Of a DNA stretch of 64,000 bases, positions 1-64,000 are shown in pieces. Origin of the DNA: Candidatus Thorarchaeota archaeon (GTDB lineage Archaea > Asgardarchaeota > Thorarchaeia > Thorarchaeales > Thorarchaeaceae); contig DXJO01000010.1 of NCBI GenBank assembly GCA_019057475.1, positions 355,460-419,459 of the forward strand, in the 5' to 3' direction. The position numbers were made by a program, and so were the translations under genes. Within the stretch, counting starts at the first letter, position 1. Each line of letters starts with the position of its first letter. Below the pieces are notes generated by a model. It saw only the letters and a program-made list of their open reading frames with translations, was not told the DNA's origin and did no database searches.

Positions 1-378
1 GACATTGCCTCCTCAGCTAAGCGCCTGATAATAATAATGACCCACGATAAGCGTAAGTTTGTCAAACAATTGGACCATTTCACCAGTCCTGGCCATCTTG
101 AAGGCCCAGGGTCTCGTGAGAAATGGTCGATGGTGGGAGGCGGCCCTGAAGTGGTCATAACTGACATGTGTCAGATGGACTTCGACCCAAAGACCCTGAA
201 GATCAGACTGATGTCGGTGCATCCGGGGTACACTGTACAGGATGTGCTCGATAACGTGATGTTTGACTTGATAATACCGGACGATGTTCCAACGACCGAC
301 GAACCCACTCAGGAACAGATTGACGTTATGCATCGCCTGGATTCACACGGCGTATACTTGGGCAAGGGCGGGAGCTAA
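1..378 (+). CDS. CoA-transferase family I, beta-type subunit (3' end only)
   Basis: The frame is already open at base 1, so the gene begins outside the window and about 125 C-terminal residues are visible. The segment GPGSREKWSMVGGGPEVVIT and the closing part (MSVHPGYTVQDVLDNVMFDL) look like the C-terminal half of glutaconate/3-oxoacid CoA-transferase beta subunits, which move CoA between carboxylic acids in the cytoplasm. An in-frame ATG at 37 is internal. The partner subunit should lie upstream. The HAD gene follows 19 bases later, possibly in the same transcript. The substrate cannot be told from this fragment. Confidence 0.75.
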   Translation, partial: DIASSAKRLIIIMTHDKRKFVKQLDHFTSPGHLEGPGSREKWSMVGGGPEVVITDMCQMDFDPKTLKIRLMSVHPGYTVQDVLDNVMFDLIIPDDVPTTDEPTQEQIDVMHRLDSHGVYLGKGGS

Positions 379-397
379 TTCGGAGACTGCACCTATC

Positions 398-1141
398 GTG
401 ACTTCGCTTGAACTGAGTCAATTTGAGGCGATACTCTTCGATCTTGACTCGACGCTGACACACACAGGCGAATACGCTTTCAAGGCCTGTGAGTGGCTTC
501 TGTCCAAGACCGTAGAGGACACGTCAGATATTCGTGAACCTTACTTCAGATCGCTCTTCTCGAACTACCGGGTTGAGATTGAGCGCATTGTCAACGGAGC
601 ACCATATATCACTCCGACGAAATGCGTGAGGAATGCTCTGAGGAAAAGCCTTGAGGACATTGGGCTTGAGGTCATTAACTCCCTGCTGGACGAAGTCACT
701 GACATGTTCAGGAGGCTTCATGTGGAACTCTCGAAGCCCATGCCTGACACAGAAGGTCTGCTGCAACGTCTTTCTGCGAACGGAATCAAGATGGGTGTGA
801 TAACCAATAGCTTTGTGGGGGATGTCAAAACAATTCTAGGGGGTTTCGATTTGGCGAAGTTCTTCACAGTCTTGGCCGACCCTGGAGACATGAAGGCCTT
901 CAAGCCAATGCCCGAGATATTCGAGTATACCATGGGCGAACTAGAGGTTTCCAAGAACGAAGTGCTGTTTGTTGGTGATGAGTACTATGCAGATATTGTT
1001 GGTGCCGCTCGGGCGGGAATTCCATCTGTCTGGGTAAATATCAGAGGGTCCTCATACGAGAAGAGCTTGACCAAGTATGGCGATGATACCGCACCGCTTC
1101 TTGTGCTTGATGCCCTAGCAGAGCTTGGGAATTGCTTTTGA
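398..1141 (+). CDS. HAD-superfamily hydrolase (phosphatase-like)
   Basis: Predicted 247-residue soluble haloacid-dehalogenase hydrolase, probably a phosphatase for a small phosphorylated metabolite. All four HAD motifs are visible: motif I FDLDST (nucleophile D15 and acid D17), motif II ITNS (residues 135-138), motif III lysine K166 in KAFKP, and motif IV VGDEYYAD (D194). A helical cap lies between motifs I and II, as in subfamily I. The frame stays open upstream into the CoA-transferase gene, but homology starts near this GTG, which has a GGAG 13 bases ahead, so GTG 398 is preferred over the far upstream ATG. Substrate unknown. Confidence 0.85.
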   Translation: MTSLELSQFEAILFDLDSTLTHTGEYAFKACEWLLSKTVEDTSDIREPYFRSLFSNYRVEIERIVNGAPYITPTKCVRNALRKSLEDIGLEVINSLLDEVTDMFRRLHVELSKPMPDTEGLLQRLSANGIKMGVITNSFVGDVKTILGGFDLAKFFTVLADPGDMKAFKPMPEIFEYTMGELEVSKNEVLFVGDEYYADIVGAARAGIPSVWVNIRGSSYEKSLTKYGDDTAPLLVLDALAELGNCF

Positions 1142-1261
1142 CTCTCCCGTTACGCGGTAGCGCGCCTCGTTTAGCTCAATTTGAGTCGCGTTAGACGAAC
1201 AATACATATTAGCAACTCACGAGAACGGAGTCCTGTAAGCACGAAAGGAGCTGCATGCAAC

Positions 1262-1708
1262 TTGAGCGGCGAAAATGACGAAACGGGCCCACTCCGAGCG
1301 CGTTCGGACCTCATTGACATACTAAGTAGTGATCCTAAGAACACCGACGCCCTAGTCACAATCATTGAAAACGAGCTGAAGGACATCAAGGACGGTGATG
1401 TTGTTGACAAGATTTCAGCTGCAGTAGCTAGCGCCGCTGATCGGACTGATATAGGCTCGAAAGCACGTGATAATCTCCTGTTCTGGCTGACGGAAACAAG
1501 CCCAGATGTTAGACAAATGATCATGGTGCAAACGATTGAGCATCTCTTGCAGAACCCCGAATGTCGCAAGCCAACTCTTTCAGCCCTTGCCAAAGTGTCA
1601 TCCAAAGAAAATGTCAAACTAGTGCTTGATTGGCATGACCGTGGAATTTTGACACTCAATCAGGCAGTCTTTGTTTTACTCTATCCTGATTCATCCAAGT
1701 TGGGTTAG
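1262..1708 (+). CDS. Hypothetical helical protein
   Basis: Not recognised. About 148 residues from a TTG start with GGAG 11 bases upstream; the frame can be extended to 1181, but that stretch is low in coding character. The protein is predicted mostly helical with repeated short amphipathic segments (LIDILSSDPKNTDALVTIIE, then ARDNLLFWLTE, then MVQTIEHLLQNPE), suggestive of HEAT-like or other alpha-solenoid packing. There is no signal peptide, membrane segment or metal motif. It stands alone between the HAD gene and a convergent TPR gene, so context says little. Confidence 0.55.
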   Translation: MSGENDETGPLRARSDLIDILSSDPKNTDALVTIIENELKDIKDGDVVDKISAAVASAADRTDIGSKARDNLLFWLTETSPDVRQMIMVQTIEHLLQNPECRKPTLSALAKVSSKENVKLVLDWHDRGILTLNQAVFVLLYPDSSKLG

Positions 1709-1729
1709 GTGCGTTAAGAGGCCCTACTC

Positions 1730-2002
1730 CTACACTGTGATATCGGGTAGGAACTTTCGGACATGCTTCTCCCAGGCCGGTTTCAGTTCGAGAGTTTTCT
1801 TGGCGCAGGCAATTGCCTCATCCTTCTGCCCCAGTCGATGATGTAACTGCGCCTTGTAGAACCATGCTTTCTCGAAGCTTGGATTGAGTTTTATGGCCTC
1901 TTCATACGCCTTTAGAGCACCTTCCGAGTCGCCAGCTTTTTCTCGAATCTTTGCTTCTCCGAACCAATCGTACTCTGTATAATCTCCGGGTTCGATGGAC
2001 AT
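1730..2002 (-). CDS. Small TPR-repeat protein
   Basis: A 90-residue soluble protein with about two tetratricopeptide repeats. The segment AGDSEGALKAYEEAIKLNPS followed by WFYKAQLHHRLGQKDEAIA shows the canonical TPR spacing of W/Y, L, G, A and P. TPRs are protein-protein interaction scaffolds; no catalytic domain is attached. It is convergent with the hypothetical gene ending at 1708. It resembles two other short TPR genes on this strand (5902-6170 and 7191-7538), so this part of the chromosome carries a scattered family. Confidence 0.8.
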   Translation of the reverse strand: MSIEPGDYTEYDWFGEAKIREKAGDSEGALKAYEEAIKLNPSFEKAWFYKAQLHHRLGQKDEAIACAKKTLELKPAWEKHVRKFLPDITV

Positions 2003-2150
2003 TGCTTAGAACACCTACTTTGTGTTTCCTATGCCATTCACCCTAATAAATCAAGAGCCAAGCATCGGGAGTCAGTTGAGAAAACCAAATAGGGAGTTGC
2101 CATACATTTCTTGAGTGGTATGGATAGTACGGATTGCGAAGGAGTACCCG

Positions 2151-2648
2151 GTGTCAATAGCCATAGCATCTGTAACTCTTCCATTGCCAATAGGCCTTGT
2201 TGAATGGCATCATCTCCTTATTGACACAATCAGCGATACCAGCTACTACTTCGTTTAGGGTGGATATAGTGTTCGATACAATCGGTTTGGCTTCTATTAT
2301 TCCACTGGCTTCGGTCCAATCAACTATAAGGCGTCGGTTGCCCTTGCCATCATTTGGGTGGCCATCGCAGCTGTTCTGATTGCTAGCAACCTTGCGCTTT
2401 CCAGACAGATGCTATCTGTTCGGACAAATTTCATCATTGCGTTCCTATGTCTGCTGGCTCAAATCGTTGTCCCGATTGTCGTCATGATGGCTCTCTCTCC
2501 AAACTTCGCGATGACCTTTGCTGCACCGCTACCAGTTCCCAGTATTCTGCAAATGGTCTGCTACTCGGCTATGCGTTTTTTCTCGAAAGGTCAAAGCTCC
2601 AGCCCTCAACCACTCCCTGACGTCGGCATAACAATCGAAAGGCTTTAA
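2151..2648 (+). pseudogene. Membrane protein frame interrupted by an in-frame TAG
   Basis: One frame runs from a GTG at 2151 (GGAG six bases upstream) to TAA at 2646 with a single TAG at 2256-2258. Before the TAG it reads a hydrophobic segment followed by LIDTISDTSYYFV. After it come GGYSVRYNRFGFYYSTGFGP and two strong membrane segments (SVALAIIWVAIAAVLIASN and FIIAFLCLLAQIVVPIVVMM). Because protein-like sequence continues on both sides in the same frame, this looks like one three-TM protein of about 165 codons that is either a nonsense-mutated pseudogene, a sequencing error, or read through at UAG. Family not recognised. Confidence 0.45.
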
Positions 2649-2650
2649 AT
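2642..2650 (+). promoter_or_regulatory. TATA-like box upstream of the mutase operon
   Basis: GCTTTAAAT lies 48 bases before the TTG start at 2698, a plausible archaeal TATA position for a transcript with a leader of about 25 bases. It overlaps the stop codon of the preceding membrane-protein frame. Confidence 0.4.
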
Positions 2651-2697
2651 CGTCACTAGGGACTCATCGCTATCTGACTACCAACAGAGGGAGTCCA

Positions 2698-3099
2698 TTG
2701 AGTTCATCAAAGAAAATACGTGTACTGGTTGCCAAACCCGGTCTTGATGGGCACGATCGCGGCGCGAAGATTGTTGCCAGGGCATTGCGGGACGCCGGGA
2801 TGGAAGTCATCTATACCGGCCTTCGGCAGACACCGGAGATGATTGTCGAAGCGGCAATTTCTGAAGATGTCAATGTAATAGGAATGAGTATTCTGTCCGG
2901 CGCACACAATGCTCTCTTCCCGAAGGTCATAGATCTTTTGAAGGCCGAAGGCGTTGATAACATCCTTGTAATCGGCGGAGGAATCATACCCCAAGACGAT
3001 GTTCCCGCGCTCAAAGCCGCCGGCATCGCAGAGGTATTCGGTCCAGGTACTCCTCTGGCAGAAATAGTGGGATACATCGAGTCTAACGTCAAGTTGTAA
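2698..3099 (+). CDS. mcmA2: Methylmalonyl-CoA mutase, B12-binding (C-terminal) subunit
   Basis: A 133-residue stand-alone cobalamin-binding subunit of methylmalonyl-CoA mutase, which interconverts (R)-methylmalonyl-CoA and succinyl-CoA. The B12 lower-ligand motif D-x-H-x-x-G is present as D17-G-H19-D-R-G22, followed by the Rossmann-like parts SILSGAHN and VIGGGIIP that line the nucleotide tail of the cofactor. Archaeal mutases commonly split the catalytic and B12 domains into two genes, and the catalytic half is at 4095. Start is TTG 2698, placed by N-terminal homology. It heads a three-gene operon with meaB and mcmA1 at short spacings. Confidence 0.93.
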
Positions 3100-3124
3100 T
3101 CGACCTTCCGAGAGGACAAATGCC

Positions 3125-4084
3125 TTGCCGGCGACAAAACTTGTGAAAGGGGTTCTCAAGGGGAACAGGCGAGACCTGGCTCGACTAATCACACTGATAG
3201 AAAATGAGCACTCCTCAGCGGCAACCGCGCTCAGCATGCTCTACAAGCATACTGGCAATGCTCACATTGTGGGAGTGACAGGACCTCCAGGCTCAGGCAA
3301 GAGCACATTGGTGACCAGGATTACTGCTAAGTATCGAAAGAGAAGCAAAACTATCGGAATTGTGTGTGTTGACCCTTCGAGTCCATTCACCGGCGGTGCA
3401 CTGCTCGGGGATAGGATTCGGATGCAGGAACACAGCCTCGATAAGGACGTCTATGTGCGGAGCATGAGTACTAGAGGTCACCTCGGTGGTCTAGCTCGGG
3501 CTACATCGGACGCAGTGCGTGTCATGGACGCCTTTGGCAAGGACATAGTCATTGTGGAAACAGTGGGCGCTGGTCAGTCTGAGGTCCAAGTTGTTGAGGT
3601 TGCACATACAGTTATTGTGGTAGATGTCCCAGGGGCAGGGGACGACATTCAGGCCATCAAAGCGGGCATCATGGAAATTGCAGACATCTTTGTCGTCAAC
3701 AAGGCTGACTATCCGGGGGCTGATAAGAAGGTCACTGAGATCAACGCAATGCTCGATCTCGATTCTCGAGAGCGGAGTTGGCGACCCCCGGTATTGGTTA
3801 CCAATGCGCTCACTGGGGATGGCATTCCGGAACTTGTAGATATGATAGGCAAGCACATGTCCTATCTGCAAGAGACCGGTCTCTTGAAGCAGAAGGGGCT
3901 TCAACGCAGCCGTGATGAGCTTGAACAGATAATGGAATACAAGCTGACCAAAGAGCTCTTCACAAGGCTCCGGGGTACTCCAGAGTACGAACAGGCAATC
4001 AAGAAGATAGCTGGAAGAAATGATGACCCGTACTCGGTTGCAGAGCGACTAATTGCTGAGTTTTTGACCAGTGTTAGGGGGTAG
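3125..4084 (+). CDS. meaB: MeaB/ArgK-type G3E GTPase, mutase chaperone
   Basis: A 319-residue P-loop GTPase that loads and protects the adenosylcobalamin cofactor of methylmalonyl-CoA mutase. The Walker A motif GPPGSGKST is at residues 53-61. The family signatures VDPSSPFTGGALLGDRIRM, ETVGAGQSE and the NKAD base-recognition motif follow in order, with a C-terminal helical dimerisation tail. The start is TTG 3125 with GAGAGGA about ten bases upstream; the ATG at 3120 is in another frame and stops after eight codons. Its place between the two mutase subunits supports the assignment. Confidence 0.93.
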   Translation: MPATKLVKGVLKGNRRDLARLITLIENEHSSAATALSMLYKHTGNAHIVGVTGPPGSGKSTLVTRITAKYRKRSKTIGIVCVDPSSPFTGGALLGDRIRMQEHSLDKDVYVRSMSTRGHLGGLARATSDAVRVMDAFGKDIVIVETVGAGQSEVQVVEVAHTVIVVDVPGAGDDIQAIKAGIMEIADIFVVNKADYPGADKKVTEINAMLDLDSRERSWRPPVLVTNALTGDGIPELVDMIGKHMSYLQETGLLKQKGLQRSRDELEQIMEYKLTKELFTRLRGTPEYEQAIKKIAGRNDDPYSVAERLIAEFLTSVRG

Positions 4085-4094
4085 GTGAAAAATA

Positions 4095-5768
4095 ATGGGA
4101 TCTGAAAAGGGTCTCCGCAAGATAATCAAGGAATGGGAAGAGGGTCCTGTCGCAAAGACACTGGCCAAGTTTCCCGAGAGGAAAGAGCAATTTGAGACCC
4201 TCTCAGGAATACCGGTGGACCGCCTGTATAGCCCCTCTGAGAAGGCGCTGAAGGATTATGGACCGGAGCTGGGTTTTCCCGGCATGTTTCCTTTTACGCG
4301 CGGTGTTCAGCCTACGATGTATCGTGGACGCTTTTGGACGATGCGCCAATACAGTGGCTTTGCCACCGCGAAGGAAACGAACGAGCGCTTCAAGTTCCTG
4401 CTTGATCAGGGGCAAACTGGTCTCTCTATCGCCTTCGACCTTCCAACTCAGATAGGCTATGACTCTGACAATCCTCTCGCCCAAGGTGAGGTTGGTAAGG
4501 TCGGAGTGGCAATCGACTCTCTGGCAGACATGGAGTTGTTATTCGATGGAATCCCCCTAGACAAGGTCAGCACATCTATGACGATCAACGCTCCTGCAGC
4601 TATTCTCCTAGCAATGTATATCGCCGTAGGTGAGAAGCAAGGAGTGCCCATGAACAAGCTTCGCGGGACAATTCAGAACGATATTCTAAAGGAATACGTT
4701 GCCCGCGGGACATGGGTGTTTGGCCCGAATCCCTCCATGAGGATAACCACAGACATAATGGAATACTGTGCGAAGAATCTCCCTCTATGGAACCCCCTCT
4801 CCATATCAGGATACCACATTAGAGAGGCAGGCTCGACAGCAATCCAAGAGATAGCATTCACCCTACTCAACGGGATGGCATATGTTCAGGCAGGAGTCGA
4901 TAGTGGTCTGGATGTAGACAGTTTTGCACCTCGACTCTCATTCTTCTTTAGCGCCCACAATGACATTCTTGAGGAGGTGGCAAAGTTCAGGGCGGCACGA
5001 AGGATGTGGGCACGTTTAATGAGAGAAAGAATAGGGGCAAAGGATCCGCGTTCATGGAAATTGCGTTTTCATACTCAGACTGCTGGTTGTTCGCTGACCG
5101 CTCAACAACCCGTGAATAATGTTGTTCGTGTGGCCTATCAAGCACTTGCTGCAATCCTAGGAGGTACGCAATCACTACATACAAACAGCATGGATGAAGC
5201 ACTTTGCTTGCCAACAGAAGATGCAGTTCGAGTTGCATTGCGTACTCAACAGATTCTTGCTCATGAGAGTGGCATTGTAAACACGATTGACCCGTTGGGA
5301 GGGTCGTATTATGTCGAATCTCTCACCAACCAGCTAGAAGAGAAGGCGTACAAGTACTTCGACCAAGTCGAGTCAATGGGTGGAGTGATTCGAGCCATCG
5401 AGAAGGGGTTCTTCCAGCGTGAGATTGCGGAATCTGCATACAAGTATCAGCTTGAGATTGACGCTGAGCAAAGAACGGTTGTTGGCGTCAATGATTTCAT
5501 CATTGAAGGCGAGGAGCTGAAATTACCCGTATTGCAGGTCGATAAGGAAATAGAGTGTCATCAGGTTGAGAGAGTCAAACTTGGTCGAAGAAAACGTGAC
5601 AATAAGAAAGTCCTCGAATACTTGGATGATTTGAGAAAGGTTTCAAAAGGCACCGAGAATGTAATGCCATCTGTCTTGAAGGCAGTAAGGGCACATGCCA
5701 CTGTTGGCGAGATAATGCATGTGTGGCGTGAAGTCTATGGTGAATGGAACCAGCCCAAGGTCCTCTAG
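4095..5768 (+). CDS. mcmA1: Methylmalonyl-CoA mutase, catalytic (N-terminal) subunit
   Basis: A 557-residue TIM-barrel subunit of adenosylcobalamin-dependent methylmalonyl-CoA mutase, of normal length. Family hallmarks are [20 protein letters not shown] near residue 65, [72 protein letters not shown] and [10 protein letters not shown]. The N-terminal CoA-binding helix and barrel are intact, unlike the fragment at 49949. It lacks its own B12 domain, supplied by the gene at 2698. The ATG start lies 11 bases after meaB. Together with epimerase and carboxylase on the right flank it forms the propionyl-CoA to succinyl-CoA route. Confidence 0.95.
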
Positions 5769-5901
5769 CTTCGAAGATGGCAGAACAACAGCAGTCTGCA
5801 GCCTATCATCCGAGTCCAAAGCAAAGACCTCCGGCTCGATTCCCAGTTCGAAGGCTATGTCAGCGAGCTTATCCGTTCCACACTGCGCTCCTGAGGATGT
5901 G

Positions 5902-6170
5902 TTAGGCGGTCTCGCAGAAGAAACACTTCTTCCATTCTGCAATAAAGAACAGCCACACCTCCGGTACGGTGTCAACGCCCGAAAGCACTGATGGGCGAGA
6001 TTCGCCACACTGTTTACAACTCCAAGGTTGTACCATGCTGAAGCATTGTCAGGCTCAATCTCTGCTGTCATGCGGTATGCTTGCTCTGCCTTTGGGTGTC
6101 TTCCCTGCTTGTGGAGTTCGAATCCAAGATTACACCATTCGTCGGCGTCGTTAGGCTGAATACCTATCAC
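5902..6170 (-). pseudogene. TPR protein with zinc-ribbon tail in a shifted frame
   Basis: The frame starting at 6170 encodes clear TPR sequence (NLGFELHKQGRHPKAEQAYR, then ASAWYNLGVV). It then loses protein character and runs on antisense into the mutase 3' end, stopping only at 5643. In the overlapping frame from 6036 a compact 44-residue peptide reads a zinc ribbon: C7-x2-C10 (SCKQCGES) and C38-x2-C41 (KKCFFCE), ending at TAA 5902. The simplest reading is a TPR plus zinc-ribbon protein split by a frameshift near 6025, either real decay or a sequencing error. The TPR part resembles the small TPR genes nearby. Confidence 0.45.
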
Positions 6171-6286
6171 CGATGATTGACTCCATTATGAAATTGATAA
6201 GTTTGATTGGCATGAAGAACGCAAACGATTGTAAGCAGGCATGCAGGCGTAGTTGTCTTAAGGAAGAAACGATGATGTGGGTTTAG

Positions 6287-6982
6287 GTGGTTCCAGTGTC
6301 CGAAAAGGATGAAGTGAACTCGAAAGCTGAAGATTCACCCCTTGGGAGCGTGTTCGAAACTCTAGGTGTTGAGTTCACTGTCATTGACCTAAACTGGTCC
6401 CCCGAAGAGGAATCAGACTGGGTCCCAGAGGATGAAGAGGAAACTGAAGACGCAGAAGCTGAGGACGAAGAGGAGAGCGAAGACGCAGAAGTCGAAGAAG
6501 AAAGCGAGTTGGATGATGAACGGGAACAAATGGACCCTAATCAACTCCTCCTGCACACACTCGCAACTATGTCCATGAGTGCAATCGAGGACTTGGACCA
6601 CGACGAGCCGTACGAAAAGGTTCAGTGGATTGAAGACCTTGCGGAGCGATACCTGTGCCTTATTCCGACACAGATCCACCCTGTTGGCACTGGCTCCGGG
6701 ATGTACTTGCGCTTCTGGGGATACCTCTGTGAGTTCGACCCTGAGACAGAGTCAGTCAGCGGCAGGAGGGTGACAATGTCAATCCCCTCAAAGTTAAGGA
6801 AGCAGATGGGAGCAGACCCTGAGAGCTTCTCGATGAAGGCGGACCCTGTCGATGACGCGGTCGTGTTCATGATAATCACGCAATACTACGGTCGAGAAGA
6901 GTTCGAGGTAGATGGGCAGAAGAGGAGTGCCCACAAGTTCGGAGCAATAAACCTCGTGGAGGGTCATTGGTCTGAAGACTAG
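6287..6982 (+). CDS. Acidic-linker protein of unknown function
   Basis: Not recognised. A 231-residue soluble protein starting at GTG 6287 (GTG 6296 has a better placed AGGTGG). Residues 39-80 are almost entirely Glu/Asp with scattered Ala and Ser, a disordered acidic stretch. The remaining C-terminal two thirds look folded (SAIEDLDHDEPYEKVQWIED, YLRFWGYLCEFDPE, RRVTMSIPSKLRKQMGADPE), with mixed strands and helices and no cysteine motif. The acidic block could mimic nucleic acid or act as a chaperone-like tail. It is flanked by leftward TPR genes and appears monocistronic. Confidence 0.6.
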   Translation: MVPVSEKDEVNSKAEDSPLGSVFETLGVEFTVIDLNWSPEEESDWVPEDEEETEDAEAEDEEESEDAEVEEESELDDEREQMDPNQLLLHTLATMSMSAIEDLDHDEPYEKVQWIEDLAERYLCLIPTQIHPVGTGSGMYLRFWGYLCEFDPETESVSGRRVTMSIPSKLRKQMGADPESFSMKADPVDDAVVFMIITQYYGREEFEVDGQKRSAHKFGAINLVEGHWSED

Positions 6983-7190
6983 TTCAATGATTTGCAGTAT
7001 CTTCGTTATCCTTCTACCCTTTGGATGATGTCAAAGGTCTTCCGTTCCACAACAGACCATTGAACTTCTCGAAGATGTCAACAGCGTGCAGACAGAGTGC
7101 GAGGGTGGCGGGCATAGTAAATAGGGCTATTCTAACGAAACAGGTACGTCAGTATTGCTCCACCACCACAACGCATAGGTCTTTCCGATG

Positions 7191-7538
7191 TCACTGAATA
7201 ATCTTTCGGAGGTCCCCTGCAGACTGGGAACAACGACTGCACTTCAGGGCGTGTGCCCAGCACCACATGAAGGCAGCATCCTCAGACCTGCCTGTCTTGT
7301 CATAGATCAACGCAAGATGAACAAGCGCGTCTGGATTGAGGGCTTCCAACTCCAGTGACTTCACAAGAGCCTCCTCCGCCTTCTCCAGCTTGCCGTGCGA
7401 CCTCAGGAACGTTCCAAGGTAGTACCATGCCTGTGCATCCTCAGGTGCGTATTCAATGCGTTCTCTTATCATCCTCTCGAACTCGCTCATAGGCTGAAGT
7501 TCGAGAGAGTGAGTTCCAGTCCTATCAGAGATTGCCAT
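7191..7538 (-). CDS. TPR-repeat protein downstream of ThiF-like gene
   Basis: A 115-residue protein with about two TPR motifs (AQAWYYLGTFLRSHGKLEKA and NPDALVHLALIYDKTGRSED), then a short tail containing KCSRC, which could be half of a metal site. The start lies ten bases after the stop of the ThiF-like gene at 7549, so it probably closes the GH3/ThiF/TPR operon. A TPR scaffold could present substrate or partner proteins to those two adenylating enzymes. That role is inferred from position only. Confidence 0.75.
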   Translation of the reverse strand: MAISDRTGTHSLELQPMSEFERMIRERIEYAPEDAQAWYYLGTFLRSHGKLEKAEEALVKSLELEALNPDALVHLALIYDKTGRSEDAAFMWCWAHALKCSRCSQSAGDLRKIIQ

Positions 7539-7548
7539 GTTGCTCCTC

Positions 7549-8460
7549 TCACTGATTCTCCTTTGACAGTACCCCCACCGCTCTCCTGACCAACCAACGC
7601 TTCTTGGGGCCGGTCACACTCATCCTTGTGCCCAACAGGTCGATGTGAAGAGTGGTCGGCACCACAGGGATGCTCCCCTTGTCGAAGAGATATCCATAGA
7701 CTGCCGTGCTTACTAAGGCAGCATTGAGCCTGCAGGCTGCTGCTACTGATGGGGGTGTGCCCTGTTTTGCCCGCCTTTTGCCCAACTGGATGTCTATTCC
7801 GGTTGGTCGGGCAGACAGGAAGTTCACAGCGTAGCGTTCAATGAATCTCTGCCACTCCTCTGAATCGGGGTCCTCAGGTATCTCTCCAAAGAACTCTCTG
7901 AAGGATGGACTCCTTTCAGGGTCGAAGATGGCAATGCCAGCGCCCCACCCAATGACGGGACAGGTGAACACCGGAATGCCTTTCTCCCGTGCAAGGTCGA
8001 ACATCCTCTCTCTCAGGTGCATCACAGAGACATCGAGCCCGTCAATGACGATGTCTGCGCCATCTACGAACTCCTCCACGTTGTCCCATGTGACACCGTC
8101 AACGTAGGCTCTAACATCCGCATCCGGATTGATCTCAAGAATCTCCTGAGCAATCACATCTGCCTTGTTACGGAACATAGTGGACATCCTAGCACCGAGC
8201 TGACGGTTGAAGTTAGAGACCTCGAACACATCGGGGTCTGCAATCCTGAAGTGTTGAAAGCCCATTTGGGCAAGGGTGATGGTGACATCCGAGTTACCAC
8301 CGACCCCAGCCTGAGCAATCACAACCCTGGATATCATCTGCTGCTCCACAGACGTGACTATCCCTGTGTTCCGGTCTGTCATCCTTAGGTAGTGGTCGTC
8401 AACTGCATGGAACTCGGGGAGGACACCATCCCACCACTTTGGCTCTGCATCTGACGACAT
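7549..8460 (-). CDS. ThiF/MoeB/E1-like adenylyltransferase
   Basis: A 303-residue member of the ThiF/E1 superfamily, whose members use ATP to adenylate a C-terminal carboxylate (ubiquitin-like proteins, peptides). The nucleotide loop is AQAGVGGNSDVTITLAQMGF, followed by DPDVFEVSNFNRQ, which matches the usual D-x-D-x-(V/I)-x-x-SNLNRQ motif with its Mg and ATP-contacting Asn and Arg, and later DIVIDGLD. I see no obvious catalytic-cysteine crossover loop or zinc CxxC pairs, so it resembles the E1-like enzymes of natural-product or tailoring systems more than canonical E1s. Its start abuts the stop of the GH3-like gene, so the two are co-expressed. Confidence 0.8.
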   Translation of the reverse strand: MSSDAEPKWWDGVLPEFHAVDDHYLRMTDRNTGIVTSVEQQMISRVVIAQAGVGGNSDVTITLAQMGFQHFRIADPDVFEVSNFNRQLGARMSTMFRNKADVIAQEILEINPDADVRAYVDGVTWDNVEEFVDGADIVIDGLDVSVMHLRERMFDLAREKGIPVFTCPVIGWGAGIAIFDPERSPSFREFFGEIPEDPDSEEWQRFIERYAVNFLSARPTGIDIQLGKRRAKQGTPPSVAAACRLNAALVSTAVYGYLFDKGSIPVVPTTLHIDLLGTRMSVTGPKKRWLVRRAVGVLSKENQ

Positions 8461-8461
8461 C

Positions 8462-10003
8462 TCACGCCGCCTCGCATACTGCCAACACCGACATGTCTGT
8501 TGTCAGCGGTACAGGCTTTGCTTGAAGGTGAGTTGCTTTCACAAGCTCTTCATGTTGTGACGTTCTCATCTTTGCAAGTGTGGTTGGACCAAGGCCTCCC
8601 ATTGCGCGAGAGTTGAGGAATTCCCAGTTGGCCTCTCCTAGAGCGTCCTCAAAGGCATTGACGAAATCTACCGAATCCACGTCACCACGAAACATGCCCG
8701 CGATTGTGTAGTGAGGTATCGGACCATCAATAACACCGACCACTGAATAGTCCATGAGGTGCGCACCCGTTACCAAACAAGCCTTTGCCATAGCATCAAT
8801 CACATGAACATCACTGAGCTTTTCACCTGCAAGACTCACAACGTTACCCTTGCGACTGATGTGGCGAACAGTGTACGGGTCGATGTTGGAGATTGTGACC
8901 ATGTCTCCAACTCTATATCTGTACCAACCGTTGCTATTTGTAAGCAGCATTTCATACCTGCTGCCCTTCTTCACGTCTGAGAGGGGAATCACTGTAGGCT
9001 CCTCACAATCAATCTCGGCCTCTGGGATAAATTCGAAGTAGTTTAGGTCGGGCATGAGTTGTATGCCCGGTTCTGGGAGAATCTGGGACGCCATGTAAGC
9101 TTCAGATGACGCATAACCTTCCCACACTGTGACTTGAGGTAGAATCTTGGCAATCCATTCTCTGTAAGGCTCAACATCAATCCCTCCACTAGCGAACAGC
9201 CGCAGGTTAGGCCACAGCTCAGCCACGTCAACCTTGCCATCGGAGTCCATCGCCCTGCGCAGTCGCTTTTCGTGCTTCGTGCCCTTGAGCTGCTCAAGAA
9301 GCCACGGACCGTACTGGTTCTCCATGCGACGGACAAAGGCTAGACTCAATGTGGCGATACCTTGGAGTGCAGTCACATCACGGGTTGCACAGCACATCGC
9401 ATATGCCCGCATTTTCTCCTCCATGTCCTGAATCCTGAATACATCTGGACCCGGCGAGATTAGACGCGCGAAAACCTTGTTGGCCTTTCGCACATAGAGG
9501 CCTGAACCGTATCCCAGGGGCACTCCGTTGATATCTCCAAAGACCGCTGGGGCACCAAACATAATCATCGATCCATCCAGAATCTTCGTGTTGTCAGGGT
9601 GCTGGTTCATGAATCCCATCCACATGCGTGCACCGCCAACTGAAGCGGTCTTCAACCCCGATGGCGTGATGGGCATATCCTTTGGCTTGCCTGTGGAACC
9701 AGAAGTTCTCAGGTACCAGATTACAGGCTCTGCTGTCATTATCTTTCCTGTTGGATTCCGATAGACCTCTTCCAAAATGGGCCTCATCTTATTGTAATCC
9801 GTTAGGGGAACTCTTTCCGCGTATTCCTCGGGAGAAGCAATAGACTCAAAGTCATAATCGCGACCTAGGACAGTGTCCTGATTACGGTTAAGTATCGAAG
9901 TCAGTAAGTCTTCAGTCACCTCTACGGGGTGATTGAGAACATGCTCAATCTCCCGAGCTTTTCGTTTCGCTACAACCGAAACGATTCGTCTCATGATTGA
10001 CAT
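8462..10003 (-). CDS. GH3-family acyl-adenylate-forming amidosynthetase
   Basis: A 513-residue enzyme of the GH3 (auxin-responsive promoter) family, a branch of the ANL adenylating superfamily whose plant members link amino acids to carboxylic-acid hormones using ATP. Visible motifs are the P-loop TSGSTGKPKDMPIT, the family signature VTWEGYASSEAYMA (motif 2) and NGWYRYRVGD (motif 3). The length suits the family. The start is ATG at 10003, with AGGAGG about ten bases upstream; an in-frame ATG at 10042 is less likely. A TATA-like TTAAGATAT lies at about 10063-10076. It leads the operon with the ThiF-like and TPR genes. Acyl and amine substrates unknown. Confidence 0.85.
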   Translation of the reverse strand: MSIMRRIVSVVAKRKAREIEHVLNHPVEVTEDLLTSILNRNQDTVLGRDYDFESIASPEEYAERVPLTDYNKMRPILEEVYRNPTGKIMTAEPVIWYLRTSGSTGKPKDMPITPSGLKTASVGGARMWMGFMNQHPDNTKILDGSMIMFGAPAVFGDINGVPLGYGSGLYVRKANKVFARLISPGPDVFRIQDMEEKMRAYAMCCATRDVTALQGIATLSLAFVRRMENQYGPWLLEQLKGTKHEKRLRRAMDSDGKVDVAELWPNLRLFASGGIDVEPYREWIAKILPQVTVWEGYASSEAYMASQILPEPGIQLMPDLNYFEFIPEAEIDCEEPTVIPLSDVKKGSRYEMLLTNSNGWYRYRVGDMVTISNIDPYTVRHISRKGNVVSLAGEKLSDVHVIDAMAKACLVTGAHLMDYSVVGVIDGPIPHYTIAGMFRGDVDSVDFVNAFEDALGEANWEFLNSRAMGGLGPTTLAKMRTSQHEELVKATHLQAKPVPLTTDMSVLAVCEAA

Positions 10004-10220
10004 CTGCTCGAATCCTCCTTGCAGCCCGGGACACAAGTCCAAGATTGCCTTGTAAGATTACGAGTTCTAGAATATCTTAAGTGGTGGCTCCGGAGCGTCA
10101 GGGCATTTTGGGCCGTATACGTGGGCCTTGCTCGTTGAAGGCCCGTTTAGAATACCTAACCTCATATAAGACGGCCTCAAATCATCAACAGGGCGTTATG
10201 AGCAGAGATAGACTGGTGCG

Positions 10221-10240
10221 ACCGTGATAGTCTGTACCCT
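10221..10240 (-). promoter_or_regulatory. Dispersed motif, copy 1 (inverted)
   Basis: On the minus strand this reads AGGGTACAGACTATCACGGT, 19 of 20 bases identical to the copies at 10542 and 41937. Read on the plus strand it has promoter-like order (ACCG then TGATAG). Confidence 0.6.
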
Positions 10241-10338
10241 ATTGAGAAAAAACCCTGCTTCTTCAAAGATTGTCCAATAAGGAGAAGGATTGGCGGCTAA
10301 TGCTCGAGAGCTCCGACCACCGTATGGTGACATAGGGG

Positions 10339-10367
10339 GGACCGAACCGTGCACTGAAACTCGGTCC
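10339..10367 (+). other. Hairpin candidate GGACCGA/TCGGTCC
   Basis: Perfect 7-bp inverted repeat, GGACCGA at 10339-10345 and TCGGTCC at 10361-10367, with a 15-base loop. It sits between the two inverted motif copies and could belong to a folded RNA. Confidence 0.35.
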
Positions 10368-10538
10368 TTTCTGAAGCAATGAATCTCTCTTTCTATCTGA
10401 TCCAGCCGGCGCGTGTCAGTGTTCGCTCAGACACGGCGGCAAATTGCTAGAAGCCCGCGATATCCGTTGGTCTTCCCCGGCACAATGGCGCTCCTCTTGC
10501 AGAGTCCAACATGCACCCAAACTTGCCGATAGGTTCGC

Positions 10539-10562
10539 AACAGGGTACAGATTATCACGGTT
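10539..10562 (+). promoter_or_regulatory. Dispersed motif, copy 2
   Basis: The 20-base core AGGGTACAGATTATCACGGT (10542-10561) with AAC before and T after it is identical over 24 bases to the copy at 41934-41957. It is inverted relative to copy 1, about 300 bases apart. If both were on one RNA they would pair over 20 bases with one G-U wobble. Confidence 0.65.
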
Positions 10563-10603
10563 GAGGACTCCAATAATGCCACATAATGCCCACATCAGCA
10601 CAG

Positions 10604-10615
10604 GGGGGCCTATGG
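10604..10615 (+). promoter_or_regulatory. G-rich companion element, copy 1
   Basis: GGGGGCCTATGG, found again at 41989-42000, in both places downstream of the dispersed motif. Start-to-start spacing is 65 bases here and 55 there, a difference of about one helical turn. Confidence 0.4.
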
Positions 10616-10702
10616 GCTCCTTTGTTAACTTCTAAAGAAAGAATAGGGCCCCATCAGGCGGGCAGGGTGAGAATAGGTCTACTTGCACGTTCTCGGTAGT
10701 TT

Positions 10703-10712
10703 GAATATAGTT
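10703..10712 (+). promoter_or_regulatory. TATA-like box of the DNA-processing cluster
   Basis: GAATATAGTT lies about 55 bases before the preferred GTG start at 10763, fitting transcription initiation near 10735. This argues against the more upstream TTG at 10712, which would overlap the box. Confidence 0.4.
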
Positions 10713-10762
10713 TGTTCTCACTGATTGCATCATACAGTGAGAGCACTGGGAGCGTATGTTCA

Positions 10763-11494
10763 GTGTCGAGGCTTGAACGAATACTAAAAGCTTCAATTGG
10801 TCAAGAGGGTCCGGAGACGGACTTGACCATGTTCTTCCAAATGGAGTACAACACCCCTGACAGAAGCGTCATACGAGCGCGGATGGTCACCGACCAAAGC
10901 ATCGCAGTGACTATCGGGCTGAGGAGCGCGATACTTGAACCCTTTAAGAGATTCCACATACCCTCAGATGGCGAATTCCTTGCGTGCGACATTCTAGGAC
11001 TGATACCCGCTGTTGCAGTGATGCTGCGGAATCAGAGTCGAGGGGTGGCTGCGGGAACCATCGAGCGGGACTCGACAACGCGAATCATACTTGCATTCGA
11101 GTCTGAGATACCCATGAAAGACAATGGACTGAGAGATCTAGCATCCACCATCACCTGTACGATGCGGCAGTGGGGTGAGTGGACCAATGTGTTGCTCGGG
11201 ACTCTTGATCGCGATCCTGTAGTGGGTGACTGGGAAATTGACTGGCGTGAGTTTCTTGCTGGAGAGGCTGGATTCGTTACGATGCCGTGGTTCAGATCAC
11301 TTGGCTTTCAGGACCGCAAGATCGCGCTCTCTAGGACAATACTGGCGGCTGAGGCTTTGCTAATCTCAGTTCTCAATAGAAAGCAGCTCATAGACCCCGT
11401 CGCAATGCAGGTTCGGGACTGGATGAAATCGCTCAGCCCACAGCCACACGTCACTGGATCTCATTACATCACTTTGGAAGAGGAGGTATTCTGA
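10763..11494 (+). CDS. Unknown protein, first gene of the DNA-processing cluster
   Basis: Not recognised. About 243 residues from GTG 10763, chosen because GGGAG lies ten bases upstream and the TATA-like box at 10703 fits; the frame is open from TTG 10712. It looks like a soluble alpha/beta protein, with hydrophobic strands (RIILAFESEIPM, IAVTIGLRSAILEPF) and helices, no cysteine motif and no clear membrane segment. Its TGA overlaps the ATG of the next gene (CTGATGG), so the two are translationally coupled. As first gene of a sixteen-gene run it may be a regulator or structural subunit; that is only positional. Confidence 0.65.
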   Translation: MSRLERILKASIGQEGPETDLTMFFQMEYNTPDRSVIRARMVTDQSIAVTIGLRSAILEPFKRFHIPSDGEFLACDILGLIPAVAVMLRNQSRGVAAGTIERDSTTRIILAFESEIPMKDNGLRDLASTITCTMRQWGEWTNVLLGTLDRDPVVGDWEIDWREFLAGEAGFVTMPWFRSLGFQDRKIALSRTILAAEALLISVLNRKQLIDPVAMQVRDWMKSLSPQPHVTGSHYITLEEEVF

Positions 11495-11961
11495 TGGTAT
11501 TGGTTAATGACTTTCACAACTCCGCGCGAACAATCTACAGTCCGATAGTAGATACCGCTTGGCTCGCTGGAGCACTGGCTGGGACTGACCATGCAGGTTC
11601 ACGGAATGGGGACTGGTACTGGGCTCGATTCTTGGATGAGGTGAAAGAGATGGCATCGCTAGCAGGGAGTGTTCGACCCACTGAACCCGGAGCAGAGCCG
11701 GATGACAATGGATCAGTCTACGATGTTATTGGAGGATACATCAGCACTGCAGGACGATTCACACAGGAGGGCTTGAGGTTCAAGGTGCCTGTGAGCAGGC
11801 AGCAAAAGATGGTTGGCCTGTTCGGGGGAATCCTCCTGAGAGAGCATGAAGATATGATTGTGAGAGGTTATGACCTCTCAAAATTCACCAGGCTGGTTCC
11901 TATCAGGGGGCCACTGGCTGATAGGATTAGCAAGACGAAGAGTACGGAGGTAATGAAATGA
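11494..11961 (+). CDS. Unknown protein coupled to the RadA-like gene
   Basis: Not recognised. A 155-residue soluble protein whose ATG overlaps the stop of the previous gene and whose own stop overlaps the RadA paralogue start (ATGAAATGACAG), so the three are translated together. The sequence has a Trp-rich region (GDWYWARFLDEVKEMASLAG) and a C-terminal basic part (LVPIRGPLADRISKTKS). No nucleotide-binding or metal motif is seen. Such tight coupling suggests a stoichiometric partner of the RecA-family protein, which is an inference. Confidence 0.6.
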   Translation: MVLVNDFHNSARTIYSPIVDTAWLAGALAGTDHAGSRNGDWYWARFLDEVKEMASLAGSVRPTEPGAEPDDNGSVYDVIGGYISTAGRFTQEGLRFKVPVSRQQKMVGLFGGILLREHEDMIVRGYDLSKFTRLVPIRGPLADRISKTKSTEVMK

Positions 11962-13106
11962 CAGAGCTTACAGAGGTTCCAGGAGTCGGTTCCGTTGCAG
12001 CAAAGCAACTGAAGAACGCCTACATCACGACTGCGGAGCTGTTGGCCGTACAGAATGCCGACGAGCTGAATAATAAGGTAACACTTGGCGAGGGCACATG
12101 CACGAATATAATCCTGGCGGCCAGAGAGCTGCTTGGGATGTTCGCCTTCAAGTCTGCCCTTGAGGTCGAGAAGGAGAATGAGTCCAAGCCCCGGCTGAAG
12201 ATAGGGCTTGAAAACGTTGACAGGCAACTGCTTGGAGGTCTTGAAATTGGCTCCCTTGTGGAGTTCTATGGCAAAGCCTCAGGCGGCAAGACACAAATGT
12301 GCGCCCACCTTGCGATAAGATGTCAGCTTCCCTTCGATGAGGGCGGCATTGAGGGTCGCGTAATATGGCTTGACAGTGAGTCATCATTCAAGACATCAAT
12401 ACTACGTGCGAACGCGAAGAGGTGGGGGCTTGACCCCGAAGTGGCTTTGGGCAACATTCAGACGATGCCTATAGTCACCTCGTACCATCTGGAACAACTC
12501 TTCGCCCGGATTCCACAGATGTGCATTGAACAGGGCATCAAGATGGTGGTCGTTGACTCACTGACCGGATTCTTTCGGGCAGAGCATGGGGGATTGGGTT
12601 CACTCGCTGTGCGACAACAGAGGATCAACAGGCTCCTGAACCTCATGCGCCGAGTGGCAATGGCGACTGACGTGATGTTCGTCTACAGCAATCAAGCCAT
12701 CTCAAGGATCGGTCCATTCCCCGTGCTGAACGCCCCGGTGGGAGGGCATATAGTATCGCACGCGTCTGATTATCGCTTCATGTCAACAGAGGGAAAGAGC
12801 GGAAAGCGCAAGCTGTACCTCAAGGACCATGCTGGGCTAGCTAACTTCAATGTTGAATTCAGCATAGGGTGGGGTGGATTCTACAACGACGAGAACGAGA
12901 GGAAAAAGATCGAACCCAAAATAGTGGAATACCTCAAGAGCAAGGACATATCCGCCGAGATACAGGAGAAGGACAAGAAGAAGGAGACAAAGAAGGTCAA
13001 GAAAGCCGAGAAGACCAAGAAGACAAAGAAATCAAAGAAGGCAGAAGCCAAGGCTGAAACCGAGGTAAAGCTGGAGGCGGAGGTAGTGCTGAAAGCAGAG
13101 GGTTAA
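11958..13106 (+). CDS. RadA/Rad51-family paralogue with lysine-rich tail
   Basis: A 382-residue RecA-superfamily ATPase. The N-terminus carries a helix-hairpin-helix-like domain as in RadA (TELTEVPGVGSVAAKQL). Walker A is G105-KASG-G-K111-T112, differing from the usual RadA EFGSGKTQ. Walker B is MVVVDSLTGFF with D200, followed by VRQQRINRLLNLMRRVA and a sensor-like VYSNQAIS. After about residue 325 comes an unusual tail dominated by KK, KE and AE runs, likely disordered and possibly DNA-binding. The divergence and cluster context suggest an accessory recombinase or mediator rather than the housekeeping RadA, which I would expect elsewhere in the genome. Confidence 0.85.
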   Translation: MTELTEVPGVGSVAAKQLKNAYITTAELLAVQNADELNNKVTLGEGTCTNIILAARELLGMFAFKSALEVEKENESKPRLKIGLENVDRQLLGGLEIGSLVEFYGKASGGKTQMCAHLAIRCQLPFDEGGIEGRVIWLDSESSFKTSILRANAKRWGLDPEVALGNIQTMPIVTSYHLEQLFARIPQMCIEQGIKMVVVDSLTGFFRAEHGGLGSLAVRQQRINRLLNLMRRVAMATDVMFVYSNQAISRIGPFPVLNAPVGGHIVSHASDYRFMSTEGKSGKRKLYLKDHAGLANFNVEFSIGWGGFYNDENERKKIEPKIVEYLKSKDISAEIQEKDKKKETKKVKKAEKTKKTKKSKKAEAKAETEVKLEAEVVLKAEG

Positions 13107-13110
13107 GGCG

Positions 13111-13551
13111 ATGAGCGGCATGTTTAGAATATACAAATGCCCCTCCTGTGGCGCGATTGCCTACACGAGCGTGGAGAACGAGCAGGAAACCAGCATGTGT
13201 GGCTTGTGTAGAGGCCTAATCCTTGACGAGCCTGGCATACTCTACTCTGCAACAATCAACCAAGCTGAAGACCTTGTCGCAGAGATGGTCCTCCATAACA
13301 TGTCGGAAAATAAAGTATCAACACCAACGAGCGGGCTCGGTGTGAGGCGCAGAGTGCTCAACATTATCGAGTGCCTTGTGGAGCTAAACAAGGGAAGGCC
13401 AGTGAACATTGACAGTGTGCTTAAGGAATGTGTGGGTGCCAAAATCAAGACCGAGAGGAGCCTCCATTTCCTAGATGTGCTTGAGGGCCAGGGACTGGTC
13501 ATAGTTGATAGTGGTCATGTCAGTCTGGGCGAGGAGGGCACAGACCCTTGA
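13111..13551 (+). CDS. Zinc-ribbon plus winged-helix-like protein
   Basis: A 146-residue protein starting with a zinc ribbon: C10-x2-C13 (KCPSCG) and C30-x2-C33 (MCGLC). Residues about 70-140 look like a winged-helix domain (RRRVLNIIECLVELNKGRP, then the recognition-helix-like TERSLHFLDVLEGQGLVIV). The N-terminal part resembles small archaeal zinc-finger proteins often found near recombination genes (of the DUF5817 kind), judged from memory of pattern only. It probably binds DNA or bridges DNA and the neighbouring RecA paralogue. The start follows the radA-like stop by four bases and its end overlaps the next gene by four. Confidence 0.7.
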   Translation: MSGMFRIYKCPSCGAIAYTSVENEQETSMCGLCRGLILDEPGILYSATINQAEDLVAEMVLHNMSENKVSTPTSGLGVRRRVLNIIECLVELNKGRPVNIDSVLKECVGAKIKTERSLHFLDVLEGQGLVIVDSGHVSLGEEGTDP

Positions 13552-14159
13552 CCCACCTGTATGTCCCCCCCTCATCAAACAATGTGACGCCCAGCTCCAC
13601 AATCAATCTTGTCAATCTACTGATGAGAAACACTAGCAGACGAGTGACGGTACTCCAAGTAGGAGGAAAAGTGGATCCTGACCCAGAGGTATATGTTGTC
13701 ACCCGGGTGGACTGGCGGGATAAGGATCTCAACAGGCCGATTTTGCCCCAATTGCCAAAGGTGCTTTCGATGCTGGAAACTCTTCGAGGCTCTAGGGGTG
13801 TGCCCAAGGAGATTTACCTTGACAGTACGGATGGTGTTGTATGCTACATACCAACCGGCATCAGAATGTCTCAGCTACCAAGCAGCGCCAAAGCATCAGT
13901 TCAATTCATCATGTCTGTAGCAAACCAAACGGTTAGCCACTTCGATTCGACACGGTCTGAGGTCGAGGACTGGTTCTGGAGGACAGCTCGCAAGAGTGGC
14001 TTCAATCCCGAGATTGTCGAGAGGATTGCCCGAAGGGAGAAGCACTACGACTCGCCATCTCACGAGCACAGGTTTAGCAAGGTCATAGAGAACTACTTCT
14101 CTCTGAGGTTCAAAGTCTATCGAGCAGAATCATGCCTGAAGCTGGAGGGAGCGTATTGA
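13548..14159 (+). CDS. Unknown protein between zinc-ribbon and XPD-like genes
   Basis: Not recognised. 203 residues from a TTG that overlaps the preceding stop (TTGA); a slightly later start cannot be excluded. It has a beta-rich N-terminal half (RRVTVLQVGGKVDPDPEVYV, GVPKEIYLDSTDGVVCYIPT) and a helical C-terminal half (VEDWFWRTARKSGFNPEIVE). No metal or nucleotide motif. Its TGA is shared with the ATG of the helicase gene, so it is translationally coupled to it and may act as a helicase partner. Confidence 0.6.
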   Translation: MTHLYVPPSSNNVTPSSTINLVNLLMRNTSRRVTVLQVGGKVDPDPEVYVVTRVDWRDKDLNRPILPQLPKVLSMLETLRGSRGVPKEIYLDSTDGVVCYIPTGIRMSQLPSSAKASVQFIMSVANQTVSHFDSTRSEVEDWFWRTARKSGFNPEIVERIARREKHYDSPSHEHRFSKVIENYFSLRFKVYRAESCLKLEGAY

Positions 14160-16135
14160 TGGATGTGATGCGATGGTTCCCGTACACTCCAAGACCTCAG
14201 CAGGATCGGGCCGTGACGCATGCTGCCCATGTGTTCCAAGATAAGACAGTGGGCCTGCTATCTGCAGATTGTGGAGTAGGAAAGACAATTGCTGTACTCT
14301 CAGCGTATCTTGCAGTACGGGCGAAAGATGCATCATCGCGGTTGATTGTCCTTGCCAGGACGCACTCGCAGTCAAAAGTCTTTGAGGATGAGCTTAGAGT
14401 TCTCAGGGAGGAACCGGCCGCAATATCAGATGGACTCCAATTGACGGCCACGAGTATGGTTTCACGGGGGCATGTCTGTCCATTGACCGACAAGATGAAC
14501 TCGGTGTCGTCAGTCGGGTTCCTACGTGCATGCGCACAGATGATAGGCTCAGGAAAGTGCAGCATGTACTGGAGTTTCTACAAACGGGGCGCCGAGGGTC
14601 GGCCTCAAATCCGCGACGCTGCCCGGCAAACTGTTGATGCCCTGCTGAATGAGGGCGTGGTCACTCGGGATGAAGCGGAGGACATGGGGCTCTCGGAAGG
14701 AGTATGCCCGTATGAGGTCTTGAGGTGGTGTGCGCGCAATAGTAGAGTAGTAATTGGTCCATACGGCTACCTATTCAGGGAGAGAGTGCGGAATGCGCTC
14801 CTCTCGTCGCTTGGAATGAGCTTACATGAAGTCGACTTGATTGTCGATGAAGCACACAACCTAGCATCCCATGTACTGGGCTCGGAAACCGCGTGTGTCA
14901 GTCTATCAGACCTTGAATGGCTGAGAAAGCATGACACCGAGATAGAGCGTGAAACGCAGGTCGAATGGCTCCCTGAGGCGGTTGACTTTCTCTGGGAAAC
15001 CGTGATGACCAACCTTGATAATATCCACTCCGAAAAGAACCTTGAGAAGTGGGATGTACTGCCAAGGTTTGTAGATGAGTCACAGATACAAAATCTACTG
15101 CTTGGGACGAAGATTGGTCTGGATGAGTCTGATGGCACAGTACCCACGGAGACCCCGCTGGATCGATTAGTAGAGTTCCTCTACACGGGGCACCGAGCAG
15201 TTCTGAGTGAGGACTGGCATGTCACGCTAGAGGTCAGAAAGCCTTGGAGGCAAGAGTCGAATAGCCGTGATGCCGATCTGAAGATCAGACCACTGAACGC
15301 CGCTGGATTATCAGCTCCCGTACTCAGAGGTGCAAGGTCTGCGTTGCTTATGTCCGGTACTTTGAGGCCACTGCAGCACTATGCGGATCTGTTGGGAGTG
15401 TCAGGTGCCCTGATGGAGAGCCTGATGAGTCCGTACCCCCATGGGAGTCGCCTTGTGCTCATTGACAAGGACATCACAACCAAGTATACAGCGCGGGGCG
15501 AACGGCTGTGGAGGACCATAGCAAGAAGAATCTCGACAACCTTGACAGCGATGCCCTCCGAGAAGAGCGCTCTAATTGCCTTCCCTAGCTACAGGATGAT
15601 GGAGGATGTTCTGAGCTACGGCATAGATTGTGGATTCAGAGCAAGGCTAGAGGAAGCTCCAGGAGATCGCATTGAGATTGTTAAGGACGCACTTGAGGAA
15701 GGGCCCCATACGGTGTTTTGTGTATATGGAGGCAAGTTCTCTGAGGGCGTTGACCTCGTGGAGGGCGGGTCGAGCATGGTTGACCTGATTATCGGGGTTG
15801 GGATTCCATTCAGTCCCCCAACCAGCTACCAAAAAGCCCTTCAAGAATGGTACGAGAGAAGATTCGGGAAGGGTGCAGGCTACTACTACTCGTCAATTGT
15901 ACCGTCTTTTCGCATGGTTGCACAGCTTGTAGGTAGACTTCGACGGAGTCCTGAGGATCGGGGGGTGGTCGTGCTTCTCGACAAAAGGTTCCAGCAACAC
16001 ATCAGAGTCTTTGGAGATGACATGGTTTCGGACCACTGGCCCTACTCAGGAGAGGACGAGATGAGGGGTGCCATTGATCTATTTGTAAGCCAGAGGAACA
16101 GAACGGAGGAGGCGAAGGGAGCGGTTGGCGTCTAG
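14159..16135 (+). CDS. XPD/Rad3-like superfamily 2 iron-sulphur DNA helicase
   Basis: A 658-residue helicase of the XPD/DinG/Rad3 group, expected to unwind DNA 5' to 3'. Walker A is ADCGVGKT with K42, and motif II is VDEAHN (D230-H233). Between motifs Ia and II lie four cysteines at 107, 125, 134 and 183, the arrangement that holds the 4Fe-4S cluster of this family. C-terminal motifs include LMSGTLRP, GGKFSEGVDL and AQLVGRLRRSPEDRG (motif VI). The start is ATG 14159, with GGAGGGA eight bases upstream and TGATG coupling; an upstream ATG at 14132 is less likely. The family acts in nucleotide-excision repair and structure removal; here it is probably a cluster-specific paralogue. Confidence 0.9.
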   Translation: MDVMRWFPYTPRPQQDRAVTHAAHVFQDKTVGLLSADCGVGKTIAVLSAYLAVRAKDASSRLIVLARTHSQSKVFEDELRVLREEPAAISDGLQLTATSMVSRGHVCPLTDKMNSVSSVGFLRACAQMIGSGKCSMYWSFYKRGAEGRPQIRDAARQTVDALLNEGVVTRDEAEDMGLSEGVCPYEVLRWCARNSRVVIGPYGYLFRERVRNALLSSLGMSLHEVDLIVDEAHNLASHVLGSETACVSLSDLEWLRKHDTEIERETQVEWLPEAVDFLWETVMTNLDNIHSEKNLEKWDVLPRFVDESQIQNLLLGTKIGLDESDGTVPTETPLDRLVEFLYTGHRAVLSEDWHVTLEVRKPWRQESNSRDADLKIRPLNAAGLSAPVLRGARSALLMSGTLRPLQHYADLLGVSGALMESLMSPYPHGSRLVLIDKDITTKYTARGERLWRTIARRISTTLTAMPSEKSALIAFPSYRMMEDVLSYGIDCGFRARLEEAPGDRIEIVKDALEEGPHTVFCVYGGKFSEGVDLVEGGSSMVDLIIGVGIPFSPPTSYQKALQEWYERRFGKGAGYYYSSIVPSFRMVAQLVGRLRRSPEDRGVVVLLDKRFQQHIRVFGDDMVSDHWPYSGEDEMRGAIDLFVSQRNRTEEAKGAVGV

Positions 16136-16724
16136 TCTTGCTAGTAGTCAGTTGAGGTATACCGTGCCCGGGGCTGTAGGTGCAGCTTGGTCACTCAGGA
16201 TGGCCCTTGACCAGTCATATCGGGTTGTTCTTGAGTCCACAGTAGGTCTGTTCCTACTACTAGTCGCCCTCGTAATCTACCTGAAGGGACGCGAGAAGAA
16301 CCTTCTGCTTTGGAATAACGATACTGGAATTCTCGCCACTGTAAAGCCTCTCACAGTAGAAGTGTGTGCAGCTCGACTCATGACCAGTGTCCCGCTTGGG
16401 ATTGACCTAAGCCATTCTGCGGGCAGAGTCCTTGAAGCCATGACAATCAGGTTCAATGAGGAAAAGAATGCGGAACTGCGGTTCTTTGTCTGTCGCCCTT
16501 TGGGGCGTGGGGTCACACGCGTAGGCATGATGGTGGTTCGTCAAGCACCGAACATGCGCAGGTTGGTTTCTGTTGTTGAGAAGCTGTCAGAGAAGGTGCT
16601 GGAGGATGTAATGGTCTTGGAGAGTGCTCTGCGCGCAGCCTATGCCCATATGCCCATTGCCCGAGCGGAGCTAGAAGATATCACTCTCATAAACTCTGGA
16701 GGTGTGGATTTCATTGTCAACTGA
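16125..16724 (+). CDS. Small single-pass membrane protein
   Basis: Not recognised. About 199 residues from TTG 16125, overlapping the helicase 3' end by eleven bases. A single membrane segment (VGLFLLLVALVIYL, about residues 39-53) is followed by KGREK, so by the positive-inside rule the large C-terminal domain is cytoplasmic. That domain has strands and helices such as AELRFFVCRPLGRGVTRVG and LVSVVEKLSEKVLEDVMVLE. Together with the next genes it suggests that the cluster's machinery is assembled at the membrane. Start choice is uncertain. Confidence 0.6.
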   Translation: MASSLASSQLRYTVPGAVGAAWSLRMALDQSYRVVLESTVGLFLLLVALVIYLKGREKNLLLWNNDTGILATVKPLTVEVCAARLMTSVPLGIDLSHSAGRVLEAMTIRFNEEKNAELRFFVCRPLGRGVTRVGMMVVRQAPNMRRLVSVVEKLSEKVLEDVMVLESALRAAYAHMPIARAELEDITLINSGGVDFIVN

Positions 16725-17001
16725 GGTGCAAGCCCAGATTACAATCCCCACATCGCTACGCCCTCGGGCTGTTATGGACTCATTATCAGTCGGCCATGGT
16801 TACAGTTGGATTGTTCTTGTTTCCACGCCTCTGAGGATAGCTCATGGAAGCACATCAGATGGGGACCTGCCAGAGCTACTGATTGTAGGTAAGACCCTCC
16901 TGATGAGCGGGGGAAATGAAGTCTACATCAACCGCTTGAGGAGGATGCTTGAGGTGTTGTCGGGCACTTCCGTAAGAGTACGGAGGGATGGCGATGTCTA
17001 A
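16714..17001 (+). CDS. Small unknown protein
   Basis: Not recognised. 95 residues from TTG 16714 with GGAGGT eleven bases upstream; a GTG at 16702 is also possible. Strand-rich (YSWIVLVSTPLRIAHGS, LPELLIVGKTLLMSGG) with a basic C-terminus (RLRRMLEVLSGTSVRVRRDG). It overlaps the genes on both sides by a few bases, which supports it being translated in the operon. It could be a small adaptor of the following HerA-like protein. Confidence 0.5.
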   Translation: MSTEVQAQITIPTSLRPRAVMDSLSVGHGYSWIVLVSTPLRIAHGSTSDGDLPELLIVGKTLLMSGGNEVYINRLRRMLEVLSGTSVRVRRDGDV

Positions 17002-19345
17002 GGGCGGCCACATCATGGGCTCGAAGCCTGAGCGAGACCCTCTGGAAGAGATAAAGCAAGCCCAGCTTTGGGTCACACAGAGCACCGAGCTTAGATGGAT
17101 CGATAGAAGTGTTCGTCCTTCATGGACGAGAGTCTTTCTAGCAACAGCAGCGATTATCATAGGAACATTCTGGATGCCTTGGCTTACAATCACGATGACG
17201 GCCCTAGCGCTAGTCATTCTTTCGATTCTTCTCAACTTATTCTCGGTGAACAGGACCCTGAAGGAATGGACACGTGTTCCCGAACCTGACCTAGCGGTCG
17301 AGGAAGATGAGAAGAAGAAGTACGTCTGCAGCAGGGGAACAGGAGGCGAGCAGCATATCGTGGGCCTGCACCTCAAGTCAGTTTCCTCCGACCTAGGCGG
17401 AGATCTTGGAAAACTCATTCGAGGCGTAGATACTGGGTACGGTCTGTGCCTCACTGTGGCAATGAGCCCTCAGAATCCCAAGAATATCCTTGAGGGTGAT
17501 ATCCTGCCGGAAGCACTTCAGGTCTACTTGGAGAGCATGTCATCAAACGGGCTCAGGGGCTACATGCTTCGTAGAGGCGGCCTGTGGAAGGCAAGCACGT
17601 CGGTATATGGACATTCAAGAGACCGATTTGCGCTTCCCCGATTTGAAGCATCCGTCAAGGGAGCAATTCCGGAACCCGGCTGGAAGAGAGAAAAGGCCAA
17701 AGATATCTTGGAACGAATTGCGACTCTTCAACTCACTAGGAATGGCGCATTCCATGCGAGCGGGAGCGAGTTGACGGAGTGGCTCGTCCAGCTCAAGAGC
17801 GAACTTGGACCAGAGGTTGGCAGTAACGTACCAGGCGAGTTCATAGCACCGATACGTGACAGGCTGGGTGATTACCGCCTTGGCGTGACAATCAATCCTG
17901 AGACCCTCCAGACTGGACCGATGGCAGGCATGAGTCATAATGATCTAACTGGAGGGATGTTGCTCTGTGGAGGTGATTGGCTGGAACGACGCAGAGTAAT
18001 GATGCTCTTGACCAAGCAGCTTCTGGATGCTGGCAAGCGAGTAATGATTGTGAGTTCCAAGCCCGAAGCGATGGAGTTCGCAGCTCTTACAGACTCAGGG
18101 ATCGGGTTGACTCTTGGAACGGACCTCGTTCTCAATCCAGTCGATGCTGAGGACATTCCGAGAAGTCTGTACGTACCTCAATTGAAGAGGGCACTTGAAA
18201 CCATTGCAGACACAGACCTGAGTTCTGCGGCAGATTTTGAACTGGCATTAGGGAGAGCGGTTGCCTTGTCGAATGCAACGCTCGCAGATGTCACACTCCC
18301 AAGCGTGAATGCGGATATGATGGATGGCACAGAGGCGCCTGTGACGGATAAGCCCTCTCGGAAGACAGAAGCAGGGATGGAAGCAGTCAAGGTGCTTTAC
18401 CAGGGGTCAGGCTCAAGAGCCTTCTACGGACACCAGACTGTCAAGCTATCTAGGCTAGCAGAACAGCAGCTGAGCGTCACGGTCATATCATTGGGGTCAA
18501 TCATTCTTGATACATTCGGGTGGGACCTCTTCAGCATGAAGCTGGCCGGCCTGCGCAGTGATTCCGATCTAGTTGTGATCTTTGACGGTCCTTTCAATCT
18601 CAAGCTCTATGGACCGTACGATTCCAGGTACAAGAGGCGCGTCCCGTTGACTGATCAGCTCACACGCGATTTGACGAGAAGAGGCCCTTTGATTGTGAGC
18701 ATTGAGAGACCATCAGGTCTTGCCAAGGAAGTCGTGGCCAGGTTGTCATCGTGCATATCCCTCCGTCTTCGCGACAACTGGGATATCGGTGTTGCTACAG
18801 ACATTCTCGGGTTAACGGTCATTGGTCATGGGTTGCACAGTAAGGCGCGCCAGTCTTCTAGAGAGTCATCATATCTGAGAGTGATGGAGAAGGGAATTGC
18901 GTTAATGGTACATGATGGTGCCGAAACCTGCCAGCCAATACAACTTGACGATGCCCCTGCTTTACCGCCACCATCGACCGATGAGTTGTCGAACAGGACA
19001 TCAGGGATTTTCAATGGCGCAACCAGCGATGATGGACACGCGAGCCACAAGACGCTGATAGGTCACGTAGCTGGAAGTAAGGCTGACTTGGCGGTGAGCG
19101 TGCTCAGATTGCTTCAGAGATACGAGCCCCTCACAGAGGAGGCACTTCGCAGATTCATCATCTCAAGCAGCGGACAGGAGGATATGGATGTCGAAGCGGT
19201 GCTTGTCAGGCTGGAACACGCCAGCGTGATCTTGCGGGGGCACGAGTCACATGGGGGAGTGTCCTACGCGAATTATCGACTAACCATGAAAGGCACGATG
19301 GCACTACACCAGATGGCGGGAGAACAGGCCACGGCTACAGGATGA
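16994..19345 (+). CDS. Membrane-anchored HerA/VirB4-like protein with degenerate ATPase motifs
   Basis: 783 residues from ATG 16994 (GGAGG seven bases upstream). Two membrane segments occupy about residues 46-84 (VFLATAAIIIGTFWMPWLTI onward). The body has the layout of HerA/FtsK/TraD-type pumping ATPases: a P-loop position, then LTKQLLDAGKRVMIVSSKPE, then LVLNPVDAEDIPRSLYVPQL, a Walker B position and RRGPLIVSIERPSGLAKEV near the arginine-finger region. However the P-loop reads LLCGGDWLERRR with no GKS/T, and Walker B reads VVIFDGPFN. It is therefore probably not an active ATPase but a scaffold or decoy subunit. The C-terminal 80 residues look like a winged helix (LLQRYEPLTEEALRRF). Confidence 0.65.
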   Translation: MSKGGHIMGSKPERDPLEEIKQAQLWVTQSTELRWIDRSVRPSWTRVFLATAAIIIGTFWMPWLTITMTALALVILSILLNLFSVNRTLKEWTRVPEPDLAVEEDEKKKYVCSRGTGGEQHIVGLHLKSVSSDLGGDLGKLIRGVDTGYGLCLTVAMSPQNPKNILEGDILPEALQVYLESMSSNGLRGYMLRRGGLWKASTSVYGHSRDRFALPRFEASVKGAIPEPGWKREKAKDILERIATLQLTRNGAFHASGSELTEWLVQLKSELGPEVGSNVPGEFIAPIRDRLGDYRLGVTINPETLQTGPMAGMSHNDLTGGMLLCGGDWLERRRVMMLLTKQLLDAGKRVMIVSSKPEAMEFAALTDSGIGLTLGTDLVLNPVDAEDIPRSLYVPQLKRALETIADTDLSSAADFELALGRAVALSNATLADVTLPSVNADMMDGTEAPVTDKPSRKTEAGMEAVKVLYQGSGSRAFYGHQTVKLSRLAEQQLSVTVISLGSIILDTFGWDLFSMKLAGLRSDSDLVVIFDGPFNLKLYGPYDSRYKRRVPLTDQLTRDLTRRGPLIVSIERPSGLAKEVVARLSSCISLRLRDNWDIGVATDILGLTVIGHGLHSKARQSSRESSYLRVMEKGIALMVHDGAETCQPIQLDDAPALPPPSTDELSNRTSGIFNGATSDDGHASHKTLIGHVAGSKADLAVSVLRLLQRYEPLTEEALRRFIISSSGQEDMDVEAVLVRLEHASVILRGHESHGGVSYANYRLTMKGTMALHQMAGEQATATG

Positions 19346-19395
19346 TGTGATATGACGAGTCTGAAGATGAGAACGCAACCGCAGGAGGAACAACC

Positions 19396-21600
19396 GTGAC
19401 ATCCGCCATGGATACCCCTACCTACGTTAAGGGCGTTCTTGCAGGTGTGGGACTCACTCCTAGGGGTATCCAGAGCAAGGCAATAGAGGCTGGACTACTT
19501 GAGGGCAAGAGTATCATGGTATGTTCCCCTACAGGCTCGGGTAAGACGCTTGTCGGAGAGATGGCTCTCCTCAGAGGGGTCAGCGATATTCGCAAAGGCA
19601 TCTACCTCGTTCCCCTGCGGGCACTGGCCACGCAGGTTGTTAGTGTACTCAGGGAGCGCTATGCTGACCAGGGAATCAGGATTGAGATCTCCACAGGGGA
19701 CTTTCAGACCGATGGCTCAGACCTTGCTGAGGCTCAGATACTTGTAACGACCTATGAAAGAGCAGACTCCCTCGTGAGGCACAAGGTTGACTGGCTTAAC
19801 AAAATCGGAGTGCTGGTCATTGACGAAGTACAGAATATCGGGCACACATCAAGAGGCGCGCGTTTAGAGAGCGTCATCATGAGGATGCGGAAACTGACTG
19901 AGGACCTCCAGATAGTTGCCCTATCTGCTACTGTCGGAGAACCATACATGCTGGCTGACTGGCTAGGGTGTCATCTGGTGGAGTCTGATGTCCGTCCCGT
20001 GCCGTTGACATGCAAGCTGGTTCCAACAACAGACCGTGAGAAGACCGTGCAGCAACTCGTGATGGCCACTGTGCAGGCTGACGGTCAGGTCATTGTATTC
20101 CACAGGACCAGACGCGAAACTGAGGCTGAGGCTAACCGTCTGAAGGATAGTGTGGGGCGACAACTGCGCACTAAGGAACGTACGACCCTTGATAGGGAGA
20201 TGGACTCCTTGGAGAACTGGAATGTCACAATACCCACGGAAATGCGGCCACTTCTACATGATGGTGTTGCATACCACCATGCTGGTCTTGGAGCCCGCAC
20301 GAGAAGGCTTGTCGAAACCATGTTCGGTCGTGGGTTGCTGAGGGTGGTCTGTGCAACCACAACACTGGCAGCCGGGATGGATCTACCTGCACGAACAGTG
20401 GTACTCACATCCGCAAGGTCTCCCCAACATCACAGACGGTTCCTTCCCGCTAATCAGGTCCATCAGATGCTGGGCAGGGCGGGTAGACCGGGAAAGGATG
20501 TTAGAGGTTTCGGAGTGATTCTCACTGGTAGTCAAGGCGAGGCTAGGATGCTGACAAAGGAGTACTTTGCGAGTGAAGTCAACCCTGATACTGGAACGCC
20601 AGTACTGACGCCAAACTACGAGCCGGTGACTAGCGAGCTTGGGACATCGACCAATCTCACGGAACAACTGCTAGTAGCACTCGACTTTCTAGGAGCGGCA
20701 TCCCTTGAAGAAGTCGAGCAGGAGTACCTTGGAGAGTCATATCTGTTCCATTGTGGTAGATGGCTAACGAATACTCCCATGAGGATTGTGCAACTCGGTG
20801 AGGTGACTGCGCTAGCCGCAATTGAGCGCCACGCCAATCCGAATATGGTCCGTTCTGCAAGAGAGAACATACTGGGTACGGTCAAGATTAGAGAGCGGGG
20901 TGATACAGTCATCGGGGGTATTGTTTCTGTGCTGAGGAGTGGCCAACAGACATGCAGGTTTTCAGCAAGGATGACATCCGATGGTACGCTGGAGGGGCCG
21001 ATGTGCTCATGCGGCAGCCCCATGACCAAGCATGGCTTTCTGTGCAACCATCTTGTTGCGCTTGGCATGGCAGCATCATCGGAGCTGACTCAACTGGCCA
21101 ATTTCGTCATCCCCCTCGCGTTGAGCGAAACGAGTCCGAGTGGCCTTCTGATACGTCTTGGACTCTTGGAGGGTGGTGAGGGCGACAAGTTGAGACCCAC
21201 AACCCTCGGCAGAACTGTGAACAGACTCTACCTCAAGATTTCAACCTTCAAAGAGATGATGGCTCTTATTCCGACCATTGAAAGTAACATAGTCCTAATG
21301 TCGGTGCTGAGACATCTGGTATCACTTGAAACAGGTCAGAAACAGGGTGAAACCTTTGACACCCTCATCGCTTCTGTCGCATCAACCAATCTCTCGATGA
21401 GAGAAATGGCTCGATTGGCCAACCTTGCTGTTGGCGACGTAAAAGCACTACTTGACAAGTCGCGCTCGCTTCTATACTCGATAGTGGCAGTGGCAGACAG
21501 GGGCAACATGGAGCGGGTGTCAGAGATGGTACACGACCTTCTTTCGATCATAGATTCAAGATTACATCACATGGAGAGCGAAAACAATGACAGTGACTGA
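19396..21600 (+). CDS. Ski2/Hel308-like DNA helicase with embedded SWIM zinc finger
   Basis: A 734-residue superfamily 2 helicase. Q26 fits the Q motif, Walker A is SPTGSGKT with K50, and motif II is DEVQ at 143-146. Later motifs are ALSATVGEP, YHHAGLGARTRR, VCATTTLAAGMDLPA and HQMLGRAGRPG, all of the Ski2/Hel308 type. The C-terminal third carries C537-S-C539 and C550-N-H552, the CxC...CxH signature of a SWIM zinc finger, which I do not know as a standard part of Hel308. Hel308 enzymes unwind lagging-strand-like DNA at stalled forks. The start is GTG 19396 with AGGAGG seven bases upstream. The Walker motifs are intact, so it is presumably active. Confidence 0.88.
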   Translation: MTSAMDTPTYVKGVLAGVGLTPRGIQSKAIEAGLLEGKSIMVCSPTGSGKTLVGEMALLRGVSDIRKGIYLVPLRALATQVVSVLRERYADQGIRIEISTGDFQTDGSDLAEAQILVTTYERADSLVRHKVDWLNKIGVLVIDEVQNIGHTSRGARLESVIMRMRKLTEDLQIVALSATVGEPYMLADWLGCHLVESDVRPVPLTCKLVPTTDREKTVQQLVMATVQADGQVIVFHRTRRETEAEANRLKDSVGRQLRTKERTTLDREMDSLENWNVTIPTEMRPLLHDGVAYHHAGLGARTRRLVETMFGRGLLRVVCATTTLAAGMDLPARTVVLTSARSPQHHRRFLPANQVHQMLGRAGRPGKDVRGFGVILTGSQGEARMLTKEYFASEVNPDTGTPVLTPNYEPVTSELGTSTNLTEQLLVALDFLGAASLEEVEQEYLGESYLFHCGRWLTNTPMRIVQLGEVTALAAIERHANPNMVRSARENILGTVKIRERGDTVIGGIVSVLRSGQQTCRFSARMTSDGTLEGPMCSCGSPMTKHGFLCNHLVALGMAASSELTQLANFVIPLALSETSPSGLLIRLGLLEGGEGDKLRPTTLGRTVNRLYLKISTFKEMMALIPTIESNIVLMSVLRHLVSLETGQKQGETFDTLIASVASTNLSMREMARLANLAVGDVKALLDKSRSLLYSIVAVADRGNMERVSEMVHDLLSIIDSRLHHMESENNDSD

Positions 21601-23401
21601 AGACGAACGGCCGACACATGAGGCTGAGGGGTCCAAGGCCCCCAAAGGAGAATTGAAGGCCTACGATATAGTGAAAGTCCTAGAGGCTACTGACCATCTA
21701 ACTCATGTTTCCCCAAATGGGCTGGTGTTGGGGGTAAGGATATCGGGGATTTCAGGGGCAAGAGGGGTTCACATCGAGATAGTTCATATCCTGGACCTCA
21801 GGGAAGCAGTATTTGGCAAGGGTGGTTTTGCCTTACAGGCATCAGTTCTTGAGAGTGTTAACAGGGAACTCCCTAGCCTCTTGAAGGACGTTGGGCTTCG
21901 AGAACGGTTGGAGGAAACATCACCGTTGACACCATGGGGACGAGTGCCCATGCATACTCTGCGTTCTGCGTCTGGTAAGCGAAAGTCCTTGGTCTATGAA
22001 ACCAGACTTGTTTACGTTGTAACTCAGGATGTCCGATCCTCTGCGGACCTGAGCTGGTTGACTGCAAATGGAAGGGTGGTCAGTGTGCATGACTTTTCCC
22101 TTGCTAGAAAGAGCGACGCAAGAATCATTTTGCCCGACCTCGAGAAGAGCCTAATCATGGACAAGTGGGATGATTTCTCAAGGGCTGTCCGGAATGGATG
22201 GTACGGAGTGCTAGCGGCTGGGGCTAGTGTGCTCGGCGGTGTGACATCCCTCATGGTCCTGTTATCGAACTCAGGCAACCTCATCGCACCATTGGCCTTC
22301 ATGGGCGTGTGTGGGGCGGTGGCAGGGCGGCTACTCAAGCAGTCCCACAAAGGGCTAAACGAATTCCGCGAAGTAATTGAGAGTGAGCAGGCAGGAATTG
22401 CATCTCTTGGCGATAGGAAACGTGTGGCGGACTCGATAAAGAGCAATGAGAATAAGATTAGGCTCATTGGCGACCTGAGCTTTGTGATATCCCCCTTAAT
22501 GGCGTCTGCATCGAAGAACCTTGAGGATGGCGACGTCAACGGTGCCGTGGTGCTTGCAGAAAGGGTCTTGGATGAGCTCGTGAGGCTCTCGCCATCTGAT
22601 GAGGACAAGAAGGGTATTATGACTGGGGACGTTGGGATTGAGAGATTCATTGGCGTCTTCCGCAATGTAGGCGCAGACCTGACAGAAGCCGAGGAGGTCT
22701 CTCTGGCCCTTGCCTACACGGCAATAACAGGACATATCACCACGCCACTAGGGGTGGAAGAAGCCCTGACGCATATGGCTGTCTTGAATACAAGTCTATT
22801 CAACGCAGGTGTGTTGAGTCCAACAGTGAGGGGCTCCATTGATGATATGTTCATCTCTAGAGCATTTCATGTAATCGTCGACGAGTTCGATGAAGATCTT
22901 GCCAAGCCAGAAGAGGAGATTGTGCAGACCGTTGACGAGCATGGCTCTGGCATGGAGGAGTTGCTTGGGGACATTGCAAAGTCCGGTCCGGTTGCAGAGG
23001 AGCACGAGGAGGAGGCTAACCCCAAGGTGGACGAAACCCCTAAGGATGAACCGCCAGAAGGAGAGTCTGCTGAGATAGAGTCTACAGAGGATGAGGCTAA
23101 AGCCGATCGTGTTAAGGCTGTTGAGGTCGAAATCGCGCCCCCTAGCGAAGCGGAACCTGAAGGGGATCAGGATGATGCTGATGGCAAGGAAGAGCCAATT
23201 CCTGAGGCCCCAGATGATGTGGATGTCACAGAGGCAGAGCAACCAAAGGCGCCTGTGGTGATGCAGTCTTCACTTGATGAGGTTGAGAAGGAGAAGGATC
23301 CCTCTACGGGACCTGAGGTCCTCAGCAGGAGGAATAAAAAACAAGCCAAACAGAACGCCATGATTCGAAAGAAGCGGGAGAGTGGAAAGGTCGCAGCTTA
23401 A
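21587..23401 (+). CDS. Two-TM membrane protein with acidic-basic tail
   Basis: Not recognised. 604 residues, ATG overlapping the end of the helicase gene by 14 bases. Residues 1-200 are a soluble strand-rich domain. Two membrane segments follow at roughly 204-226 and 231-248 (GVLAAGASVLGGVTSLMVLL, then LIAPLAFMGVCGAVAGRLL). A helical region of about 200 residues comes next, then some 110 residues dominated by Glu, Asp, Pro and Lys, ending in a strongly basic peptide (NKKQAKQNAMIRKKRE). The charged tail is probably disordered and may recruit cytoplasmic helicases and RecA-like proteins to the membrane. Confidence 0.65.
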   Translation: MTVTEDERPTHEAEGSKAPKGELKAYDIVKVLEATDHLTHVSPNGLVLGVRISGISGARGVHIEIVHILDLREAVFGKGGFALQASVLESVNRELPSLLKDVGLRERLEETSPLTPWGRVPMHTLRSASGKRKSLVYETRLVYVVTQDVRSSADLSWLTANGRVVSVHDFSLARKSDARIILPDLEKSLIMDKWDDFSRAVRNGWYGVLAAGASVLGGVTSLMVLLSNSGNLIAPLAFMGVCGAVAGRLLKQSHKGLNEFREVIESEQAGIASLGDRKRVADSIKSNENKIRLIGDLSFVISPLMASASKNLEDGDVNGAVVLAERVLDELVRLSPSDEDKKGIMTGDVGIERFIGVFRNVGADLTEAEEVSLALAYTAITGHITTPLGVEEALTHMAVLNTSLFNAGVLSPTVRGSIDDMFISRAFHVIVDEFDEDLAKPEEEIVQTVDEHGSGMEELLGDIAKSGPVAEEHEEEANPKVDETPKDEPPEGESAEIESTEDEAKADRVKAVEVEIAPPSEAEPEGDQDDADGKEEPIPEAPDDVDVTEAEQPKAPVVMQSSLDEVEKEKDPSTGPEVLSRRNKKQAKQNAMIRKKRESGKVAA

Positions 23402-23411
23402 GGATGATTCC

Positions 23412-24080
23412 ATGTTCGGGCTTGACGGTCTGATACATCTCTCGGGAGTGGCTGGTTCTGGCAAGACCCTCTTTGCAGTCGCCTTGGCTTCCAAGGCTAC
23501 GCGGAATGGAAAAGTGCTATGGATCAACACCGATGCGAAGACCGCATTTGTCAATCATCTGAAGGTCAACATTGATTCGGTAGGTGGCGACAGGACAGCA
23601 AGCTCTATTCTCCCAATCGTGGGTCACAAGCGTGTTCGAGAAGCCATTCTCGATCTTCCAAACAGTCTTGACAATAACACGGTGCTTTTGGTAGTCGACC
23701 CCGTAACGCGAGCTTTGGATATGTCCCACAGAGAGGATGTGATGTGGGGCAGAGAAATGTTCGAGGAAGTGATGCCCACCCTTGCAGGTCTGGTGATTGC
23801 CAGAGGAATGAATGTGGTAATAGTGTCTGAGAGCAGGAGCTTTGACCGCGAGCCTGCTGCTGTGTTTCATAGGTCGATAGAGAGGTGGGCTGATCACGAC
23901 TTGGTACTGTCTAGGCGGTATGGCGCATTAACCACGGATGTGGCACGGTATCAGACTGAAGGTGCCGTTCCTTTTGTGCAATTCACATTAACAGAGGAGG
24001 GGGTCGTTAAGGTGACAGAATTCAATGATGGAAACAACTCGGAGGTGTCGGATTGTTCGGGAAGTCGATGCTCCGCGTAG
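23412..24080 (+). CDS. RadB-like RecA-family ATPase
   Basis: 222 residues from ATG 23412 (AAGGAT about seven bases upstream); the frame extends to GTG 23382. It is a minimal RecA core without N-terminal DNA-binding domain, like archaeal RadB. Walker A is GVAGSGKT (K18, T19) and Walker B is VLLVVDPVTRAL with D96. The C-terminal part contains a HRSIERWADHDLVLSR strand region as in RadB/KaiC-like proteins. The nucleotide site looks intact. It overlaps the next gene by 28 bases. It probably acts with the RadA-like (11958) and the P-loop-less (25008) paralogues of this cluster. Confidence 0.75.
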   Translation: MFGLDGLIHLSGVAGSGKTLFAVALASKATRNGKVLWINTDAKTAFVNHLKVNIDSVGGDRTASSILPIVGHKRVREAILDLPNSLDNNTVLLVVDPVTRALDMSHREDVMWGREMFEEVMPTLAGLVIARGMNVVIVSESRSFDREPAAVFHRSIERWADHDLVLSRRYGALTTDVARYQTEGAVPFVQFTLTEEGVVKVTEFNDGNNSEVSDCSGSRCSA

Positions 24081-25024
24081 TAGGACTGGTAGTTGCTGGT
24101 GCCGTGGCACTTGCCATGGGTGCTAGTCTGCTGAGTTCAGTTGTGGGAGTTGTAACTGCTCTAAGAGCTGGCGATATAGTTCCGTTCATTGTTGTGACAG
24201 TGACCACAGTCATCTTCCTTAGACTATCGGCAAACTCTCCTGAGAAACGAACACCTATCCACGTATTGCTGGGAGTGCTCGGATGGGCATCTGCAATCTA
24301 CTTATTCGTGGTTGTTCTGATGTGGGTGCTTCCATTCGGAGTGGCGCCGGCAATCCTTGCAGCAGGTATCACAGCTGTGCTGTGCGGGTTCGTGAGAGAT
24401 CCAACCGGACTCAATGAGAAGATGAGTCGAATAGCCGATGTTTCATCATCGCTAGGTCTGAGTCCTAATGGGCTGAGCATCACCTCGCAATTAGACGGCA
24501 CTCAGTCGATATGGACGAGAATGGAGCGTTTCCGGTACAAGGTCATAATCATTCCCCACAAGCATTTCGACACAGTGATTGACCTCCTCAAGGATCGCCC
24601 CAAACTTCCAGTATCCTTCACACGACTGGAGGATACAGATGTTCTGATAGTGAGAGATGAGGAGTGGGCCGACAATGTTCTTGCAGTGTTGAGAGAGAGT
24701 GGTGTCCATGACGCATATATTGCCTCCCCTCTTCTTGAAAAAGCGATACTTGCATTCCCCCTGTTAGAGCATGAACACGGGGTGAAGGTCATTGACTATC
24801 AATTCACCTATGACGCCGATACTGTACAAAAGCTACTGGCGATTCAACCACTGCGAATGACCGTGTATCCCGATCCTAAGGGGCTCGTTGTGATGGTTTT
24901 CAGTGACAGTGTGCTCGGGCTCAACCTTGAACCCCTTCCGATGGGAAGAGAAGCATCAGCAGTTATGGCCCGTGTTATATCACACCTACACAGAGGTGAA
25001 CCTACTATTGGCAGTTCCACTTGA
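24053..25024 (+). CDS. Polytopic membrane protein with cytoplasmic alpha/beta domain
   Basis: Not recognised. 323 residues from TTG 24053, preceded six bases upstream by GGAGGTG. About four membrane helices fill residues 5-115 (VVGLVVAGAVALAMGASLL, IVPFIVVTVTTVIFL, LLGVLGWASAIYLFVVVLMW, APAILAAGITAVLCG). The C-terminal two thirds are soluble, with two similar alpha/beta units (FRYKVIIIPHKHFDTVIDLL and a later counterpart). This may be a pore-forming or anchoring component; it overlaps both flanking RecA-like genes, so it is co-translated with them. Confidence 0.6.
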   Translation: MFGKSMLRVVGLVVAGAVALAMGASLLSSVVGVVTALRAGDIVPFIVVTVTTVIFLRLSANSPEKRTPIHVLLGVLGWASAIYLFVVVLMWVLPFGVAPAILAAGITAVLCGFVRDPTGLNEKMSRIADVSSSLGLSPNGLSITSQLDGTQSIWTRMERFRYKVIIIPHKHFDTVIDLLKDRPKLPVSFTRLEDTDVLIVRDEEWADNVLAVLRESGVHDAYIASPLLEKAILAFPLLEHEHGVKVIDYQFTYDADTVQKLLAIQPLRMTVYPDPKGLVVMVFSDSVLGLNLEPLPMGREASAVMARVISHLHRGEPTIGSST

Positions 25025-25721
25025 CTCAATTGACATAGCAACAGAGCCTGTGACAAGGCTGGTGCCACGACAACTTGACAGGGTGCTAGGACAACTACTG
25101 GTCCCCGGTCAGGTCAGTCTTATTCATGGCCCTGACAGGTCTCCGCTAACGACCATTGCGCATGCTGTTGCGGTGGGTGCTGTCAAGTCCGGTGGTCGAT
25201 CCGCATACTTGGATTCCGGTACCAACTACAGCTCCGCCCTCGCAAGGGTGCTGTGCAACAGAAGTGGCTCTCCGGAGGATTTACTGAAGGAAATTGCAGT
25301 GGGGCCGGTGATGAGTCTTGCAGATCTTGAGGGCATGGTCCTTCAGGTGTCCTCCATGGAAGGTATCACCGTGGTGGTAGTGGATAGTCTGACGGGAGTG
25401 CTGAATCTAACTGGGGCTCCGAGGAGCAAGGGCAGACAGAGGAAACTCTTTGCCACCCTTGAGGTTCTGAGGGGTGTCGTGAATGACAACAATATCCATC
25501 TGTTCATCACGGACCACTCGGCAAGGAAATGGAACAATGGAACACCAAGCCCGATTGGAGGCAACGTCATCGCGCACGGCGTTGACTCTCTCATCAGAGT
25601 GGACCGCCTTGCTGTTAAGGAGGGTTTGTTCAGGCTTGAGGTGGAAAGAAGTCCGGTCAATCCGGCTGACAAGGGAGTGGTCGTACGGATCGGACTGAAT
25701 GGAATCAGGTCGATCAAATAG
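25008..25721 (+). CDS. RadB-like RecA-family protein with lost P-loop
   Basis: 237 residues from TTG 25008 (GAGGTGA eight bases upstream). The fold follows RadB: VPGQVSLIHGPDRSPLT at the P-loop position, then YLDSGTNYSSALARV, Walker B ITVVVVDSLTGVL, a basic helix (RSKGRQRKLFATLEVLRG), and HLFITDHSARKW near the sensor region. At the P-loop the expected G-x4-G-K-T is G41-PDRS-P46-L47-T48, so the catalytic lysine is missing while Walker B is retained. It is likely a non-hydrolysing partner of the RecA-like proteins at 11958 or 23412. Confidence 0.75.
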   Translation: MAVPLDSIDIATEPVTRLVPRQLDRVLGQLLVPGQVSLIHGPDRSPLTTIAHAVAVGAVKSGGRSAYLDSGTNYSSALARVLCNRSGSPEDLLKEIAVGPVMSLADLEGMVLQVSSMEGITVVVVDSLTGVLNLTGAPRSKGRQRKLFATLEVLRGVVNDNNIHLFITDHSARKWNNGTPSPIGGNVIAHGVDSLIRVDRLAVKEGLFRLEVERSPVNPADKGVVVRIGLNGIRSIK

Positions 25722-25733
25722 GGGGAACTGGGA

Positions 25734-26720
25734 GTGGGCGTAAAGAAATGGAGCTTCGTGCCTTGGGAGTGGGCAAGCATTGACGAGCTCTCTCCAAGGA
25801 CAATCGCCATAGACGCTCCGAACTACCTGATGCGCAGACTATCAACTATTCGAAGGAATGGCAAGTTCAATCGAGTCCCTCTAAGTCATATTCATGTCGC
25901 TCTCGGAACAATCCGCGCAGCACTTCGTATTCATGTCCTTCCCGTATTGGTGTTCGATGGTCCTCCTGAAACCCTGAAACGTGCTCCCAATCCCGAGCTC
26001 ATTATCGCAGCTCACGACCTATACCGCACCTTCTGTTCTGAGAGAGACCCCTACAGCCACAAGCTGGTCAATGACCTGCAGGACAGCCCTGCGCTGAGGA
26101 TGTACTTTGCAGCGTTTCACGTCAAGGACCTTTGCAAAAGTTTGGGTATCCCATGTATCAACTCGCCCTCTGAAGCTGAGATGGCGGCTGCAGTCTTGTG
26201 TCGTGATGGGTTGGTTGGCACGGTTGTGTCGAATGATGCTGATGCACTATTATTCGGAAGTCCACATGTCACAAAACAACTCCATCTTACAAAGAGAGCG
26301 ATTTTCAGAGCCACGCGAAGTGAGCTTGAAGCCAAGATGGGCCTAGACCTAGAGCATCTGAGGGACCTTGCTATTGTTTGTGGGTGTGACTTCCACAAGC
26401 AGGGCGTGAAGGGAGTGGGGCCTCGAAAGGGAGTAGTTCTCCTTCAGAGGCACGGAGGACTTGTAGGGCTTCTAAAGGCGCGAGGCTATACCGCATTTCA
26501 GAGAGAAGAGTACATCCTCGCACGTGAGGTATTCGACGAGCCTACTCACATGTCCAGCAATGGGTTTGACATCACTCTCAGGCCTCCAATGGTTCCAATG
26601 GCAGTCAGGCTACTCAGCGCTGTCATGGGAACGGAGAAGGCAGAAGAAACCGTGGCGAAGATAGTACGACTGTGGAAAGGGTTCGGCGAACAACAGACAA
26701 CACTGGAGCAATTTGCATGA
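25734..26720 (+). CDS. FEN1/XPG-family structure-specific nuclease with PIP-like tail
   Basis: A 328-residue flap-endonuclease family protein from GTG 25734. All seven metal-binding acids can be placed: D27 (AIDAPNY), D75 (VFDGPPE), E147 and E149 (SEAEMAAA), D168 and D170 (SNDADALLFG) and D219 (CGCDFHKQGVKGVGPRKG, leading into the helix-hairpin-helix motif). The protein ends in QTTLEQFA (residues 321-328), close to the PCNA-interacting consensus Q-x-x-L-x-x-F. Overall similarity to standard archaeal FEN1 is low, so it is probably a specialised paralogue that cuts flap or bubble DNA made by the two helicases. It lies 13 bases after the RadB-like gene. Confidence 0.85.
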   Translation: MGVKKWSFVPWEWASIDELSPRTIAIDAPNYLMRRLSTIRRNGKFNRVPLSHIHVALGTIRAALRIHVLPVLVFDGPPETLKRAPNPELIIAAHDLYRTFCSERDPYSHKLVNDLQDSPALRMYFAAFHVKDLCKSLGIPCINSPSEAEMAAAVLCRDGLVGTVVSNDADALLFGSPHVTKQLHLTKRAIFRATRSELEAKMGLDLEHLRDLAIVCGCDFHKQGVKGVGPRKGVVLLQRHGGLVGLLKARGYTAFQREEYILAREVFDEPTHMSSNGFDITLRPPMVPMAVRLLSAVMGTEKAEETVAKIVRLWKGFGEQQTTLEQFA

Positions 26721-26763
26721 CGAGAAGCGATGGTCATATCCCGAGAATAGGAGGGCGATGAGA

Positions 26764-27516
26764 ATGAACAGTCTACTGGATGAGAACACACAAGGTCCAA
26801 TCCTTACAAGTCGTGAAGTTAGAGAGCGGTACATCGAAGTGGAGCGAGCCATGAAGGAGCTTAAGGAGGAGTACAGGTCTTTCATCCACACAATGGCTCA
26901 TGACATCAGGGGGTGTTTCAATGCTGTCCTTGGCTATGCACAGCTTCTCAAGGAGGTGCATAATCCAGAGTACGCCAATACGATTGTTGAGAGTGTCCAT
27001 AGGATGACGCGGTTGTTGGACCGGTCAGTACGGCTGGTGGACATGGGTGTGCCCGTGGGCTGGCTCTCAGAGGTTGACCTGAATAAGGTGATTCCAACAG
27101 TTGCAGGTTCGGTGTTGCCCGCGGAGGTCGAATTCCTACATGATAGACTTCCGATTGTGCTTGGAGATCCAGACAAGTTAGCACAAGCTTTTCAGAACCT
27201 GCTCGTGAATGCTATCGAGCATGGACGGGCCAACAGGGTTGAAGTCCGCAAGAGGAGTGCAGAGGGTGGGATTGCGGTTATATTCCGCAATGATGGGCAG
27301 CCAATTCCCGATGAACTCCGCTCACTATTATTCATTCAACGGGCAAGTTCCAAACTTGGGGGCGGAATGGGACTCGGGATTGTGAGGAAGATTATCGAAT
27401 CTCATGGTTGGAGTATTAAGCTGGACCCTGTTGAGATGCCAACCTTTCGGGTTTTCATACCTCAGTCGAGTCTCGTGAAGATTAGCTATATCAGACATGA
27501 CAACTCTAGTCAATAG
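26764..27516 (+). CDS. Small soluble histidine kinase
   Basis: About 250 residues from ATG 26764 (GGAGG nine bases upstream; ATG 26758 and TTG 26713 are alternatives). A coiled-coil helix (residues 17-38) leads to the H-box FIHTMAHDIRGCFNAVLGYA with phospho-acceptor H46. The ATPase domain shows the N box LLVNAIEHG, G1 RNDGQPIPDE and G2 GGGMGLGIV. There is no membrane segment or recognisable sensor domain, so input must come from a partner protein. No response regulator is visible nearby. It closes the sixteen-gene run, 43 bases after the nuclease, and may report the state of the complex. Confidence 0.85.
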   Translation: MNSLLDENTQGPILTSREVRERYIEVERAMKELKEEYRSFIHTMAHDIRGCFNAVLGYAQLLKEVHNPEYANTIVESVHRMTRLLDRSVRLVDMGVPVGWLSEVDLNKVIPTVAGSVLPAEVEFLHDRLPIVLGDPDKLAQAFQNLLVNAIEHGRANRVEVRKRSAEGGIAVIFRNDGQPIPDELRSLLFIQRASSKLGGGMGLGIVRKIIESHGWSIKLDPVEMPTFRVFIPQSSLVKISYIRHDNSSQ

Positions 27517-27712
27517 CTCCGGAACAGGATGCTCCAAGCAAGGGTAGCAAGGAAACCTGCTTCTGTGGGACATGGGTATAGGCCGCGAGATATTCGGACC
27601 TGATTTCTAGCCATATCGACAAGAGAAAGGAGGTTGATAACCTCTAGTCGACACTCTATGAAACGCACATGAGAAATGTCATGAAACGATCAGATTGTGA
27701 TGAATGAGGTCC

Positions 27713-29461
27713 TTACCCCGAATCAAGGAATCGCGATTCACGTGTCCATGGATCTCGCCATCCCTTTTCACTGTGCAGCCTGTGAAGGAGGGTCATGCGA
27801 TAGGTCTTCTGCTTCTCAATCAACCCTGTGACATAATTCACACCTATGTCATTCATGTACTCTCTCGCTGGGCCCAGAAAGATGGTGCTTTGAAGGTCTG
27901 GAACACGAACAACAGCAAATAGACCCCTCCCGCCCTCCATCCTCAGAGCGCGGACATAGGGGGCGCCTTTCAGCAGATAGGACCAGACGGCCCCCACCTT
28001 CTTTGGACTGGAATCATAGATTATGACGTATACACCCTCAGGAATTGCACTGTACTCCAACGATGGGTGGTATAGGACTGTCAGAAGGGATCTAGCAAGG
28101 AGCGTCTCCACTCTTTCCTTAGCGCTCTGATTGGGAATTCCCATAGCACGGACTAGCCTCAGTCTGTCCTGAAAACAGCCGTGGTGTGCACATAGTATCC
28201 CAAGCAGGTCCCTGTCTCTCTGTGAAACTGGCCACGGTGCACCATCAACTTGGGGCGATTCGCAGTATAGCCATCCCGGAATGTCTTTGGGTATCATATC
28301 TTCCGCTTGCCACGGTCTTACGCTCCACTTGGGCTCACCGGTTTCATTACTGAAGAGGTCCGTTCTCATGGAGATTACCTCGGAGTCAGCAGTGACTTGC
28401 ACTGAGCCAGGAATCAAGTCCTCCTCATGCGGCCCGACCGAGCTGACTGGTTCAGCATAGACGACAATCTCAAGGAATTCACTACTACTGAAGATCGTGT
28501 CTTTGCATACGTACTTTTCAGAAGCTCCCCCGGTCGGGACCTCACTCCTGCGTCCTGGAGTCGCAATCACTCGATATCTCAAGCCTATCCCATTCATTGA
28601 GGGAATGAATCTCTCCGTGAGAAGGGTTTCTACATCTCTGGTGACGCGTCGTGCAAGCTTTCCGCCCGAGCCCAAGAGCTTCTTAACTAGCGGCATTGTG
28701 ATTCTGACGGGCTTCTGAGCATTGGCAAGGTGTAGAGTTATCATCCTGACATAATCCGAGTTGAGGGCATTAACTCTACTTCTGAACCTGTTGAGAAAAC
28801 CAGTCCACTTGGAGGCAGTGGCTCCGTCAGCCCTCAGTGTTAATGTCTGCCACTCTGTCAGGTGTTTAGCATCCTTCGTCTTCCTGCGAACGATCTCGAT
28901 CCATGATATGGGCGTGCGAGCTCTCATCGCCACCATCTGGATGGTGAGGAGGGCCGATGTGAGGTAGTCGAGCCCATCATAGAATCCCTGCCACTTGTTA
29001 GGGTGTGGCAAATCACCACTGACTATCCTTGACATCGCATATACGAAAGATTCCCTGATTTGACTATCCTGAGGGAAACTCCCGGCCTCATCTGGAAGCA
29101 GGGATGTAATCTGTTCAAGCAGAGTGTCACCATCAGGATTCTTGTAGTGGACCGCTGAAGACTTCTTGTACGCTAAGGCGTCATTGAGCTGTTCATTTCC
29201 TACCGCGCTATCGGGTAACGGGACTAGGCCGAGGGCGGCTTCAAAGACACTGGGTCTAAGAGTGGGCGGTGTCTTGTGACCGAGCATCCGAGCTGCGATA
29301 TCGCGGAGTATGCCCTCATCATCGTACCTGTAAAGGTCGGGGGCCGCAGCTCTTCTTAACCAGGCGGCGTCAACCTTGGTGTCGAACCTCAGTGTGACTA
29401 GCTCCATCGGGACCTTTGGAATCAACGATATAAGCATCTCCCAATGCGTGCATGAGGCCAA
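27713..29461 (-). CDS. Winged-helix-like protein of unknown function, paralogue of 38281-40272
   Basis: Not recognised. 582 residues, soluble. The last 170 residues contain a helical bundle that reads like a winged helix (RLVRAMGIPNQSAKERVETL then LLTVLYHPS) followed by a strand-rich domain with VVRVPDLQSTIFLGPAREYM and HRLHSEKGW. The same order and many of the same residues occur in the protein at 38281-40272 (GI...L..L...Y.P, RVPD, LPAR, GI, Y..L...RL....W). It is convergent to the histidine kinase gene. Its promoter region holds dispersed-motif copy 3, about 17 bases from the start codon, implying a nearly leaderless transcript. Confidence 0.65.
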   Translation of the reverse strand: MASCTHWEMLISLIPKVPMELVTLRFDTKVDAAWLRRAAAPDLYRYDDEGILRDIAARMLGHKTPPTLRPSVFEAALGLVPLPDSAVGNEQLNDALAYKKSSAVHYKNPDGDTLLEQITSLLPDEAGSFPQDSQIRESFVYAMSRIVSGDLPHPNKWQGFYDGLDYLTSALLTIQMVAMRARTPISWIEIVRRKTKDAKHLTEWQTLTLRADGATASKWTGFLNRFRSRVNALNSDYVRMITLHLANAQKPVRITMPLVKKLLGSGGKLARRVTRDVETLLTERFIPSMNGIGLRYRVIATPGRRSEVPTGGASEKYVCKDTIFSSSEFLEIVVYAEPVSSVGPHEEDLIPGSVQVTADSEVISMRTDLFSNETGEPKWSVRPWQAEDMIPKDIPGWLYCESPQVDGAPWPVSQRDRDLLGILCAHHGCFQDRLRLVRAMGIPNQSAKERVETLLARSLLTVLYHPSLEYSAIPEGVYVIIYDSSPKKVGAVWSYLLKGAPYVRALRMEGGRGLFAVVRVPDLQSTIFLGPAREYMNDIGVNYVTGLIEKQKTYRMTLLHRLHSEKGWRDPWTRESRFLDSG

Positions 29462-29477
29462 GGGAAAGATTCACGAT

Positions 29478-29497
29478 AGGGTACAGATTTTAACGGT
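29478..29497 (+). promoter_or_regulatory. Dispersed motif, copy 3
   Basis: AGGGTACAGATTTTAACGGT matches copies 2 and 4 at 18 of 20 positions. Read on the minus strand it contains ACCG followed by TTAAAATC, a plausible BRE/TATA pair about 28 bases from the start codon of the gene at 29461, so the motif overlaps that gene's promoter. Confidence 0.55.
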
Positions 29498-29638
29498 ACA
29501 CGAGTAGAATCTCCCCTCATAGACCCTATTCCACCAATATCTCCCATCTTACAGACCATTAAGTATTCTAACAGCACAATACAGGTTTTAAGCACGCATT
29601 CGGGACTATCCTATCCTAGAGCCCCCTCTCCAATAGTC

Positions 29639-29648
29639 TAAGTATATT
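29639..29648 (+). promoter_or_regulatory. TATA-like box of the membrane-protein gene at 29696
   Basis: AAGTATATTG is placed about 50 bases before the ATG, with GAGAGGGTGAAGGA as ribosome-binding region just upstream of the start. Confidence 0.4.
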
Positions 29649-29695
29649 GTGTTCATCCCTACTGCAAGGATAACCTACGTTGAGAGGGTGAAGGA

Positions 29696-30295
29696 ATGCA
29701 GATTGACCTGCCGGCAGCACTGTTTGCAAATCTAGTGTTCTCTGTCAAGATTGCACCTGGGATACTGGCAATTGTGACAGTCGTCAGAGGACTGATACTC
29801 CTAAGTGGACAGAAGCGAGAGTTCGAGGACTGGACACGCAACTCACTGATGTCAGCCCTATCGATCATATTCCTCCCCGGCACGCTAGCCTACATCGGGA
29901 TAAGGTACACAGTAAGCAGAGCCTTTGGCATAGATGTGGAGAACATCGGCGGCTCGACAACCTATGGGGAGATCAACCTCTTCCTGAAGGTGGAACGTCC
30001 ACCTCGGGTAGTGATTGTGCTATCTGCCCTGTACATGATAGTGGTGATGTCGGTGTTTGTTGCACTATCGCTGATTCTCCTGCCAGCGTTACTGTTCTTC
30101 CAGAACATGCCGGTTGTGCTGTTCTGTTGGTACGTGGCGATAGGCGTTCTTTTCAACATCTCATTGAGGAGCGGGGATGTTTCACTTGTGGTCGCATCCC
30201 TACGCAGAAGGCCGCGTGCTGGTGCACTTGAGTTCATCGCTGTGATGGTGGCGCTTGTCCTTCTCTATACGCAGGTTGTGGGGGTGCTCGTTTGA
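29696..30295 (+). CDS. Polytopic membrane protein
   Basis: Not recognised. 199 residues, mostly hydrophobic, with about five membrane segments (LFANLVFSVKIAPGILAIVT, SALSIIFLPGTLAYIGI, VVIVLSALYMIVVMSVFVAL, MPVVLFCWYVAIGVLF, LEFIAVMVALVLLYTQVV). Resembles Yip1-like or other small five-TM integral proteins in hydrophobicity pattern only. It lies just before the giant surface-protein gene on the same strand, separated by a nested inverted repeat, and may help to export or anchor that protein. Confidence 0.65.
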   Translation: MQIDLPAALFANLVFSVKIAPGILAIVTVVRGLILLSGQKREFEDWTRNSLMSALSIIFLPGTLAYIGIRYTVSRAFGIDVENIGGSTTYGEINLFLKVERPPRVVIVLSALYMIVVMSVFVALSLILLPALLFFQNMPVVLFCWYVAIGVLFNISLRSGDVSLVVASLRRRPRAGALEFIAVMVALVLLYTQVVGVLV

Positions 30296-30309
30296 GCAGC
30301 AATAAAAAA

Positions 30310-30402
30310 GTCCCTGGCTCGGATCACAGGTCTTGGTGTTTGCCCTATTTATTCCAAGACCTATCTCTGCACGGAATACCCCCTTCTTTCCGAGCCAAGG
30401 AC
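30310..30402 (+). promoter_or_regulatory. Nested inverted repeat around a TATA-like box, upstream of the giant surface protein
   Basis: Outer arms GTCCCTGGCTCGGA (30310-30323) and TCCGAGCCAAGGAC (30389-30402) pair over 14 bases with one mismatch. Inner arms AGGTCTTGG (30328-30336) and CCAAGACCT (30354-30362) pair perfectly over nine. The inner loop holds CTATTTATT, which looks like a TATA box. This could be a two-layer operator that closes over the promoter, or a folded leader or terminator RNA of the upstream gene. AGGAGGT follows just before ATG 30432. Confidence 0.6.
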
Positions 30403-30431
30403 ACCTCTTTCGCTCAGGAGGTAGTTGGTAG

Positions 30432-33400
30432 ATGAAAAGCAGGAATAGATTGACCCTACTTGTTGTATTCGGACTTATGTTGCTATCTTCAATGCCACTC
30501 CTCGCAACCTTGCACTCATCGCTTGAGCCACCGGGCGGACAGACAGCGACTCGACTCGAGAATTCATTCACACGGTCAGCAGACTCCGGTGTACTTGTAC
30601 AGCTGGGCTCCTACGTTGTGGTTAGTCTTCCTGGCGCAGCTATCCCTGACAGGGGTGGAGAGATTGAGAGTCTGTTGGCATCCTTTGGGGTTCATACTCT
30701 GTTGACCACAGTCAGCGATACGCTCAGCGACCCCGAAGTGATTGAGAGTGCTCAGGTCGTTGTACTAGATGCTAGCCTTGGTTCTGAGGACGGGAGTTCT
30801 GTGCCATCGGAGTTCGTTACACTTCTTCTAAGGTACGATAGACCCATTGTTATGATCGGGCGTGCGGCCTGGTTATTGCATAGACTTAGAGGGCTAGGTT
30901 CCCCCTCGCAGACCGCTTCCATCAACACCCTTCTGCAGACATCCGTGGGTCACGAGGGAGCGGTCTTTCTTTCTTTGCCTGAGAGCCTTACACTGGGAGC
31001 TAGTCTCACATCTGAAACTGGGTTGCTGCTTCCAAATAACAGGGTGCAGACCGAGCGTTCAAGGCTAGAGGACCTGACAGGCAGAGGAGTGTCTATTCAG
31101 CTTGCGCCGCTAAGACATGACGCATGGCCTCTTGATACATTTCTCTTCGGACCCGAGAACCCATCCCTTCTGACTAATGACGGTAGAGGACTACTACTGA
31201 ACACGCTTGCCTATGCCACAGCGATAGGTGAGTCACCTACATCGCAGATGCTGATTGACTCACAGACTGCTGATGGTGAGTTACTTGCAGGCGGTTTCCA
31301 TTACCAACATGAGTCGATAGTGGAATTCACGTACTACGCAGTACACTCCATGAGATCAGTGCTCGACGCAACCGCTTGGACACAATGGAGGATTGATCAT
31401 CAACCGAAGGTGCAGAGCATCCTATCCACCCTATACGTTGAAACCAGCTCAGACGCTTGTTTCATGGACTCTGCATCAGGAGCCAAGGTAAACCTCAAGA
31501 CGACTGCTTGGGGGCTCTGGTTAGTGGAGGTCATGGGCTTGACATCACAGTTCACAGCATCAAAGCTTGTAGCCAATCTAAGTAGTGGGCAGGGTGTATC
31601 CGGTGATTTTGATGATGACATGACATCAGCATTCTTCGTGACGCAGGCATTGTTTGAAGCTGGTGAGCTGTCAGCCATCAACACAGGCACCCTTGAATCT
31701 TGGCTCAGGGACTGCGTTGTGACGGGAGGAGATGCTCCCTCCAACCCTGAGTATTGGGGTGGGGTATCGAAGAACCCATCGAGCATCATCCCGAGGAACT
31801 CCTACTCCGCACAGTATGCGCTGACCCTAGAGATGCTTGGAGAGTCACACCACGACCCCAACAAATTGACCGAGTGGATCAATGAGGATTCATCCAACGG
31901 TGACGGCTCGTTCAATGATGTTGTGGGACAAAGCTTTGAGACCATCACAGGAACGTCCTCCGCTCTCACCACACTCTCAGTTCTGGGAACACTCAGTATC
32001 CCCAACAGAACTGCTGGGCTAGCATGGATATCATTCAACCAGCTGGATTCTGGTGGGTATGGAATGCGCGACAAGGCTTTGGATATCGTTGCCAAGTCAC
32101 GAGAAACCCAGAGAGTCGCGCTGTGTCTGGAAGAGTTGGGAGAAACCGGCGGTGACATTGTCGATGGTGTATCAGATTACTTCGCACTTGTGGAAACCGA
32201 CATGGGGTTCGAAACCATGGAGCCCATCCCGACCCTGATGTGGAGCTACTGGGTCACCGATATCGTAAGGCTTTCTCATGGCACGATTAACCACGAGCAA
32301 GCCATTGACTACTTGGAGTCCTTTGATGAATGGCGAATGTATCCCTTCTGGAGCAACATGACCACATATGCAGGGGCAGAGTACAAATCCACACAATACA
32401 GGACCAAGAGTGTTTGGTCACAATTCTTTGGAGTAGGGCTTGCTAAGTCTTTGAGTGTGCAGCTCTCAGCTGGCATGGTGTCCGGAACATCCAACTACAT
32501 CAATCAGGCACAGGACTCATCAGGTCACTACCGGAACGCTCCTCTGAGCGGAAGCCCGCACATGCAGTACAGTGTGGCTGCCGTTGAGGCGCTGTATCTC
32601 ATTGATGAACTTGACACGATCGCTTACAGGACTCAGCTAGAGTCCGCATTACTATCGGAATACTCCTCCGGGCAATGGTCCACAGACGGATGGACCTTGA
32701 TGCCTTTTGCAGGTCAGCAGTCGGCGATAGACCAGCTGTGCACGAGGGCAGCATTCCGACTTGGTCTGATAGATGCCACAATGGCGTCAGAGATTGCCAG
32801 CAACATAGAGGCGAGGATTCAGTACGCTGATCTGGGAGCACTGAGTCATGACGTAGCTACTCTTTCTCTTCTCAATTCCTCGTTCTCTATTAGCGTGAGT
32901 TCCATTGACCGTAGTATTGTACTTGGTGCCCTCGGGTCTTCACCTTTCCCTGATGGTTGGTTCAACTCTACTGACCTTTGGCAGCCTGCTCTCACAGCAG
33001 GAGTCTTGGAGATGATATCCTCTCTGGGATTGAGGACCCTTCTCTATGACGCATCAGGAGGTTCAATATCAGCCGCTGTCCAGTCAATACCGGAAGTAGG
33101 ACAAATTCTGAGTTTCGATGTTGTCATCACCTCATCTCTCGCTACACACACTGTCTATGTGCAAGCTTTTGGCGAGTGGGTGCGTTTTGACGACATTGCT
33201 AACACGGACACTCTGGAGGTCCCGGTCCCGAATGACGAGTCAGATCTTGGCCCTGCAAACGTGTCAGTAATGTTATGGGATTGGGGTGCATCCAGAGCCT
33301 TTGACAGCGTCACAACGCAGGTGAGTGGCACACTTCAGGGAGCTCTTAACATTGAAACCCCAACAGTGTTTCTGAACGAGCGTGTCAACGGCACGGTGAC

Positions 33401-36400
33401 ATGGTCACTCACCAGCGGTGCAGACGCAGGGCTCACTGAAATTGTAATCAGACTTGGCGACCCACCCACGTATCAAGAGTGGACTTACAACGATGTGAGT
33501 CCATTCCACTTCTCTGTGCCCACAACGGGCTTCGACACAGGGATGTACAACCTCACAGTCACTCTGAACAGAGAGTACTGCGATGCGCTCCTCTTGCGTG
33601 AAGAAGTAGCGGTAGCATCTCCTGACCCAACCTATATGCTGGCACCAGCAGCACTCTCCGGCGATGTAGGACAAGTACTGGTCATTGACTGGTCCTTGCA
33701 CTTTTGGGAGAACGATAGCCTGATTCCAGGACAGCTCGTGTCACTGGAGGTCAGGGATGACACCGAATCCATTGTCCACACAGACACCGCCATCTCGACA
33801 ACAAACCTTGGTCATTTCCACTGGACGCCGTCAATGAGGGGCGTCTTCACGTTCAAGGTGGTGTTCGAGCGTAACGGGACTCTTGAGTCCTCTGAGGCAT
33901 CAGGACTGGCAAACGTGTTTGAGGACACGGTCCTTGAATGGGTTGATCCAGGGACAATCAATCAATACACCACGGTATCCATTTCTGTACAGCTGAGAAC
34001 GGGAACAGGAGAGCCTCTGGCAGGACAGTCGGTCCACATCACCATAACAGCACCCTCGTCTTCAATCCTACTGGATGCCACGTTCATGACCAACAGTACA
34101 GGTCATGTACAGGTCACATTCACATTGAACGAGAACGGAATCTATTCCCTCAAAGCCTCGTTCACGGGTCAAGGGTTCCTGAAGGCCACCGAAACAACAA
34201 ACAATCTCACATCGTGGTCCGATAGTACACTCACACTGGGAGGAGTGCCTGTTGAAGGATTGACAGAGGAGTCATGGAACTTTTGGGCCCTTCTTGAGGA
34301 CGCTACGCCGCTCCCCCTTGAAGGAGAGTCAGTAATAATGAGGGTCATTTTGTTACCCTCGACAGTAGTATTCGAGCAAACTCTGAGCACCAACGCAACA
34401 GGCTATGTGTCAGTCACGTGGTCGACCAGTACGGCAGGCTCCTATCTGGTAGAGTCTGAGTACGAAGGTACCATTTCGAGACAGGTGCAATTCGATTCAT
34501 CCCCCCTCGATGTAAGAATCTCAGTCAGTCTTAGTATCGAAATCTCGTCGGACCCAGAGGTGAGCGTGTCCGGCTGGGTGCGGATCTACGCCGAGGGGAG
34601 CTGGGGTTCACCTGTAGTCGGGCTGGTTGTGATGCTGGCAATCAGGGACCCCGCTGATTTCGTGGTCTTTGAAGAGACAATCCTCACGGGGGGCTCTGGT
34701 TACGCTAACTTCTCGTGGGTCCCATCAGTGAGAGGACTGAATACTATAGCCGCCACGTCCGACAGACAGGCATGGTTTGAGGCGTCTGAGGTGAACACTA
34801 CCACGGGAGTGATGGAACAACCGACTATAGCCATAGACATTGACGAGCTCCTTGCGCCCGCTAACAGCTTTCTGACGGTATCTGTTATCGATTCATCATT
34901 GATCGGAGCATCAGGGGTTACGGTGCGCACAATTGTGACGCTGAACGATGCTACTATACTTGACGTGACGAATGTGACTGCAGGGGACGGTATAATTATT
35001 CTGAATCTGCAGCTGACAGAGCCAGGAAACCTCGGCATTGCGGTGAGCATGTCTGAACGGGGTTGGTTCTTAGCTCAGGCCAACAGCACGGCTTACTCGA
35101 TTCACGGTTTAACGCAGATATCTGTGAGCGCACATCCGCAGCCAGTAGATCAAGGAACGACATATCCCGTCAAGGCTACACTGATTGGCTGGGACGGACA
35201 GCCCATGGTTGGTGCCCTTGTCACGATATCCGTAAGCTGGACCAATGGAATATTGGTGGACTCCGCAACCCTTTCAACTGGGGTTGATGGAACTTGCACT
35301 CTAGGTCATATCTTCAATTCAGTGGGCGACTTCATTCTCAATGCGACTTATGTCGGAACCGGGCTCAACTGCACGGCCATGGACACCGAGGTACAGAGGG
35401 TTCGCATAACACCGTCCCTCACGCTCACTCATGATCCCACAAGCCTTCTGGGGGATGATGTTCAGGTCCTATGCGGAGTCTATGATGCGTTTGGTCAGTA
35501 CGTGACAGGTCGGACTCTCACTCTGTCCATTATGATGGACAGTATACTAGTCTTTGAAACCCAGTTCATCTCTGGCAGCGAGCTATCAATGGTCCTCTGG
35601 ACGCCGACGGAGAGGGGCCTTGCGACCATTACTCTTACACACACAGGAGATGCGTTCTACTTAGGCAACTCAACGATTTCTACAATGTCCATTCTGGAAC
35701 ATGTAAGCGGTACACTTGAAATAGACCCAGCACCGATTGATGTTTTTCAAACAACCACTCTCACTTACACACTAGGATCCACAACCAGCCTCTTGGGAAT
35801 TGAGATAGTCTTCGAGGTTCTCGGTATCGATCTTGTGCCAGTGTGGGCTGTGTCTGCATTCACCAACATCTCGGGAGTCGTGGAGGTTCAGTACATTGCC
35901 GATGACATGCATGGTGTCCTGATGGCTCAGGCTGGGCCGTCAGAAGACCAGTTCCTCGTGGGTGGAGATGTACAGGAACAGCTGGTCGCGATTACACAGT
36001 GTCATACTACCACAGAGTTCACTCCTCCGCCAGCTTCCGTGGGGAGCACCGTGAATATCACAATCAACGCAGTGGATGACCTTGGCAATGCAATAGACGG
36101 GCTCTCGGTGCAGGTCACGCTCTTCAACCCCTATGGCCAACCCATCAAGCTGGGCGTCTGGTCGAACTCCATCACGATCACTCTGGAGGATGGTGTAGCC
36201 TATGTGGAGTTCACACCTGAGTACTCTGGACTGTACACAGTCTACCTTGACTCATCAGGTTCCGTGTCAGTGCACTCCTTCCATCAGGAGAGCTTTCACA
36301 CTGTCCACACCCCGACCTTCCTAGACTTCTTGGACACTCCCTCGGAGATGGAGGTTGGCGAGTTCTTTGACGTTTCTGTGCTACTCTCTGACCACGCAGG

Positions 36401-38258
36401 CCAACCACTCATTGGCATGGATGTGATGCTATTACTGGAGGGTCCGGGAGGAGCGATAATCGGCCCCGTGGACCTCACAACGGATGAGAACGGACTAGTC
36501 TTCTGGAACGCTGTGCTTGACGATGCAGGTCCTTGGCAGCTCACCGCGCAGTTCGATGGTCTTGGAGTGTATCTAGCGGCTCAGGCAGTCCATGACATTG
36601 ACGTGCGCGTAGCCACATTGGTTGAAGTGGTCTTGCTGGACACTGGCGATATAATTGCAGGAGTGAAGCCTGTATGCACAACTGTGCTTCTGACGGACTC
36701 TCAGGGGACTCCTCTTGAGGGACAGACGATACGCTACGAGGTCTACCACGAAGCATACGGACTGGTGGAGTCGGGTAGATTCATCCAGTTCGGTCACGAT
36801 CCTGAGTCGTTCAACATCACTCTGGTCCGAGGGGGGAATCATACCCTTGTGTTCGTGTTCGATGGAACGGAAACCTATCACTCCTCAACCGCAGCAGGGA
36901 ATGTGAGGGTGCTTGGCACGAGTAAAATCTCCGTCACCGGACCGACCAGTGTGGACAAGTCCAATGACTCAAAGCTAGTCGTTGCTGTGCTGGATGAACT
37001 GGATAGCAGGTTGGTCCTTGCTGAGCTTGATGTATCGATCACTATGGACGGTCCTGATGGCGCAGTTAACCTAACCGCGTTGGCTGATTGGCAGGAGTTT
37101 GAGGTACACATTCCTCTGTGGGCGCTCCCCGTGGGAGCTTACACGTTGGACATCACTGTGCTGGAATCCTCCATGCGACTGGGGGATGCCTTTCTCTACA
37201 TGCTCAATATGACGGCAGAAACCACCCTGATGACAGAGGTAGAAGACCTCAGCGGTCTTGTTGGCCATTCACACTCTATCACTCTAATGCTGGCTGATAC
37301 ACTGGGGGTCGGCGTTGATGCGGTGGATGTCTGGGTCAGTCTCTTCGCTCCTGACGGCAGGGAGGTCTATGGGAGCCCACTGACCTCACAGACGAGGGTT
37401 GACAGTATTCATGGATTGATTGCCGTTTCGTGGAATCCGTCAATGACCGGCAATTATGCTCTGGAGGTCTGGTTCGAGGGTGACGATTTCAGGGGTGCCT
37501 CATGGTTCACAGTGATTGTGTTAACGCGCCGTGCCACGGTGTTGGAGATGAACTTGCCTGATGAGGTTACATTCCCCGCAGAACCGCAGCTTATTCTGAG
37601 TCTTAAGTCTGGGTTTGCCAAGCTAGCGGATGCGGATGTTCACCTGTCTATTATGCTTGGGAATGAAACAATCTGGACAACTGTTCTGGAAACTGACTTC
37701 AGCGGGAGGGCGCTGATTAGCCTCGAAAGCCTTCTTGCGGGCGAATACGTGGCACTACTTTCCTATCTGGGGTCTGAAGTATATGCACCCATCAGTGCCT
37801 TCGCAGAGCTCAGGATATTGCCTAGCGTAGCCATTGCAATAGTCACTGTAACAGACGCCTACATTGGCTTCAATTGTTCCATCGTATTTGGGGTCGGAGT
37901 GCAGGGTGTGCCGGAGAACTGGCAGGGGACCATGCAAATCACGATATCCGATTCTAATGGCTCTATCATGGCGGTCACAGAAACGATTTCGTCCGCCTTC
38001 GAGCTGAGTCTGCCCTTTGTGCCTAGACTGGATGGCGTACATGGGCTGAACTTCACAATCAGCGGACTTCCAGTTATTACGAATTTTACGGATTGCTTCA
38101 GTTTCTCTGTGGTCGACGCTCCCCTTGCACTGAAATTAGACCTTGGTTTAGCGCCTCTTCTCGGTGGAAGTGGGGCTATTGGTGTCATCGGCTTTCTTGT
38201 CCGCAGGAAATTAGGTGCTATGATGGACAACCTCCCAACAGAGTGGGAGTCGACTTGA
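30432..38258 (+). CDS. Giant anchored surface protein: toroid-like domain plus Ig-like repeats
   Basis: 2608 residues. An N-terminal signal peptide (LTLLVVFGLMLLSSMPLLA) leads to a small alpha/beta domain (VVVLDASLGSEDGSS, YDRPIVMIGR). Roughly residues 240-880 then look like a prenyltransferase/squalene-cyclase type alpha/alpha toroid, with recurring units such as NQLDSGGYGMRDKA, GDGSFND and DSSGHYRNAP, each followed by a helix pair. From about 900 to 2560 runs a long array of 90-100-residue beta-sandwich units, many containing a G-x-P-(L/M)-x-G turn (GEPLAGQSV, GQPMVGALV, GQPLIGMDV). A C-terminal membrane helix (LLGGSGAIGVIGFLV) and RRK stop-transfer signal anchor it. Probably an extracellular adhesin or envelope protein; many N-x-S/T sites could be glycosylated. 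Confidence 0.85.
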   Translation: MKSRNRLTLLVVFGLMLLSSMPLLATLHSSLEPPGGQTATRLENSFTRSADSGVLVQLGSYVVVSLPGAAIPDRGGEIESLLASFGVHTLLTTVSDTLSDPEVIESAQVVVLDASLGSEDGSSVPSEFVTLLLRYDRPIVMIGRAAWLLHRLRGLGSPSQTASINTLLQTSVGHEGAVFLSLPESLTLGASLTSETGLLLPNNRVQTERSRLEDLTGRGVSIQLAPLRHDAWPLDTFLFGPENPSLLTNDGRGLLLNTLAYATAIGESPTSQMLIDSQTADGELLAGGFHYQHESIVEFTYYAVHSMRSVLDATAWTQWRIDHQPKVQSILSTLYVETSSDACFMDSASGAKVNLKTTAWGLWLVEVMGLTSQFTASKLVANLSSGQGVSGDFDDDMTSAFFVTQALFEAGELSAINTGTLESWLRDCVVTGGDAPSNPEYWGGVSKNPSSIIPRNSYSAQYALTLEMLGESHHDPNKLTEWINEDSSNGDGSFNDVVGQSFETITGTSSALTTLSVLGTLSIPNRTAGLAWISFNQLDSGGYGMRDKALDIVAKSRETQRVALCLEELGETGGDIVDGVSDYFALVETDMGFETMEPIPTLMWSYWVTDIVRLSHGTINHEQAIDYLESFDEWRMYPFWSNMTTYAGAEYKSTQYRTKSVWSQFFGVGLAKSLSVQLSAGMVSGTSNYINQAQDSSGHYRNAPLSGSPHMQYSVAAVEALYLIDELDTIAYRTQLESALLSEYSSGQWSTDGWTLMPFAGQQSAIDQLCTRAAFRLGLIDATMASEIASNIEARIQYADLGALSHDVATLSLLNSSFSISVSSIDRSIVLGALGSSPFPDGWFNSTDLWQPALTAGVLEMISSLGLRTLLYDASGGSISAAVQSIPEVGQILSFDVVITSSLATHTVYVQAFGEWVRFDDIANTDTLEVPVPNDESDLGPANVSVMLWDWGASRAFDSVTTQVSGTLQGALNIETPTVFLNERVNGTVTWSLTSGADAGLTEIVIRLGDPPTYQEWTYNDVSPFHFSVPTTGFDTGMYNLTVTLNREYCDALLLREEVAVASPDPTYMLAPAALSGDVGQVLVIDWSLHFWENDSLIPGQLVSLEVRDDTESIVHTDTAISTTNLGHFHWTPSMRGVFTFKVVFERNGTLESSEASGLANVFEDTVLEWVDPGTINQYTTVSISVQLRTGTGEPLAGQSVHITITAPSSSILLDATFMTNSTGHVQVTFTLNENGIYSLKASFTGQGFLKATETTNNLTSWSDSTLTLGGVPVEGLTEESWNFWALLEDATPLPLEGESVIMRVILLPSTVVFEQTLSTNATGYVSVTWSTSTAGSYLVESEYEGTISRQVQFDSSPLDVRISVSLSIEISSDPEVSVSGWVRIYAEGSWGSPVVGLVVMLAIRDPADFVVFEETILTGGSGYANFSWVPSVRGLNTIAATSDRQAWFEASEVNTTTGVMEQPTIAIDIDELLAPANSFLTVSVIDSSLIGASGVTVRTIVTLNDATILDVTNVTAGDGIIILNLQLTEPGNLGIAVSMSERGWFLAQANSTAYSIHGLTQISVSAHPQPVDQGTTYPVKATLIGWDGQPMVGALVTISVSWTNGILVDSATLSTGVDGTCTLGHIFNSVGDFILNATYVGTGLNCTAMDTEVQRVRITPSLTLTHDPTSLLGDDVQVLCGVYDAFGQYVTGRTLTLSIMMDSILVFETQFISGSELSMVLWTPTERGLATITLTHTGDAFYLGNSTISTMSILEHVSGTLEIDPAPIDVFQTTTLTYTLGSTTSLLGIEIVFEVLGIDLVPVWAVSAFTNISGVVEVQYIADDMHGVLMAQAGPSEDQFLVGGDVQEQLVAITQCHTTTEFTPPPASVGSTVNITINAVDDLGNAIDGLSVQVTLFNPYGQPIKLGVWSNSITITLEDGVAYVEFTPEYSGLYTVYLDSSGSVSVHSFHQESFHTVHTPTFLDFLDTPSEMEVGEFFDVSVLLSDHAGQPLIGMDVMLLLEGPGGAIIGPVDLTTDENGLVFWNAVLDDAGPWQLTAQFDGLGVYLAAQAVHDIDVRVATLVEVVLLDTGDIIAGVKPVCTTVLLTDSQGTPLEGQTIRYEVYHEAYGLVESGRFIQFGHDPESFNITLVRGGNHTLVFVFDGTETYHSSTAAGNVRVLGTSKISVTGPTSVDKSNDSKLVVAVLDELDSRLVLAELDVSITMDGPDGAVNLTALADWQEFEVHIPLWALPVGAYTLDITVLESSMRLGDAFLYMLNMTAETTLMTEVEDLSGLVGHSHSITLMLADTLGVGVDAVDVWVSLFAPDGREVYGSPLTSQTRVDSIHGLIAVSWNPSMTGNYALEVWFEGDDFRGASWFTVIVLTRRATVLEMNLPDEVTFPAEPQLILSLKSGFAKLADADVHLSIMLGNETIWTTVLETDFSGRALISLESLLAGEYVALLSYLGSEVYAPISAFAELRILPSVAIAIVTVTDAYIGFNCSIVFGVGVQGVPENWQGTMQITISDSNGSIMAVTETISSAFELSLPFVPRLDGVHGLNFTISGLPVITNFTDCFSFSVVDAPLALKLDLGLAPLLGGSGAIGVIGFLVRRKLGAMMDNLPTEWEST

Positions 38259-38280
38259 TGAATGAGTGGCTGAGTGTTCT

Positions 38281-40272
38281 TCAGGACCGGCCTCGGATCT
38301 GAGAGAGCATTGCTGAAACGTCATCATCCCAGCTGCCGTCTTCATTCAGGAGTCGAGTGTAGATATTTTGCAAATAGCCTTGATATGCCGTGATTGGCAT
38401 GCATCGCGCTTCAATTCCGAATTCTTGAGCCCTTGCAGGGAGAACGGCCACCAATTCGTGCAAAGCATCATCGGGTACGCGGGATATGAGGTAGCAGGAC
38501 TTGCCGTTTCTTGAAACCCTTGCGGTAGTGGTTGGAGTCTGCGACAGGAATCCTCTTACCATTGCGCAGACATGACCGGGTTCACCATGAGCCATTATGA
38601 AAACCGAAGACAGACCTACTGGCGTGGGGCTATACTGCAGACGCAGAATACCGGACTTCTTCAACTTGGCTAATGTGGAACTGAATTGTTCTTTCGTGAT
38701 CCCGTGATACAGCCAAAACCTGTCTGCCTCAAGGTCGTCGAGGCTTATGCCCCGAGAAGTAAGGTCAAGGATTATAGCTTCATTCTTGCTCAATTTCCAG
38801 GGTGTTTTTCCTTGCCACCCTCCAAATTCGTTCCTGAGTCGTCGTATTGTTCGTGTTCCCTCAATTGACCTCATGGTCCTTGGAATGGATATTTTCCATT
38901 TCCTTTTGCCTTCATCGTACAATGCAAGATTGGTCGAGCTGCCGGACCATTCAATCTCCTCAATGGACGGTCTAGCCCTCATGACACGCTCCGCCGCTGA
39001 CGGTGGCATGTACATCACTTGCAGGTTGGGTGGTCTGCCCACATCATTACTCAAACGAGCGGAAAATGCCAGATGGTTGTGGGGCCACCTGTGAGCGGCT
39101 CCAACATAGATCAAGTGTCGAAGTCCTAGCGATTGCGGTTCAATGTAAGGAGTAAGATACAGGCCGTGCTTTGCAAGAGCCAAGCGTTCTCCCCATGCTC
39201 TTCTCGACCCCATAGCGGTTGCACTGGTCACCGGAAGTCCAACAACCACATCGCCGTCTGCATTAAGGTCCATGGCATACTTGATAGCCTTTCCAGTCCA
39301 GTCAGGAAACTGCTCCCATATCTTCCGGAACGCCATCGACCATGGCGTCTTCTCCTCCGATTCAGTTGGGGGACGCGTAAGAGGAGGGAGTCTGTCAGAT
39401 GCTCCGAGCTTCATTAGCCGGACGTACGGAGGGGGTGGAAGTCCAGCCAGAAGACATAGCAGATGCCCGGCATACAAATTTGAAAACAGGCGGAGCGATT
39501 CCGTGTTGGTGAAGAACCTCACCGGGTCCTTGTCTGGAAGCCCCTTTCGAGTACTCCACGCGAGGAACGCCATTATTTCCTCACGTACTTCGCTCGGGAA
39601 CTCCTTGGGGACGAGTTGACTGACCGTTTCCCTCATATTCCTGCCAATCATTAGTCCCTGAATCCGAACCTGATTAGCAAGTGATGCGATATCTTCCCAC
39701 GTTGGAGGCGGCCCATCCAGTATTCCCAATGCTCTTGTTACTGCTGATTCGGATTCTTTTGCGCTGATGCTTTGGTACATCTCATCGTCAGCATCAACGT
39801 CATCCATCATGGTAATGATGCTGGCTTCGTACTTGTGGATGGCGTGTGATTCATGAACATCTGCTGTGGCAGTGTTGACAATGGTTAGCCAGTAGCGTTC
39901 ATTACTTTGCATCTTCTGGACAACAATCAACGCCTCCTTGCCATTCTTCGTCATCCTTGATGTCCAGCCTTGTGAGGGTGGAGGGTATAGATCGTCGGAT
40001 GGCCGTTTCGCCTCTGCTGAGTAGAGTCGCATCGTCATGCTAATGGGTTTCAAGACGACTCTTGCCGCTTTCATGAGGGGGATGTTCTTCGAAACTCCGT
40101 TCTCATCCACAACGATTTCGTTACTGACCTCGTAGGCAGTATCTCCAGAAGCCAGTTCGCCTGATTCCAGAGCGATGTGTGGGCCAGCTGCGTCCCAGAT
40201 GAGTTGACCTAGGACACAGTCACCGGCAGGCGTGAACACCTTCACACTGATTCCATCGCGCTCTGGTGGCAT
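38281..40272 (-). CDS. Large unknown protein, paralogue of 27713-29461
   Basis: Not recognised. 663 residues, soluble, ATG preceded by GAAGGA at a suitable distance. The N-terminal 150 residues are strand-rich; the middle is helical (SEVREEIMAFLAWSTRKGLP, YAGHLLCLLAGLPPPPYVRL). The last 160 residues carry a winged-helix-like part (LDLTSRGISLDDLEADRFWL then GITKEQFSSTLAKLKKSGIL) and the RVPD...LPAR...GI...RL...W region shared with the protein at 27713. Its stop lies 22 bases from the end of the giant surface-protein gene, tail to tail. It follows the 40305-40997 gene by 32 bases, so the two form an operon. Confidence 0.65.
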   Translation of the reverse strand: MPPERDGISVKVFTPAGDCVLGQLIWDAAGPHIALESGELASGDTAYEVSNEIVVDENGVSKNIPLMKAARVVLKPISMTMRLYSAEAKRPSDDLYPPPSQGWTSRMTKNGKEALIVVQKMQSNERYWLTIVNTATADVHESHAIHKYEASIITMMDDVDADDEMYQSISAKESESAVTRALGILDGPPPTWEDIASLANQVRIQGLMIGRNMRETVSQLVPKEFPSEVREEIMAFLAWSTRKGLPDKDPVRFFTNTESLRLFSNLYAGHLLCLLAGLPPPPYVRLMKLGASDRLPPLTRPPTESEEKTPWSMAFRKIWEQFPDWTGKAIKYAMDLNADGDVVVGLPVTSATAMGSRRAWGERLALAKHGLYLTPYIEPQSLGLRHLIYVGAAHRWPHNHLAFSARLSNDVGRPPNLQVMYMPPSAAERVMRARPSIEEIEWSGSSTNLALYDEGKRKWKISIPRTMRSIEGTRTIRRLRNEFGGWQGKTPWKLSKNEAIILDLTSRGISLDDLEADRFWLYHGITKEQFSSTLAKLKKSGILRLQYSPTPVGLSSVFIMAHGEPGHVCAMVRGFLSQTPTTTARVSRNGKSCYLISRVPDDALHELVAVLPARAQEFGIEARCMPITAYQGYLQNIYTRLLNEDGSWDDDVSAMLSQIRGRS

Positions 40273-40304
40273 AAGGCTAGTTCCTTCTCATGATTGATTC
40301 CGAC

Positions 40305-40997
40305 CTATCTCTCTCCATAGATGCTATTCCATACCCTGTTGGTCTGCTCTTCGGTTGCCCCAATGGTCTTGAGGTCTTTCTTCGCAGCCTCGCCCCGTTT
40401 CATCTCCAGAACCAGTAGGAATAGGTCGTGTTGCACTTTCAGGCTGCTCTCTCTTGCGCTGTTGATCACTGTGGGAGTCTTCTCCCGCTCGAAGAACCGG
40501 GCGCGTGCCTCACGAGGCTTGATGGGCTCTATACTAACCAGTCTGAGGGCCTCGGCCTCTCCGTCAAGCTGGGATAACATAATCCACAGGTCGGCATCCT
40601 CCTTGTGAGCAAAGAGCCGAAGGTACGGTTCATCTGACTCATCGTTCTCTGCAGTGGCAAGGAAGACCATGTCCATCTCGATGTCGATATCACCGTACAT
40701 CCTTGTGTTCCTTGCCTTTTTGAAGACCTCTTTTGCGACCCTTGCCTGCTCCCTGCGATGGGACATCTTCACCATCCACTGCATGACAACTTCCACTTGC
40801 TGACCATTATCCACCCTGCTTTTCAGGAAGTGGACCCTTTTGCCATCATAGTCCAGCCGCCATGTGGTCGTGAACACTGTCTTGTTATCCTCTCCCAGAC
40901 CGCCATCAACTTCAGTGATGGTTTTAAAAGTGTCTGCTTTGCTCGACTTGATCTCTGTGATAGAAGGTCTTACTACGGGCCTCGATTGGGTTGGCAT
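40305..40997 (-). CDS. Unknown soluble protein
   Basis: Not recognised. 230 residues, first gene of a two-gene leftward operon. The N-terminal half is strand-rich (TVFTTTWRLDYDGKRVHFLK, GDIDIEMDMVFLATAENDES) and the C-terminal half is helical and basic (ARFFEREKTPTVINSARESS, FLLVLEMKRGEAAKKDLKTI), which may be a small winged-helix domain. A T-rich TATA-like stretch about 25-30 bases upstream of the start suggests a leaderless transcript. No function can be inferred beyond co-expression with the large gene downstream. Confidence 0.6.
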   Translation of the reverse strand: MPTQSRPVVRPSITEIKSSKADTFKTITEVDGGLGEDNKTVFTTTWRLDYDGKRVHFLKSRVDNGQQVEVVMQWMVKMSHRREQARVAKEVFKKARNTRMYGDIDIEMDMVFLATAENDESDEPYLRLFAHKEDADLWIMLSQLDGEAEALRLVSIEPIKPREARARFFEREKTPTVINSARESSLKVQHDLFLLVLEMKRGEAAKKDLKTIGATEEQTNRVWNSIYGER

Positions 40998-41107
40998 ACC
41001 CCATAATGTGCTTCCACTCCGTAAAAAGTAGCACGGTCACTCTGGTAGGATTGAGCAGGCTACAACTGGGAGAGAAGAGGAGGCTCAGATGATGGAGCTA
41101 CTTGCTC

Positions 41108-41806
41108 CTACAAGATGTCTGGTGGGGGGCCAAGAGCTGCGCCACAGCTTGAGCAGAATTGGGCATTCGGAAGACGTAGGTGTTGGCCGCAGTGTGGGCA
41201 ATAGTTCGTCCTCACCCGCCCAGATGTATGGGCTTGCTGGGATGGAGGCTGTACGTACTCCGGCACTTGCTTCCTCGTCTTCGTGCGCTTTCCCACGTAG
41301 TGAAATACTACTGCAATCCCTACGATTACCAATGCGAGAAGGCCTAGACCTGCCATCCCTAACAATGTGCTAGATGGCGATGTGGGCGACCGAACCTCGA
41401 CAGTCCCTTCAACATGTTTCCTAGTGAACCAGTTGTCATTGTAGAACACAACCCGCCACTCACCGTCTGAGGGCACACTGAAGCTGGTTGAGTAGCTTCC
41501 CACGTTCTCATGCAACACAGAAACTGTCACGCTATTCCCGTCACTCCAGAGGTCGTAAGTCTCACCATCACAAATGAAGAAGTCGATGTCTGACCCCGAT
41601 GTAACCTCAAAGTCTACGTAGATCACATCACCCTCATCAAGCTGGGTCTGGTAGAAGCTATACCATGATCGTTGGTCTAGCCATATGTCAACATCTGCAA
41701 GAGGTCGCATATCGTTCTCTTGAGCTGGTGCCGCAGCTTGAACTAGCACAGGCGCTATGGCGAAGACCACTAGAATGCATGCGATGGTTTCCCTTTTCAC
41801 GGACAT
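41108..41806 (-). CDS. Secreted-domain membrane protein with cytoplasmic zinc ribbon
   Basis: About 232 residues from ATG 41806 (the frame is open to 41836). A signal peptide (IACILVVFAIAPVLVQAAA) is followed by an extracellular beta-sandwich domain resembling bacterial pre-peptidase C-terminal or emp24-like folds (DVIYVDFEVTSGSDIDFFIC, WRVVFYNDN). A membrane helix follows (LLGMAGLGLLALVIVGIAVV), then a basic linker and a C-terminal double zinc knuckle (YCPHCGQ and FCSSCGAALG). The layout places a ligand-binding domain outside and a zinc ribbon inside. Motif copy 4 lies upstream, and the gene diverges from the HerA-like operon. Confidence 0.75.
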   Translation of the reverse strand: MSVKRETIACILVVFAIAPVLVQAAAPAQENDMRPLADVDIWLDQRSWYSFYQTQLDEGDVIYVDFEVTSGSDIDFFICDGETYDLWSDGNSVTVSVLHENVGSYSTSFSVPSDGEWRVVFYNDNWFTRKHVEGTVEVRSPTSPSSTLLGMAGLGLLALVIVGIAVVFHYVGKRTKTRKQVPEYVQPPSQQAHTSGRVRTNYCPHCGQHLRLPNAQFCSSCGAALGPPPDIL

Positions 41807-41933
41807 GTCCCACCTTAGTCCAAGAGAGTGTATCACCGGAATAAGTAGCTTCTCTTGACAGACCCCCTAGCCATATGCCCGCCCTCAAGAACACCCACTA
41901 ATGACCCAACCTGAAATCGATGCCTTTAGGTTG

Positions 41934-41957
41934 AACAGGGTACAGATTATCACGGTT
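41934..41957 (+). promoter_or_regulatory. Dispersed motif, copy 4
   Basis: Identical over 24 bases to the copy at 10539-10562 although 31 kb away. Read on the minus strand it could drive the gene at 41806 with a leader of about 110 bases. Confidence 0.65.
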
Positions 41958-41988
41958 CATGTATGCAAGAAGCCGACAGAAGGGCGGT

Positions 41989-42000
41989 GGGGGCCTATGG
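41989..42000 (+). promoter_or_regulatory. G-rich companion element, copy 2
   Basis: GGGGGCCTATGG, the same twelve bases as at 10604-10615 and again downstream of the dispersed motif. Confidence 0.4.
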
Positions 42001-42363
42001 AGGCCTAAGAATTCTCAAGATGTATTCTAAACCCGCAATAGGACTCCTTGTACCTCTTTAGGTTCTATCCGCCCTTTATCAGTTTCAACCGACACTTCAA
42101 GTACTATCTGCTAGACTCATATCTTCATGTGAGATTGACCTTATGACTTTCCTGTGCACCGACATAGAGCGACATTCTTTGGGAAACAGCCCTTGGCCTT
42201 CGGCATGTGAGAAACGGGTGATTCACTCGCGGCAATGCATGTTACCGCTCCATGAAAGAAACCATTCTAAGCCGCATCCTTCGGGAGGTGCTCCTGAACG
42301 CCATCTTCAGCAACCTCGAACCGCCTTCGACGGATTTCGGTTGTATGTCAGAGGGGATACTGA

Positions 42364-45300
42364 ATGATTTTCTCAATTATCAAACCACTTGTGAAGTACG
42401 CCATAATGTTGATTGTGGTCGTGTTCGGAGCAATGATCTGTGCCCTCATTGCCACGATTCCCATACGACTGAACCCTGCGATGCCCAGCCTGCTGCGAAC
42501 TCTTGGCTTCTGGATCTCGGTATTGTGCTTTGGAGTGGGAATGCTTGATTTGGTCTTCCGACGCAGCATGCAAGTCATGAAGCAGTCGGGCAAGATTGGA
42601 GTCGCAGTGCCTTTCGCGGTCCTCATCATAAGCATCCCGATAACCCTAATCGAGGTTGCACTGAGGATTGTCGACCCCATGACACTGGCATGCATGGTGG
42701 TCATGGCTGTCGTATCCATCGTGTTCTTGTACGACGACATCGTAGCTCGAGTCAACAAGCTCCGAGGTATGACTTCAGGCGAATCAGGCACTTACTCGAA
42801 GCCAAGCATATCTTCGAGGTCACGTCCTCTGAGCGCAAACGCCCTTGCTAAGCAGTCAGACAACATTCTGGTGGGGGCATACGAGGTTGTAGAATGTCCT
42901 GTGGACTATATCGGTGGTGCTTCCACAGCGGACAGACGAGAGCTCTACGAACCATTCCACACACTTGTCCGGGGTATGGCAGGCAGCAAAGCACCGGTAG
43001 GTCTACGGTTAGAGCGCATTGAAGGTCGGACGCGGGAGTTCTTCCTCACAGTTGGTCTGACAGCAGCCGGCCTTACCCACAACATGGACCTGCTTGAGAG
43101 GATTCTTGCAGGGAATCTGCCAAGATTCAGGTTCAAGCGTCATAACCGGTTCACTTGCCCAACTGCGAAGATTGGCATGACTGGCGCCTTGGCCCATCTC
43201 ACCGGCGAGCCCCTGAGTGTTACAGACACACGGCAGAGTGTAGACCCCCTTACAGTCCTTGCAGAGTCGTTCCAGCATCATGAGGATGGCATCATGCAGG
43301 TCTTTGTGACTCCTGCCCCTCAAGGAGTTGTCAGGTCATTGACACGAGCCTGGAAGGGTAGGCAGTACCAGAACAAGACGCAACAAGCAACGAAGACGGT
43401 CTCCAAGAAGAGCAGTGGGCTGTTCTCAGGCGGTTCTGAGGAGTCTGTAACGACGGTCAATGTGGCCGCTGCAAGTGAAGCTGACCGACTTGATCGAGAG
43501 GTCCAGCGATACAGAGCGGAGAACGCATGCGAGCTGGAGGCAATAGTCGGGTACTGGGATGACTCACGCAGAGACGCAACGCAGGAGGCTCACACCCTGA
43601 TGGAAATTCTGAGGGGTGCAGTGGTCCCTGCAGATGTTGAACGAGACCTGAAAATCACAACTAGCAGGAGGAGCGAGGACTTTCAGAGGCTCGTAGATGG
43701 AAAGCCTGTTGGTATCGCAACGCTTCTCCTACCAGAAGAGGCCTCAATGTTCCTTACACTGCCCCGTTGTGACCTAGGGATTGTCACTTCTAGACGTGAG
43801 TCCTTCTCTACAGCCACGACTCCTGTTCCCGCCCCACTGGAGGATGCGATAAGCCCCGGTGAAGGCTCTGTGACAGCATCTCAGAAATCCGGACGAAGCA
43901 GATACGAAATGAAACAGCCATATCCCAATAGGAGGGGCGGGGTTATTCTCGGGAATCCAATTCGGAAGAGCGGGGACGCCATAGCTGGCAAGTTCATATG
44001 GTTCCGCCATCAGCAGTTCGAGTCACACATTGGCATATACGGAAACACACGGTCCGGAAAGACAACAACCGCTCTCTCTGTTGCGGCTCAGGCGATCAAC
44101 TGTGGAATACGGACATTGATGCTCATTCCTCGGAAGGGCGGAGACTGGGTAAGGCTGTCGTACATGAAGCCTGAGATCTGGGTCTTCACAGCAGGAAATC
44201 AAGGCGGCACACAGTTTCGCAAGAACATCTTCATACCTCCCACTGGAGTACAGCTCACCAGGTGGATAGCGGAGCTAGTCAAGATATTCTCCGCGTGGCT
44301 CCCCAACGACCGCGTGATGAGTATGCACTTCGATGACATCTTTCATACAATATACCGCAACTGTGGCTGGAACCAAGATACGAACGTGCAGGGAAGACCC
44401 CCTCTGCTGAAGGACTTCTGGGATGCAGTGGAGGAGGTCTGCATCGACTTCCAGTACAGTGACGAGCTCAAGAGCAACTTCTACGGTGCACTGTACAGCC
44501 GTATGTCCAGCATGCTGCGGAACCACGGCATAGTGGACATGTACAATACAACTGAAGGCATCACTTGGGAGGAGCTGGTGGAGAATGATGTCATCATCAT
44601 CATGGAGGACCTTCCAGAGGCTGACATGGCATTGCTCACGAGCATACTGCTGGCAGGGGTTCACCTCTACAAGATAGCACACCCGACCGAGATGATAACG
44701 AATCTCGTGGTGCTGGAAGAGGCCAGCTATCTGCTCAAGAGGTCTACTGGACATGATATCTATGGTCCTGACGTACACGAGGTGATGTCACGGGGCATTG
44801 TGGACATGTTCACCACGGGTGGTGGTAACGGTCTTGGCTGCATGGTCGTTGAACAGCTGCCCGTGCGTCTTGTGAAGGATGTGTTCAAACTGATCGTCAA
44901 TGTCATAGTCCATGCCATGGCCGATGAGGATGAGAGAAGGCTGGTCGGCGGTCACATAGGCGTTGATGAGAAGCAGTTGGACCACCTCAGACAGATGCGG
45001 AGGGGTGAGACCGTTGTTCATCTGGAGGGGCAGGGCGTGCCACAGAGTGTCAAGATCATGCCCTTGGATATCTTTCTTGAAGCCCCCCTTCCGAAGAAGC
45101 CATTGACCAACGAGATGATTCGCGATGTGATGAGACCTATTTACGAGAAGCATCCGAACCTCGCATCAGTTGAGGAGCTGCCCAGTGAGATCATTGCGCG
45201 CATCGAACGAGCGAAACCCAGTGCAGAGGAGTCAACAAAGGAAGTACAGAGAGAACGCGTGCACCTGTCCATCGAGCGGATACTGGACCCTGATGCCAAG

Positions 45301-45561
45301 ACGCGCCTCAGCCATCTTGTTGAGAACCATAGGTTCTCGAAACGTTACTACGAGTCACTGAGAAAGGCTGCCAGTAGTGATTCTACCTCTTTTGTAGACC
45401 TCATGGTCACTGCGGTGAAGAAGGCAAGTCCTGAAGGTGCTGATCTGTCAACCCTGGCAGAGTGGTTCATCCCTCATGTCAGGGACGTACTCGGTGCTCC
45501 TGACGACGGAACACTGTTCAGTGACCTTACTGCGCGTGTGAGAGAGAAGGTCACCGCCTAA
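42364..45561 (+). CDS. Four-TM HerA/VirB4-type ATPase
   Basis: 1065 residues from ATG 42364 (GAGGGG eight bases upstream). Four membrane helices fill residues 10-130 (YAIMLIVVVFGAMICALIAT, LLRTLGFWISVLCFGVGML, FAVLIISIPITLIEVALRI, LACMVVMAVVSIVFLY). A domain of about 400 residues follows, then the pumping ATPase core: Walker A YGNTRSGKTTT (G560-K566), Walker B NLVVLEEASYLL (about 785) and a late GLGCMVVEQLPVRLVKDVF segment. Unlike the relative at 16994 the catalytic motifs are intact. Membrane-bound HerA/VirB4/TraD proteins move DNA or protein through membranes; CedB of the Sulfolobales DNA-import system is one archaeal example. Substrate unknown. The next gene starts 14 bases downstream. Confidence 0.85.
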   Translation: MIFSIIKPLVKYAIMLIVVVFGAMICALIATIPIRLNPAMPSLLRTLGFWISVLCFGVGMLDLVFRRSMQVMKQSGKIGVAVPFAVLIISIPITLIEVALRIVDPMTLACMVVMAVVSIVFLYDDIVARVNKLRGMTSGESGTYSKPSISSRSRPLSANALAKQSDNILVGAYEVVECPVDYIGGASTADRRELYEPFHTLVRGMAGSKAPVGLRLERIEGRTREFFLTVGLTAAGLTHNMDLLERILAGNLPRFRFKRHNRFTCPTAKIGMTGALAHLTGEPLSVTDTRQSVDPLTVLAESFQHHEDGIMQVFVTPAPQGVVRSLTRAWKGRQYQNKTQQATKTVSKKSSGLFSGGSEESVTTVNVAAASEADRLDREVQRYRAENACELEAIVGYWDDSRRDATQEAHTLMEILRGAVVPADVERDLKITTSRRSEDFQRLVDGKPVGIATLLLPEEASMFLTLPRCDLGIVTSRRESFSTATTPVPAPLEDAISPGEGSVTASQKSGRSRYEMKQPYPNRRGGVILGNPIRKSGDAIAGKFIWFRHQQFESHIGIYGNTRSGKTTTALSVAAQAINCGIRTLMLIPRKGGDWVRLSYMKPEIWVFTAGNQGGTQFRKNIFIPPTGVQLTRWIAELVKIFSAWLPNDRVMSMHFDDIFHTIYRNCGWNQDTNVQGRPPLLKDFWDAVEEVCIDFQYSDELKSNFYGALYSRMSSMLRNHGIVDMYNTTEGITWEELVENDVIIIMEDLPEADMALLTSILLAGVHLYKIAHPTEMITNLVVLEEASYLLKRSTGHDIYGPDVHEVMSRGIVDMFTTGGGNGLGCMVVEQLPVRLVKDVFKLIVNVIVHAMADEDERRLVGGHIGVDEKQLDHLRQMRRGETVVHLEGQGVPQSVKIMPLDIFLEAPLPKKPLTNEMIRDVMRPIYEKHPNLASVEELPSEIIARIERAKPSAEESTKEVQRERVHLSIERILDPDAKTRLSHLVENHRFSKRYYESLRKAASSDSTSFVDLMVTAVKKASPEGADLSTLAEWFIPHVRDVLGAPDDGTLFSDLTARVREKVTA

Positions 45562-45575
45562 CAGAGGGACTGACC

Positions 45576-48500
45576 TTGAGAAGAGGGGACTACGAGGGGG
45601 GGAATGAGGGTAGGGAGCGGAGGTCACATCACGAAGAGGGAGAGAGCAGCGAACACCATGAGCGGAGCGAGTCAAACAACTTGATGGATGAGATAGAGAG
45701 GGATCTGGAGTCAGGAGAGAAACGAACAACCGATGCAGACGAGCTAATGGATGATATTGTACGAGAACTTGAGGGTAGATCAGAGATAGAGGAACTAATG
45801 GACGAGATAGAGAGAGACCTTGAGGGAGAGCAAGAAGCCAGGGAAACAACCGAAGCGGAGCAGCTAATGGATGAGGTCAAAAAGGAGCTAGAAGACGACA
45901 GAGAAACTGTAGAGAGTGTCGAAGACAGACTTGACGAGTTCGAGGAGGATATCCTTGAGAACTTCGAGAAATACGGCATCGATGGCGACGAGGTGATGGA
46001 GCGCTGGCGTGAGAGATTCGTAGAAGATGTGGAGGAAGAGCTTGAGAATGATTCTGCGTCCGACCAACCCGATGAGTCAGCGGAAGTATCTGATGATGCA
46101 GCTGACTCTGAGATGACTGAGGCCGCTGAGTCCTACTCGCATTCGGAGTCTGGCGATGGCACAGTACAGATATTGAAGAGTGAGGGCCATTCAGAGACTA
46201 CAGAATCCGTAGGCGAATCTGAGGAACACAAGGCAGAGATGGAGCCTCAGGCAGAATCTGACTCAAGTGTGGAAGGCGAGAAGGACCGCGCGGTCGAAGA
46301 GAGCAACCAGAAGGAAGGATTGGAATCTCCCGAAACTGAGAAACAGATAGCGCAAGAGACTGAGTCTGAAACATCTGAGAATAGCGCGCAACATGAATTG
46401 AAACGCGACTCGAAAGAGAGCATTCCGGAAACGAGCGAGGACGCGCAAGCAAGGCAGCAGACATCGGAAACGGTTTCAGAGTCATCTGAGGAGAAAGCAG
46501 AAGCCGCAGAACAGAAGGAAGAGCAAGCCGAGGGTATCGAGTCACACAGCGTACGAGTGGAATGCGAAGAACTGGCTGAAGAAGAGGTTGAGGACACTCA
46601 GACTGAAGGCCATCTCAACGAGTCTGAAGAAGAAGGCGAGGTAATACAGGACTCTGACTCCGAGAATATGCAAGAATGGAAGGAAGATGGCGAGAGCGAG
46701 GAACTAGCAGACTCCGAACATCTCGAAGAACCAGATTCGACGCAAAGCACCTTGGAATCCTATCATGAAGTTTTGGAGGAGAATATCTCACCTGACGCAG
46801 AAGAGCTTGATGAGGACGAAGAAGTGGACGAGCGGGTGGTATCTGACGACGAGCGGCTGACGGGAATGCTTGACTCACCCTATCCACATGTCTACGTCGA
46901 TGAAACTGGGTTCTTTGCAGAAACTGAGGAGCAGAGATGGAGGCGCAAGCTGATTGAGTTGTATAATGAGCTTCCTGAGGAGATGAAGCAGCTATACCGC
47001 GAGCTTGTAAAGGCCACGCTGGAGTCAGAGGAAGGGCTTGAGAAGCTTCTTGACACGTTTCCTGAGCTTAGGGATCAGGAGGAGTATGAGGAGAAGCATG
47101 AGGACGCATTAGAGTATGTCAGGTTCAGGCAGAAACTTCAGGAACTTGAGCTTCTTGGAACTCCGGAAGAAACTACTGCAGAGGAACTCGCTCTCGAGCT
47201 GGACATAGACCAAGAAACTGTCGAGAAGTGGTTGAATGATGATTACGACTCGTTTCCAAAGCTCATTCAACAGGTCTGGAACCAAGAGATAGAACGACGG
47301 TGGGGGACTGTACTCCGAGCCATCGCAAATCGTGATGTGCCATATGACATGAGTGAGGTCAACGAGATCCTAAAACGGTTTCCAGAGCTGAAGAGGAAGC
47401 GGTGCTTCGGATGGCACTATGACGAAGTCAAGGCGTGGACTGAGGTCATGGCAGCAAAGAAACATGGCAAGATTACCACGCTCATTATTCAAGGTAAGGA
47501 ACGGTTCAAGGTAGATGAAGTCGAGGAGCTGGCTAAGAGGTTTAGTTTCACTGTTGACAAGGTGGTTCGTTGGCTCAGAGATGAGAGCCGCCCCCGGCTA
47601 GTTGACGTATTGACTGAAAAAAAACTGCGGTTGCGGTCAAAGCAGAATGGGACGATACAAGAACCAACGATTGTTCAGGAAGCCAGCACATTCGAGGATT
47701 GGATTCAAAGGGAGCTTGGGGATTTCGCGGGGTTGCTGAATGACAAGCAAATCAAGAGAATACATGAAGTCCACGCGATTTCTTCCTTTGTAGATCCAAA
47801 GTATGAGAATTCGCAATACAGTGCGGAGTCGGATTCGACCATTGATGAGTCAAGGAGGAACATTCTCCGAAGCAAAGAAGACCTGGATGAAGCGATTGAG
47901 GCGAACCCCGGCATCCGAGAGTTTAAGGATTTCGCGAAGACGTACCACGATGCGTTGGCATACATCAGGCTTCGAATCATGCTCGAATCTGAAGCCACAG
48001 GTGCATTGACGCAGAATGAGATTGCGGAGATACTTGGCACACGGCAGACTCGTGTGAGCAAGTGGATGCTTGGACAAGCAACTCCTAGAATCATACGCTC
48101 AATAGAAGGTCATCCAAGATTTGAAACAGATTTTGCCCCAGCTATCGAGTCGTTCAGTGATGTGATAGGGCTTATCAAGCACATTCCACATATCATTGAT
48201 TCAAAGCGCTTCTCGGAACGGCTCCTTCAGAGCTGGCTATACCACGAGTTCAAACAGCAAGACAAGAATGGGAATCTCGCAGAGTACTCGAACAAGGAGT
48301 TATCGCGTATTTTCGGAGTATCCAAGAGAGCTATCTGGTGCTGGAGAACATCGAAAACAAGACCTATCTTGGATAACATGTTATCGACGCAAGAGCGAGC
48401 TCGCCGAAAACATGAGGCAAGCTTGCAGTCAAAGGCGAGAGAACTTCGCATTGACCCCTCACTTGTTTACGAATCATTCAGAGGTCTTAAGAAGAGTAAG

Positions 48501-49949
48501 GACCGCACGCTCCAATCTATTGCTGAATCAATCCGGGAACTCATCGAGAGGGCTGAGCCATCAACTCGCGTCTTCTTTGCTGAGCTTCGTCCATACCATC
48601 AATCGGGTCCCAACTGGCTGAATGCGATTGCTGATGACATAGCGGCGCAAGAAGGGAAAATTGAGATTTTGCTAAACGAGTCATTGAGAGAAGTAATAGG
48701 GCCTGACGAACGACTTCAGATTGGCGTAGTTGGTCGCACTCTCTATGTTTGGTGCCATAGAACAAATCAATTAAACTGGGCTAACCTCTATTCAGACGAG
48801 CTCTTCTACTTCGATATGAAATACAAGAGAGAACTAGTCAAGCGTATGCGTTCAGCTCTTAGCATTTCTGGCAATGTTAGGCTTGCCTCACTAGTGGAAA
48901 GAATATGCAATCATTACTCAGATGGCAGGCTGCGGCGCAACCCCACGTCTGACTTCTTGGTAGTAGATATACCCTACATCAGTGGTGAAGCATTGCATTT
49001 CTTAATCGATACTATTGGTGTGAGTCTGGACAGCTTGCCTGTTAGGCAGATAGGCACCAATAGGAACGACGGTCAGATCATCAACCCCAAGTTTCCACGA
49101 AACATTGGCCAAATCATCGCACAGCTCTATGCAATAGTCGTAAGTGATGGCCACATAGACAACCAGTGCTCGGTCTACTACAGAGAAAAGCGACCGGCAA
49201 GGCTTGAGATAGTAAGACGATTGTTCTGTCAGCTTGGAGATGTCGCCTACAGATACCTAGAAGAAATCAATGGGACTGGGGGTTTGTATTTTCCGCCAGT
49301 AATCGGTCGAATGCTTGCAAAGGTTGGGATGCCAATTGGGAACAAAACGAACATCAATATGGGATTGCCGTCGTTCATACTGAAGAATCCCAAATCCTAT
49401 GGTCGTGACCATCTACGAGAGGTCATCCCAGAAGACGGCTCTTTCCAATTCTCAAGACCATGTTTCTCTATCAGTCGTGCAGCACTTCTCCACATCCCAG
49501 ACAGTAGTCCAATGATTACTCCTGAAGAAATTGAATTAATTCACAGTCATGGATCTCCCCTAACTCTGAAATTCCCTGATAACCACAGAGATGCCATTTC
49601 CATAACTTTTCGCTGTCTTTATGACCTTTCTAAAACGAATAAAAACGCGAACAAACTGTATCAACGGATTCTCCAGACAAGGAATCGCCTACTCGATGAT
49701 GAAGGTCGAATCTGCAAGGCAAATGGTATTGACACAAAGATACGCCCAAGTCGAGTGTATTTGCATAAGGATACAGGCAAAATAACAGTAATTTGGCGTT
49801 TGAGAACAAGAACACTTCAAGATGCAATGAGATGGGCTATTCTGGCTCCCCCTCATGATGTATATAAGCGCTCATTGATTGAAAGATTCATAAATGCACG
49901 ACAGGACATCCGCGACCAAGTGCAAGGTCAACTCAGAGAAGAAGGATAG
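45576..49949 (+). CDS. Acidic multi-HTH protein with C-terminal LAGLIDADG-like domain
   Basis: 1457 residues from TTG 45576. Residues 30-115 contain four copies of a short repeat built on LMDEIERDLE. Residues to about 430 are a Glu/Ser-rich acidic disordered region. Then come at least four helix-turn-helix units ending in a Trp-containing recognition helix: about 530-555 (ELDIDQETVEKWL), 645-675 (KRFSFTVDKVVRWL), 810-838 (EILGTRQTRVSKWM) and 903-930 (RIFGVSKRAIWCW). Near 1180 lies IAQLYAIVVSDGHID, which resembles a LAGLIDADG endonuclease motif, with typical following strands. The last third is visibly AT-richer than its neighbours, suggesting foreign origin. It follows the HerA-like gene by 14 bases. 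Confidence 0.7.
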   Translation: MRRGDYEGGNEGRERRSHHEEGESSEHHERSESNNLMDEIERDLESGEKRTTDADELMDDIVRELEGRSEIEELMDEIERDLEGEQEARETTEAEQLMDEVKKELEDDRETVESVEDRLDEFEEDILENFEKYGIDGDEVMERWRERFVEDVEEELENDSASDQPDESAEVSDDAADSEMTEAAESYSHSESGDGTVQILKSEGHSETTESVGESEEHKAEMEPQAESDSSVEGEKDRAVEESNQKEGLESPETEKQIAQETESETSENSAQHELKRDSKESIPETSEDAQARQQTSETVSESSEEKAEAAEQKEEQAEGIESHSVRVECEELAEEEVEDTQTEGHLNESEEEGEVIQDSDSENMQEWKEDGESEELADSEHLEEPDSTQSTLESYHEVLEENISPDAEELDEDEEVDERVVSDDERLTGMLDSPYPHVYVDETGFFAETEEQRWRRKLIELYNELPEEMKQLYRELVKATLESEEGLEKLLDTFPELRDQEEYEEKHEDALEYVRFRQKLQELELLGTPEETTAEELALELDIDQETVEKWLNDDYDSFPKLIQQVWNQEIERRWGTVLRAIANRDVPYDMSEVNEILKRFPELKRKRCFGWHYDEVKAWTEVMAAKKHGKITTLIIQGKERFKVDEVEELAKRFSFTVDKVVRWLRDESRPRLVDVLTEKKLRLRSKQNGTIQEPTIVQEASTFEDWIQRELGDFAGLLNDKQIKRIHEVHAISSFVDPKYENSQYSAESDSTIDESRRNILRSKEDLDEAIEANPGIREFKDFAKTYHDALAYIRLRIMLESEATGALTQNEIAEILGTRQTRVSKWMLGQATPRIIRSIEGHPRFETDFAPAIESFSDVIGLIKHIPHIIDSKRFSERLLQSWLYHEFKQQDKNGNLAEYSNKELSRIFGVSKRAIWCWRTSKTRPILDNMLSTQERARRKHEASLQSKARELRIDPSLVYESFRGLKKSKDRTLQSIAESIRELIERAEPSTRVFFAELRPYHQSGPNWLNAIADDIAAQEGKIEILLNESLREVIGPDERLQIGVVGRTLYVWCHRTNQLNWANLYSDELFYFDMKYKRELVKRMRSALSISGNVRLASLVERICNHYSDGRLRRNPTSDFLVVDIPYISGEALHFLIDTIGVSLDSLPVRQIGTNRNDGQIINPKFPRNIGQIIAQLYAIVVSDGHIDNQCSVYYREKRPARLEIVRRLFCQLGDVAYRYLEEINGTGGLYFPPVIGRMLAKVGMPIGNKTNINMGLPSFILKNPKSYGRDHLREVIPEDGSFQFSRPCFSISRAALLHIPDSSPMITPEEIELIHSHGSPLTLKFPDNHRDAISITFRCLYDLSKTNKNANKLYQRILQTRNRLLDDEGRICKANGIDTKIRPSRVYLHKDTGKITVIWRLRTRTLQDAMRWAILAPPHDVYKRSLIERFINARQDIRDQVQGQLREEG
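45663..45920 (+). repeat. Four-fold LMDEIERDLE-type coding repeat
   Basis: Within the gene at 45576, four units of roughly 20-30 residues each begin with (L/Q)LMD-(E/D)-(I/V) and continue with R/K-(D/E)-LE (LMDEIERDLES, LMDDIVRELEG, LMDEIERDLEG, LMDEVKKELED). They probably form short coiled helices in an otherwise disordered acidic region. Confidence 0.75.
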
Positions 49950-51049
49950 TGTTTGATAGGTTGATAAGTTATCCTCTTGATGATTTCCAATGCACGTTCA
50001 TCTTTCCGCCGAAGCCATCCATGCGCCTTATCACTGACACATTCAAATTCTGTTCGCAGAGCATGCCGCTTTGGAATACGATCTCCATATCCGGTTATCA
50101 TATCCGAGAGGCCGGCTCGACGGCCGTGCAGGAAATCGCTTTCACGCTAGCCAACGGGGTTGCCTACGTTGACGCCGCTGTCAAGGTCGGTCTCGACGTA
50201 GATTCATTCGCATCTCGATTATCTTTCTTCTTTGGTTCGCATAGTGATTTCTTTGAAGAGATTGCCAAGTTTCGGGCAGCTCGAAGGCTTTGGGCTAGGA
50301 TAATGCGCAATAGGTTCGGCGCAAAGGACGACAACTCTTGCAGAATGAGGTTTCATACTCAAACAGCTGGTTGTACGTTGACCGCGCAACAGCCGGATAA
50401 CAACGTTGTGCGTGTGACTCTTCAAGCCCTGCAGGGCGTGTTGGGTGGAACACAGTCGCGCCACACGAACTCTAGGGATGAAGCATTGTCGCTCCCGACG
50501 GAGCAGTCAGTTCAAATCGCACTTAGGACTCAGCAGATAATCGCTTACGAGACCGGAGTGGGTGACACAATCGACCCGCTAGCCGGCTCCTACTTCATTG
50601 AACACTTGACTGATGAAGTAGAGAAGAGAGCAATGGAGTACATTACGAAAATTGATGATATGGGCGGCGCCCCTGCTGCAATCGAGAAGGGATTCATCCA
50701 AAGAGAAATCAACGACAGTGCCTATAAGTTCCAACAGGCCGTTGATAATAACACAAGAGTCGTAGTGGGACTCAATAGGTTCACCGTGGAGGAGGAGCAA
50801 CAGTTCGACTATCTGAGAGTGGACCCAGCAGCAGAAGCAGAGCAGATTCGGCGATTGCAAGAGATGAAAGAGGGACGTGACCAAGCGGCTGCTGAAAAGA
50901 CGCTTGAAGCGATGAGGTCTGCTGCAGAAAGTAATAGTAACCTAATGCCCCTGATTCTTGATGCTGCCAAGGCTTACGCGACTCTAGGCGAGATGTGTGG
51001 AGTGTTGCGTGAGGTCTTCGGTGAATACAGAGCGCCAGACATATTGTAG
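49949..51049 (+). pseudogene. Methylmalonyl-CoA mutase catalytic subunit, N-terminal part missing
   Basis: 366 residues closely related to the C-terminal two thirds of the complete mutase at 4095: [73 protein letters not shown]. Mutase homology begins abruptly at TFIFPPKPSMR (about 49997). The first 16 codons match nothing, and the roughly 200 residues holding the CoA-binding and first barrel strands are absent. The GTG at 49949 overlaps the stop of the HTH/LAGLIDADG gene. It cannot be a working catalytic subunit alone. Epimerase follows 12 bases later, so this was once a mutase-epimerase operon. Truncation by insertion, rearrangement or mis-assembly are all possible. Confidence 0.8.
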
Positions 51050-51061
51050 GGAGAGAGAAAC

Positions 51062-51472
51062 GTGCCAATCGACAAGTTGGACCACATCGGAATTGCAGTG
51101 AAGAGCATTGAAGAGGGTCTCAAGTATTATCGAGATGTGCTTGGGATGGAGTATTTGGGCGAGGAAGAAGTAACCGAACAGAAGGTGCGTGTGGCATTCC
51201 TCAAGCTTGGTGAGAGTCGGATAGAGCTTCTTGAACCAACCTCTTCGGACAGTCCGGTAGCGAAGTTCCTTGAAAAGCGAGGCGCGGGTATTCATCACAT
51301 CGCAGTTCTAGTTGATGATATCGAAGCCGCCCTGAGTGGCCATCGCAAAGCTGGGACCCGTCTTATTGACGAAACGCCCCGAGTTGGTGCACATAGTATG
51401 CTAATTGGTTTTGTTCACCCGAAATCTACTGGTGGGGTTCTCCTTGAACTATGCCAACGCCCACATGAGTAA
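51062..51472 (+). CDS. mce: Methylmalonyl-CoA epimerase
   Basis: A 136-residue vicinal-oxygen-chelate protein that interconverts (S)- and (R)-methylmalonyl-CoA, supplying the isomer that the mutase uses. Two beta-alpha-beta-beta-beta units are clear: LDHIGIAVKSIEEGLKYYRD with metal ligand H8, and GIHHIAVLVDDIEAALSGHR with the second His, ending in the metal-binding Glu of GGVLLELCQ. GTG start at 51062, 12 bases after the truncated mutase gene. The length is normal for the family. Confidence 0.95.
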   Translation: MPIDKLDHIGIAVKSIEEGLKYYRDVLGMEYLGEEEVTEQKVRVAFLKLGESRIELLEPTSSDSPVAKFLEKRGAGIHHIAVLVDDIEAALSGHRKAGTRLIDETPRVGAHSMLIGFVHPKSTGGVLLELCQRPHE

Positions 51473-51498
51473 GCGCGGAGCGCGAACCAGAACTATCT

Positions 51499-52548
51499 TC
51501 AGATTCTGACAGGATTAAGAATTTCCTCCGCCGCACTGGTTACCCTCGATAGATCCTCCCGCTCCACCATTCTGTTGAGAACAAATCTAACGCGCTTTCC
51601 GTACTCTCCGTAGACGAGGATCCCTTGTTTCTTTAACTCCTCAGAGAATTTTTCAGCGTTGATGCTGAAGTCGTTAAGATGCACGAAAATGATGTTAGTT
51701 TCGGGTTCGTCAACGATGAGGCCATCTATCTTCGAAAACGCCTTGTAGAGAATCTTTGCATTGGCATGGTCGTCTGCCAATCGGTCGACCATCCTTTCAA
51801 GAGCCACAATGCCTGGCGCTGCTATCAAGCCTACCTGCCTCATTCCGCCACCAAGCCGTTTTCTGACTCTTCGGGCAGCGTGGATGAACTCCTCTGAACC
51901 TGCAATCATGGACCCTATCGGCGCAGAGAGACCCTTGCTAAGGCAGATTTGAACGCTCTCAACATCCTCTACGAGTTTCTTCGCCGGAACGTCAAGGGCA
52001 ACTGCGGCGTTAAACAACCTCGCGCCGTCACAATGCACAAGAAGCCCATTGTCATGAGCGACATCTGCAAGGGCTTTGACCTGTTCTGGTCGCGTGATTG
52101 TGCCTCCTGCATAATTGTGGGTGTTCTCAACCACAACCATCGATGTTCTTGCGTAATGAGTATCATCAGGGCTTACAACTGACTGTAGGGTCTTGGGCAG
52201 AATGTAACCACGAACTCCCTTCACAGGCTTGGGGAACAAGCCCCCCAGTGATGCCATCGAACCAGCTTCAAAGAGGTATGTATGGGACTGCTCTTCCACT
52301 ACAATCTCATCTCCTCTTCTTGTCTGCGCTAGGAGAGCGATGACATTGCCCTGTGTTCCTGAAGTGACCAGCAGCGAAGACTCCTTTCCTAGAATCCGCG
52401 CAGCCTTATCTTCGAGCTCGTGGACGACCTCATCCTCGCCGATGACATCATCGCCGAACCTACCTTCCCTATGTGCAGACACAATCGCTTCGATCATCTC
52501 GTCCGTCGGAAGAGTCACAGTGTCACTTCGAAGGTCGATAGTCTTCAT
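51499..52548 (-). CDS. ltaE: Low-specificity threonine aldolase (PLP enzyme)
   Basis: A 349-residue fold-type I PLP enzyme that splits threonine or allo-threonine to glycine and acetaldehyde. Signatures are IDLRSDTVTLPT at the N-terminus, GRFGDDVIGEDE, VTSGTQGNVIALLAQTRRGD, the cofactor Asp/Arg in VHCDGARLFNA, and the Schiff-base lysine in CLSKGLSAPIGS. The ATG start is unambiguous by homology. It is convergent with the epimerase gene and divergent from the MFS gene, so it is probably expressed alone. Confidence 0.92.
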   Translation of the reverse strand: MKTIDLRSDTVTLPTDEMIEAIVSAHREGRFGDDVIGEDEVVHELEDKAARILGKESSLLVTSGTQGNVIALLAQTRRGDEIVVEEQSHTYLFEAGSMASLGGLFPKPVKGVRGYILPKTLQSVVSPDDTHYARTSMVVVENTHNYAGGTITRPEQVKALADVAHDNGLLVHCDGARLFNAAVALDVPAKKLVEDVESVQICLSKGLSAPIGSMIAGSEEFIHAARRVRKRLGGGMRQVGLIAAPGIVALERMVDRLADDHANAKILYKAFSKIDGLIVDEPETNIIFVHLNDFSINAEKFSEELKKQGILVYGEYGKRVRFVLNRMVEREDLSRVTSAAEEILNPVRI

Positions 52549-52723
52549 GATTGCCGTTGGAACTAATTTCTCGGTTTAGTCTTTCGGTGCACTGACCCAT
52601 GAATGGTAAAATCTCCTGCAAGGGCTGTCTAGATTGGAGTCGCTATGTGCTATATCAGGAACGCATAAAGGCGATACCGATTGTTGGTCCCTCCACACAC
52701 TTCTGAAATTAGGGGATAATCCG

Positions 52724-54010
52724 GTGACAGAGAATGAAGAGCTTGGATACATAGGCAAGGTGCGGCTCTTCAATGCAGATGCCAGGCTCTTCATCGCATT
52801 CAATGCAACGCGTGCATTCTCTTGGAGCATGGGCGGAGTCATCTTCAATCTCTACATGATTGAGGCTGGCTTTGAAGCCGACTTTCTCGGTGTATTCCTG
52901 GCTGTCGCGATGTTTGCCACCGCAGGCGTTTCCATCGTTGCAGGATTGTTTACCGACAGGCGAAGCAGGAAGAATATAATACTCGTATCAACTGTGGTTT
53001 CGTTTTTCGCCATCGCCCTTCAGTATGTGGTGCTCGATGCGTCTTGGCTTTTAATCTCACAGGCTCTTCTCGGTTTCTCTAGCGCATTCATTATGGTTGC
53101 TTGGTCTCCGTACGTGACGGGCTTGTCAACATCTGAGGAGCGCGCCCACCTGTTCGGATTCAGCAGCGGCATTGCATTGCTTGCCATTCTTGCGGGCAGT
53201 GTCTTAGGCGGTTATCTGCCACATCTCCTTATGGAGCTACAGGGTGTTGCTCCCACACTCTTCTGGGCTTATAGGAAGACCCTCTGGCTTAGCCTCTTAC
53301 CCCTAGCGGTTTCAACTCTGATTGTCGTGCCAATGACACGCGACCGTCCCGCAGGCATTACTCGAAGCTTTAGTGTTGGTCACATCAAGAATTCGAGGTT
53401 CATCGCAAAGTACGCAGCCACTGTCACAGTTGTTGGGATGGGTGCTGGGATTATTGTCATGTACTTCAACCTGTTCTTTTCATGGTGGGGCGCAGACTCT
53501 AGTCTCATTGGTATGGTCTTTGGGCTCAACATTCTCATGCTCTCGGCTGGCAACTTCCTAGCGCCAGCTATGGCTGACCGCATCGGCAAGGTGAAGACCG
53601 TTGTAATCACCGAGGCTCTTTCGATACCATTTCTATTGATGCTTTATTGGTCACCTTTCTTCAGCTTGGCAGTCCTGGCATACATTGCAAGGGGCACGCT
53701 CATGAATATGGCTGGACCCATTTCCAGCGCCTTCTTCATGGAAGGGCTTACTAAGGATGAGCGGTCCACTGCAATGGGTGTTGTCGGAACGGGTGACCGA
53801 TTCGTTCGAGGCGTGGGTGCCATTATCGGTGGATGGTTTCTTGCAGCTGGGCTGTACAAAGAACCCTATTTGTTAGTGTCAGGACTCTACATTCTATCAG
53901 TTGTCATGTTCTACTATTTCTTCAAGAACAAGGAACAGGAGATTGAAGCAATCACGAAAGTCAAAGTCACACTGGCGGAAGAAACCGAAGCCACTTCAGA
54001 TATCATCTGA
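52724..54010 (+). CDS. Major facilitator superfamily transporter
   Basis: 428 residues with about twelve membrane helices, from GTG 52724 (AGGGGAT seven bases upstream; the frame is open from 52634). MFS features include the helix 2-3 loop FTDRRSRKN (motif A like) and AMADRIGKVKT at the matching place in the second half, RGTLMNMAGPISSAFFMEGL near helices 10-11, and SGIALLAILAGSVLGGYLPH in helix 5. The substrate cannot be told. Its 3' end overlaps the convergent hydrolase gene by eight bases. Confidence 0.85.
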   Translation: MTENEELGYIGKVRLFNADARLFIAFNATRAFSWSMGGVIFNLYMIEAGFEADFLGVFLAVAMFATAGVSIVAGLFTDRRSRKNIILVSTVVSFFAIALQYVVLDASWLLISQALLGFSSAFIMVAWSPYVTGLSTSEERAHLFGFSSGIALLAILAGSVLGGYLPHLLMELQGVAPTLFWAYRKTLWLSLLPLAVSTLIVVPMTRDRPAGITRSFSVGHIKNSRFIAKYAATVTVVGMGAGIIVMYFNLFFSWWGADSSLIGMVFGLNILMLSAGNFLAPAMADRIGKVKTVVITEALSIPFLLMLYWSPFFSLAVLAYIARGTLMNMAGPISSAFFMEGLTKDERSTAMGVVGTGDRFVRGVGAIIGGWFLAAGLYKEPYLLVSGLYILSVVMFYYFFKNKEQEIEAITKVKVTLAEETEATSDII

Positions 54011-54833
54011 AGTACATTTCCAGGGCGCGGCTCATTACGTCCTCGTCAGCTGGGAATACCAGTGGGATTGCCGTATAAGTTGCAGTGCAGGGATTTCCTC
54101 TGGCAACATGGAACACAGCTTTTGGTCGGCCATTCTCACCTGGGTGATCTATCTCCACTACGTAACTCGTCACTGTAGACATTTGCCCCTCGCCAGAGCT
54201 GTGTTTGCAGATGCTCGACTGACTTGGACCTTCACCGTGGTCCTTTAGAGCGGAAAAAACGCCTTGAACGCTGGTAACATTTCTGAATAGCTCATAGCCA
54301 CGGTCAACGCGTAATGTCGAGTTCACAAAGCTGTCAACACCCTTTGAGTTCAAATGCTGACTAAGAACCTCCTCAGTATCAAGCATGATGTGATGTCCCG
54401 CGCGGAGCACTTTCCGTTCGGACCACTCGATTGAGTGGTCATTCCCCGCAATCTCAATGGCAAGCATACTGTCGTGGTCCGCAAGAATGAGGTTTCCCCA
54501 CTGGAATTTCCGGCCGCTCTTTAGCTGGTCTACAGTCATTCTGAGACCGTCCTCTGCATCTTTGGCGAACACAAGTATCTGTTCGGTGAGGATATCATAC
54601 GTTGGGTCTTCTGTGCCCATGACGTGGCTATTTGCCACTGCAAGACCGTATCGGTTCACGCCAATCGAGAGTCCACCAGTCTTGCCTGTAACCATGTCGA
54701 TTCCTCTCACACCAAATCCATCGACATCGTGAAAAAGCGCATCCTTGTGGGAGGTGGAGTACAGGTCCCTGTTTTTGAAGAGTAGCGTCTTGTTGAGGTC
54801 ACGAAGAATTACTGCACCTGCAAAGCTCGCCAT
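54003..54833 (-). CDS. NTN-hydrolase-like (C45/acyltransferase-related) protein
   Basis: 276 residues if begun at ATG 54833, which fits a TATA-like TTATAT about 45 bases upstream; the frame is open to 54911. The sequence follows the peptidase C45/isopenicillin N-acyltransferase pattern: LLFKNRDLY, GGLSIGVNRYGLAVANSH, WGNLILADHDSMLAIEIAG. In that family an N-terminal Cys follows pro-region cleavage. Aligned by MASFAG to the usual CTSFAV block, the Cys position is occupied by the start Met, while the longer version contains a Cys 22 residues in. Either the start is upstream or the nucleophile is lost. Amide hydrolysis or acyl transfer is the expected chemistry. Confidence 0.6.
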   Translation of the reverse strand: MASFAGAVILRDLNKTLLFKNRDLYSTSHKDALFHDVDGFGVRGIDMVTGKTGGLSIGVNRYGLAVANSHVMGTEDPTYDILTEQILVFAKDAEDGLRMTVDQLKSGRKFQWGNLILADHDSMLAIEIAGNDHSIEWSERKVLRAGHHIMLDTEEVLSQHLNSKGVDSFVNSTLRVDRGYELFRNVTSVQGVFSALKDHGEGPSQSSICKHSSGEGQMSTVTSYVVEIDHPGENGRPKAVFHVARGNPCTATYTAIPLVFPADEDVMSRALEMYFR

Positions 54834-54927
54834 TGTCCTCTCACACCCAATAGCAACACCGCTATCCCGCACACAATATAAGTCATCATTGTACATAGAA
54901 GTTAAAGGCATGGCAGGGAGTCATCTA

Positions 54928-55740
54928 ATGCGGTCTGATGGCGCTAGATGGAGCGTGAATGCGATCGACCCTCGGGCTATCCTGAATGGAATTGACTTGG
55001 TTCTGCTTGAGCCGAACATTGTATGTGTGAATCAGACAGAGTCAACAAACGTCTTGGCTAGGGTCATGGTAGAAGGAGGTCTCGGAGAAGGACTTATCGC
55101 AATTGCTGATCTGCAGACCCAGGGACGAGGGAGACATGATAGGACGTGGTATTCCCCCTTGGGTGGACTCTACTTCTCTATCGTGCTGAAGCCCCGAATC
55201 GCAGACGAAACTGCGCCATTGTTGGGGTTCCTTACCGCTTGTGCAATTGCCACAGGGATTCGCGAAGTTCTTGGTTTGGAGGTTTCTCTGAAGTGGCCCA
55301 ATGATATCTTGGTTGGTGAACGAAAGCTGGGCGGCATTCTTAGTGAAACCGTTTCGACGAATAGCAGTCTGTTAGCCGTTATTGGGGTCGGCATCAACCA
55401 GAACGTGAAGAGAGAAGACTTGCCAGCTGAGCTACGAGATAATACTACTACGATTCTCAGCGAAATCGGCAGAGAAACGTCAAGAGAAAATCTCATCTCA
55501 GCCATTATCAGCGGAATCGATTTCAGACTCGGCCGAGTGGAGTCCGATTCATCGTTTAGCTCAATCCTTGATGAGTGGACTGGTCACAGCAGCACCATCG
55601 GCAGGTCAGTACGTGTTCGTGATAGATCTGAAATCATCGAAGGGCTCGCTCTCGGCATTGGACCTGATGGATCACTGGAGGTAGAGGACAGCGACGGTCA
55701 GCTGAAGAGAATACTTATTGGAGATATCTTCCATCTCTAG
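54928..55740 (+). CDS. birA: Biotin--protein ligase
   Basis: About 270 residues from ATG 54928 (GGGAG seven bases upstream; ATG 54910 is an alternative). It attaches biotin through biotinyl-AMP to the lysine of carboxyl-carrier domains. Signatures are QTESTNVLARVMVEG, the adenylate loop GRGRHDRTWYSPLGGLYFS, LKWPNDILVGERKLGGIL and VIGVGINQN, and a C-terminal SH3-like domain ending LIGDIFHL. There is no N-terminal HTH, so it is not a repressor. It fits the acyl-CoA carboxylase and pyruvate-carboxylase-like genes at the right edge, which need a biotinylated partner. Confidence 0.93.
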   Translation: MRSDGARWSVNAIDPRAILNGIDLVLLEPNIVCVNQTESTNVLARVMVEGGLGEGLIAIADLQTQGRGRHDRTWYSPLGGLYFSIVLKPRIADETAPLLGFLTACAIATGIREVLGLEVSLKWPNDILVGERKLGGILSETVSTNSSLLAVIGVGINQNVKREDLPAELRDNTTTILSEIGRETSRENLISAIISGIDFRLGRVESDSSFSSILDEWTGHSSTIGRSVRVRDRSEIIEGLALGIGPDGSLEVEDSDGQLKRILIGDIFHL

Positions 55741-55846
55741 GTACATACGAAGGAAGGCTTTTCTCATGTGTCCATATTCATGAAACTGTAGATTTCCTTG
55801 TCTTGTCTAATAGTCGAAGATTTGAACGAGCGGAGTGGAACTATTC

Positions 55847-56707
55847 TTGCGAACGACTGTAATCAAGATCGATGGCTCAGAACTCGATGAGCTACGTAGC
55901 CTGCTACTCAAGGCTCCTTCTACAGCGGAGAAGCGAACGACAAATGAGTACGAGTCTTTCAAAATCGGATACAGCGGCGGCTCCATAATCGGCTATGCAA
56001 GCGGGAAGGTGGTCATTACTTCCGAACCAGCAGTCCAGCTTGTTCGTGAAGCCCTTCAGAAGATGGTTTTCAAGGATGCGGACTATGATCTTATTATAGG
56101 ATCTGACGAAGCTGGGAAGGGAGAATGGTTGGGTCCTATGGTCATTGCGGCAGTCGCGTTAACTCCGACCCAATCGAGTGACTTGAGAGCACAGGGGGTC
56201 ATGGATAGCAAAGACCTGTCATTAGATCGAATATCTGAGCTTGCCCCCGTGATAGTCAAGCTCAGCACAGCTCTGAAGACGGTGACTCTCCCACCAGATG
56301 CATTTAACGCGCTTCTGAAGGAGTTTCATGATGAAGGGAAGAATCTGAATGACCTCTTGGCTTGGGCTCATGCGAAGGCAATCTCACAGGTGGTCTCCGA
56401 GTTAGACTTGCGAAGTGGTACCCAACAGGTCCGGATTGTGGTTGACGAGTTTGCACGTTCCAAGACAGAGGAGCGCCTTGCCAGAGTGATAGACCTCGAT
56501 TCTGTTGACCTTATTCAGAGACCTCACGCGGAAGATGAGATAGCCGTTGCGGCATCCAGCATAGTTGCTAGGAATGCACGCGAGGATTGGATTGATGAGG
56601 CTTCGGTCAGGTTGGAACTGAATCTGCGTACGTTGAGCATGAAGGAGGCGGCTAACAGGGATGATAGCAACCTCTACGCAAAGACCAGCTATCTTCGCAG
56701 GGATTAG
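55847..56707 (+). CDS. rnhC: Ribonuclease HIII-like protein
   Basis: About 286 residues from TTG 55847 (GGAGTGG eight bases upstream; GTG 55835 possible). The catalytic domain starts with IGSDEAGKGEWLGPMVIAAV, whose DEAGKG form is typical of RNase HIII rather than the DEAGRG of RNase HII, and continues with GVMDSKDLS and AVAASSIVARNAREDW. The N-terminal 85 residues match the TBP-like substrate-binding extension of RNase HIII. It would remove RNA from RNA-DNA hybrids. A bacterial-type HIII in an archaeon suggests transfer; an HII may exist elsewhere. Confidence 0.85.
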   Translation: MRTTVIKIDGSELDELRSLLLKAPSTAEKRTTNEYESFKIGYSGGSIIGYASGKVVITSEPAVQLVREALQKMVFKDADYDLIIGSDEAGKGEWLGPMVIAAVALTPTQSSDLRAQGVMDSKDLSLDRISELAPVIVKLSTALKTVTLPPDAFNALLKEFHDEGKNLNDLLAWAHAKAISQVVSELDLRSGTQQVRIVVDEFARSKTEERLARVIDLDSVDLIQRPHAEDEIAVAASSIVARNAREDWIDEASVRLELNLRTLSMKEAANRDDSNLYAKTSYLRRD

Positions 56708-56736
56708 TTGTCATCCATTCCTAACTGGATTGTTTT

Positions 56737-58689
56737 GTGATTGCTAACACAACAAGGCTTAAGGTCTGGGAACCCCCTTGTAGAGTTGCTCTGGGATTGA
56801 GGCGACGGTTGACACTGCGTGTGTTTGGTTGGGATGCGAGGAAGTTTTCTAGTCTAGTTTTGATAGCCGCGATTCTTGCTCTTGCATTATTTCCTACATC
56901 CATTAGGTCCCAGTCCCTCCCTGAGCTTGGGTTGAAGAATGGTCCCTTTGTTGACAAGATACAGTTCAAAGTAATACCGGGGGACGACCAGCAGGTTCTT
57001 GCACTGCTGAACGATGAGATTGATCTCATTGGCAGCATGATTCATCCTAGCTTCCTCTCCCAGTTGAATATGTCTGAAAGTGTCAATGTTGTTAATCACC
57101 TCCGAAATGGATATGGCTACATCGTGATCAACTGCGCAAAGTATCCTTTCAATATCACCGCCTTTAGAAGGGCCGCCGCTTTTGCTCTCGACAAGTATGC
57201 AATTTCTGAAGATATCTGGGAGGGTTTCTCACAGCCTCAGGATTCGTGCGTGCCTTCGGTGAACCCCTTCTCTATCGAGGGTCAATTATCCTACTCCTAC
57301 TACGATGCCAATATCGAGCTTGGTAATCAATTGCTTGATGATGCCGGATTCCTTGATGTGGACGCGGATGGATTCAGAGATGCCCCTGACGGTTCAAACC
57401 TCGACGTTCTCCTACAAGTAGGGCGCGCTTCGAATATCGGGATCGAGGTCGGGGAGAAGATGGCTGAGGGACTGCGAGCCCTCAATATCAGTGCTGTTTC
57501 AGAGCCAATTGACTTTCCCGTATATGGAAGCTGGGACTTCGACATGATCTTCCTCGGCATGAGATTCAACAGCTTCGATGTTGATTGGCTCGCATACGAG
57601 TTCTGGGGAGGGCACGCAGGTGAGCCCTGGCAGAACTTCGGGAGCTGGAGGAATGCAAGTTATGATGGGTGGCGTGACCAGCTCATCAATTCCACTTCCT
57701 ACGAGGACGTCTATGAGGCTGCGATTGAGATGCAAAGAGTGTGGGTCTATGAGTGCCCGTGGGTTATCTGCTACGAGAACTTCCACATCTCAGCCTACCG
57801 GACAGACAGGTTCGAGGGTCACGTCAACGATTGGACGGATGGAATCCCCGGCACTTGGACGAACAAGAAAGTCCATCTAAAGGCTGATCAGGGTGGTCCG
57901 TTCGGCGGAACCCTCCGTTGGAGCAACTCGCTCGACCTCGACACATTCAACATGATGGGTGCTAGCTCAGCTTACACCCTCCGGGTGTTGATCGAGCTCT
58001 ATGACAGCTTGATGACCCTTGATTCCACTGGCTTGGATATGATGTGGCTGGCTGAGTCATACCTTGCTGAAACGCATGCTGACAATGCAGCAATCCCTGC
58101 AGGACATACCCGGTTCACCTTCCAATTGCTCCAGAATGCCACTTGGACCGATGGTACTTCATTGACGGCTGAGGATGTCGCGTTCTCACTGAACTTCCTA
58201 AGAGACGCACCTGCAAACAAATATCGGCTAGACCTGCTAGAGATGAGTGCAGCGTATGCTCCATCAACCTACACAGTCGTTGTGGAGTTCAGCACTGAAT
58301 CCTACTGGCACTTACATGGCATCGCATTCAAACCAATCTTTCCGAAACATATCATGCAGGAGATTGTGATTGAGGACTGGGCATACTGGAGCCCCAATCC
58401 TCCAGTTGAGGAGATGGTGACCTCTGGTCCATTCAACGTATCCGAGTATGTCGCAGGTGAGTTCGTTGAGCTGACGTACAACCCGAATTACTTCTTCGGA
58501 CCAAACCGAAGTGCAGGAATCGAGTCAACTCCAACAGCTCCTACGAGTAACGGTACGCCGTCTGTTACCTCATTTGGCTGGCCTGACCCATTCGGTGAGA
58601 TGGACCTCGTTGGACGTGTCGTAACGACTGGGTCATTATTCGTGATAGCTGTTGTCGCCGTTTTATGGTGGAAAGACACACGAATGTGA
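56737..58689 (+). CDS. Membrane-anchored extracytoplasmic solute-binding protein (family 5)
   Basis: 650 residues as the longest frame. The true start is probably later (TTG 56797/56809 or GTG 56821), because a TATA-like CTTAAGG lies at about 56758 and a signal peptide (SSLVLIAAILALALFPTSI) begins soon after. The body is an oligopeptide/nickel-type substrate-binding protein in two similar halves: FRRAAAFALDKYAISEDIW and later WTDGTSLTAEDVAFSLNFLR with YWHLHGIAFKPIFPKHIMQE. A C-terminal membrane helix (VTTGSLFVIAVVAVLWW) tethers it outside, as is common in archaea. No permease or ATPase gene is adjacent. A paralogue follows 97 bases downstream. Confidence 0.85.
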   Translation: MIANTTRLKVWEPPCRVALGLRRRLTLRVFGWDARKFSSLVLIAAILALALFPTSIRSQSLPELGLKNGPFVDKIQFKVIPGDDQQVLALLNDEIDLIGSMIHPSFLSQLNMSESVNVVNHLRNGYGYIVINCAKYPFNITAFRRAAAFALDKYAISEDIWEGFSQPQDSCVPSVNPFSIEGQLSYSYYDANIELGNQLLDDAGFLDVDADGFRDAPDGSNLDVLLQVGRASNIGIEVGEKMAEGLRALNISAVSEPIDFPVYGSWDFDMIFLGMRFNSFDVDWLAYEFWGGHAGEPWQNFGSWRNASYDGWRDQLINSTSYEDVYEAAIEMQRVWVYECPWVICYENFHISAYRTDRFEGHVNDWTDGIPGTWTNKKVHLKADQGGPFGGTLRWSNSLDLDTFNMMGASSAYTLRVLIELYDSLMTLDSTGLDMMWLAESYLAETHADNAAIPAGHTRFTFQLLQNATWTDGTSLTAEDVAFSLNFLRDAPANKYRLDLLEMSAAYAPSTYTVVVEFSTESYWHLHGIAFKPIFPKHIMQEIVIEDWAYWSPNPPVEEMVTSGPFNVSEYVAGEFVELTYNPNYFFGPNRSAGIESTPTAPTSNGTPSVTSFGWPDPFGEMDLVGRVVTTGSLFVIAVVAVLWWKDTRM

Positions 58690-58786
58690 CGTTGATTCTC
58701 TGCTATTCCATTATGTACTCAAAAGCACAAGAAGGCTTTTGTGAAAGTTTTGACTTAGCAAACCCGCGTGCAGGCCGGAACGAGTC

Positions 58787-60655
58787 ATGAAAACAACGAG
58801 TCCTCATCCAAAAGGAAGAACGCTCGCTGCACTTTCTTTGATACTCGCACTCGTGTCCATGAGCGCTATTCCATGGCCTATAGTTGCCATCTGGGATGCT
58901 CCCGGTCATGCCAACAGCGGACCTTATCTCGACAAGCTCCAGGCCCAGATAATAACCCAGGATGATCTACAGACTCTTGCCTTGCTATCCAACGAGATTG
59001 ATTTGATTGGCAATTCGGTGCATCCGGATTTCTTCAATGCTCTGTCTGAGGCAACAGACATCGAGATAGTTCAGACTCCTCGCAATGGCTACGGCTACCT
59101 TACAATTAACACACTCAAGAATCCATTCAACTACACTTCATTTCGGAGAGCTCTCGCGTTTGCCATAGATAAGGAGGCAATCTCTGAAGAGGTCTGGAAT
59201 GGTTTTTCAGAGCTACAGGACTCCATTGTGCCGAAGGCTAACCCGTATTCGGTTGAAGGGCAGCTGCCTTACAGCTACTACGAAGCCAGTGTCGAGCTTG
59301 GAAACCAGCTGCTAAATGAATCCAGCTTCAGCATTGACAATGAAACAGGTTTCAGGAGCGATCCGCACGGCAATCCCTTTCAAGTACATGTCGAGGTTCT
59401 CGCTTCATCCGCGGTGGCCATCGAAACTTGCCAGATGGTGATTGAGGCATTTGATGGGCTTCATATCGATGCCGTTCTTTGGCTTCCGACCTTCTATAGC
59501 TATCTCGGTCGCCTCCACTCCCATGGGGACTACGACATCGCTTTCCTCCCGAGATCGTTCAGTAGCTGGAATGTCAACTGGCTCGCCTACAACTTTCACT
59601 CATACTTCGCGAATGTGCCAGGCTTCAATTATCCCAACTTCAGCAACGAAAGCCTCGATATTTGGATAGACCATCTCCTTCATTCTGTAGATTACAATGA
59701 GGTATACGAAGCAGCAATCGAAATTCAGAAGATTCTGGCATACGAGTGTCCGGAGATAGTCCTGTATGAGAATGTGCTTCTGTCCGCCTACAGAACTGAT
59801 AGATTTGAAGGGTTCGTCAACGACGCCAGTACTGGTATCCCCTGTTGGTGGACATACCAAAGGGCACACTTGAAAGCAGTAGAGGGCGGTCCGTTCGGAG
59901 GGACCCTTCGCACAAGCATGCCTCTTGATATTCAAGGGTTTAACTTCATGACAGCCATTGCAGATTATCCTCTGAATGGGATGCTCTACATGATGTATGA
60001 TAGTCTCCTTAAACAGAATTCTGATGGCTTTGACATACCGTGGCTGGCAGAGTCATACGAGGTGACAACACATTCCGATGACTCGACAGTTCCTGAGGGC
60101 CATACCAGAGTCGTCTTTGATATTCGGAGAAATGCAACTTGGAGTGATGGTCTTCCAATCACTGCGGATGACGTTTCATTCAGTATCAATTACTACCGGG
60201 ACATGCCCGGCAGTCCTTACCGTCCAAGTTTATGGAACATGTCACAAGCAATTGCGCTCACGGACTACCGTGTTCGATTCGAGTTCAACACCGAGTCACT
60301 CTGGCATCTGCATTCGATTGCGTACAAGCCCATCATTCCGAAGCATATCTTTATCGAAATCGGTTTAGAGGGGTGGGACGAATGGAACCCAATACCTCCA
60401 GGGGACTCCATTGTTACATCAGGTCCTTTCCTGATCTCAGGTTACATCCCTGGAGATATCTTGGAGTTCAAACCCAACCCTAACTACTTCTTCAACGTTT
60501 CTGGACTATCTGATGGAACCCCCACGCCAACAGAACGCAGCGCTCCCTACGTCCGTCCTGTTGGTTTGACTGCGCTCAGTGTGGGAATCGTAGCTGCCGT
60601 GGTCGTAGTAATCGTAGGAATCTATTCCCTCCACAGGCGCCAGTACTCCCACTAG
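58787..60655 (+). CDS. Second membrane-anchored solute-binding protein (family 5)
   Basis: 622 residues from ATG 58787 with a signal peptide (LAALSLILALVSMSAIPWPI). Clearly a tandem paralogue of the preceding gene, with the same blocks in the same order: NGYGYLTINTLKNPFNYTSF, FRRALAFAIDKEAISEEVW, AYRTDRFEGFVND, GGPFGGTLRTS, WSDGLPITADDVSFSINYYR, WHLHSIAYKPIIPKHI. It ends in a C-terminal membrane helix (GLTALSVGIVAAVVVVIVGI). Differences are concentrated in the ligand-binding middle, which suggests another peptide or solute specificity. Its stop is 20 bases from the convergent LRR gene. Confidence 0.88.
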   Translation: MKTTSPHPKGRTLAALSLILALVSMSAIPWPIVAIWDAPGHANSGPYLDKLQAQIITQDDLQTLALLSNEIDLIGNSVHPDFFNALSEATDIEIVQTPRNGYGYLTINTLKNPFNYTSFRRALAFAIDKEAISEEVWNGFSELQDSIVPKANPYSVEGQLPYSYYEASVELGNQLLNESSFSIDNETGFRSDPHGNPFQVHVEVLASSAVAIETCQMVIEAFDGLHIDAVLWLPTFYSYLGRLHSHGDYDIAFLPRSFSSWNVNWLAYNFHSYFANVPGFNYPNFSNESLDIWIDHLLHSVDYNEVYEAAIEIQKILAYECPEIVLYENVLLSAYRTDRFEGFVNDASTGIPCWWTYQRAHLKAVEGGPFGGTLRTSMPLDIQGFNFMTAIADYPLNGMLYMMYDSLLKQNSDGFDIPWLAESYEVTTHSDDSTVPEGHTRVVFDIRRNATWSDGLPITADDVSFSINYYRDMPGSPYRPSLWNMSQAIALTDYRVRFEFNTESLWHLHSIAYKPIIPKHIFIEIGLEGWDEWNPIPPGDSIVTSGPFLISGYIPGDILEFKPNPNYFFNVSGLSDGTPTPTERSAPYVRPVGLTALSVGIVAAVVVVIVGIYSLHRRQYSH

Positions 60656-60674
60656 ATGCAGAGCTGATTGCTAC

Positions 60675-61592
60675 TCATCCGATATTTAGAGTTCCGCAAC
60701 TCGGGCAGAGGAATTCCTCACCAGAGGCAAGAAGCCTCTGCAGAGGAGTGCCACAGTGTTGGCATCGCGCTATATGAGTGCCATTCGACTTCAGCTTTCG
60801 CGCCACCTCCGCGGCATCAGCGGACACGAACTCGTCTGTTGATGGGTTGAACCTGCCGGAAACTTCGCCGGCGCCAACAAGGTCAAAGACCAGTTCGCGT
60901 GTATCCCCTTCAGAGATCTCTGAATACTTCGTGAGGTTGGCCATGTTGATTCTTGGTACGGACCTCAGAACACCAAGGACTCTCATTCTGACCCCTCCAT
61001 TCACCACCGGGGCTGTGAATTGCGGTGCAGCAGCAACTGGAGCTTCGGACTTCTCAATCCAAGTAATCTTCTTCGCGAGTCTGCCTAATGCACCTCTTTT
61101 GTGGCCGGCATATCTTCGTTCGGCTTTGAGCCTTGTTCGAGAGCTCACCTCGAGGTCTCGGAGTACACCACACGAGTACAGCGGCGTAACGTCAATCTCC
61201 GGCAGAGGGTTGTTAGTGAGTACAATCTTGCTTAGTGCAATGTGGTTTGCCAGAGGCGCCAGGTTCAACTGTGTGAGGCGGTTGCTGCTCAAGTCAAGCC
61301 TCACTAATCCTGGACATTTCTCTAGTGGTGAGAGGTCGATCTCCTGCAAATGGTTTCTATGAAGTACAAGCTCTCTCAGTGTGTGGCATGTTCCTAGGGG
61401 TGTCAGGTCCAGAGTCTGTAGTTCATTTGAGTATAGCTTGAGCTTCCTCAGCCGGGTGAACTGCAAAATGGGTGAGAGGTCTATGTGTACTATATTCTTG
61501 CTGGAGAAATCAAGGTTGGTACTACTGCTTCCGACACGAATTCGTTTCTCTCTTCCCTTTTTGTTTCTATAGGTGAAAGTCATCGTGGCCAC
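60675..61592 (-). CDS. Leucine-rich-repeat protein with winged-helix-like domain and zinc ribbon
   Basis: 305 residues from GTG 61592 or ATG 61583. Residues 25-150 form about five LRR units with the repeating pattern L-x-x-L-x-L-x-x-N-x-L (LRKLKLYSNELQTLDLTPL, LRELVLHRNHLQEIDLSPLE, LVRLDLSSNRLTQLNLAPLA). A basic linker follows, then a domain that could be a small winged helix (VPRINMANLTKYSEISEGDT), and a C-terminal zinc ribbon with RCQHCGTPLQ and FLCPSCGTLN. Cytoplasmic, with no signal peptide. LRR proteins of this eukaryote-like sort are frequent in Asgard genomes. It may be a protein-binding regulator. Confidence 0.8.
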   Translation of the reverse strand: MATMTFTYRNKKGREKRIRVGSSSTNLDFSSKNIVHIDLSPILQFTRLRKLKLYSNELQTLDLTPLGTCHTLRELVLHRNHLQEIDLSPLEKCPGLVRLDLSSNRLTQLNLAPLANHIALSKIVLTNNPLPEIDVTPLYSCGVLRDLEVSSRTRLKAERRYAGHKRGALGRLAKKITWIEKSEAPVAAAPQFTAPVVNGGVRMRVLGVLRSVPRINMANLTKYSEISEGDTRELVFDLVGAGEVSGRFNPSTDEFVSADAAEVARKLKSNGTHIARCQHCGTPLQRLLASGEEFLCPSCGTLNIG

Positions 61593-61787
61593 TGGTTATC
61601 GCCTCTACTTGCTATGAACATCGAAAATCCCTCTATACCTTTTACTGTGATGAATTGTCAAGCGCATCCCCCCAAGAAGATGCCATTCTTCCACAGAGCG
61701 CGCATTATCACAGCTTTTTCTCTACGGCAGAAGATTCAAATTCCCTGAAACTGGCATCGTGAGACTCAAGCAGTGGAGCGCCTAACG

Positions 61788-63335
61788 ATGTCAAAAAAGA
61801 AGTTCGACGAGCTCACGAAGAAGCGTGAAGAAGCCAAAATAGCCGGGGGCAAGGAACGCATCGAAAAGCAGCACAAGAAAGGCAAGTACACAGCACGGGA
61901 GAGAGTTGAGAAGCTGCTTGATCCTGACTCATTCGTAGAGATTGACGAGTTTGTTGTCCACCGCGAAACTGCATTCGGGATGGACAAGAACAAGATTCTC
62001 GGCGATGGAGTAATTACAGGTTATGGTGCGATTGACGGTCGAAAGGTGTTCATATTCTCCCAGGACTTCACCGTGTGGGGTGGGTCTCTTGCAGAGATGT
62101 ATGGCTTGAAGATATGCAAAATAATGGACCTGGCGATGGAGGTTGGTGCTCCAGTCATCGGTCTGAACGATAGTGGTGGGGCTCGCATCCAAGAAGGCGT
62201 CAAGTCACTGGCCAGCTACTGCTGGATTTTCAAGCGTAACACATTGGCAAGTGGTGTAGTACCCCAGATTTCTGCGATCATGGGCCCTTGCGCAGGAGGA
62301 GCAGTCTACAGCCCGGCCGTTACCGACTTCACATTTATGGTGAAGAAAACCTCGCACATGTTCATCACGGGCCCGGAGGTCATCAAGACGGTAACCGGCG
62401 AGAAAGTCAGTTTCGAGGAACTGGGTGGTGCCATGACGCACGCATCCACGAGTGGAGTGGCTAGTTTCGCCAGTGAGGATGAGGATGACTGCTTCATGCA
62501 GATTCGCAAACTGCTCAGCTATATGCCGAGCAATAATCTGGAAGGACCACCACGAATCAACACTGGTCATGCCCCTGATGACGTGGACGAATCCATTGAC
62601 GAGCTACTTCCAGAGGACACGAATGTGCCATACGATATGAGGGATGTTGTGACCAAGGTTGCTGACAATGGTGAGTTCTTTGAAGTCCATGAACATTGGG
62701 CGAAGAACATAATTATTGGCTTCGCACGTTTCGATGGACAATCTGCCGGAATCGTGGGCAATCAACCAGCTCATCTGGCCGGGACTCTTGACATAGATGC
62801 ATCTGACAAGTGTGCTCGCTTTGTGAGATTCTGTGATGCGTTCAACATTCCAGTCATCACGTTCATGGACGTGCCTGGATTTCTCCCGGGCACATCTCAA
62901 GAGTGGGGCGGTATTATCAGACACGGTGCCAAGATCTTGTACGCCTTTGCTGAAGCCACAGTTCCCAAGATAACCATAATCACAAGAAAGGGATACGGTG
63001 GAGCTTATGACGTAATGTCGTCTCGGCACATTGGAGCTGACCTTGTCTATGCATGGCCTGCGGCGGAGATTGCAGTCATGGGGCCTGATGGTGCGACTAA
63101 CATCATCTTCCGCAAGGAAATTGATAAGGCTAGGGATAAGGCGAAGAAACGAGCTGAACTTGCCAAGAAGTATCGCGAGCAGTTTGCTCATCCATACATT
63201 GCCGCCGGACTTGGATACATCGACAAGGTAATTTTCCCGCATGAAACCCGCCAGTTGATATGCAAGGGCCTTGATATTCTCTCAAGCAAACGGCAGACCA
63301 GACCGCCAAAGAAGCACGGAAATATCCCACTGTAA
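61788..63335 (+). CDS. pccB: Propionyl/acetyl-CoA carboxylase carboxyltransferase (beta) subunit
   Basis: 515 residues from ATG 61788 (GGAG nine bases upstream; GTG 61773 possible). Transfers carboxyl from carboxybiotin to propionyl- or acetyl-CoA. Crotonase-fold signatures occur in both halves: [38 protein letters not shown], then [40 protein letters not shown] and [19 protein letters not shown]. An N-terminal [20 protein letters not shown] helix is typical. It supplies methylmalonyl-CoA for the epimerase and mutase of this window and is followed after 13 bases by a pyruvate carboxylase subunit B-like gene. Confidence 0.95.
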
Positions 63336-63348
63336 GAGGCAGTCCGCA

Positions 63349-64000
63349 ATGACCAAGCTCAAGATCACGGACACAACGCTGAGAGATGCGCACCAATCTC
63401 TAATCGCTACACGCATGAGAACGGAGCATATGCTACCAATCTGCGAGAAGATTGACAAGGTGGGCTATCATTCACTTGAGATGTTCGGTGGGGCGACCTT
63501 TGACAGCATGATGCGATTCTTAGATGAAGACCCCTGGGAACGAGTAGAAGCATTACGTGATGCGATGCCCAATACGAAGTTCCAGATGCTGCTTCGAGCC
63601 TCTAATGTGGTCGGTTATCATATCTATCCTGACGATGTCTTGGAGGCTTTCGTTGTTGAGGCAGTCAAGGTCGGGATTGACATCTTTAGGATATTCGATG
63701 CGCTCAACGATATCCGAAATATGGAGGCTTCCATGAAGTTCGTGAAGCGAGAAGGAGGACATGTCCAGGCTAGTATCTGCTACACGCTTAGTCCATATCA
63801 TAGCAACGAGAAGTTCGTAGAGAAAGCGAAGATGCTCTACTCGTTGGATGCTGATTCGATTTGCATCAAGGACATGGCCGGGCTTATCTCCCCAGAAGCC
63901 GCCTCTGACCTTACAATGCGCCTGAAGGATGAGATTGACATCCCAGTTCAACTGCACTCACACTACACAAGCGGAATGGCCTCAATGGCCTATCTCAGAG
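63349..64000 (+). CDS. Pyruvate carboxylase subunit B / oxaloacetate decarboxylase alpha-like (5' part)
   Basis: Frame open from ATG 63349 to the window end, giving 217 codons of a longer protein. The opening KITDTTLRDAHQSLIATRMR holds the metal-binding DTTLRDAHQS motif of the carboxyltransferase domain. The blocks GYHSLEMFGGATFD, FQMLLRASNVVGY, IFRIFDALNDIRNM, SICIKDMAGLISP and VQLHSHYTSG follow, including the biotin-pocket Lys and His-x-His metal ligands. These enzymes move CO2 between carboxybiotin and pyruvate. The C-terminal biotinyl domain, if fused, would lie beyond the window and be a target of the biotin ligase at 54928. Confidence 0.92.
   Translation, partial: MTKLKITDTTLRDAHQSLIATRMRTEHMLPICEKIDKVGYHSLEMFGGATFDSMMRFLDEDPWERVEALRDAMPNTKFQMLLRASNVVGYHIYPDDVLEAFVVEAVKVGIDIFRIFDALNDIRNMEASMKFVKREGGHVQASICYTLSPYHSNEKFVEKAKMLYSLDADSICIKDMAGLISPEAASDLTMRLKDEIDIPVQLHSHYTSGMASMAYLR

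What the first reader, a model, noticed from the sequence alone, without database searches (positions are those of the whole stretch)
10763..27516. Sixteen-gene membrane-linked DNA-processing cluster
Sixteen rightward genes, mostly overlapping or within about 50 bases, combine three RecA-family proteins, an XPD-like helicase, a SWIM-bearing Ski2/Hel308-like helicase, an FEN1-like nuclease with a PIP-like tail, a HerA-like membrane protein, three other membrane proteins, a zinc-ribbon/winged-helix protein, four further unrecognised soluble proteins and a histidine kinase. I know of no described archaeal operon with this set. Two helicases of the 5'-3' and 3'-5' types, a flap nuclease and recombinase paralogues could unwind, trim and recombine DNA at the membrane, as in DNA uptake or transfer, fork repair or antiviral defence. 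The unknown genes are good candidates for new subunits.
Basis: partly seen in the sequence, partly recalled or inferred. Interest (0 to 1): 0.88.

Follow-up and report, generated by a model that had tools for sequence, protein, structure and literature searches.

The report
Asgard membrane DNA-processing gene cluster
A block of fifteen tightly packed genes, kept in the same order across the Thorarchaeota and in looser form across many Asgard archaea (the closest known relatives of eukaryotes), combines spare copies of DNA-recombination enzymes with a membrane platform shaped like a bacterial DNA-transfer motor and a giant surface protein; it looks like an undescribed machine for handling DNA at the cell envelope.

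Summary
Observation confirmed. 10763-27516 holds sixteen rightward genes (11 of 15 junctions overlap, the rest 4-50 bp apart). The first fifteen, g01-g15, are a real conserved module: complete and in order in nine other Thorarchaeota loci, in order in 15 partial ones, never rearranged, vertically inherited. The sixteenth (histidine kinase) was seen only in the window's genus. A reduced core (RadA paralogue, Walker-less HerA/VirB4-like protein with membrane N-domain, SWIM-bearing Hel308-like helicase, zinc ribbon, small RecA, FEN-like nuclease) recurs in Jordarchaeia, Freyarchaeota, Hermodarchaeota, Helarchaeota and other Asgard families. Housekeeping RadA, FEN1, XPD and Hel308 lie elsewhere, so this set is dedicated. 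Corrections: the 'HerA-like' protein has the VirB4/HerA fold but no Walker A in any of about 40 homologues; one of the three RecA proteins has a dead Walker A; the module probably extends to a 2608-aa secreted toroid/Ig protein (30432-38258), whose counterparts in two other families are coupled to the recombinase genes. Best explanation: an envelope-spanning DNA-transfer-and-recombination apparatus, working like the Sulfolobales Ced system but not a member (confidence 0.5). No experiment supports function. No description was found in the library searched.

The parts
10763..11494 (+). g01, 243-260 aa soluble protein, no known family
   Evidence: orthologues in 10 loci, alignment A7; no Pfam match
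11494..11961 (+). g02, 155 aa soluble protein, no known family
   Evidence: no Pfam match
11958..13106 (+). g03, RadA paralogue (HhH plus Rad51 core, intact Walker A), below the RadA equivalog cut-off
   Evidence: Pfam Rad51 2.8e-48; NCBIfam RadA 222 bits, cut-off 259; Walker A in all orthologues; apart from housekeeping RadA on a tree
13111..13551 (+). g04, zinc ribbon plus winged-helix-like protein
   Evidence: Pfam Zn_Ribbon_TF 4.5e-4, below cut-off; alignment; homologues in other families
13548..14159 (+). g05, 203 aa soluble protein, no known family
   Evidence: no Pfam match; 38-54% identity between genera
14132..16135 (+). g06, XPD-like helicase, four Fe-S cysteines and DEAH box intact
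   Evidence: separate housekeeping XPD elsewhere
16125..16724 (+). g07, TM helix plus soluble domain related to the g09 N-domain family
   Evidence: TM prediction; hhalign to the distant N-domain proteins, E 5e-7
16702..17001 (+). g08, 99 aa soluble protein, no known family
16988..19345 (+). g09, membrane-anchored HerA/VirB4-fold protein without Walker A, C-terminal winged helix
   Evidence: HMM hits to HerA structures, best 3e-8; Foldseek: VirB4/TrwK 9e-12, HerA 3e-10; no Walker A in any homologue
19396..21600 (+). g10, Hel308/Ski2-like helicase with SWIM zinc motif
   Evidence: SWIM only in Asgard hits
21587..23401 (+). g11, 604 aa, beta-rich N-domain, TM hairpin, helical C-domain, disordered tail
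   Evidence: TM prediction; AlphaFold model pLDDT 74; no PDB fold match below E 0.001
23382..24080 (+). g12, small RecA/RadB/KaiC-like ATPase, Walker A and B intact
24053..25024 (+). g13, about four TM helices plus cytosolic domain
25032..25721 (+). g14, RadB/Rad51-like protein with dead Walker A (GxxxxPLT/LLT)
   Evidence: Rad51 4.3e-9; motif lost in all orthologues
25734..26720 (+). g15, FEN1/XPG-like nuclease, seven catalytic carboxylates, PIP-like C-terminus
   Evidence: PIP-like tail in 12 of 14 family members
26713..27516 (+). g16, histidine kinase, genus-specific addition, probably not part of the module
   Evidence: next to the operon only in G005 of the same genus
27713..29461 (-). 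g17, 582 aa protein, no known family, conserved neighbour on the other strand
   Evidence: no Pfam match
29696..30295 (+). g18, 199 aa multi-TM protein, conserved neighbour
30432..38258 (+). g19, 2608 aa secreted protein: signal peptide, alpha/alpha toroid, Ig/MG repeats, C-terminal TM
   Evidence: Pfam; single copy beside the operon in nine genomes with long contigs; in 28 of 36 relatives of the family
38281..40272 (-). g20, 663 aa protein, no known family, conserved neighbour

Best explanation
The cluster encodes an envelope-spanning DNA-transfer-and-recombination apparatus of Asgard archaea. Shown: gene content, fixed order, vertical inheritance, which catalytic motifs are intact or dead, and the VirB4/HerA fold of g09. 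Inferred: g09 with g07, g11 and g13 forms a membrane platform at a DNA passage; the giant secreted protein (g19 here, M28-peptidase or toroid proteins elsewhere) acts outside the cell in adhesion or DNA capture; because g09 cannot hydrolyse ATP, the cytosolic helicases g06 (5'-3', XPD type) and g10 (3'-5', Hel308 type) pull and strip DNA; g15, recruited by PCNA, trims flaps; g03, with g12 and the pseudo-ATPase g14 as mediators, pairs the strand with the chromosome.
For: Conserved order and genus-by-genus monophyly. Dedicated paralogues beside housekeeping copies. g09 best Foldseek hits are T4SS VirB4/TrwK, then HerA, with TM plus N-domain as described for CedB/CedD (PMC11868833). N-domain paralogue g07. 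In G041 a 1081-aa secreted toroid protein overlaps the RecA-like gene, which runs on into the helicase; in G052 a toroid/Ig secreted protein lies between RadA and the zinc-ribbon/RecA genes; in G126 an M28 secreted protein overlaps RadA and precedes the N-domain and g09-like genes. PIP-like tail in 12 of 14 nucleases. The core recurs across Asgard families.
Against: No Walker A in g09 or in any relative. No pilin, VirB6/CedA, relaxase or ComEC homologue was recognised. Secreted proteins of different families are not all homologous. The toroid/Ig protein could serve another envelope task and be a neighbour by history. No expression, interaction or phenotype data.
Confidence: 0.5

Rival explanations
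1. A membrane-tethered recombination and fork-repair centre acting on the cell's own chromosome: the VirB4-fold pseudo-ATPase and membrane proteins anchor DNA, and XPD/Hel308-like helicases, FEN and RadA paralogues repair forks with PCNA; the surface protein is an unrelated neighbour.
For: Intact helicase, nuclease and recombinase motifs and a PIP-like tail; vertical inheritance; g09 lacks an ATPase motif, fitting an anchor.
Against: Housekeeping copies exist; absent or partial in some good genomes such as G007, G001 and G027; secreted proteins are translationally coupled to the core in several families.
Confidence: 0.25
2. An antiviral defence system that meets foreign DNA at the membrane, with HerA-type scaffold, helicases and nuclease.
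For: Known defence systems use HerA and Ski2-like (HamB) proteins; g10 matches HamB models and g06 matches DinG-type models in PADLOC; patchy loss.
Against: Those matches cover general helicase domains; no PADLOC match for the other eight proteins tested; fixed fifteen-gene order with vertical inheritance is unlike defence islands; no plasmid carries a g09 relative; HerA motif is dead.
Confidence: 0.12
3. Conserved gene order without a common machine: a superoperon of DNA-metabolism and envelope genes co-transcribed for regulatory convenience.
For: Function unproven; other families split the genes into two or more operons.
Against: The same unrelated families re-associate in rearranged orders across many Asgard families, which argues for functional linkage.
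Confidence: 0.1

Closest known systems
Ced / Ups DNA-exchange system of Sulfolobales and Ted of Thermoproteales
   Same: TM plus N-domain plus HerA/VirB4-fold protein at the membrane, split N-domains on two paralogues, multi-TM partners, link to homologous recombination (PMC11868833, PMC9905601).
   Different: Here the VirB4-like protein has no Walker A; no CedA/VirB6 or CedA1 pilin was recognised; it carries its own helicases, FEN nuclease and RecA paralogues in one operon, and a giant surface protein.
Bacterial type IV secretion VirB4/TrwK
   Same: Best fold match of g09 (9e-12).
   Different: Catalytic Walker A lost; no other T4SS subunit recognised by sequence.
HerA-NurA and HerA-SIR2/DUF4297 complexes
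   Same: HMM and fold matches of g09.
   Different: Those are active ATPases with nuclease or effector partners NurA, SIR2 or DUF4297, which were not recognised here.
Hel308 / RadA / FEN1 / XPD housekeeping repair proteins of archaea
   Same: Same enzyme families as g10, g03, g15, g06.
   Different: Divergent paralogues under the curated cut-offs, clustered, with SWIM motif on g10; housekeeping copies are elsewhere.
Competence-type uptake systems (ComEC/ComFA/DprA/RecA; from own knowledge)
   Same: Membrane DNA entry plus helicase plus recombinase logic.
   Different: No ComEC, ComEA or DprA family found among the cluster proteins.

Membership tests
Ced/Ted DNA-import system | HerA/VirB4-like ATPase with intact Walker A | tested here: not met
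   No GxxxxGK[ST] in g09, its family orthologues or distant homologues
Ced/Ted DNA-import system | VirB4/HerA fold with TM and N-terminal domain | tested here: met
   Foldseek VirB4 9e-12, HerA 3e-10; TM helices
Ced/Ted DNA-import system | CedA/TedA (VirB6-like) multi-TM channel | tested here: inconclusive
   g13 has about four TM helices but no recognised homology; its structure was not predicted
Ced/Ted DNA-import system | VirB2/CedA1-like pilin | tested here: inconclusive
   No pilin family match in g01-g16; a 116-aa two-TM protein sits in the same gene row in L075, homology untested
HerA helicase family | Sequence and fold homology to HerA | tested here: met
   3e-8 to HerA structure by profile; fold match
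HerA helicase family | Catalytic Walker A/B | tested here: not met
   Walker A absent; Walker B acidic pair kept only in some distant homologues
RadA recombinase (orthologue) | Scores above RadA equivalog cut-off and groups with housekeeping RadA | tested here: not met
   222 against 259 bits; outside the housekeeping RadA group on the tree, deep branches weak
FEN1/XPG nuclease superfamily | XPG_N and XPG_I domains with seven catalytic carboxylates | tested here: met
Hel308 helicase | Hel308 helicase core | tested here: met
   PDB Hel308 2e-65 over residues 9-480
Hel308 helicase | Full-length Hel308 equivalog without SWIM insert | tested here: not met
   254-331 bits against cut-offs 887-1216; SWIM motif present
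Known anti-phage defence systems (PADLOC) | Match to system-specific proteins | tested here: not met
   Only general helicase-domain matches
DNA transfer function | DNA moves across the membrane in a gene-dependent way | not testable with these tools
   needs a cultivable host

The most novel reading that the evidence does not exclude
The cluster is a dedicated chromosomal DNA-exchange (parasexual) machine of Asgard archaea in which cell-surface contact, DNA passage and homologous recombination are encoded together. Its enzyme families (Rad51 paralogues, a Ski2/Hel308-type helicase, an XPG-type nuclease, an XPD-type helicase) are those that, from general knowledge, also serve eukaryotic meiotic recombination (Rad51/Dmc1, Mer3/HFM1, GEN1, RTEL1/FANCJ), so it may show a prokaryotic precursor logic of sex in the lineage nearest eukaryotes.
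Probability: 0.12. Interest if true: 0.97.

Novelty: categorically new. Interest (0 to 1): 0.85.

Why it matters
It would be a previously undescribed multi-subunit apparatus of Asgard archaea, ancient in the phylum, with at least eight uncharacterised protein families (g01, g02, g05, g07, g08, g11, g13 and the g09 pseudo-motor) and dedicated paralogues of four eukaryote-type recombination enzymes. It gives a concrete gene set to test how Asgard archaea exchange or repair DNA at the envelope, a question on which the library searched held almost nothing.

Tried and rejected
Histidine kinase as a subunit: rejected, not found beside the operon outside the genus. HerA-like g23 (42364-45561, intact Walker A) as the missing motor: rejected as a conserved member, because it was not found beside the operon in the other genomes examined, including the same-genus G005. 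Mobile element or virus origin: no tRNA in the window, even GC, no plasmid match for g09, only general helicase matches in phages for g10, genera monophyletic. Known defence system: only helicase-domain matches. g11 fold search gave nothing significant; a HEPN-like partial match (AbiV, E about 1) was not used as evidence. Homology of g08 to small TM proteins in other families, and of secreted proteins between all families, was tested and not found. g11- and g13-like proteins in Jordarchaeia are only weakly supported (hhalign E 4e-4 and 1e-3; unrelated controls reached 0.028 at best). The XPD-like genes near the core in other families (L056, L077) did not group with g06.
Full report
OBSERVATION. 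The window lies in a 3.34-Mb assembly (G000:C42). Between 10763 and 27516 there are sixteen + strand ORFs; eleven of fifteen junctions overlap and the other four gaps are 4, 7, 12 and 50 bp. Pfam recognises g03 (Rad51), g06 (DEAD_2/Helicase_C_2), g10 (DEAD/Helicase_C), g14 (Rad51, weak), g15 (XPG_N/XPG_I) and g16 (HisKA/HATPase). It gives weak hits for g04 (zinc ribbon) and g12 (RecA/KaiC-like) and nothing for g01, g02, g05, g07, g08, g09, g11, g13.

CONSERVATION. A search with g09 found it in 20 of the 36 other genomes of the same GTDB family, with further hits in other families. In the flanks the same genes appear in the same order. With profile HMMs, nine loci besides the window hold all fifteen genes g01-g15 on one strand in one order within 15.3-15.9 kb; fifteen more loci hold a part, always in order, and no rearranged locus was seen. 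Most partial loci run off a contig; one real partial cluster, g10-g15 only, is in G027, assembled as one contig. Named records place the family as Candidatus Thorarchaeota. A concatenated g06+g09+g10 tree makes all six multi-member genera monophyletic (SH-aLRT 100), so the cluster is inherited vertically rather than shuffled as an island. It is not universal: counting second XPD or FEN copies, g09 and g19, 15 of 17 family genomes that are at least 90% complete hold it; G001 and G007 do not.

DEDICATED PARALOGUES. The own genome holds a separate RadA (C39:35533), RadB and XPD (C54:147939, C54:150580), FEN1 (C21:171571) and Hel308 (C54:22128). g03 scores below the RadA equivalog cut-off and g10 far below the Hel308 cut-offs. 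On trees, the g03 group lies apart from housekeeping RadA (support 93 without the longest branch; deep nodes weak) and the g15 family apart from housekeeping FEN1.

MOTIFS. g03 and g12 keep Walker A and B in all orthologues. g14 has GxxxxPLT or LLT in place of GxxxxGKT in all eleven sequences aligned: a conserved pseudo-ATPase. g06 keeps Walker A, DEAH and the four Fe-S cysteines. g10 keeps a SWIM zinc motif (CxC...CxH); among the 80 best hits in the genome collection, SWIM was seen only in Asgard loci and in none of the Hel308 hits of other archaea. g15 keeps all seven catalytic carboxylates, and 12 of 14 family members end in a PIP-like Qxx[LM][ED]x[WF]x tail. g09 has no Walker A in any of nineteen aligned family sequences or in twenty-one further homologues from other families; many distant homologues keep an acidic pair at Walker B.

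WHAT g09 IS. Profiles of g09 and its distant homologues hit HerA structures (best 3e-8) and, weakly, MarR/PadR-type winged helices at the C-terminus. The AlphaFold model (pLDDT 75) matches R388 TrwK/VirB4 (9e-12), Sulfolobus HerA (3e-10) and the Thermoanaerobacter VirB4 ATPase domain (TM-score 0.69 by target). In other Asgard families the TM plus N-domain is often a separate ORF directly before the ATPase-fold ORF, and that N-domain is related to g09 residues 110-258 and to g07 (hhalign E 2.5e-10 and 5e-7). A TM, an N-domain and a HerA/VirB4-fold domain, with N-domain pieces on two paralogues, is the architecture reported for CedD and CedB of Sulfolobales (PMC11868833).

A CORE ACROSS ASGARD ARCHAEA. 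A phylum search with the g09 alignment found matches in 107 of 228 genomes; strong ones (over 140 bits) lie in families f1, f4, f5, f6, f9, f11, f12, f16, f24 and f25. Around them, mapped with the g01-g15 profiles: Jordarchaeia/Freyarchaeota (G048, G126, G127, G128) have RadA paralogue, secreted protein, TM protein, N-domain and g09-like gene on one strand and, divergently, helicase, zinc ribbon, small RecA, TM protein and FEN; in G126 and G048 a 608-618-aa protein (two TM helices in G126) precedes the helicase. Hermodarchaeota (G052) have all of g03, g04, g09, g10, g12 and g15 within about 30 kb. G039 (f4) has RadA, TM, g09-like, FEN, TM, zinc ribbon and small RecA in about 6 kb. A Helarchaeota contig (L138) has RadA, small RecA, SWIM helicase and FEN in about 11 kb. 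Lokiarchaeia-type G053 (f2) has looser neighbours and a Walker-less 1285-aa HerA-like protein. The XPD-like g06 is a clear member only in Thorarchaeota; XPD-like genes near the core in other families did not group with it.

AN EXTRACELLULAR COMPONENT. In Thorarchaeota the operon is followed by g17 (-), g18 and g19 (+) and g20 (-), seen in part or whole in nine genomes with long contigs. g19 (2608 aa) has a signal peptide, an alpha/alpha toroid, Ig/macroglobulin-type repeats and a C-terminal TM; it is single-copy and present in 28 of 36 relatives of the family. Secreted proteins with a toroid domain recur inside the cluster of other families: 1081 aa in G041 overlapping the RecA-like gene, and about 1640 aa with Ig domains in G052, in a row RadA - 277 aa - toroid/Ig - zinc ribbon - small RecA. 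An M28-peptidase secreted protein stands between RadA and the N-domain/g09 genes in Jordarchaeia and before the N-domain in G052. Pairwise homology is shown for the M28 proteins but not across all toroid proteins. The repeated translational coupling of recombinase and secreted-protein genes is the main reason for preferring an envelope function over purely internal repair.

MECHANISM (committed, inferred). g09/g07, with g11 and g13, form a VirB4-like but ATP-inert membrane platform; the surface protein binds cells, DNA or envelope material; DNA is drawn and remodelled on the inside by the two active helicases g06 and g10; g15, held by PCNA through its tail, removes flaps; g03 forms the recombinase filament with g12 and the pseudo-ATPase g14 as mediators; g04 may regulate. 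Nothing here has been tested by experiment. Fork repair at the membrane and antiviral defence remain possible (see rivals).

COMPARISON WITH KNOWN SYSTEMS. Ced/Ted is the nearest working analogue (PMC9905601, PMC11868833), but the ATPase signature is absent and no channel or pilin homologue was recognised, so this is not filed as a member. PADLOC gives only general helicase matches. No paper in the library joins Asgard archaea with such an operon; a published Asgard defence survey (PMC11291487) holds no mention of HerA by the search count; it was not read in full. Most subscription-journal papers and preprints are not covered, so novelty is a statement about the library searched. The rating 'categorically new' refers to the assembly of parts, most of which belong to known protein superfamilies.

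Noticed in passing
window 42364-45561: A second HerA/VirB4-like protein of 1065 aa with N-terminal TM helices and an intact Walker A; one weak relative elsewhere in the genome and not found beside the operon in the other genomes examined.
   Followed up: partly
window 45576-49949: 1457-aa protein with a very acidic N-terminus and repeated helix-turn-helix-like segments; may hold a homing-endonuclease or intein-like stretch.
   Followed up: no
window 49949-51049: Methylmalonyl-CoA mutase-like ORF of 366 aa lacking the N-terminal part; a full-length copy lies at 4095-5768.
   Followed up: no
window 8462-10042: GH3-family (acyl-adenylate type) protein, divergent upstream neighbour of the operon in most Thorarchaeota loci examined.
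   Followed up: partly
L040 5007-8729 and L072 6299-8406: NifH/ParA-like ATPase (KGGIGK motif) and apparently NifD/K-like genes directly follow the g09-like gene in two other Asgard families.
   Followed up: no
L067 18502-20000 and L047 1209-3106: Small GTPase-like genes (GPASSGKTT) follow the FEN-like gene in Jordarchaeia.
   Followed up: no
L075 12186-12536: 116-aa two-TM protein in the gene row just before the N-domain and g09-like genes, resembling a VirB2/CedA1-type pilin in size and topology only.
   Followed up: partly
G000:C54:147939-151086: Housekeeping RadB and XPD genes lie within 3 kb of each other, an arrangement repeated in many relatives.
   Followed up: no
families f2 and f28 of the phylum, e.g. 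L080 10794-14651: Walker-less HerA-like proteins of about 1,260-1,330 residues in Lokiarchaeia-type genomes.
   Followed up: partly
L049 4325-5764 and L043: The g09 match in G039/G055 runs across one in-frame TGA, probably the junction of separate N-domain and ATPase-fold ORFs.
   Followed up: no
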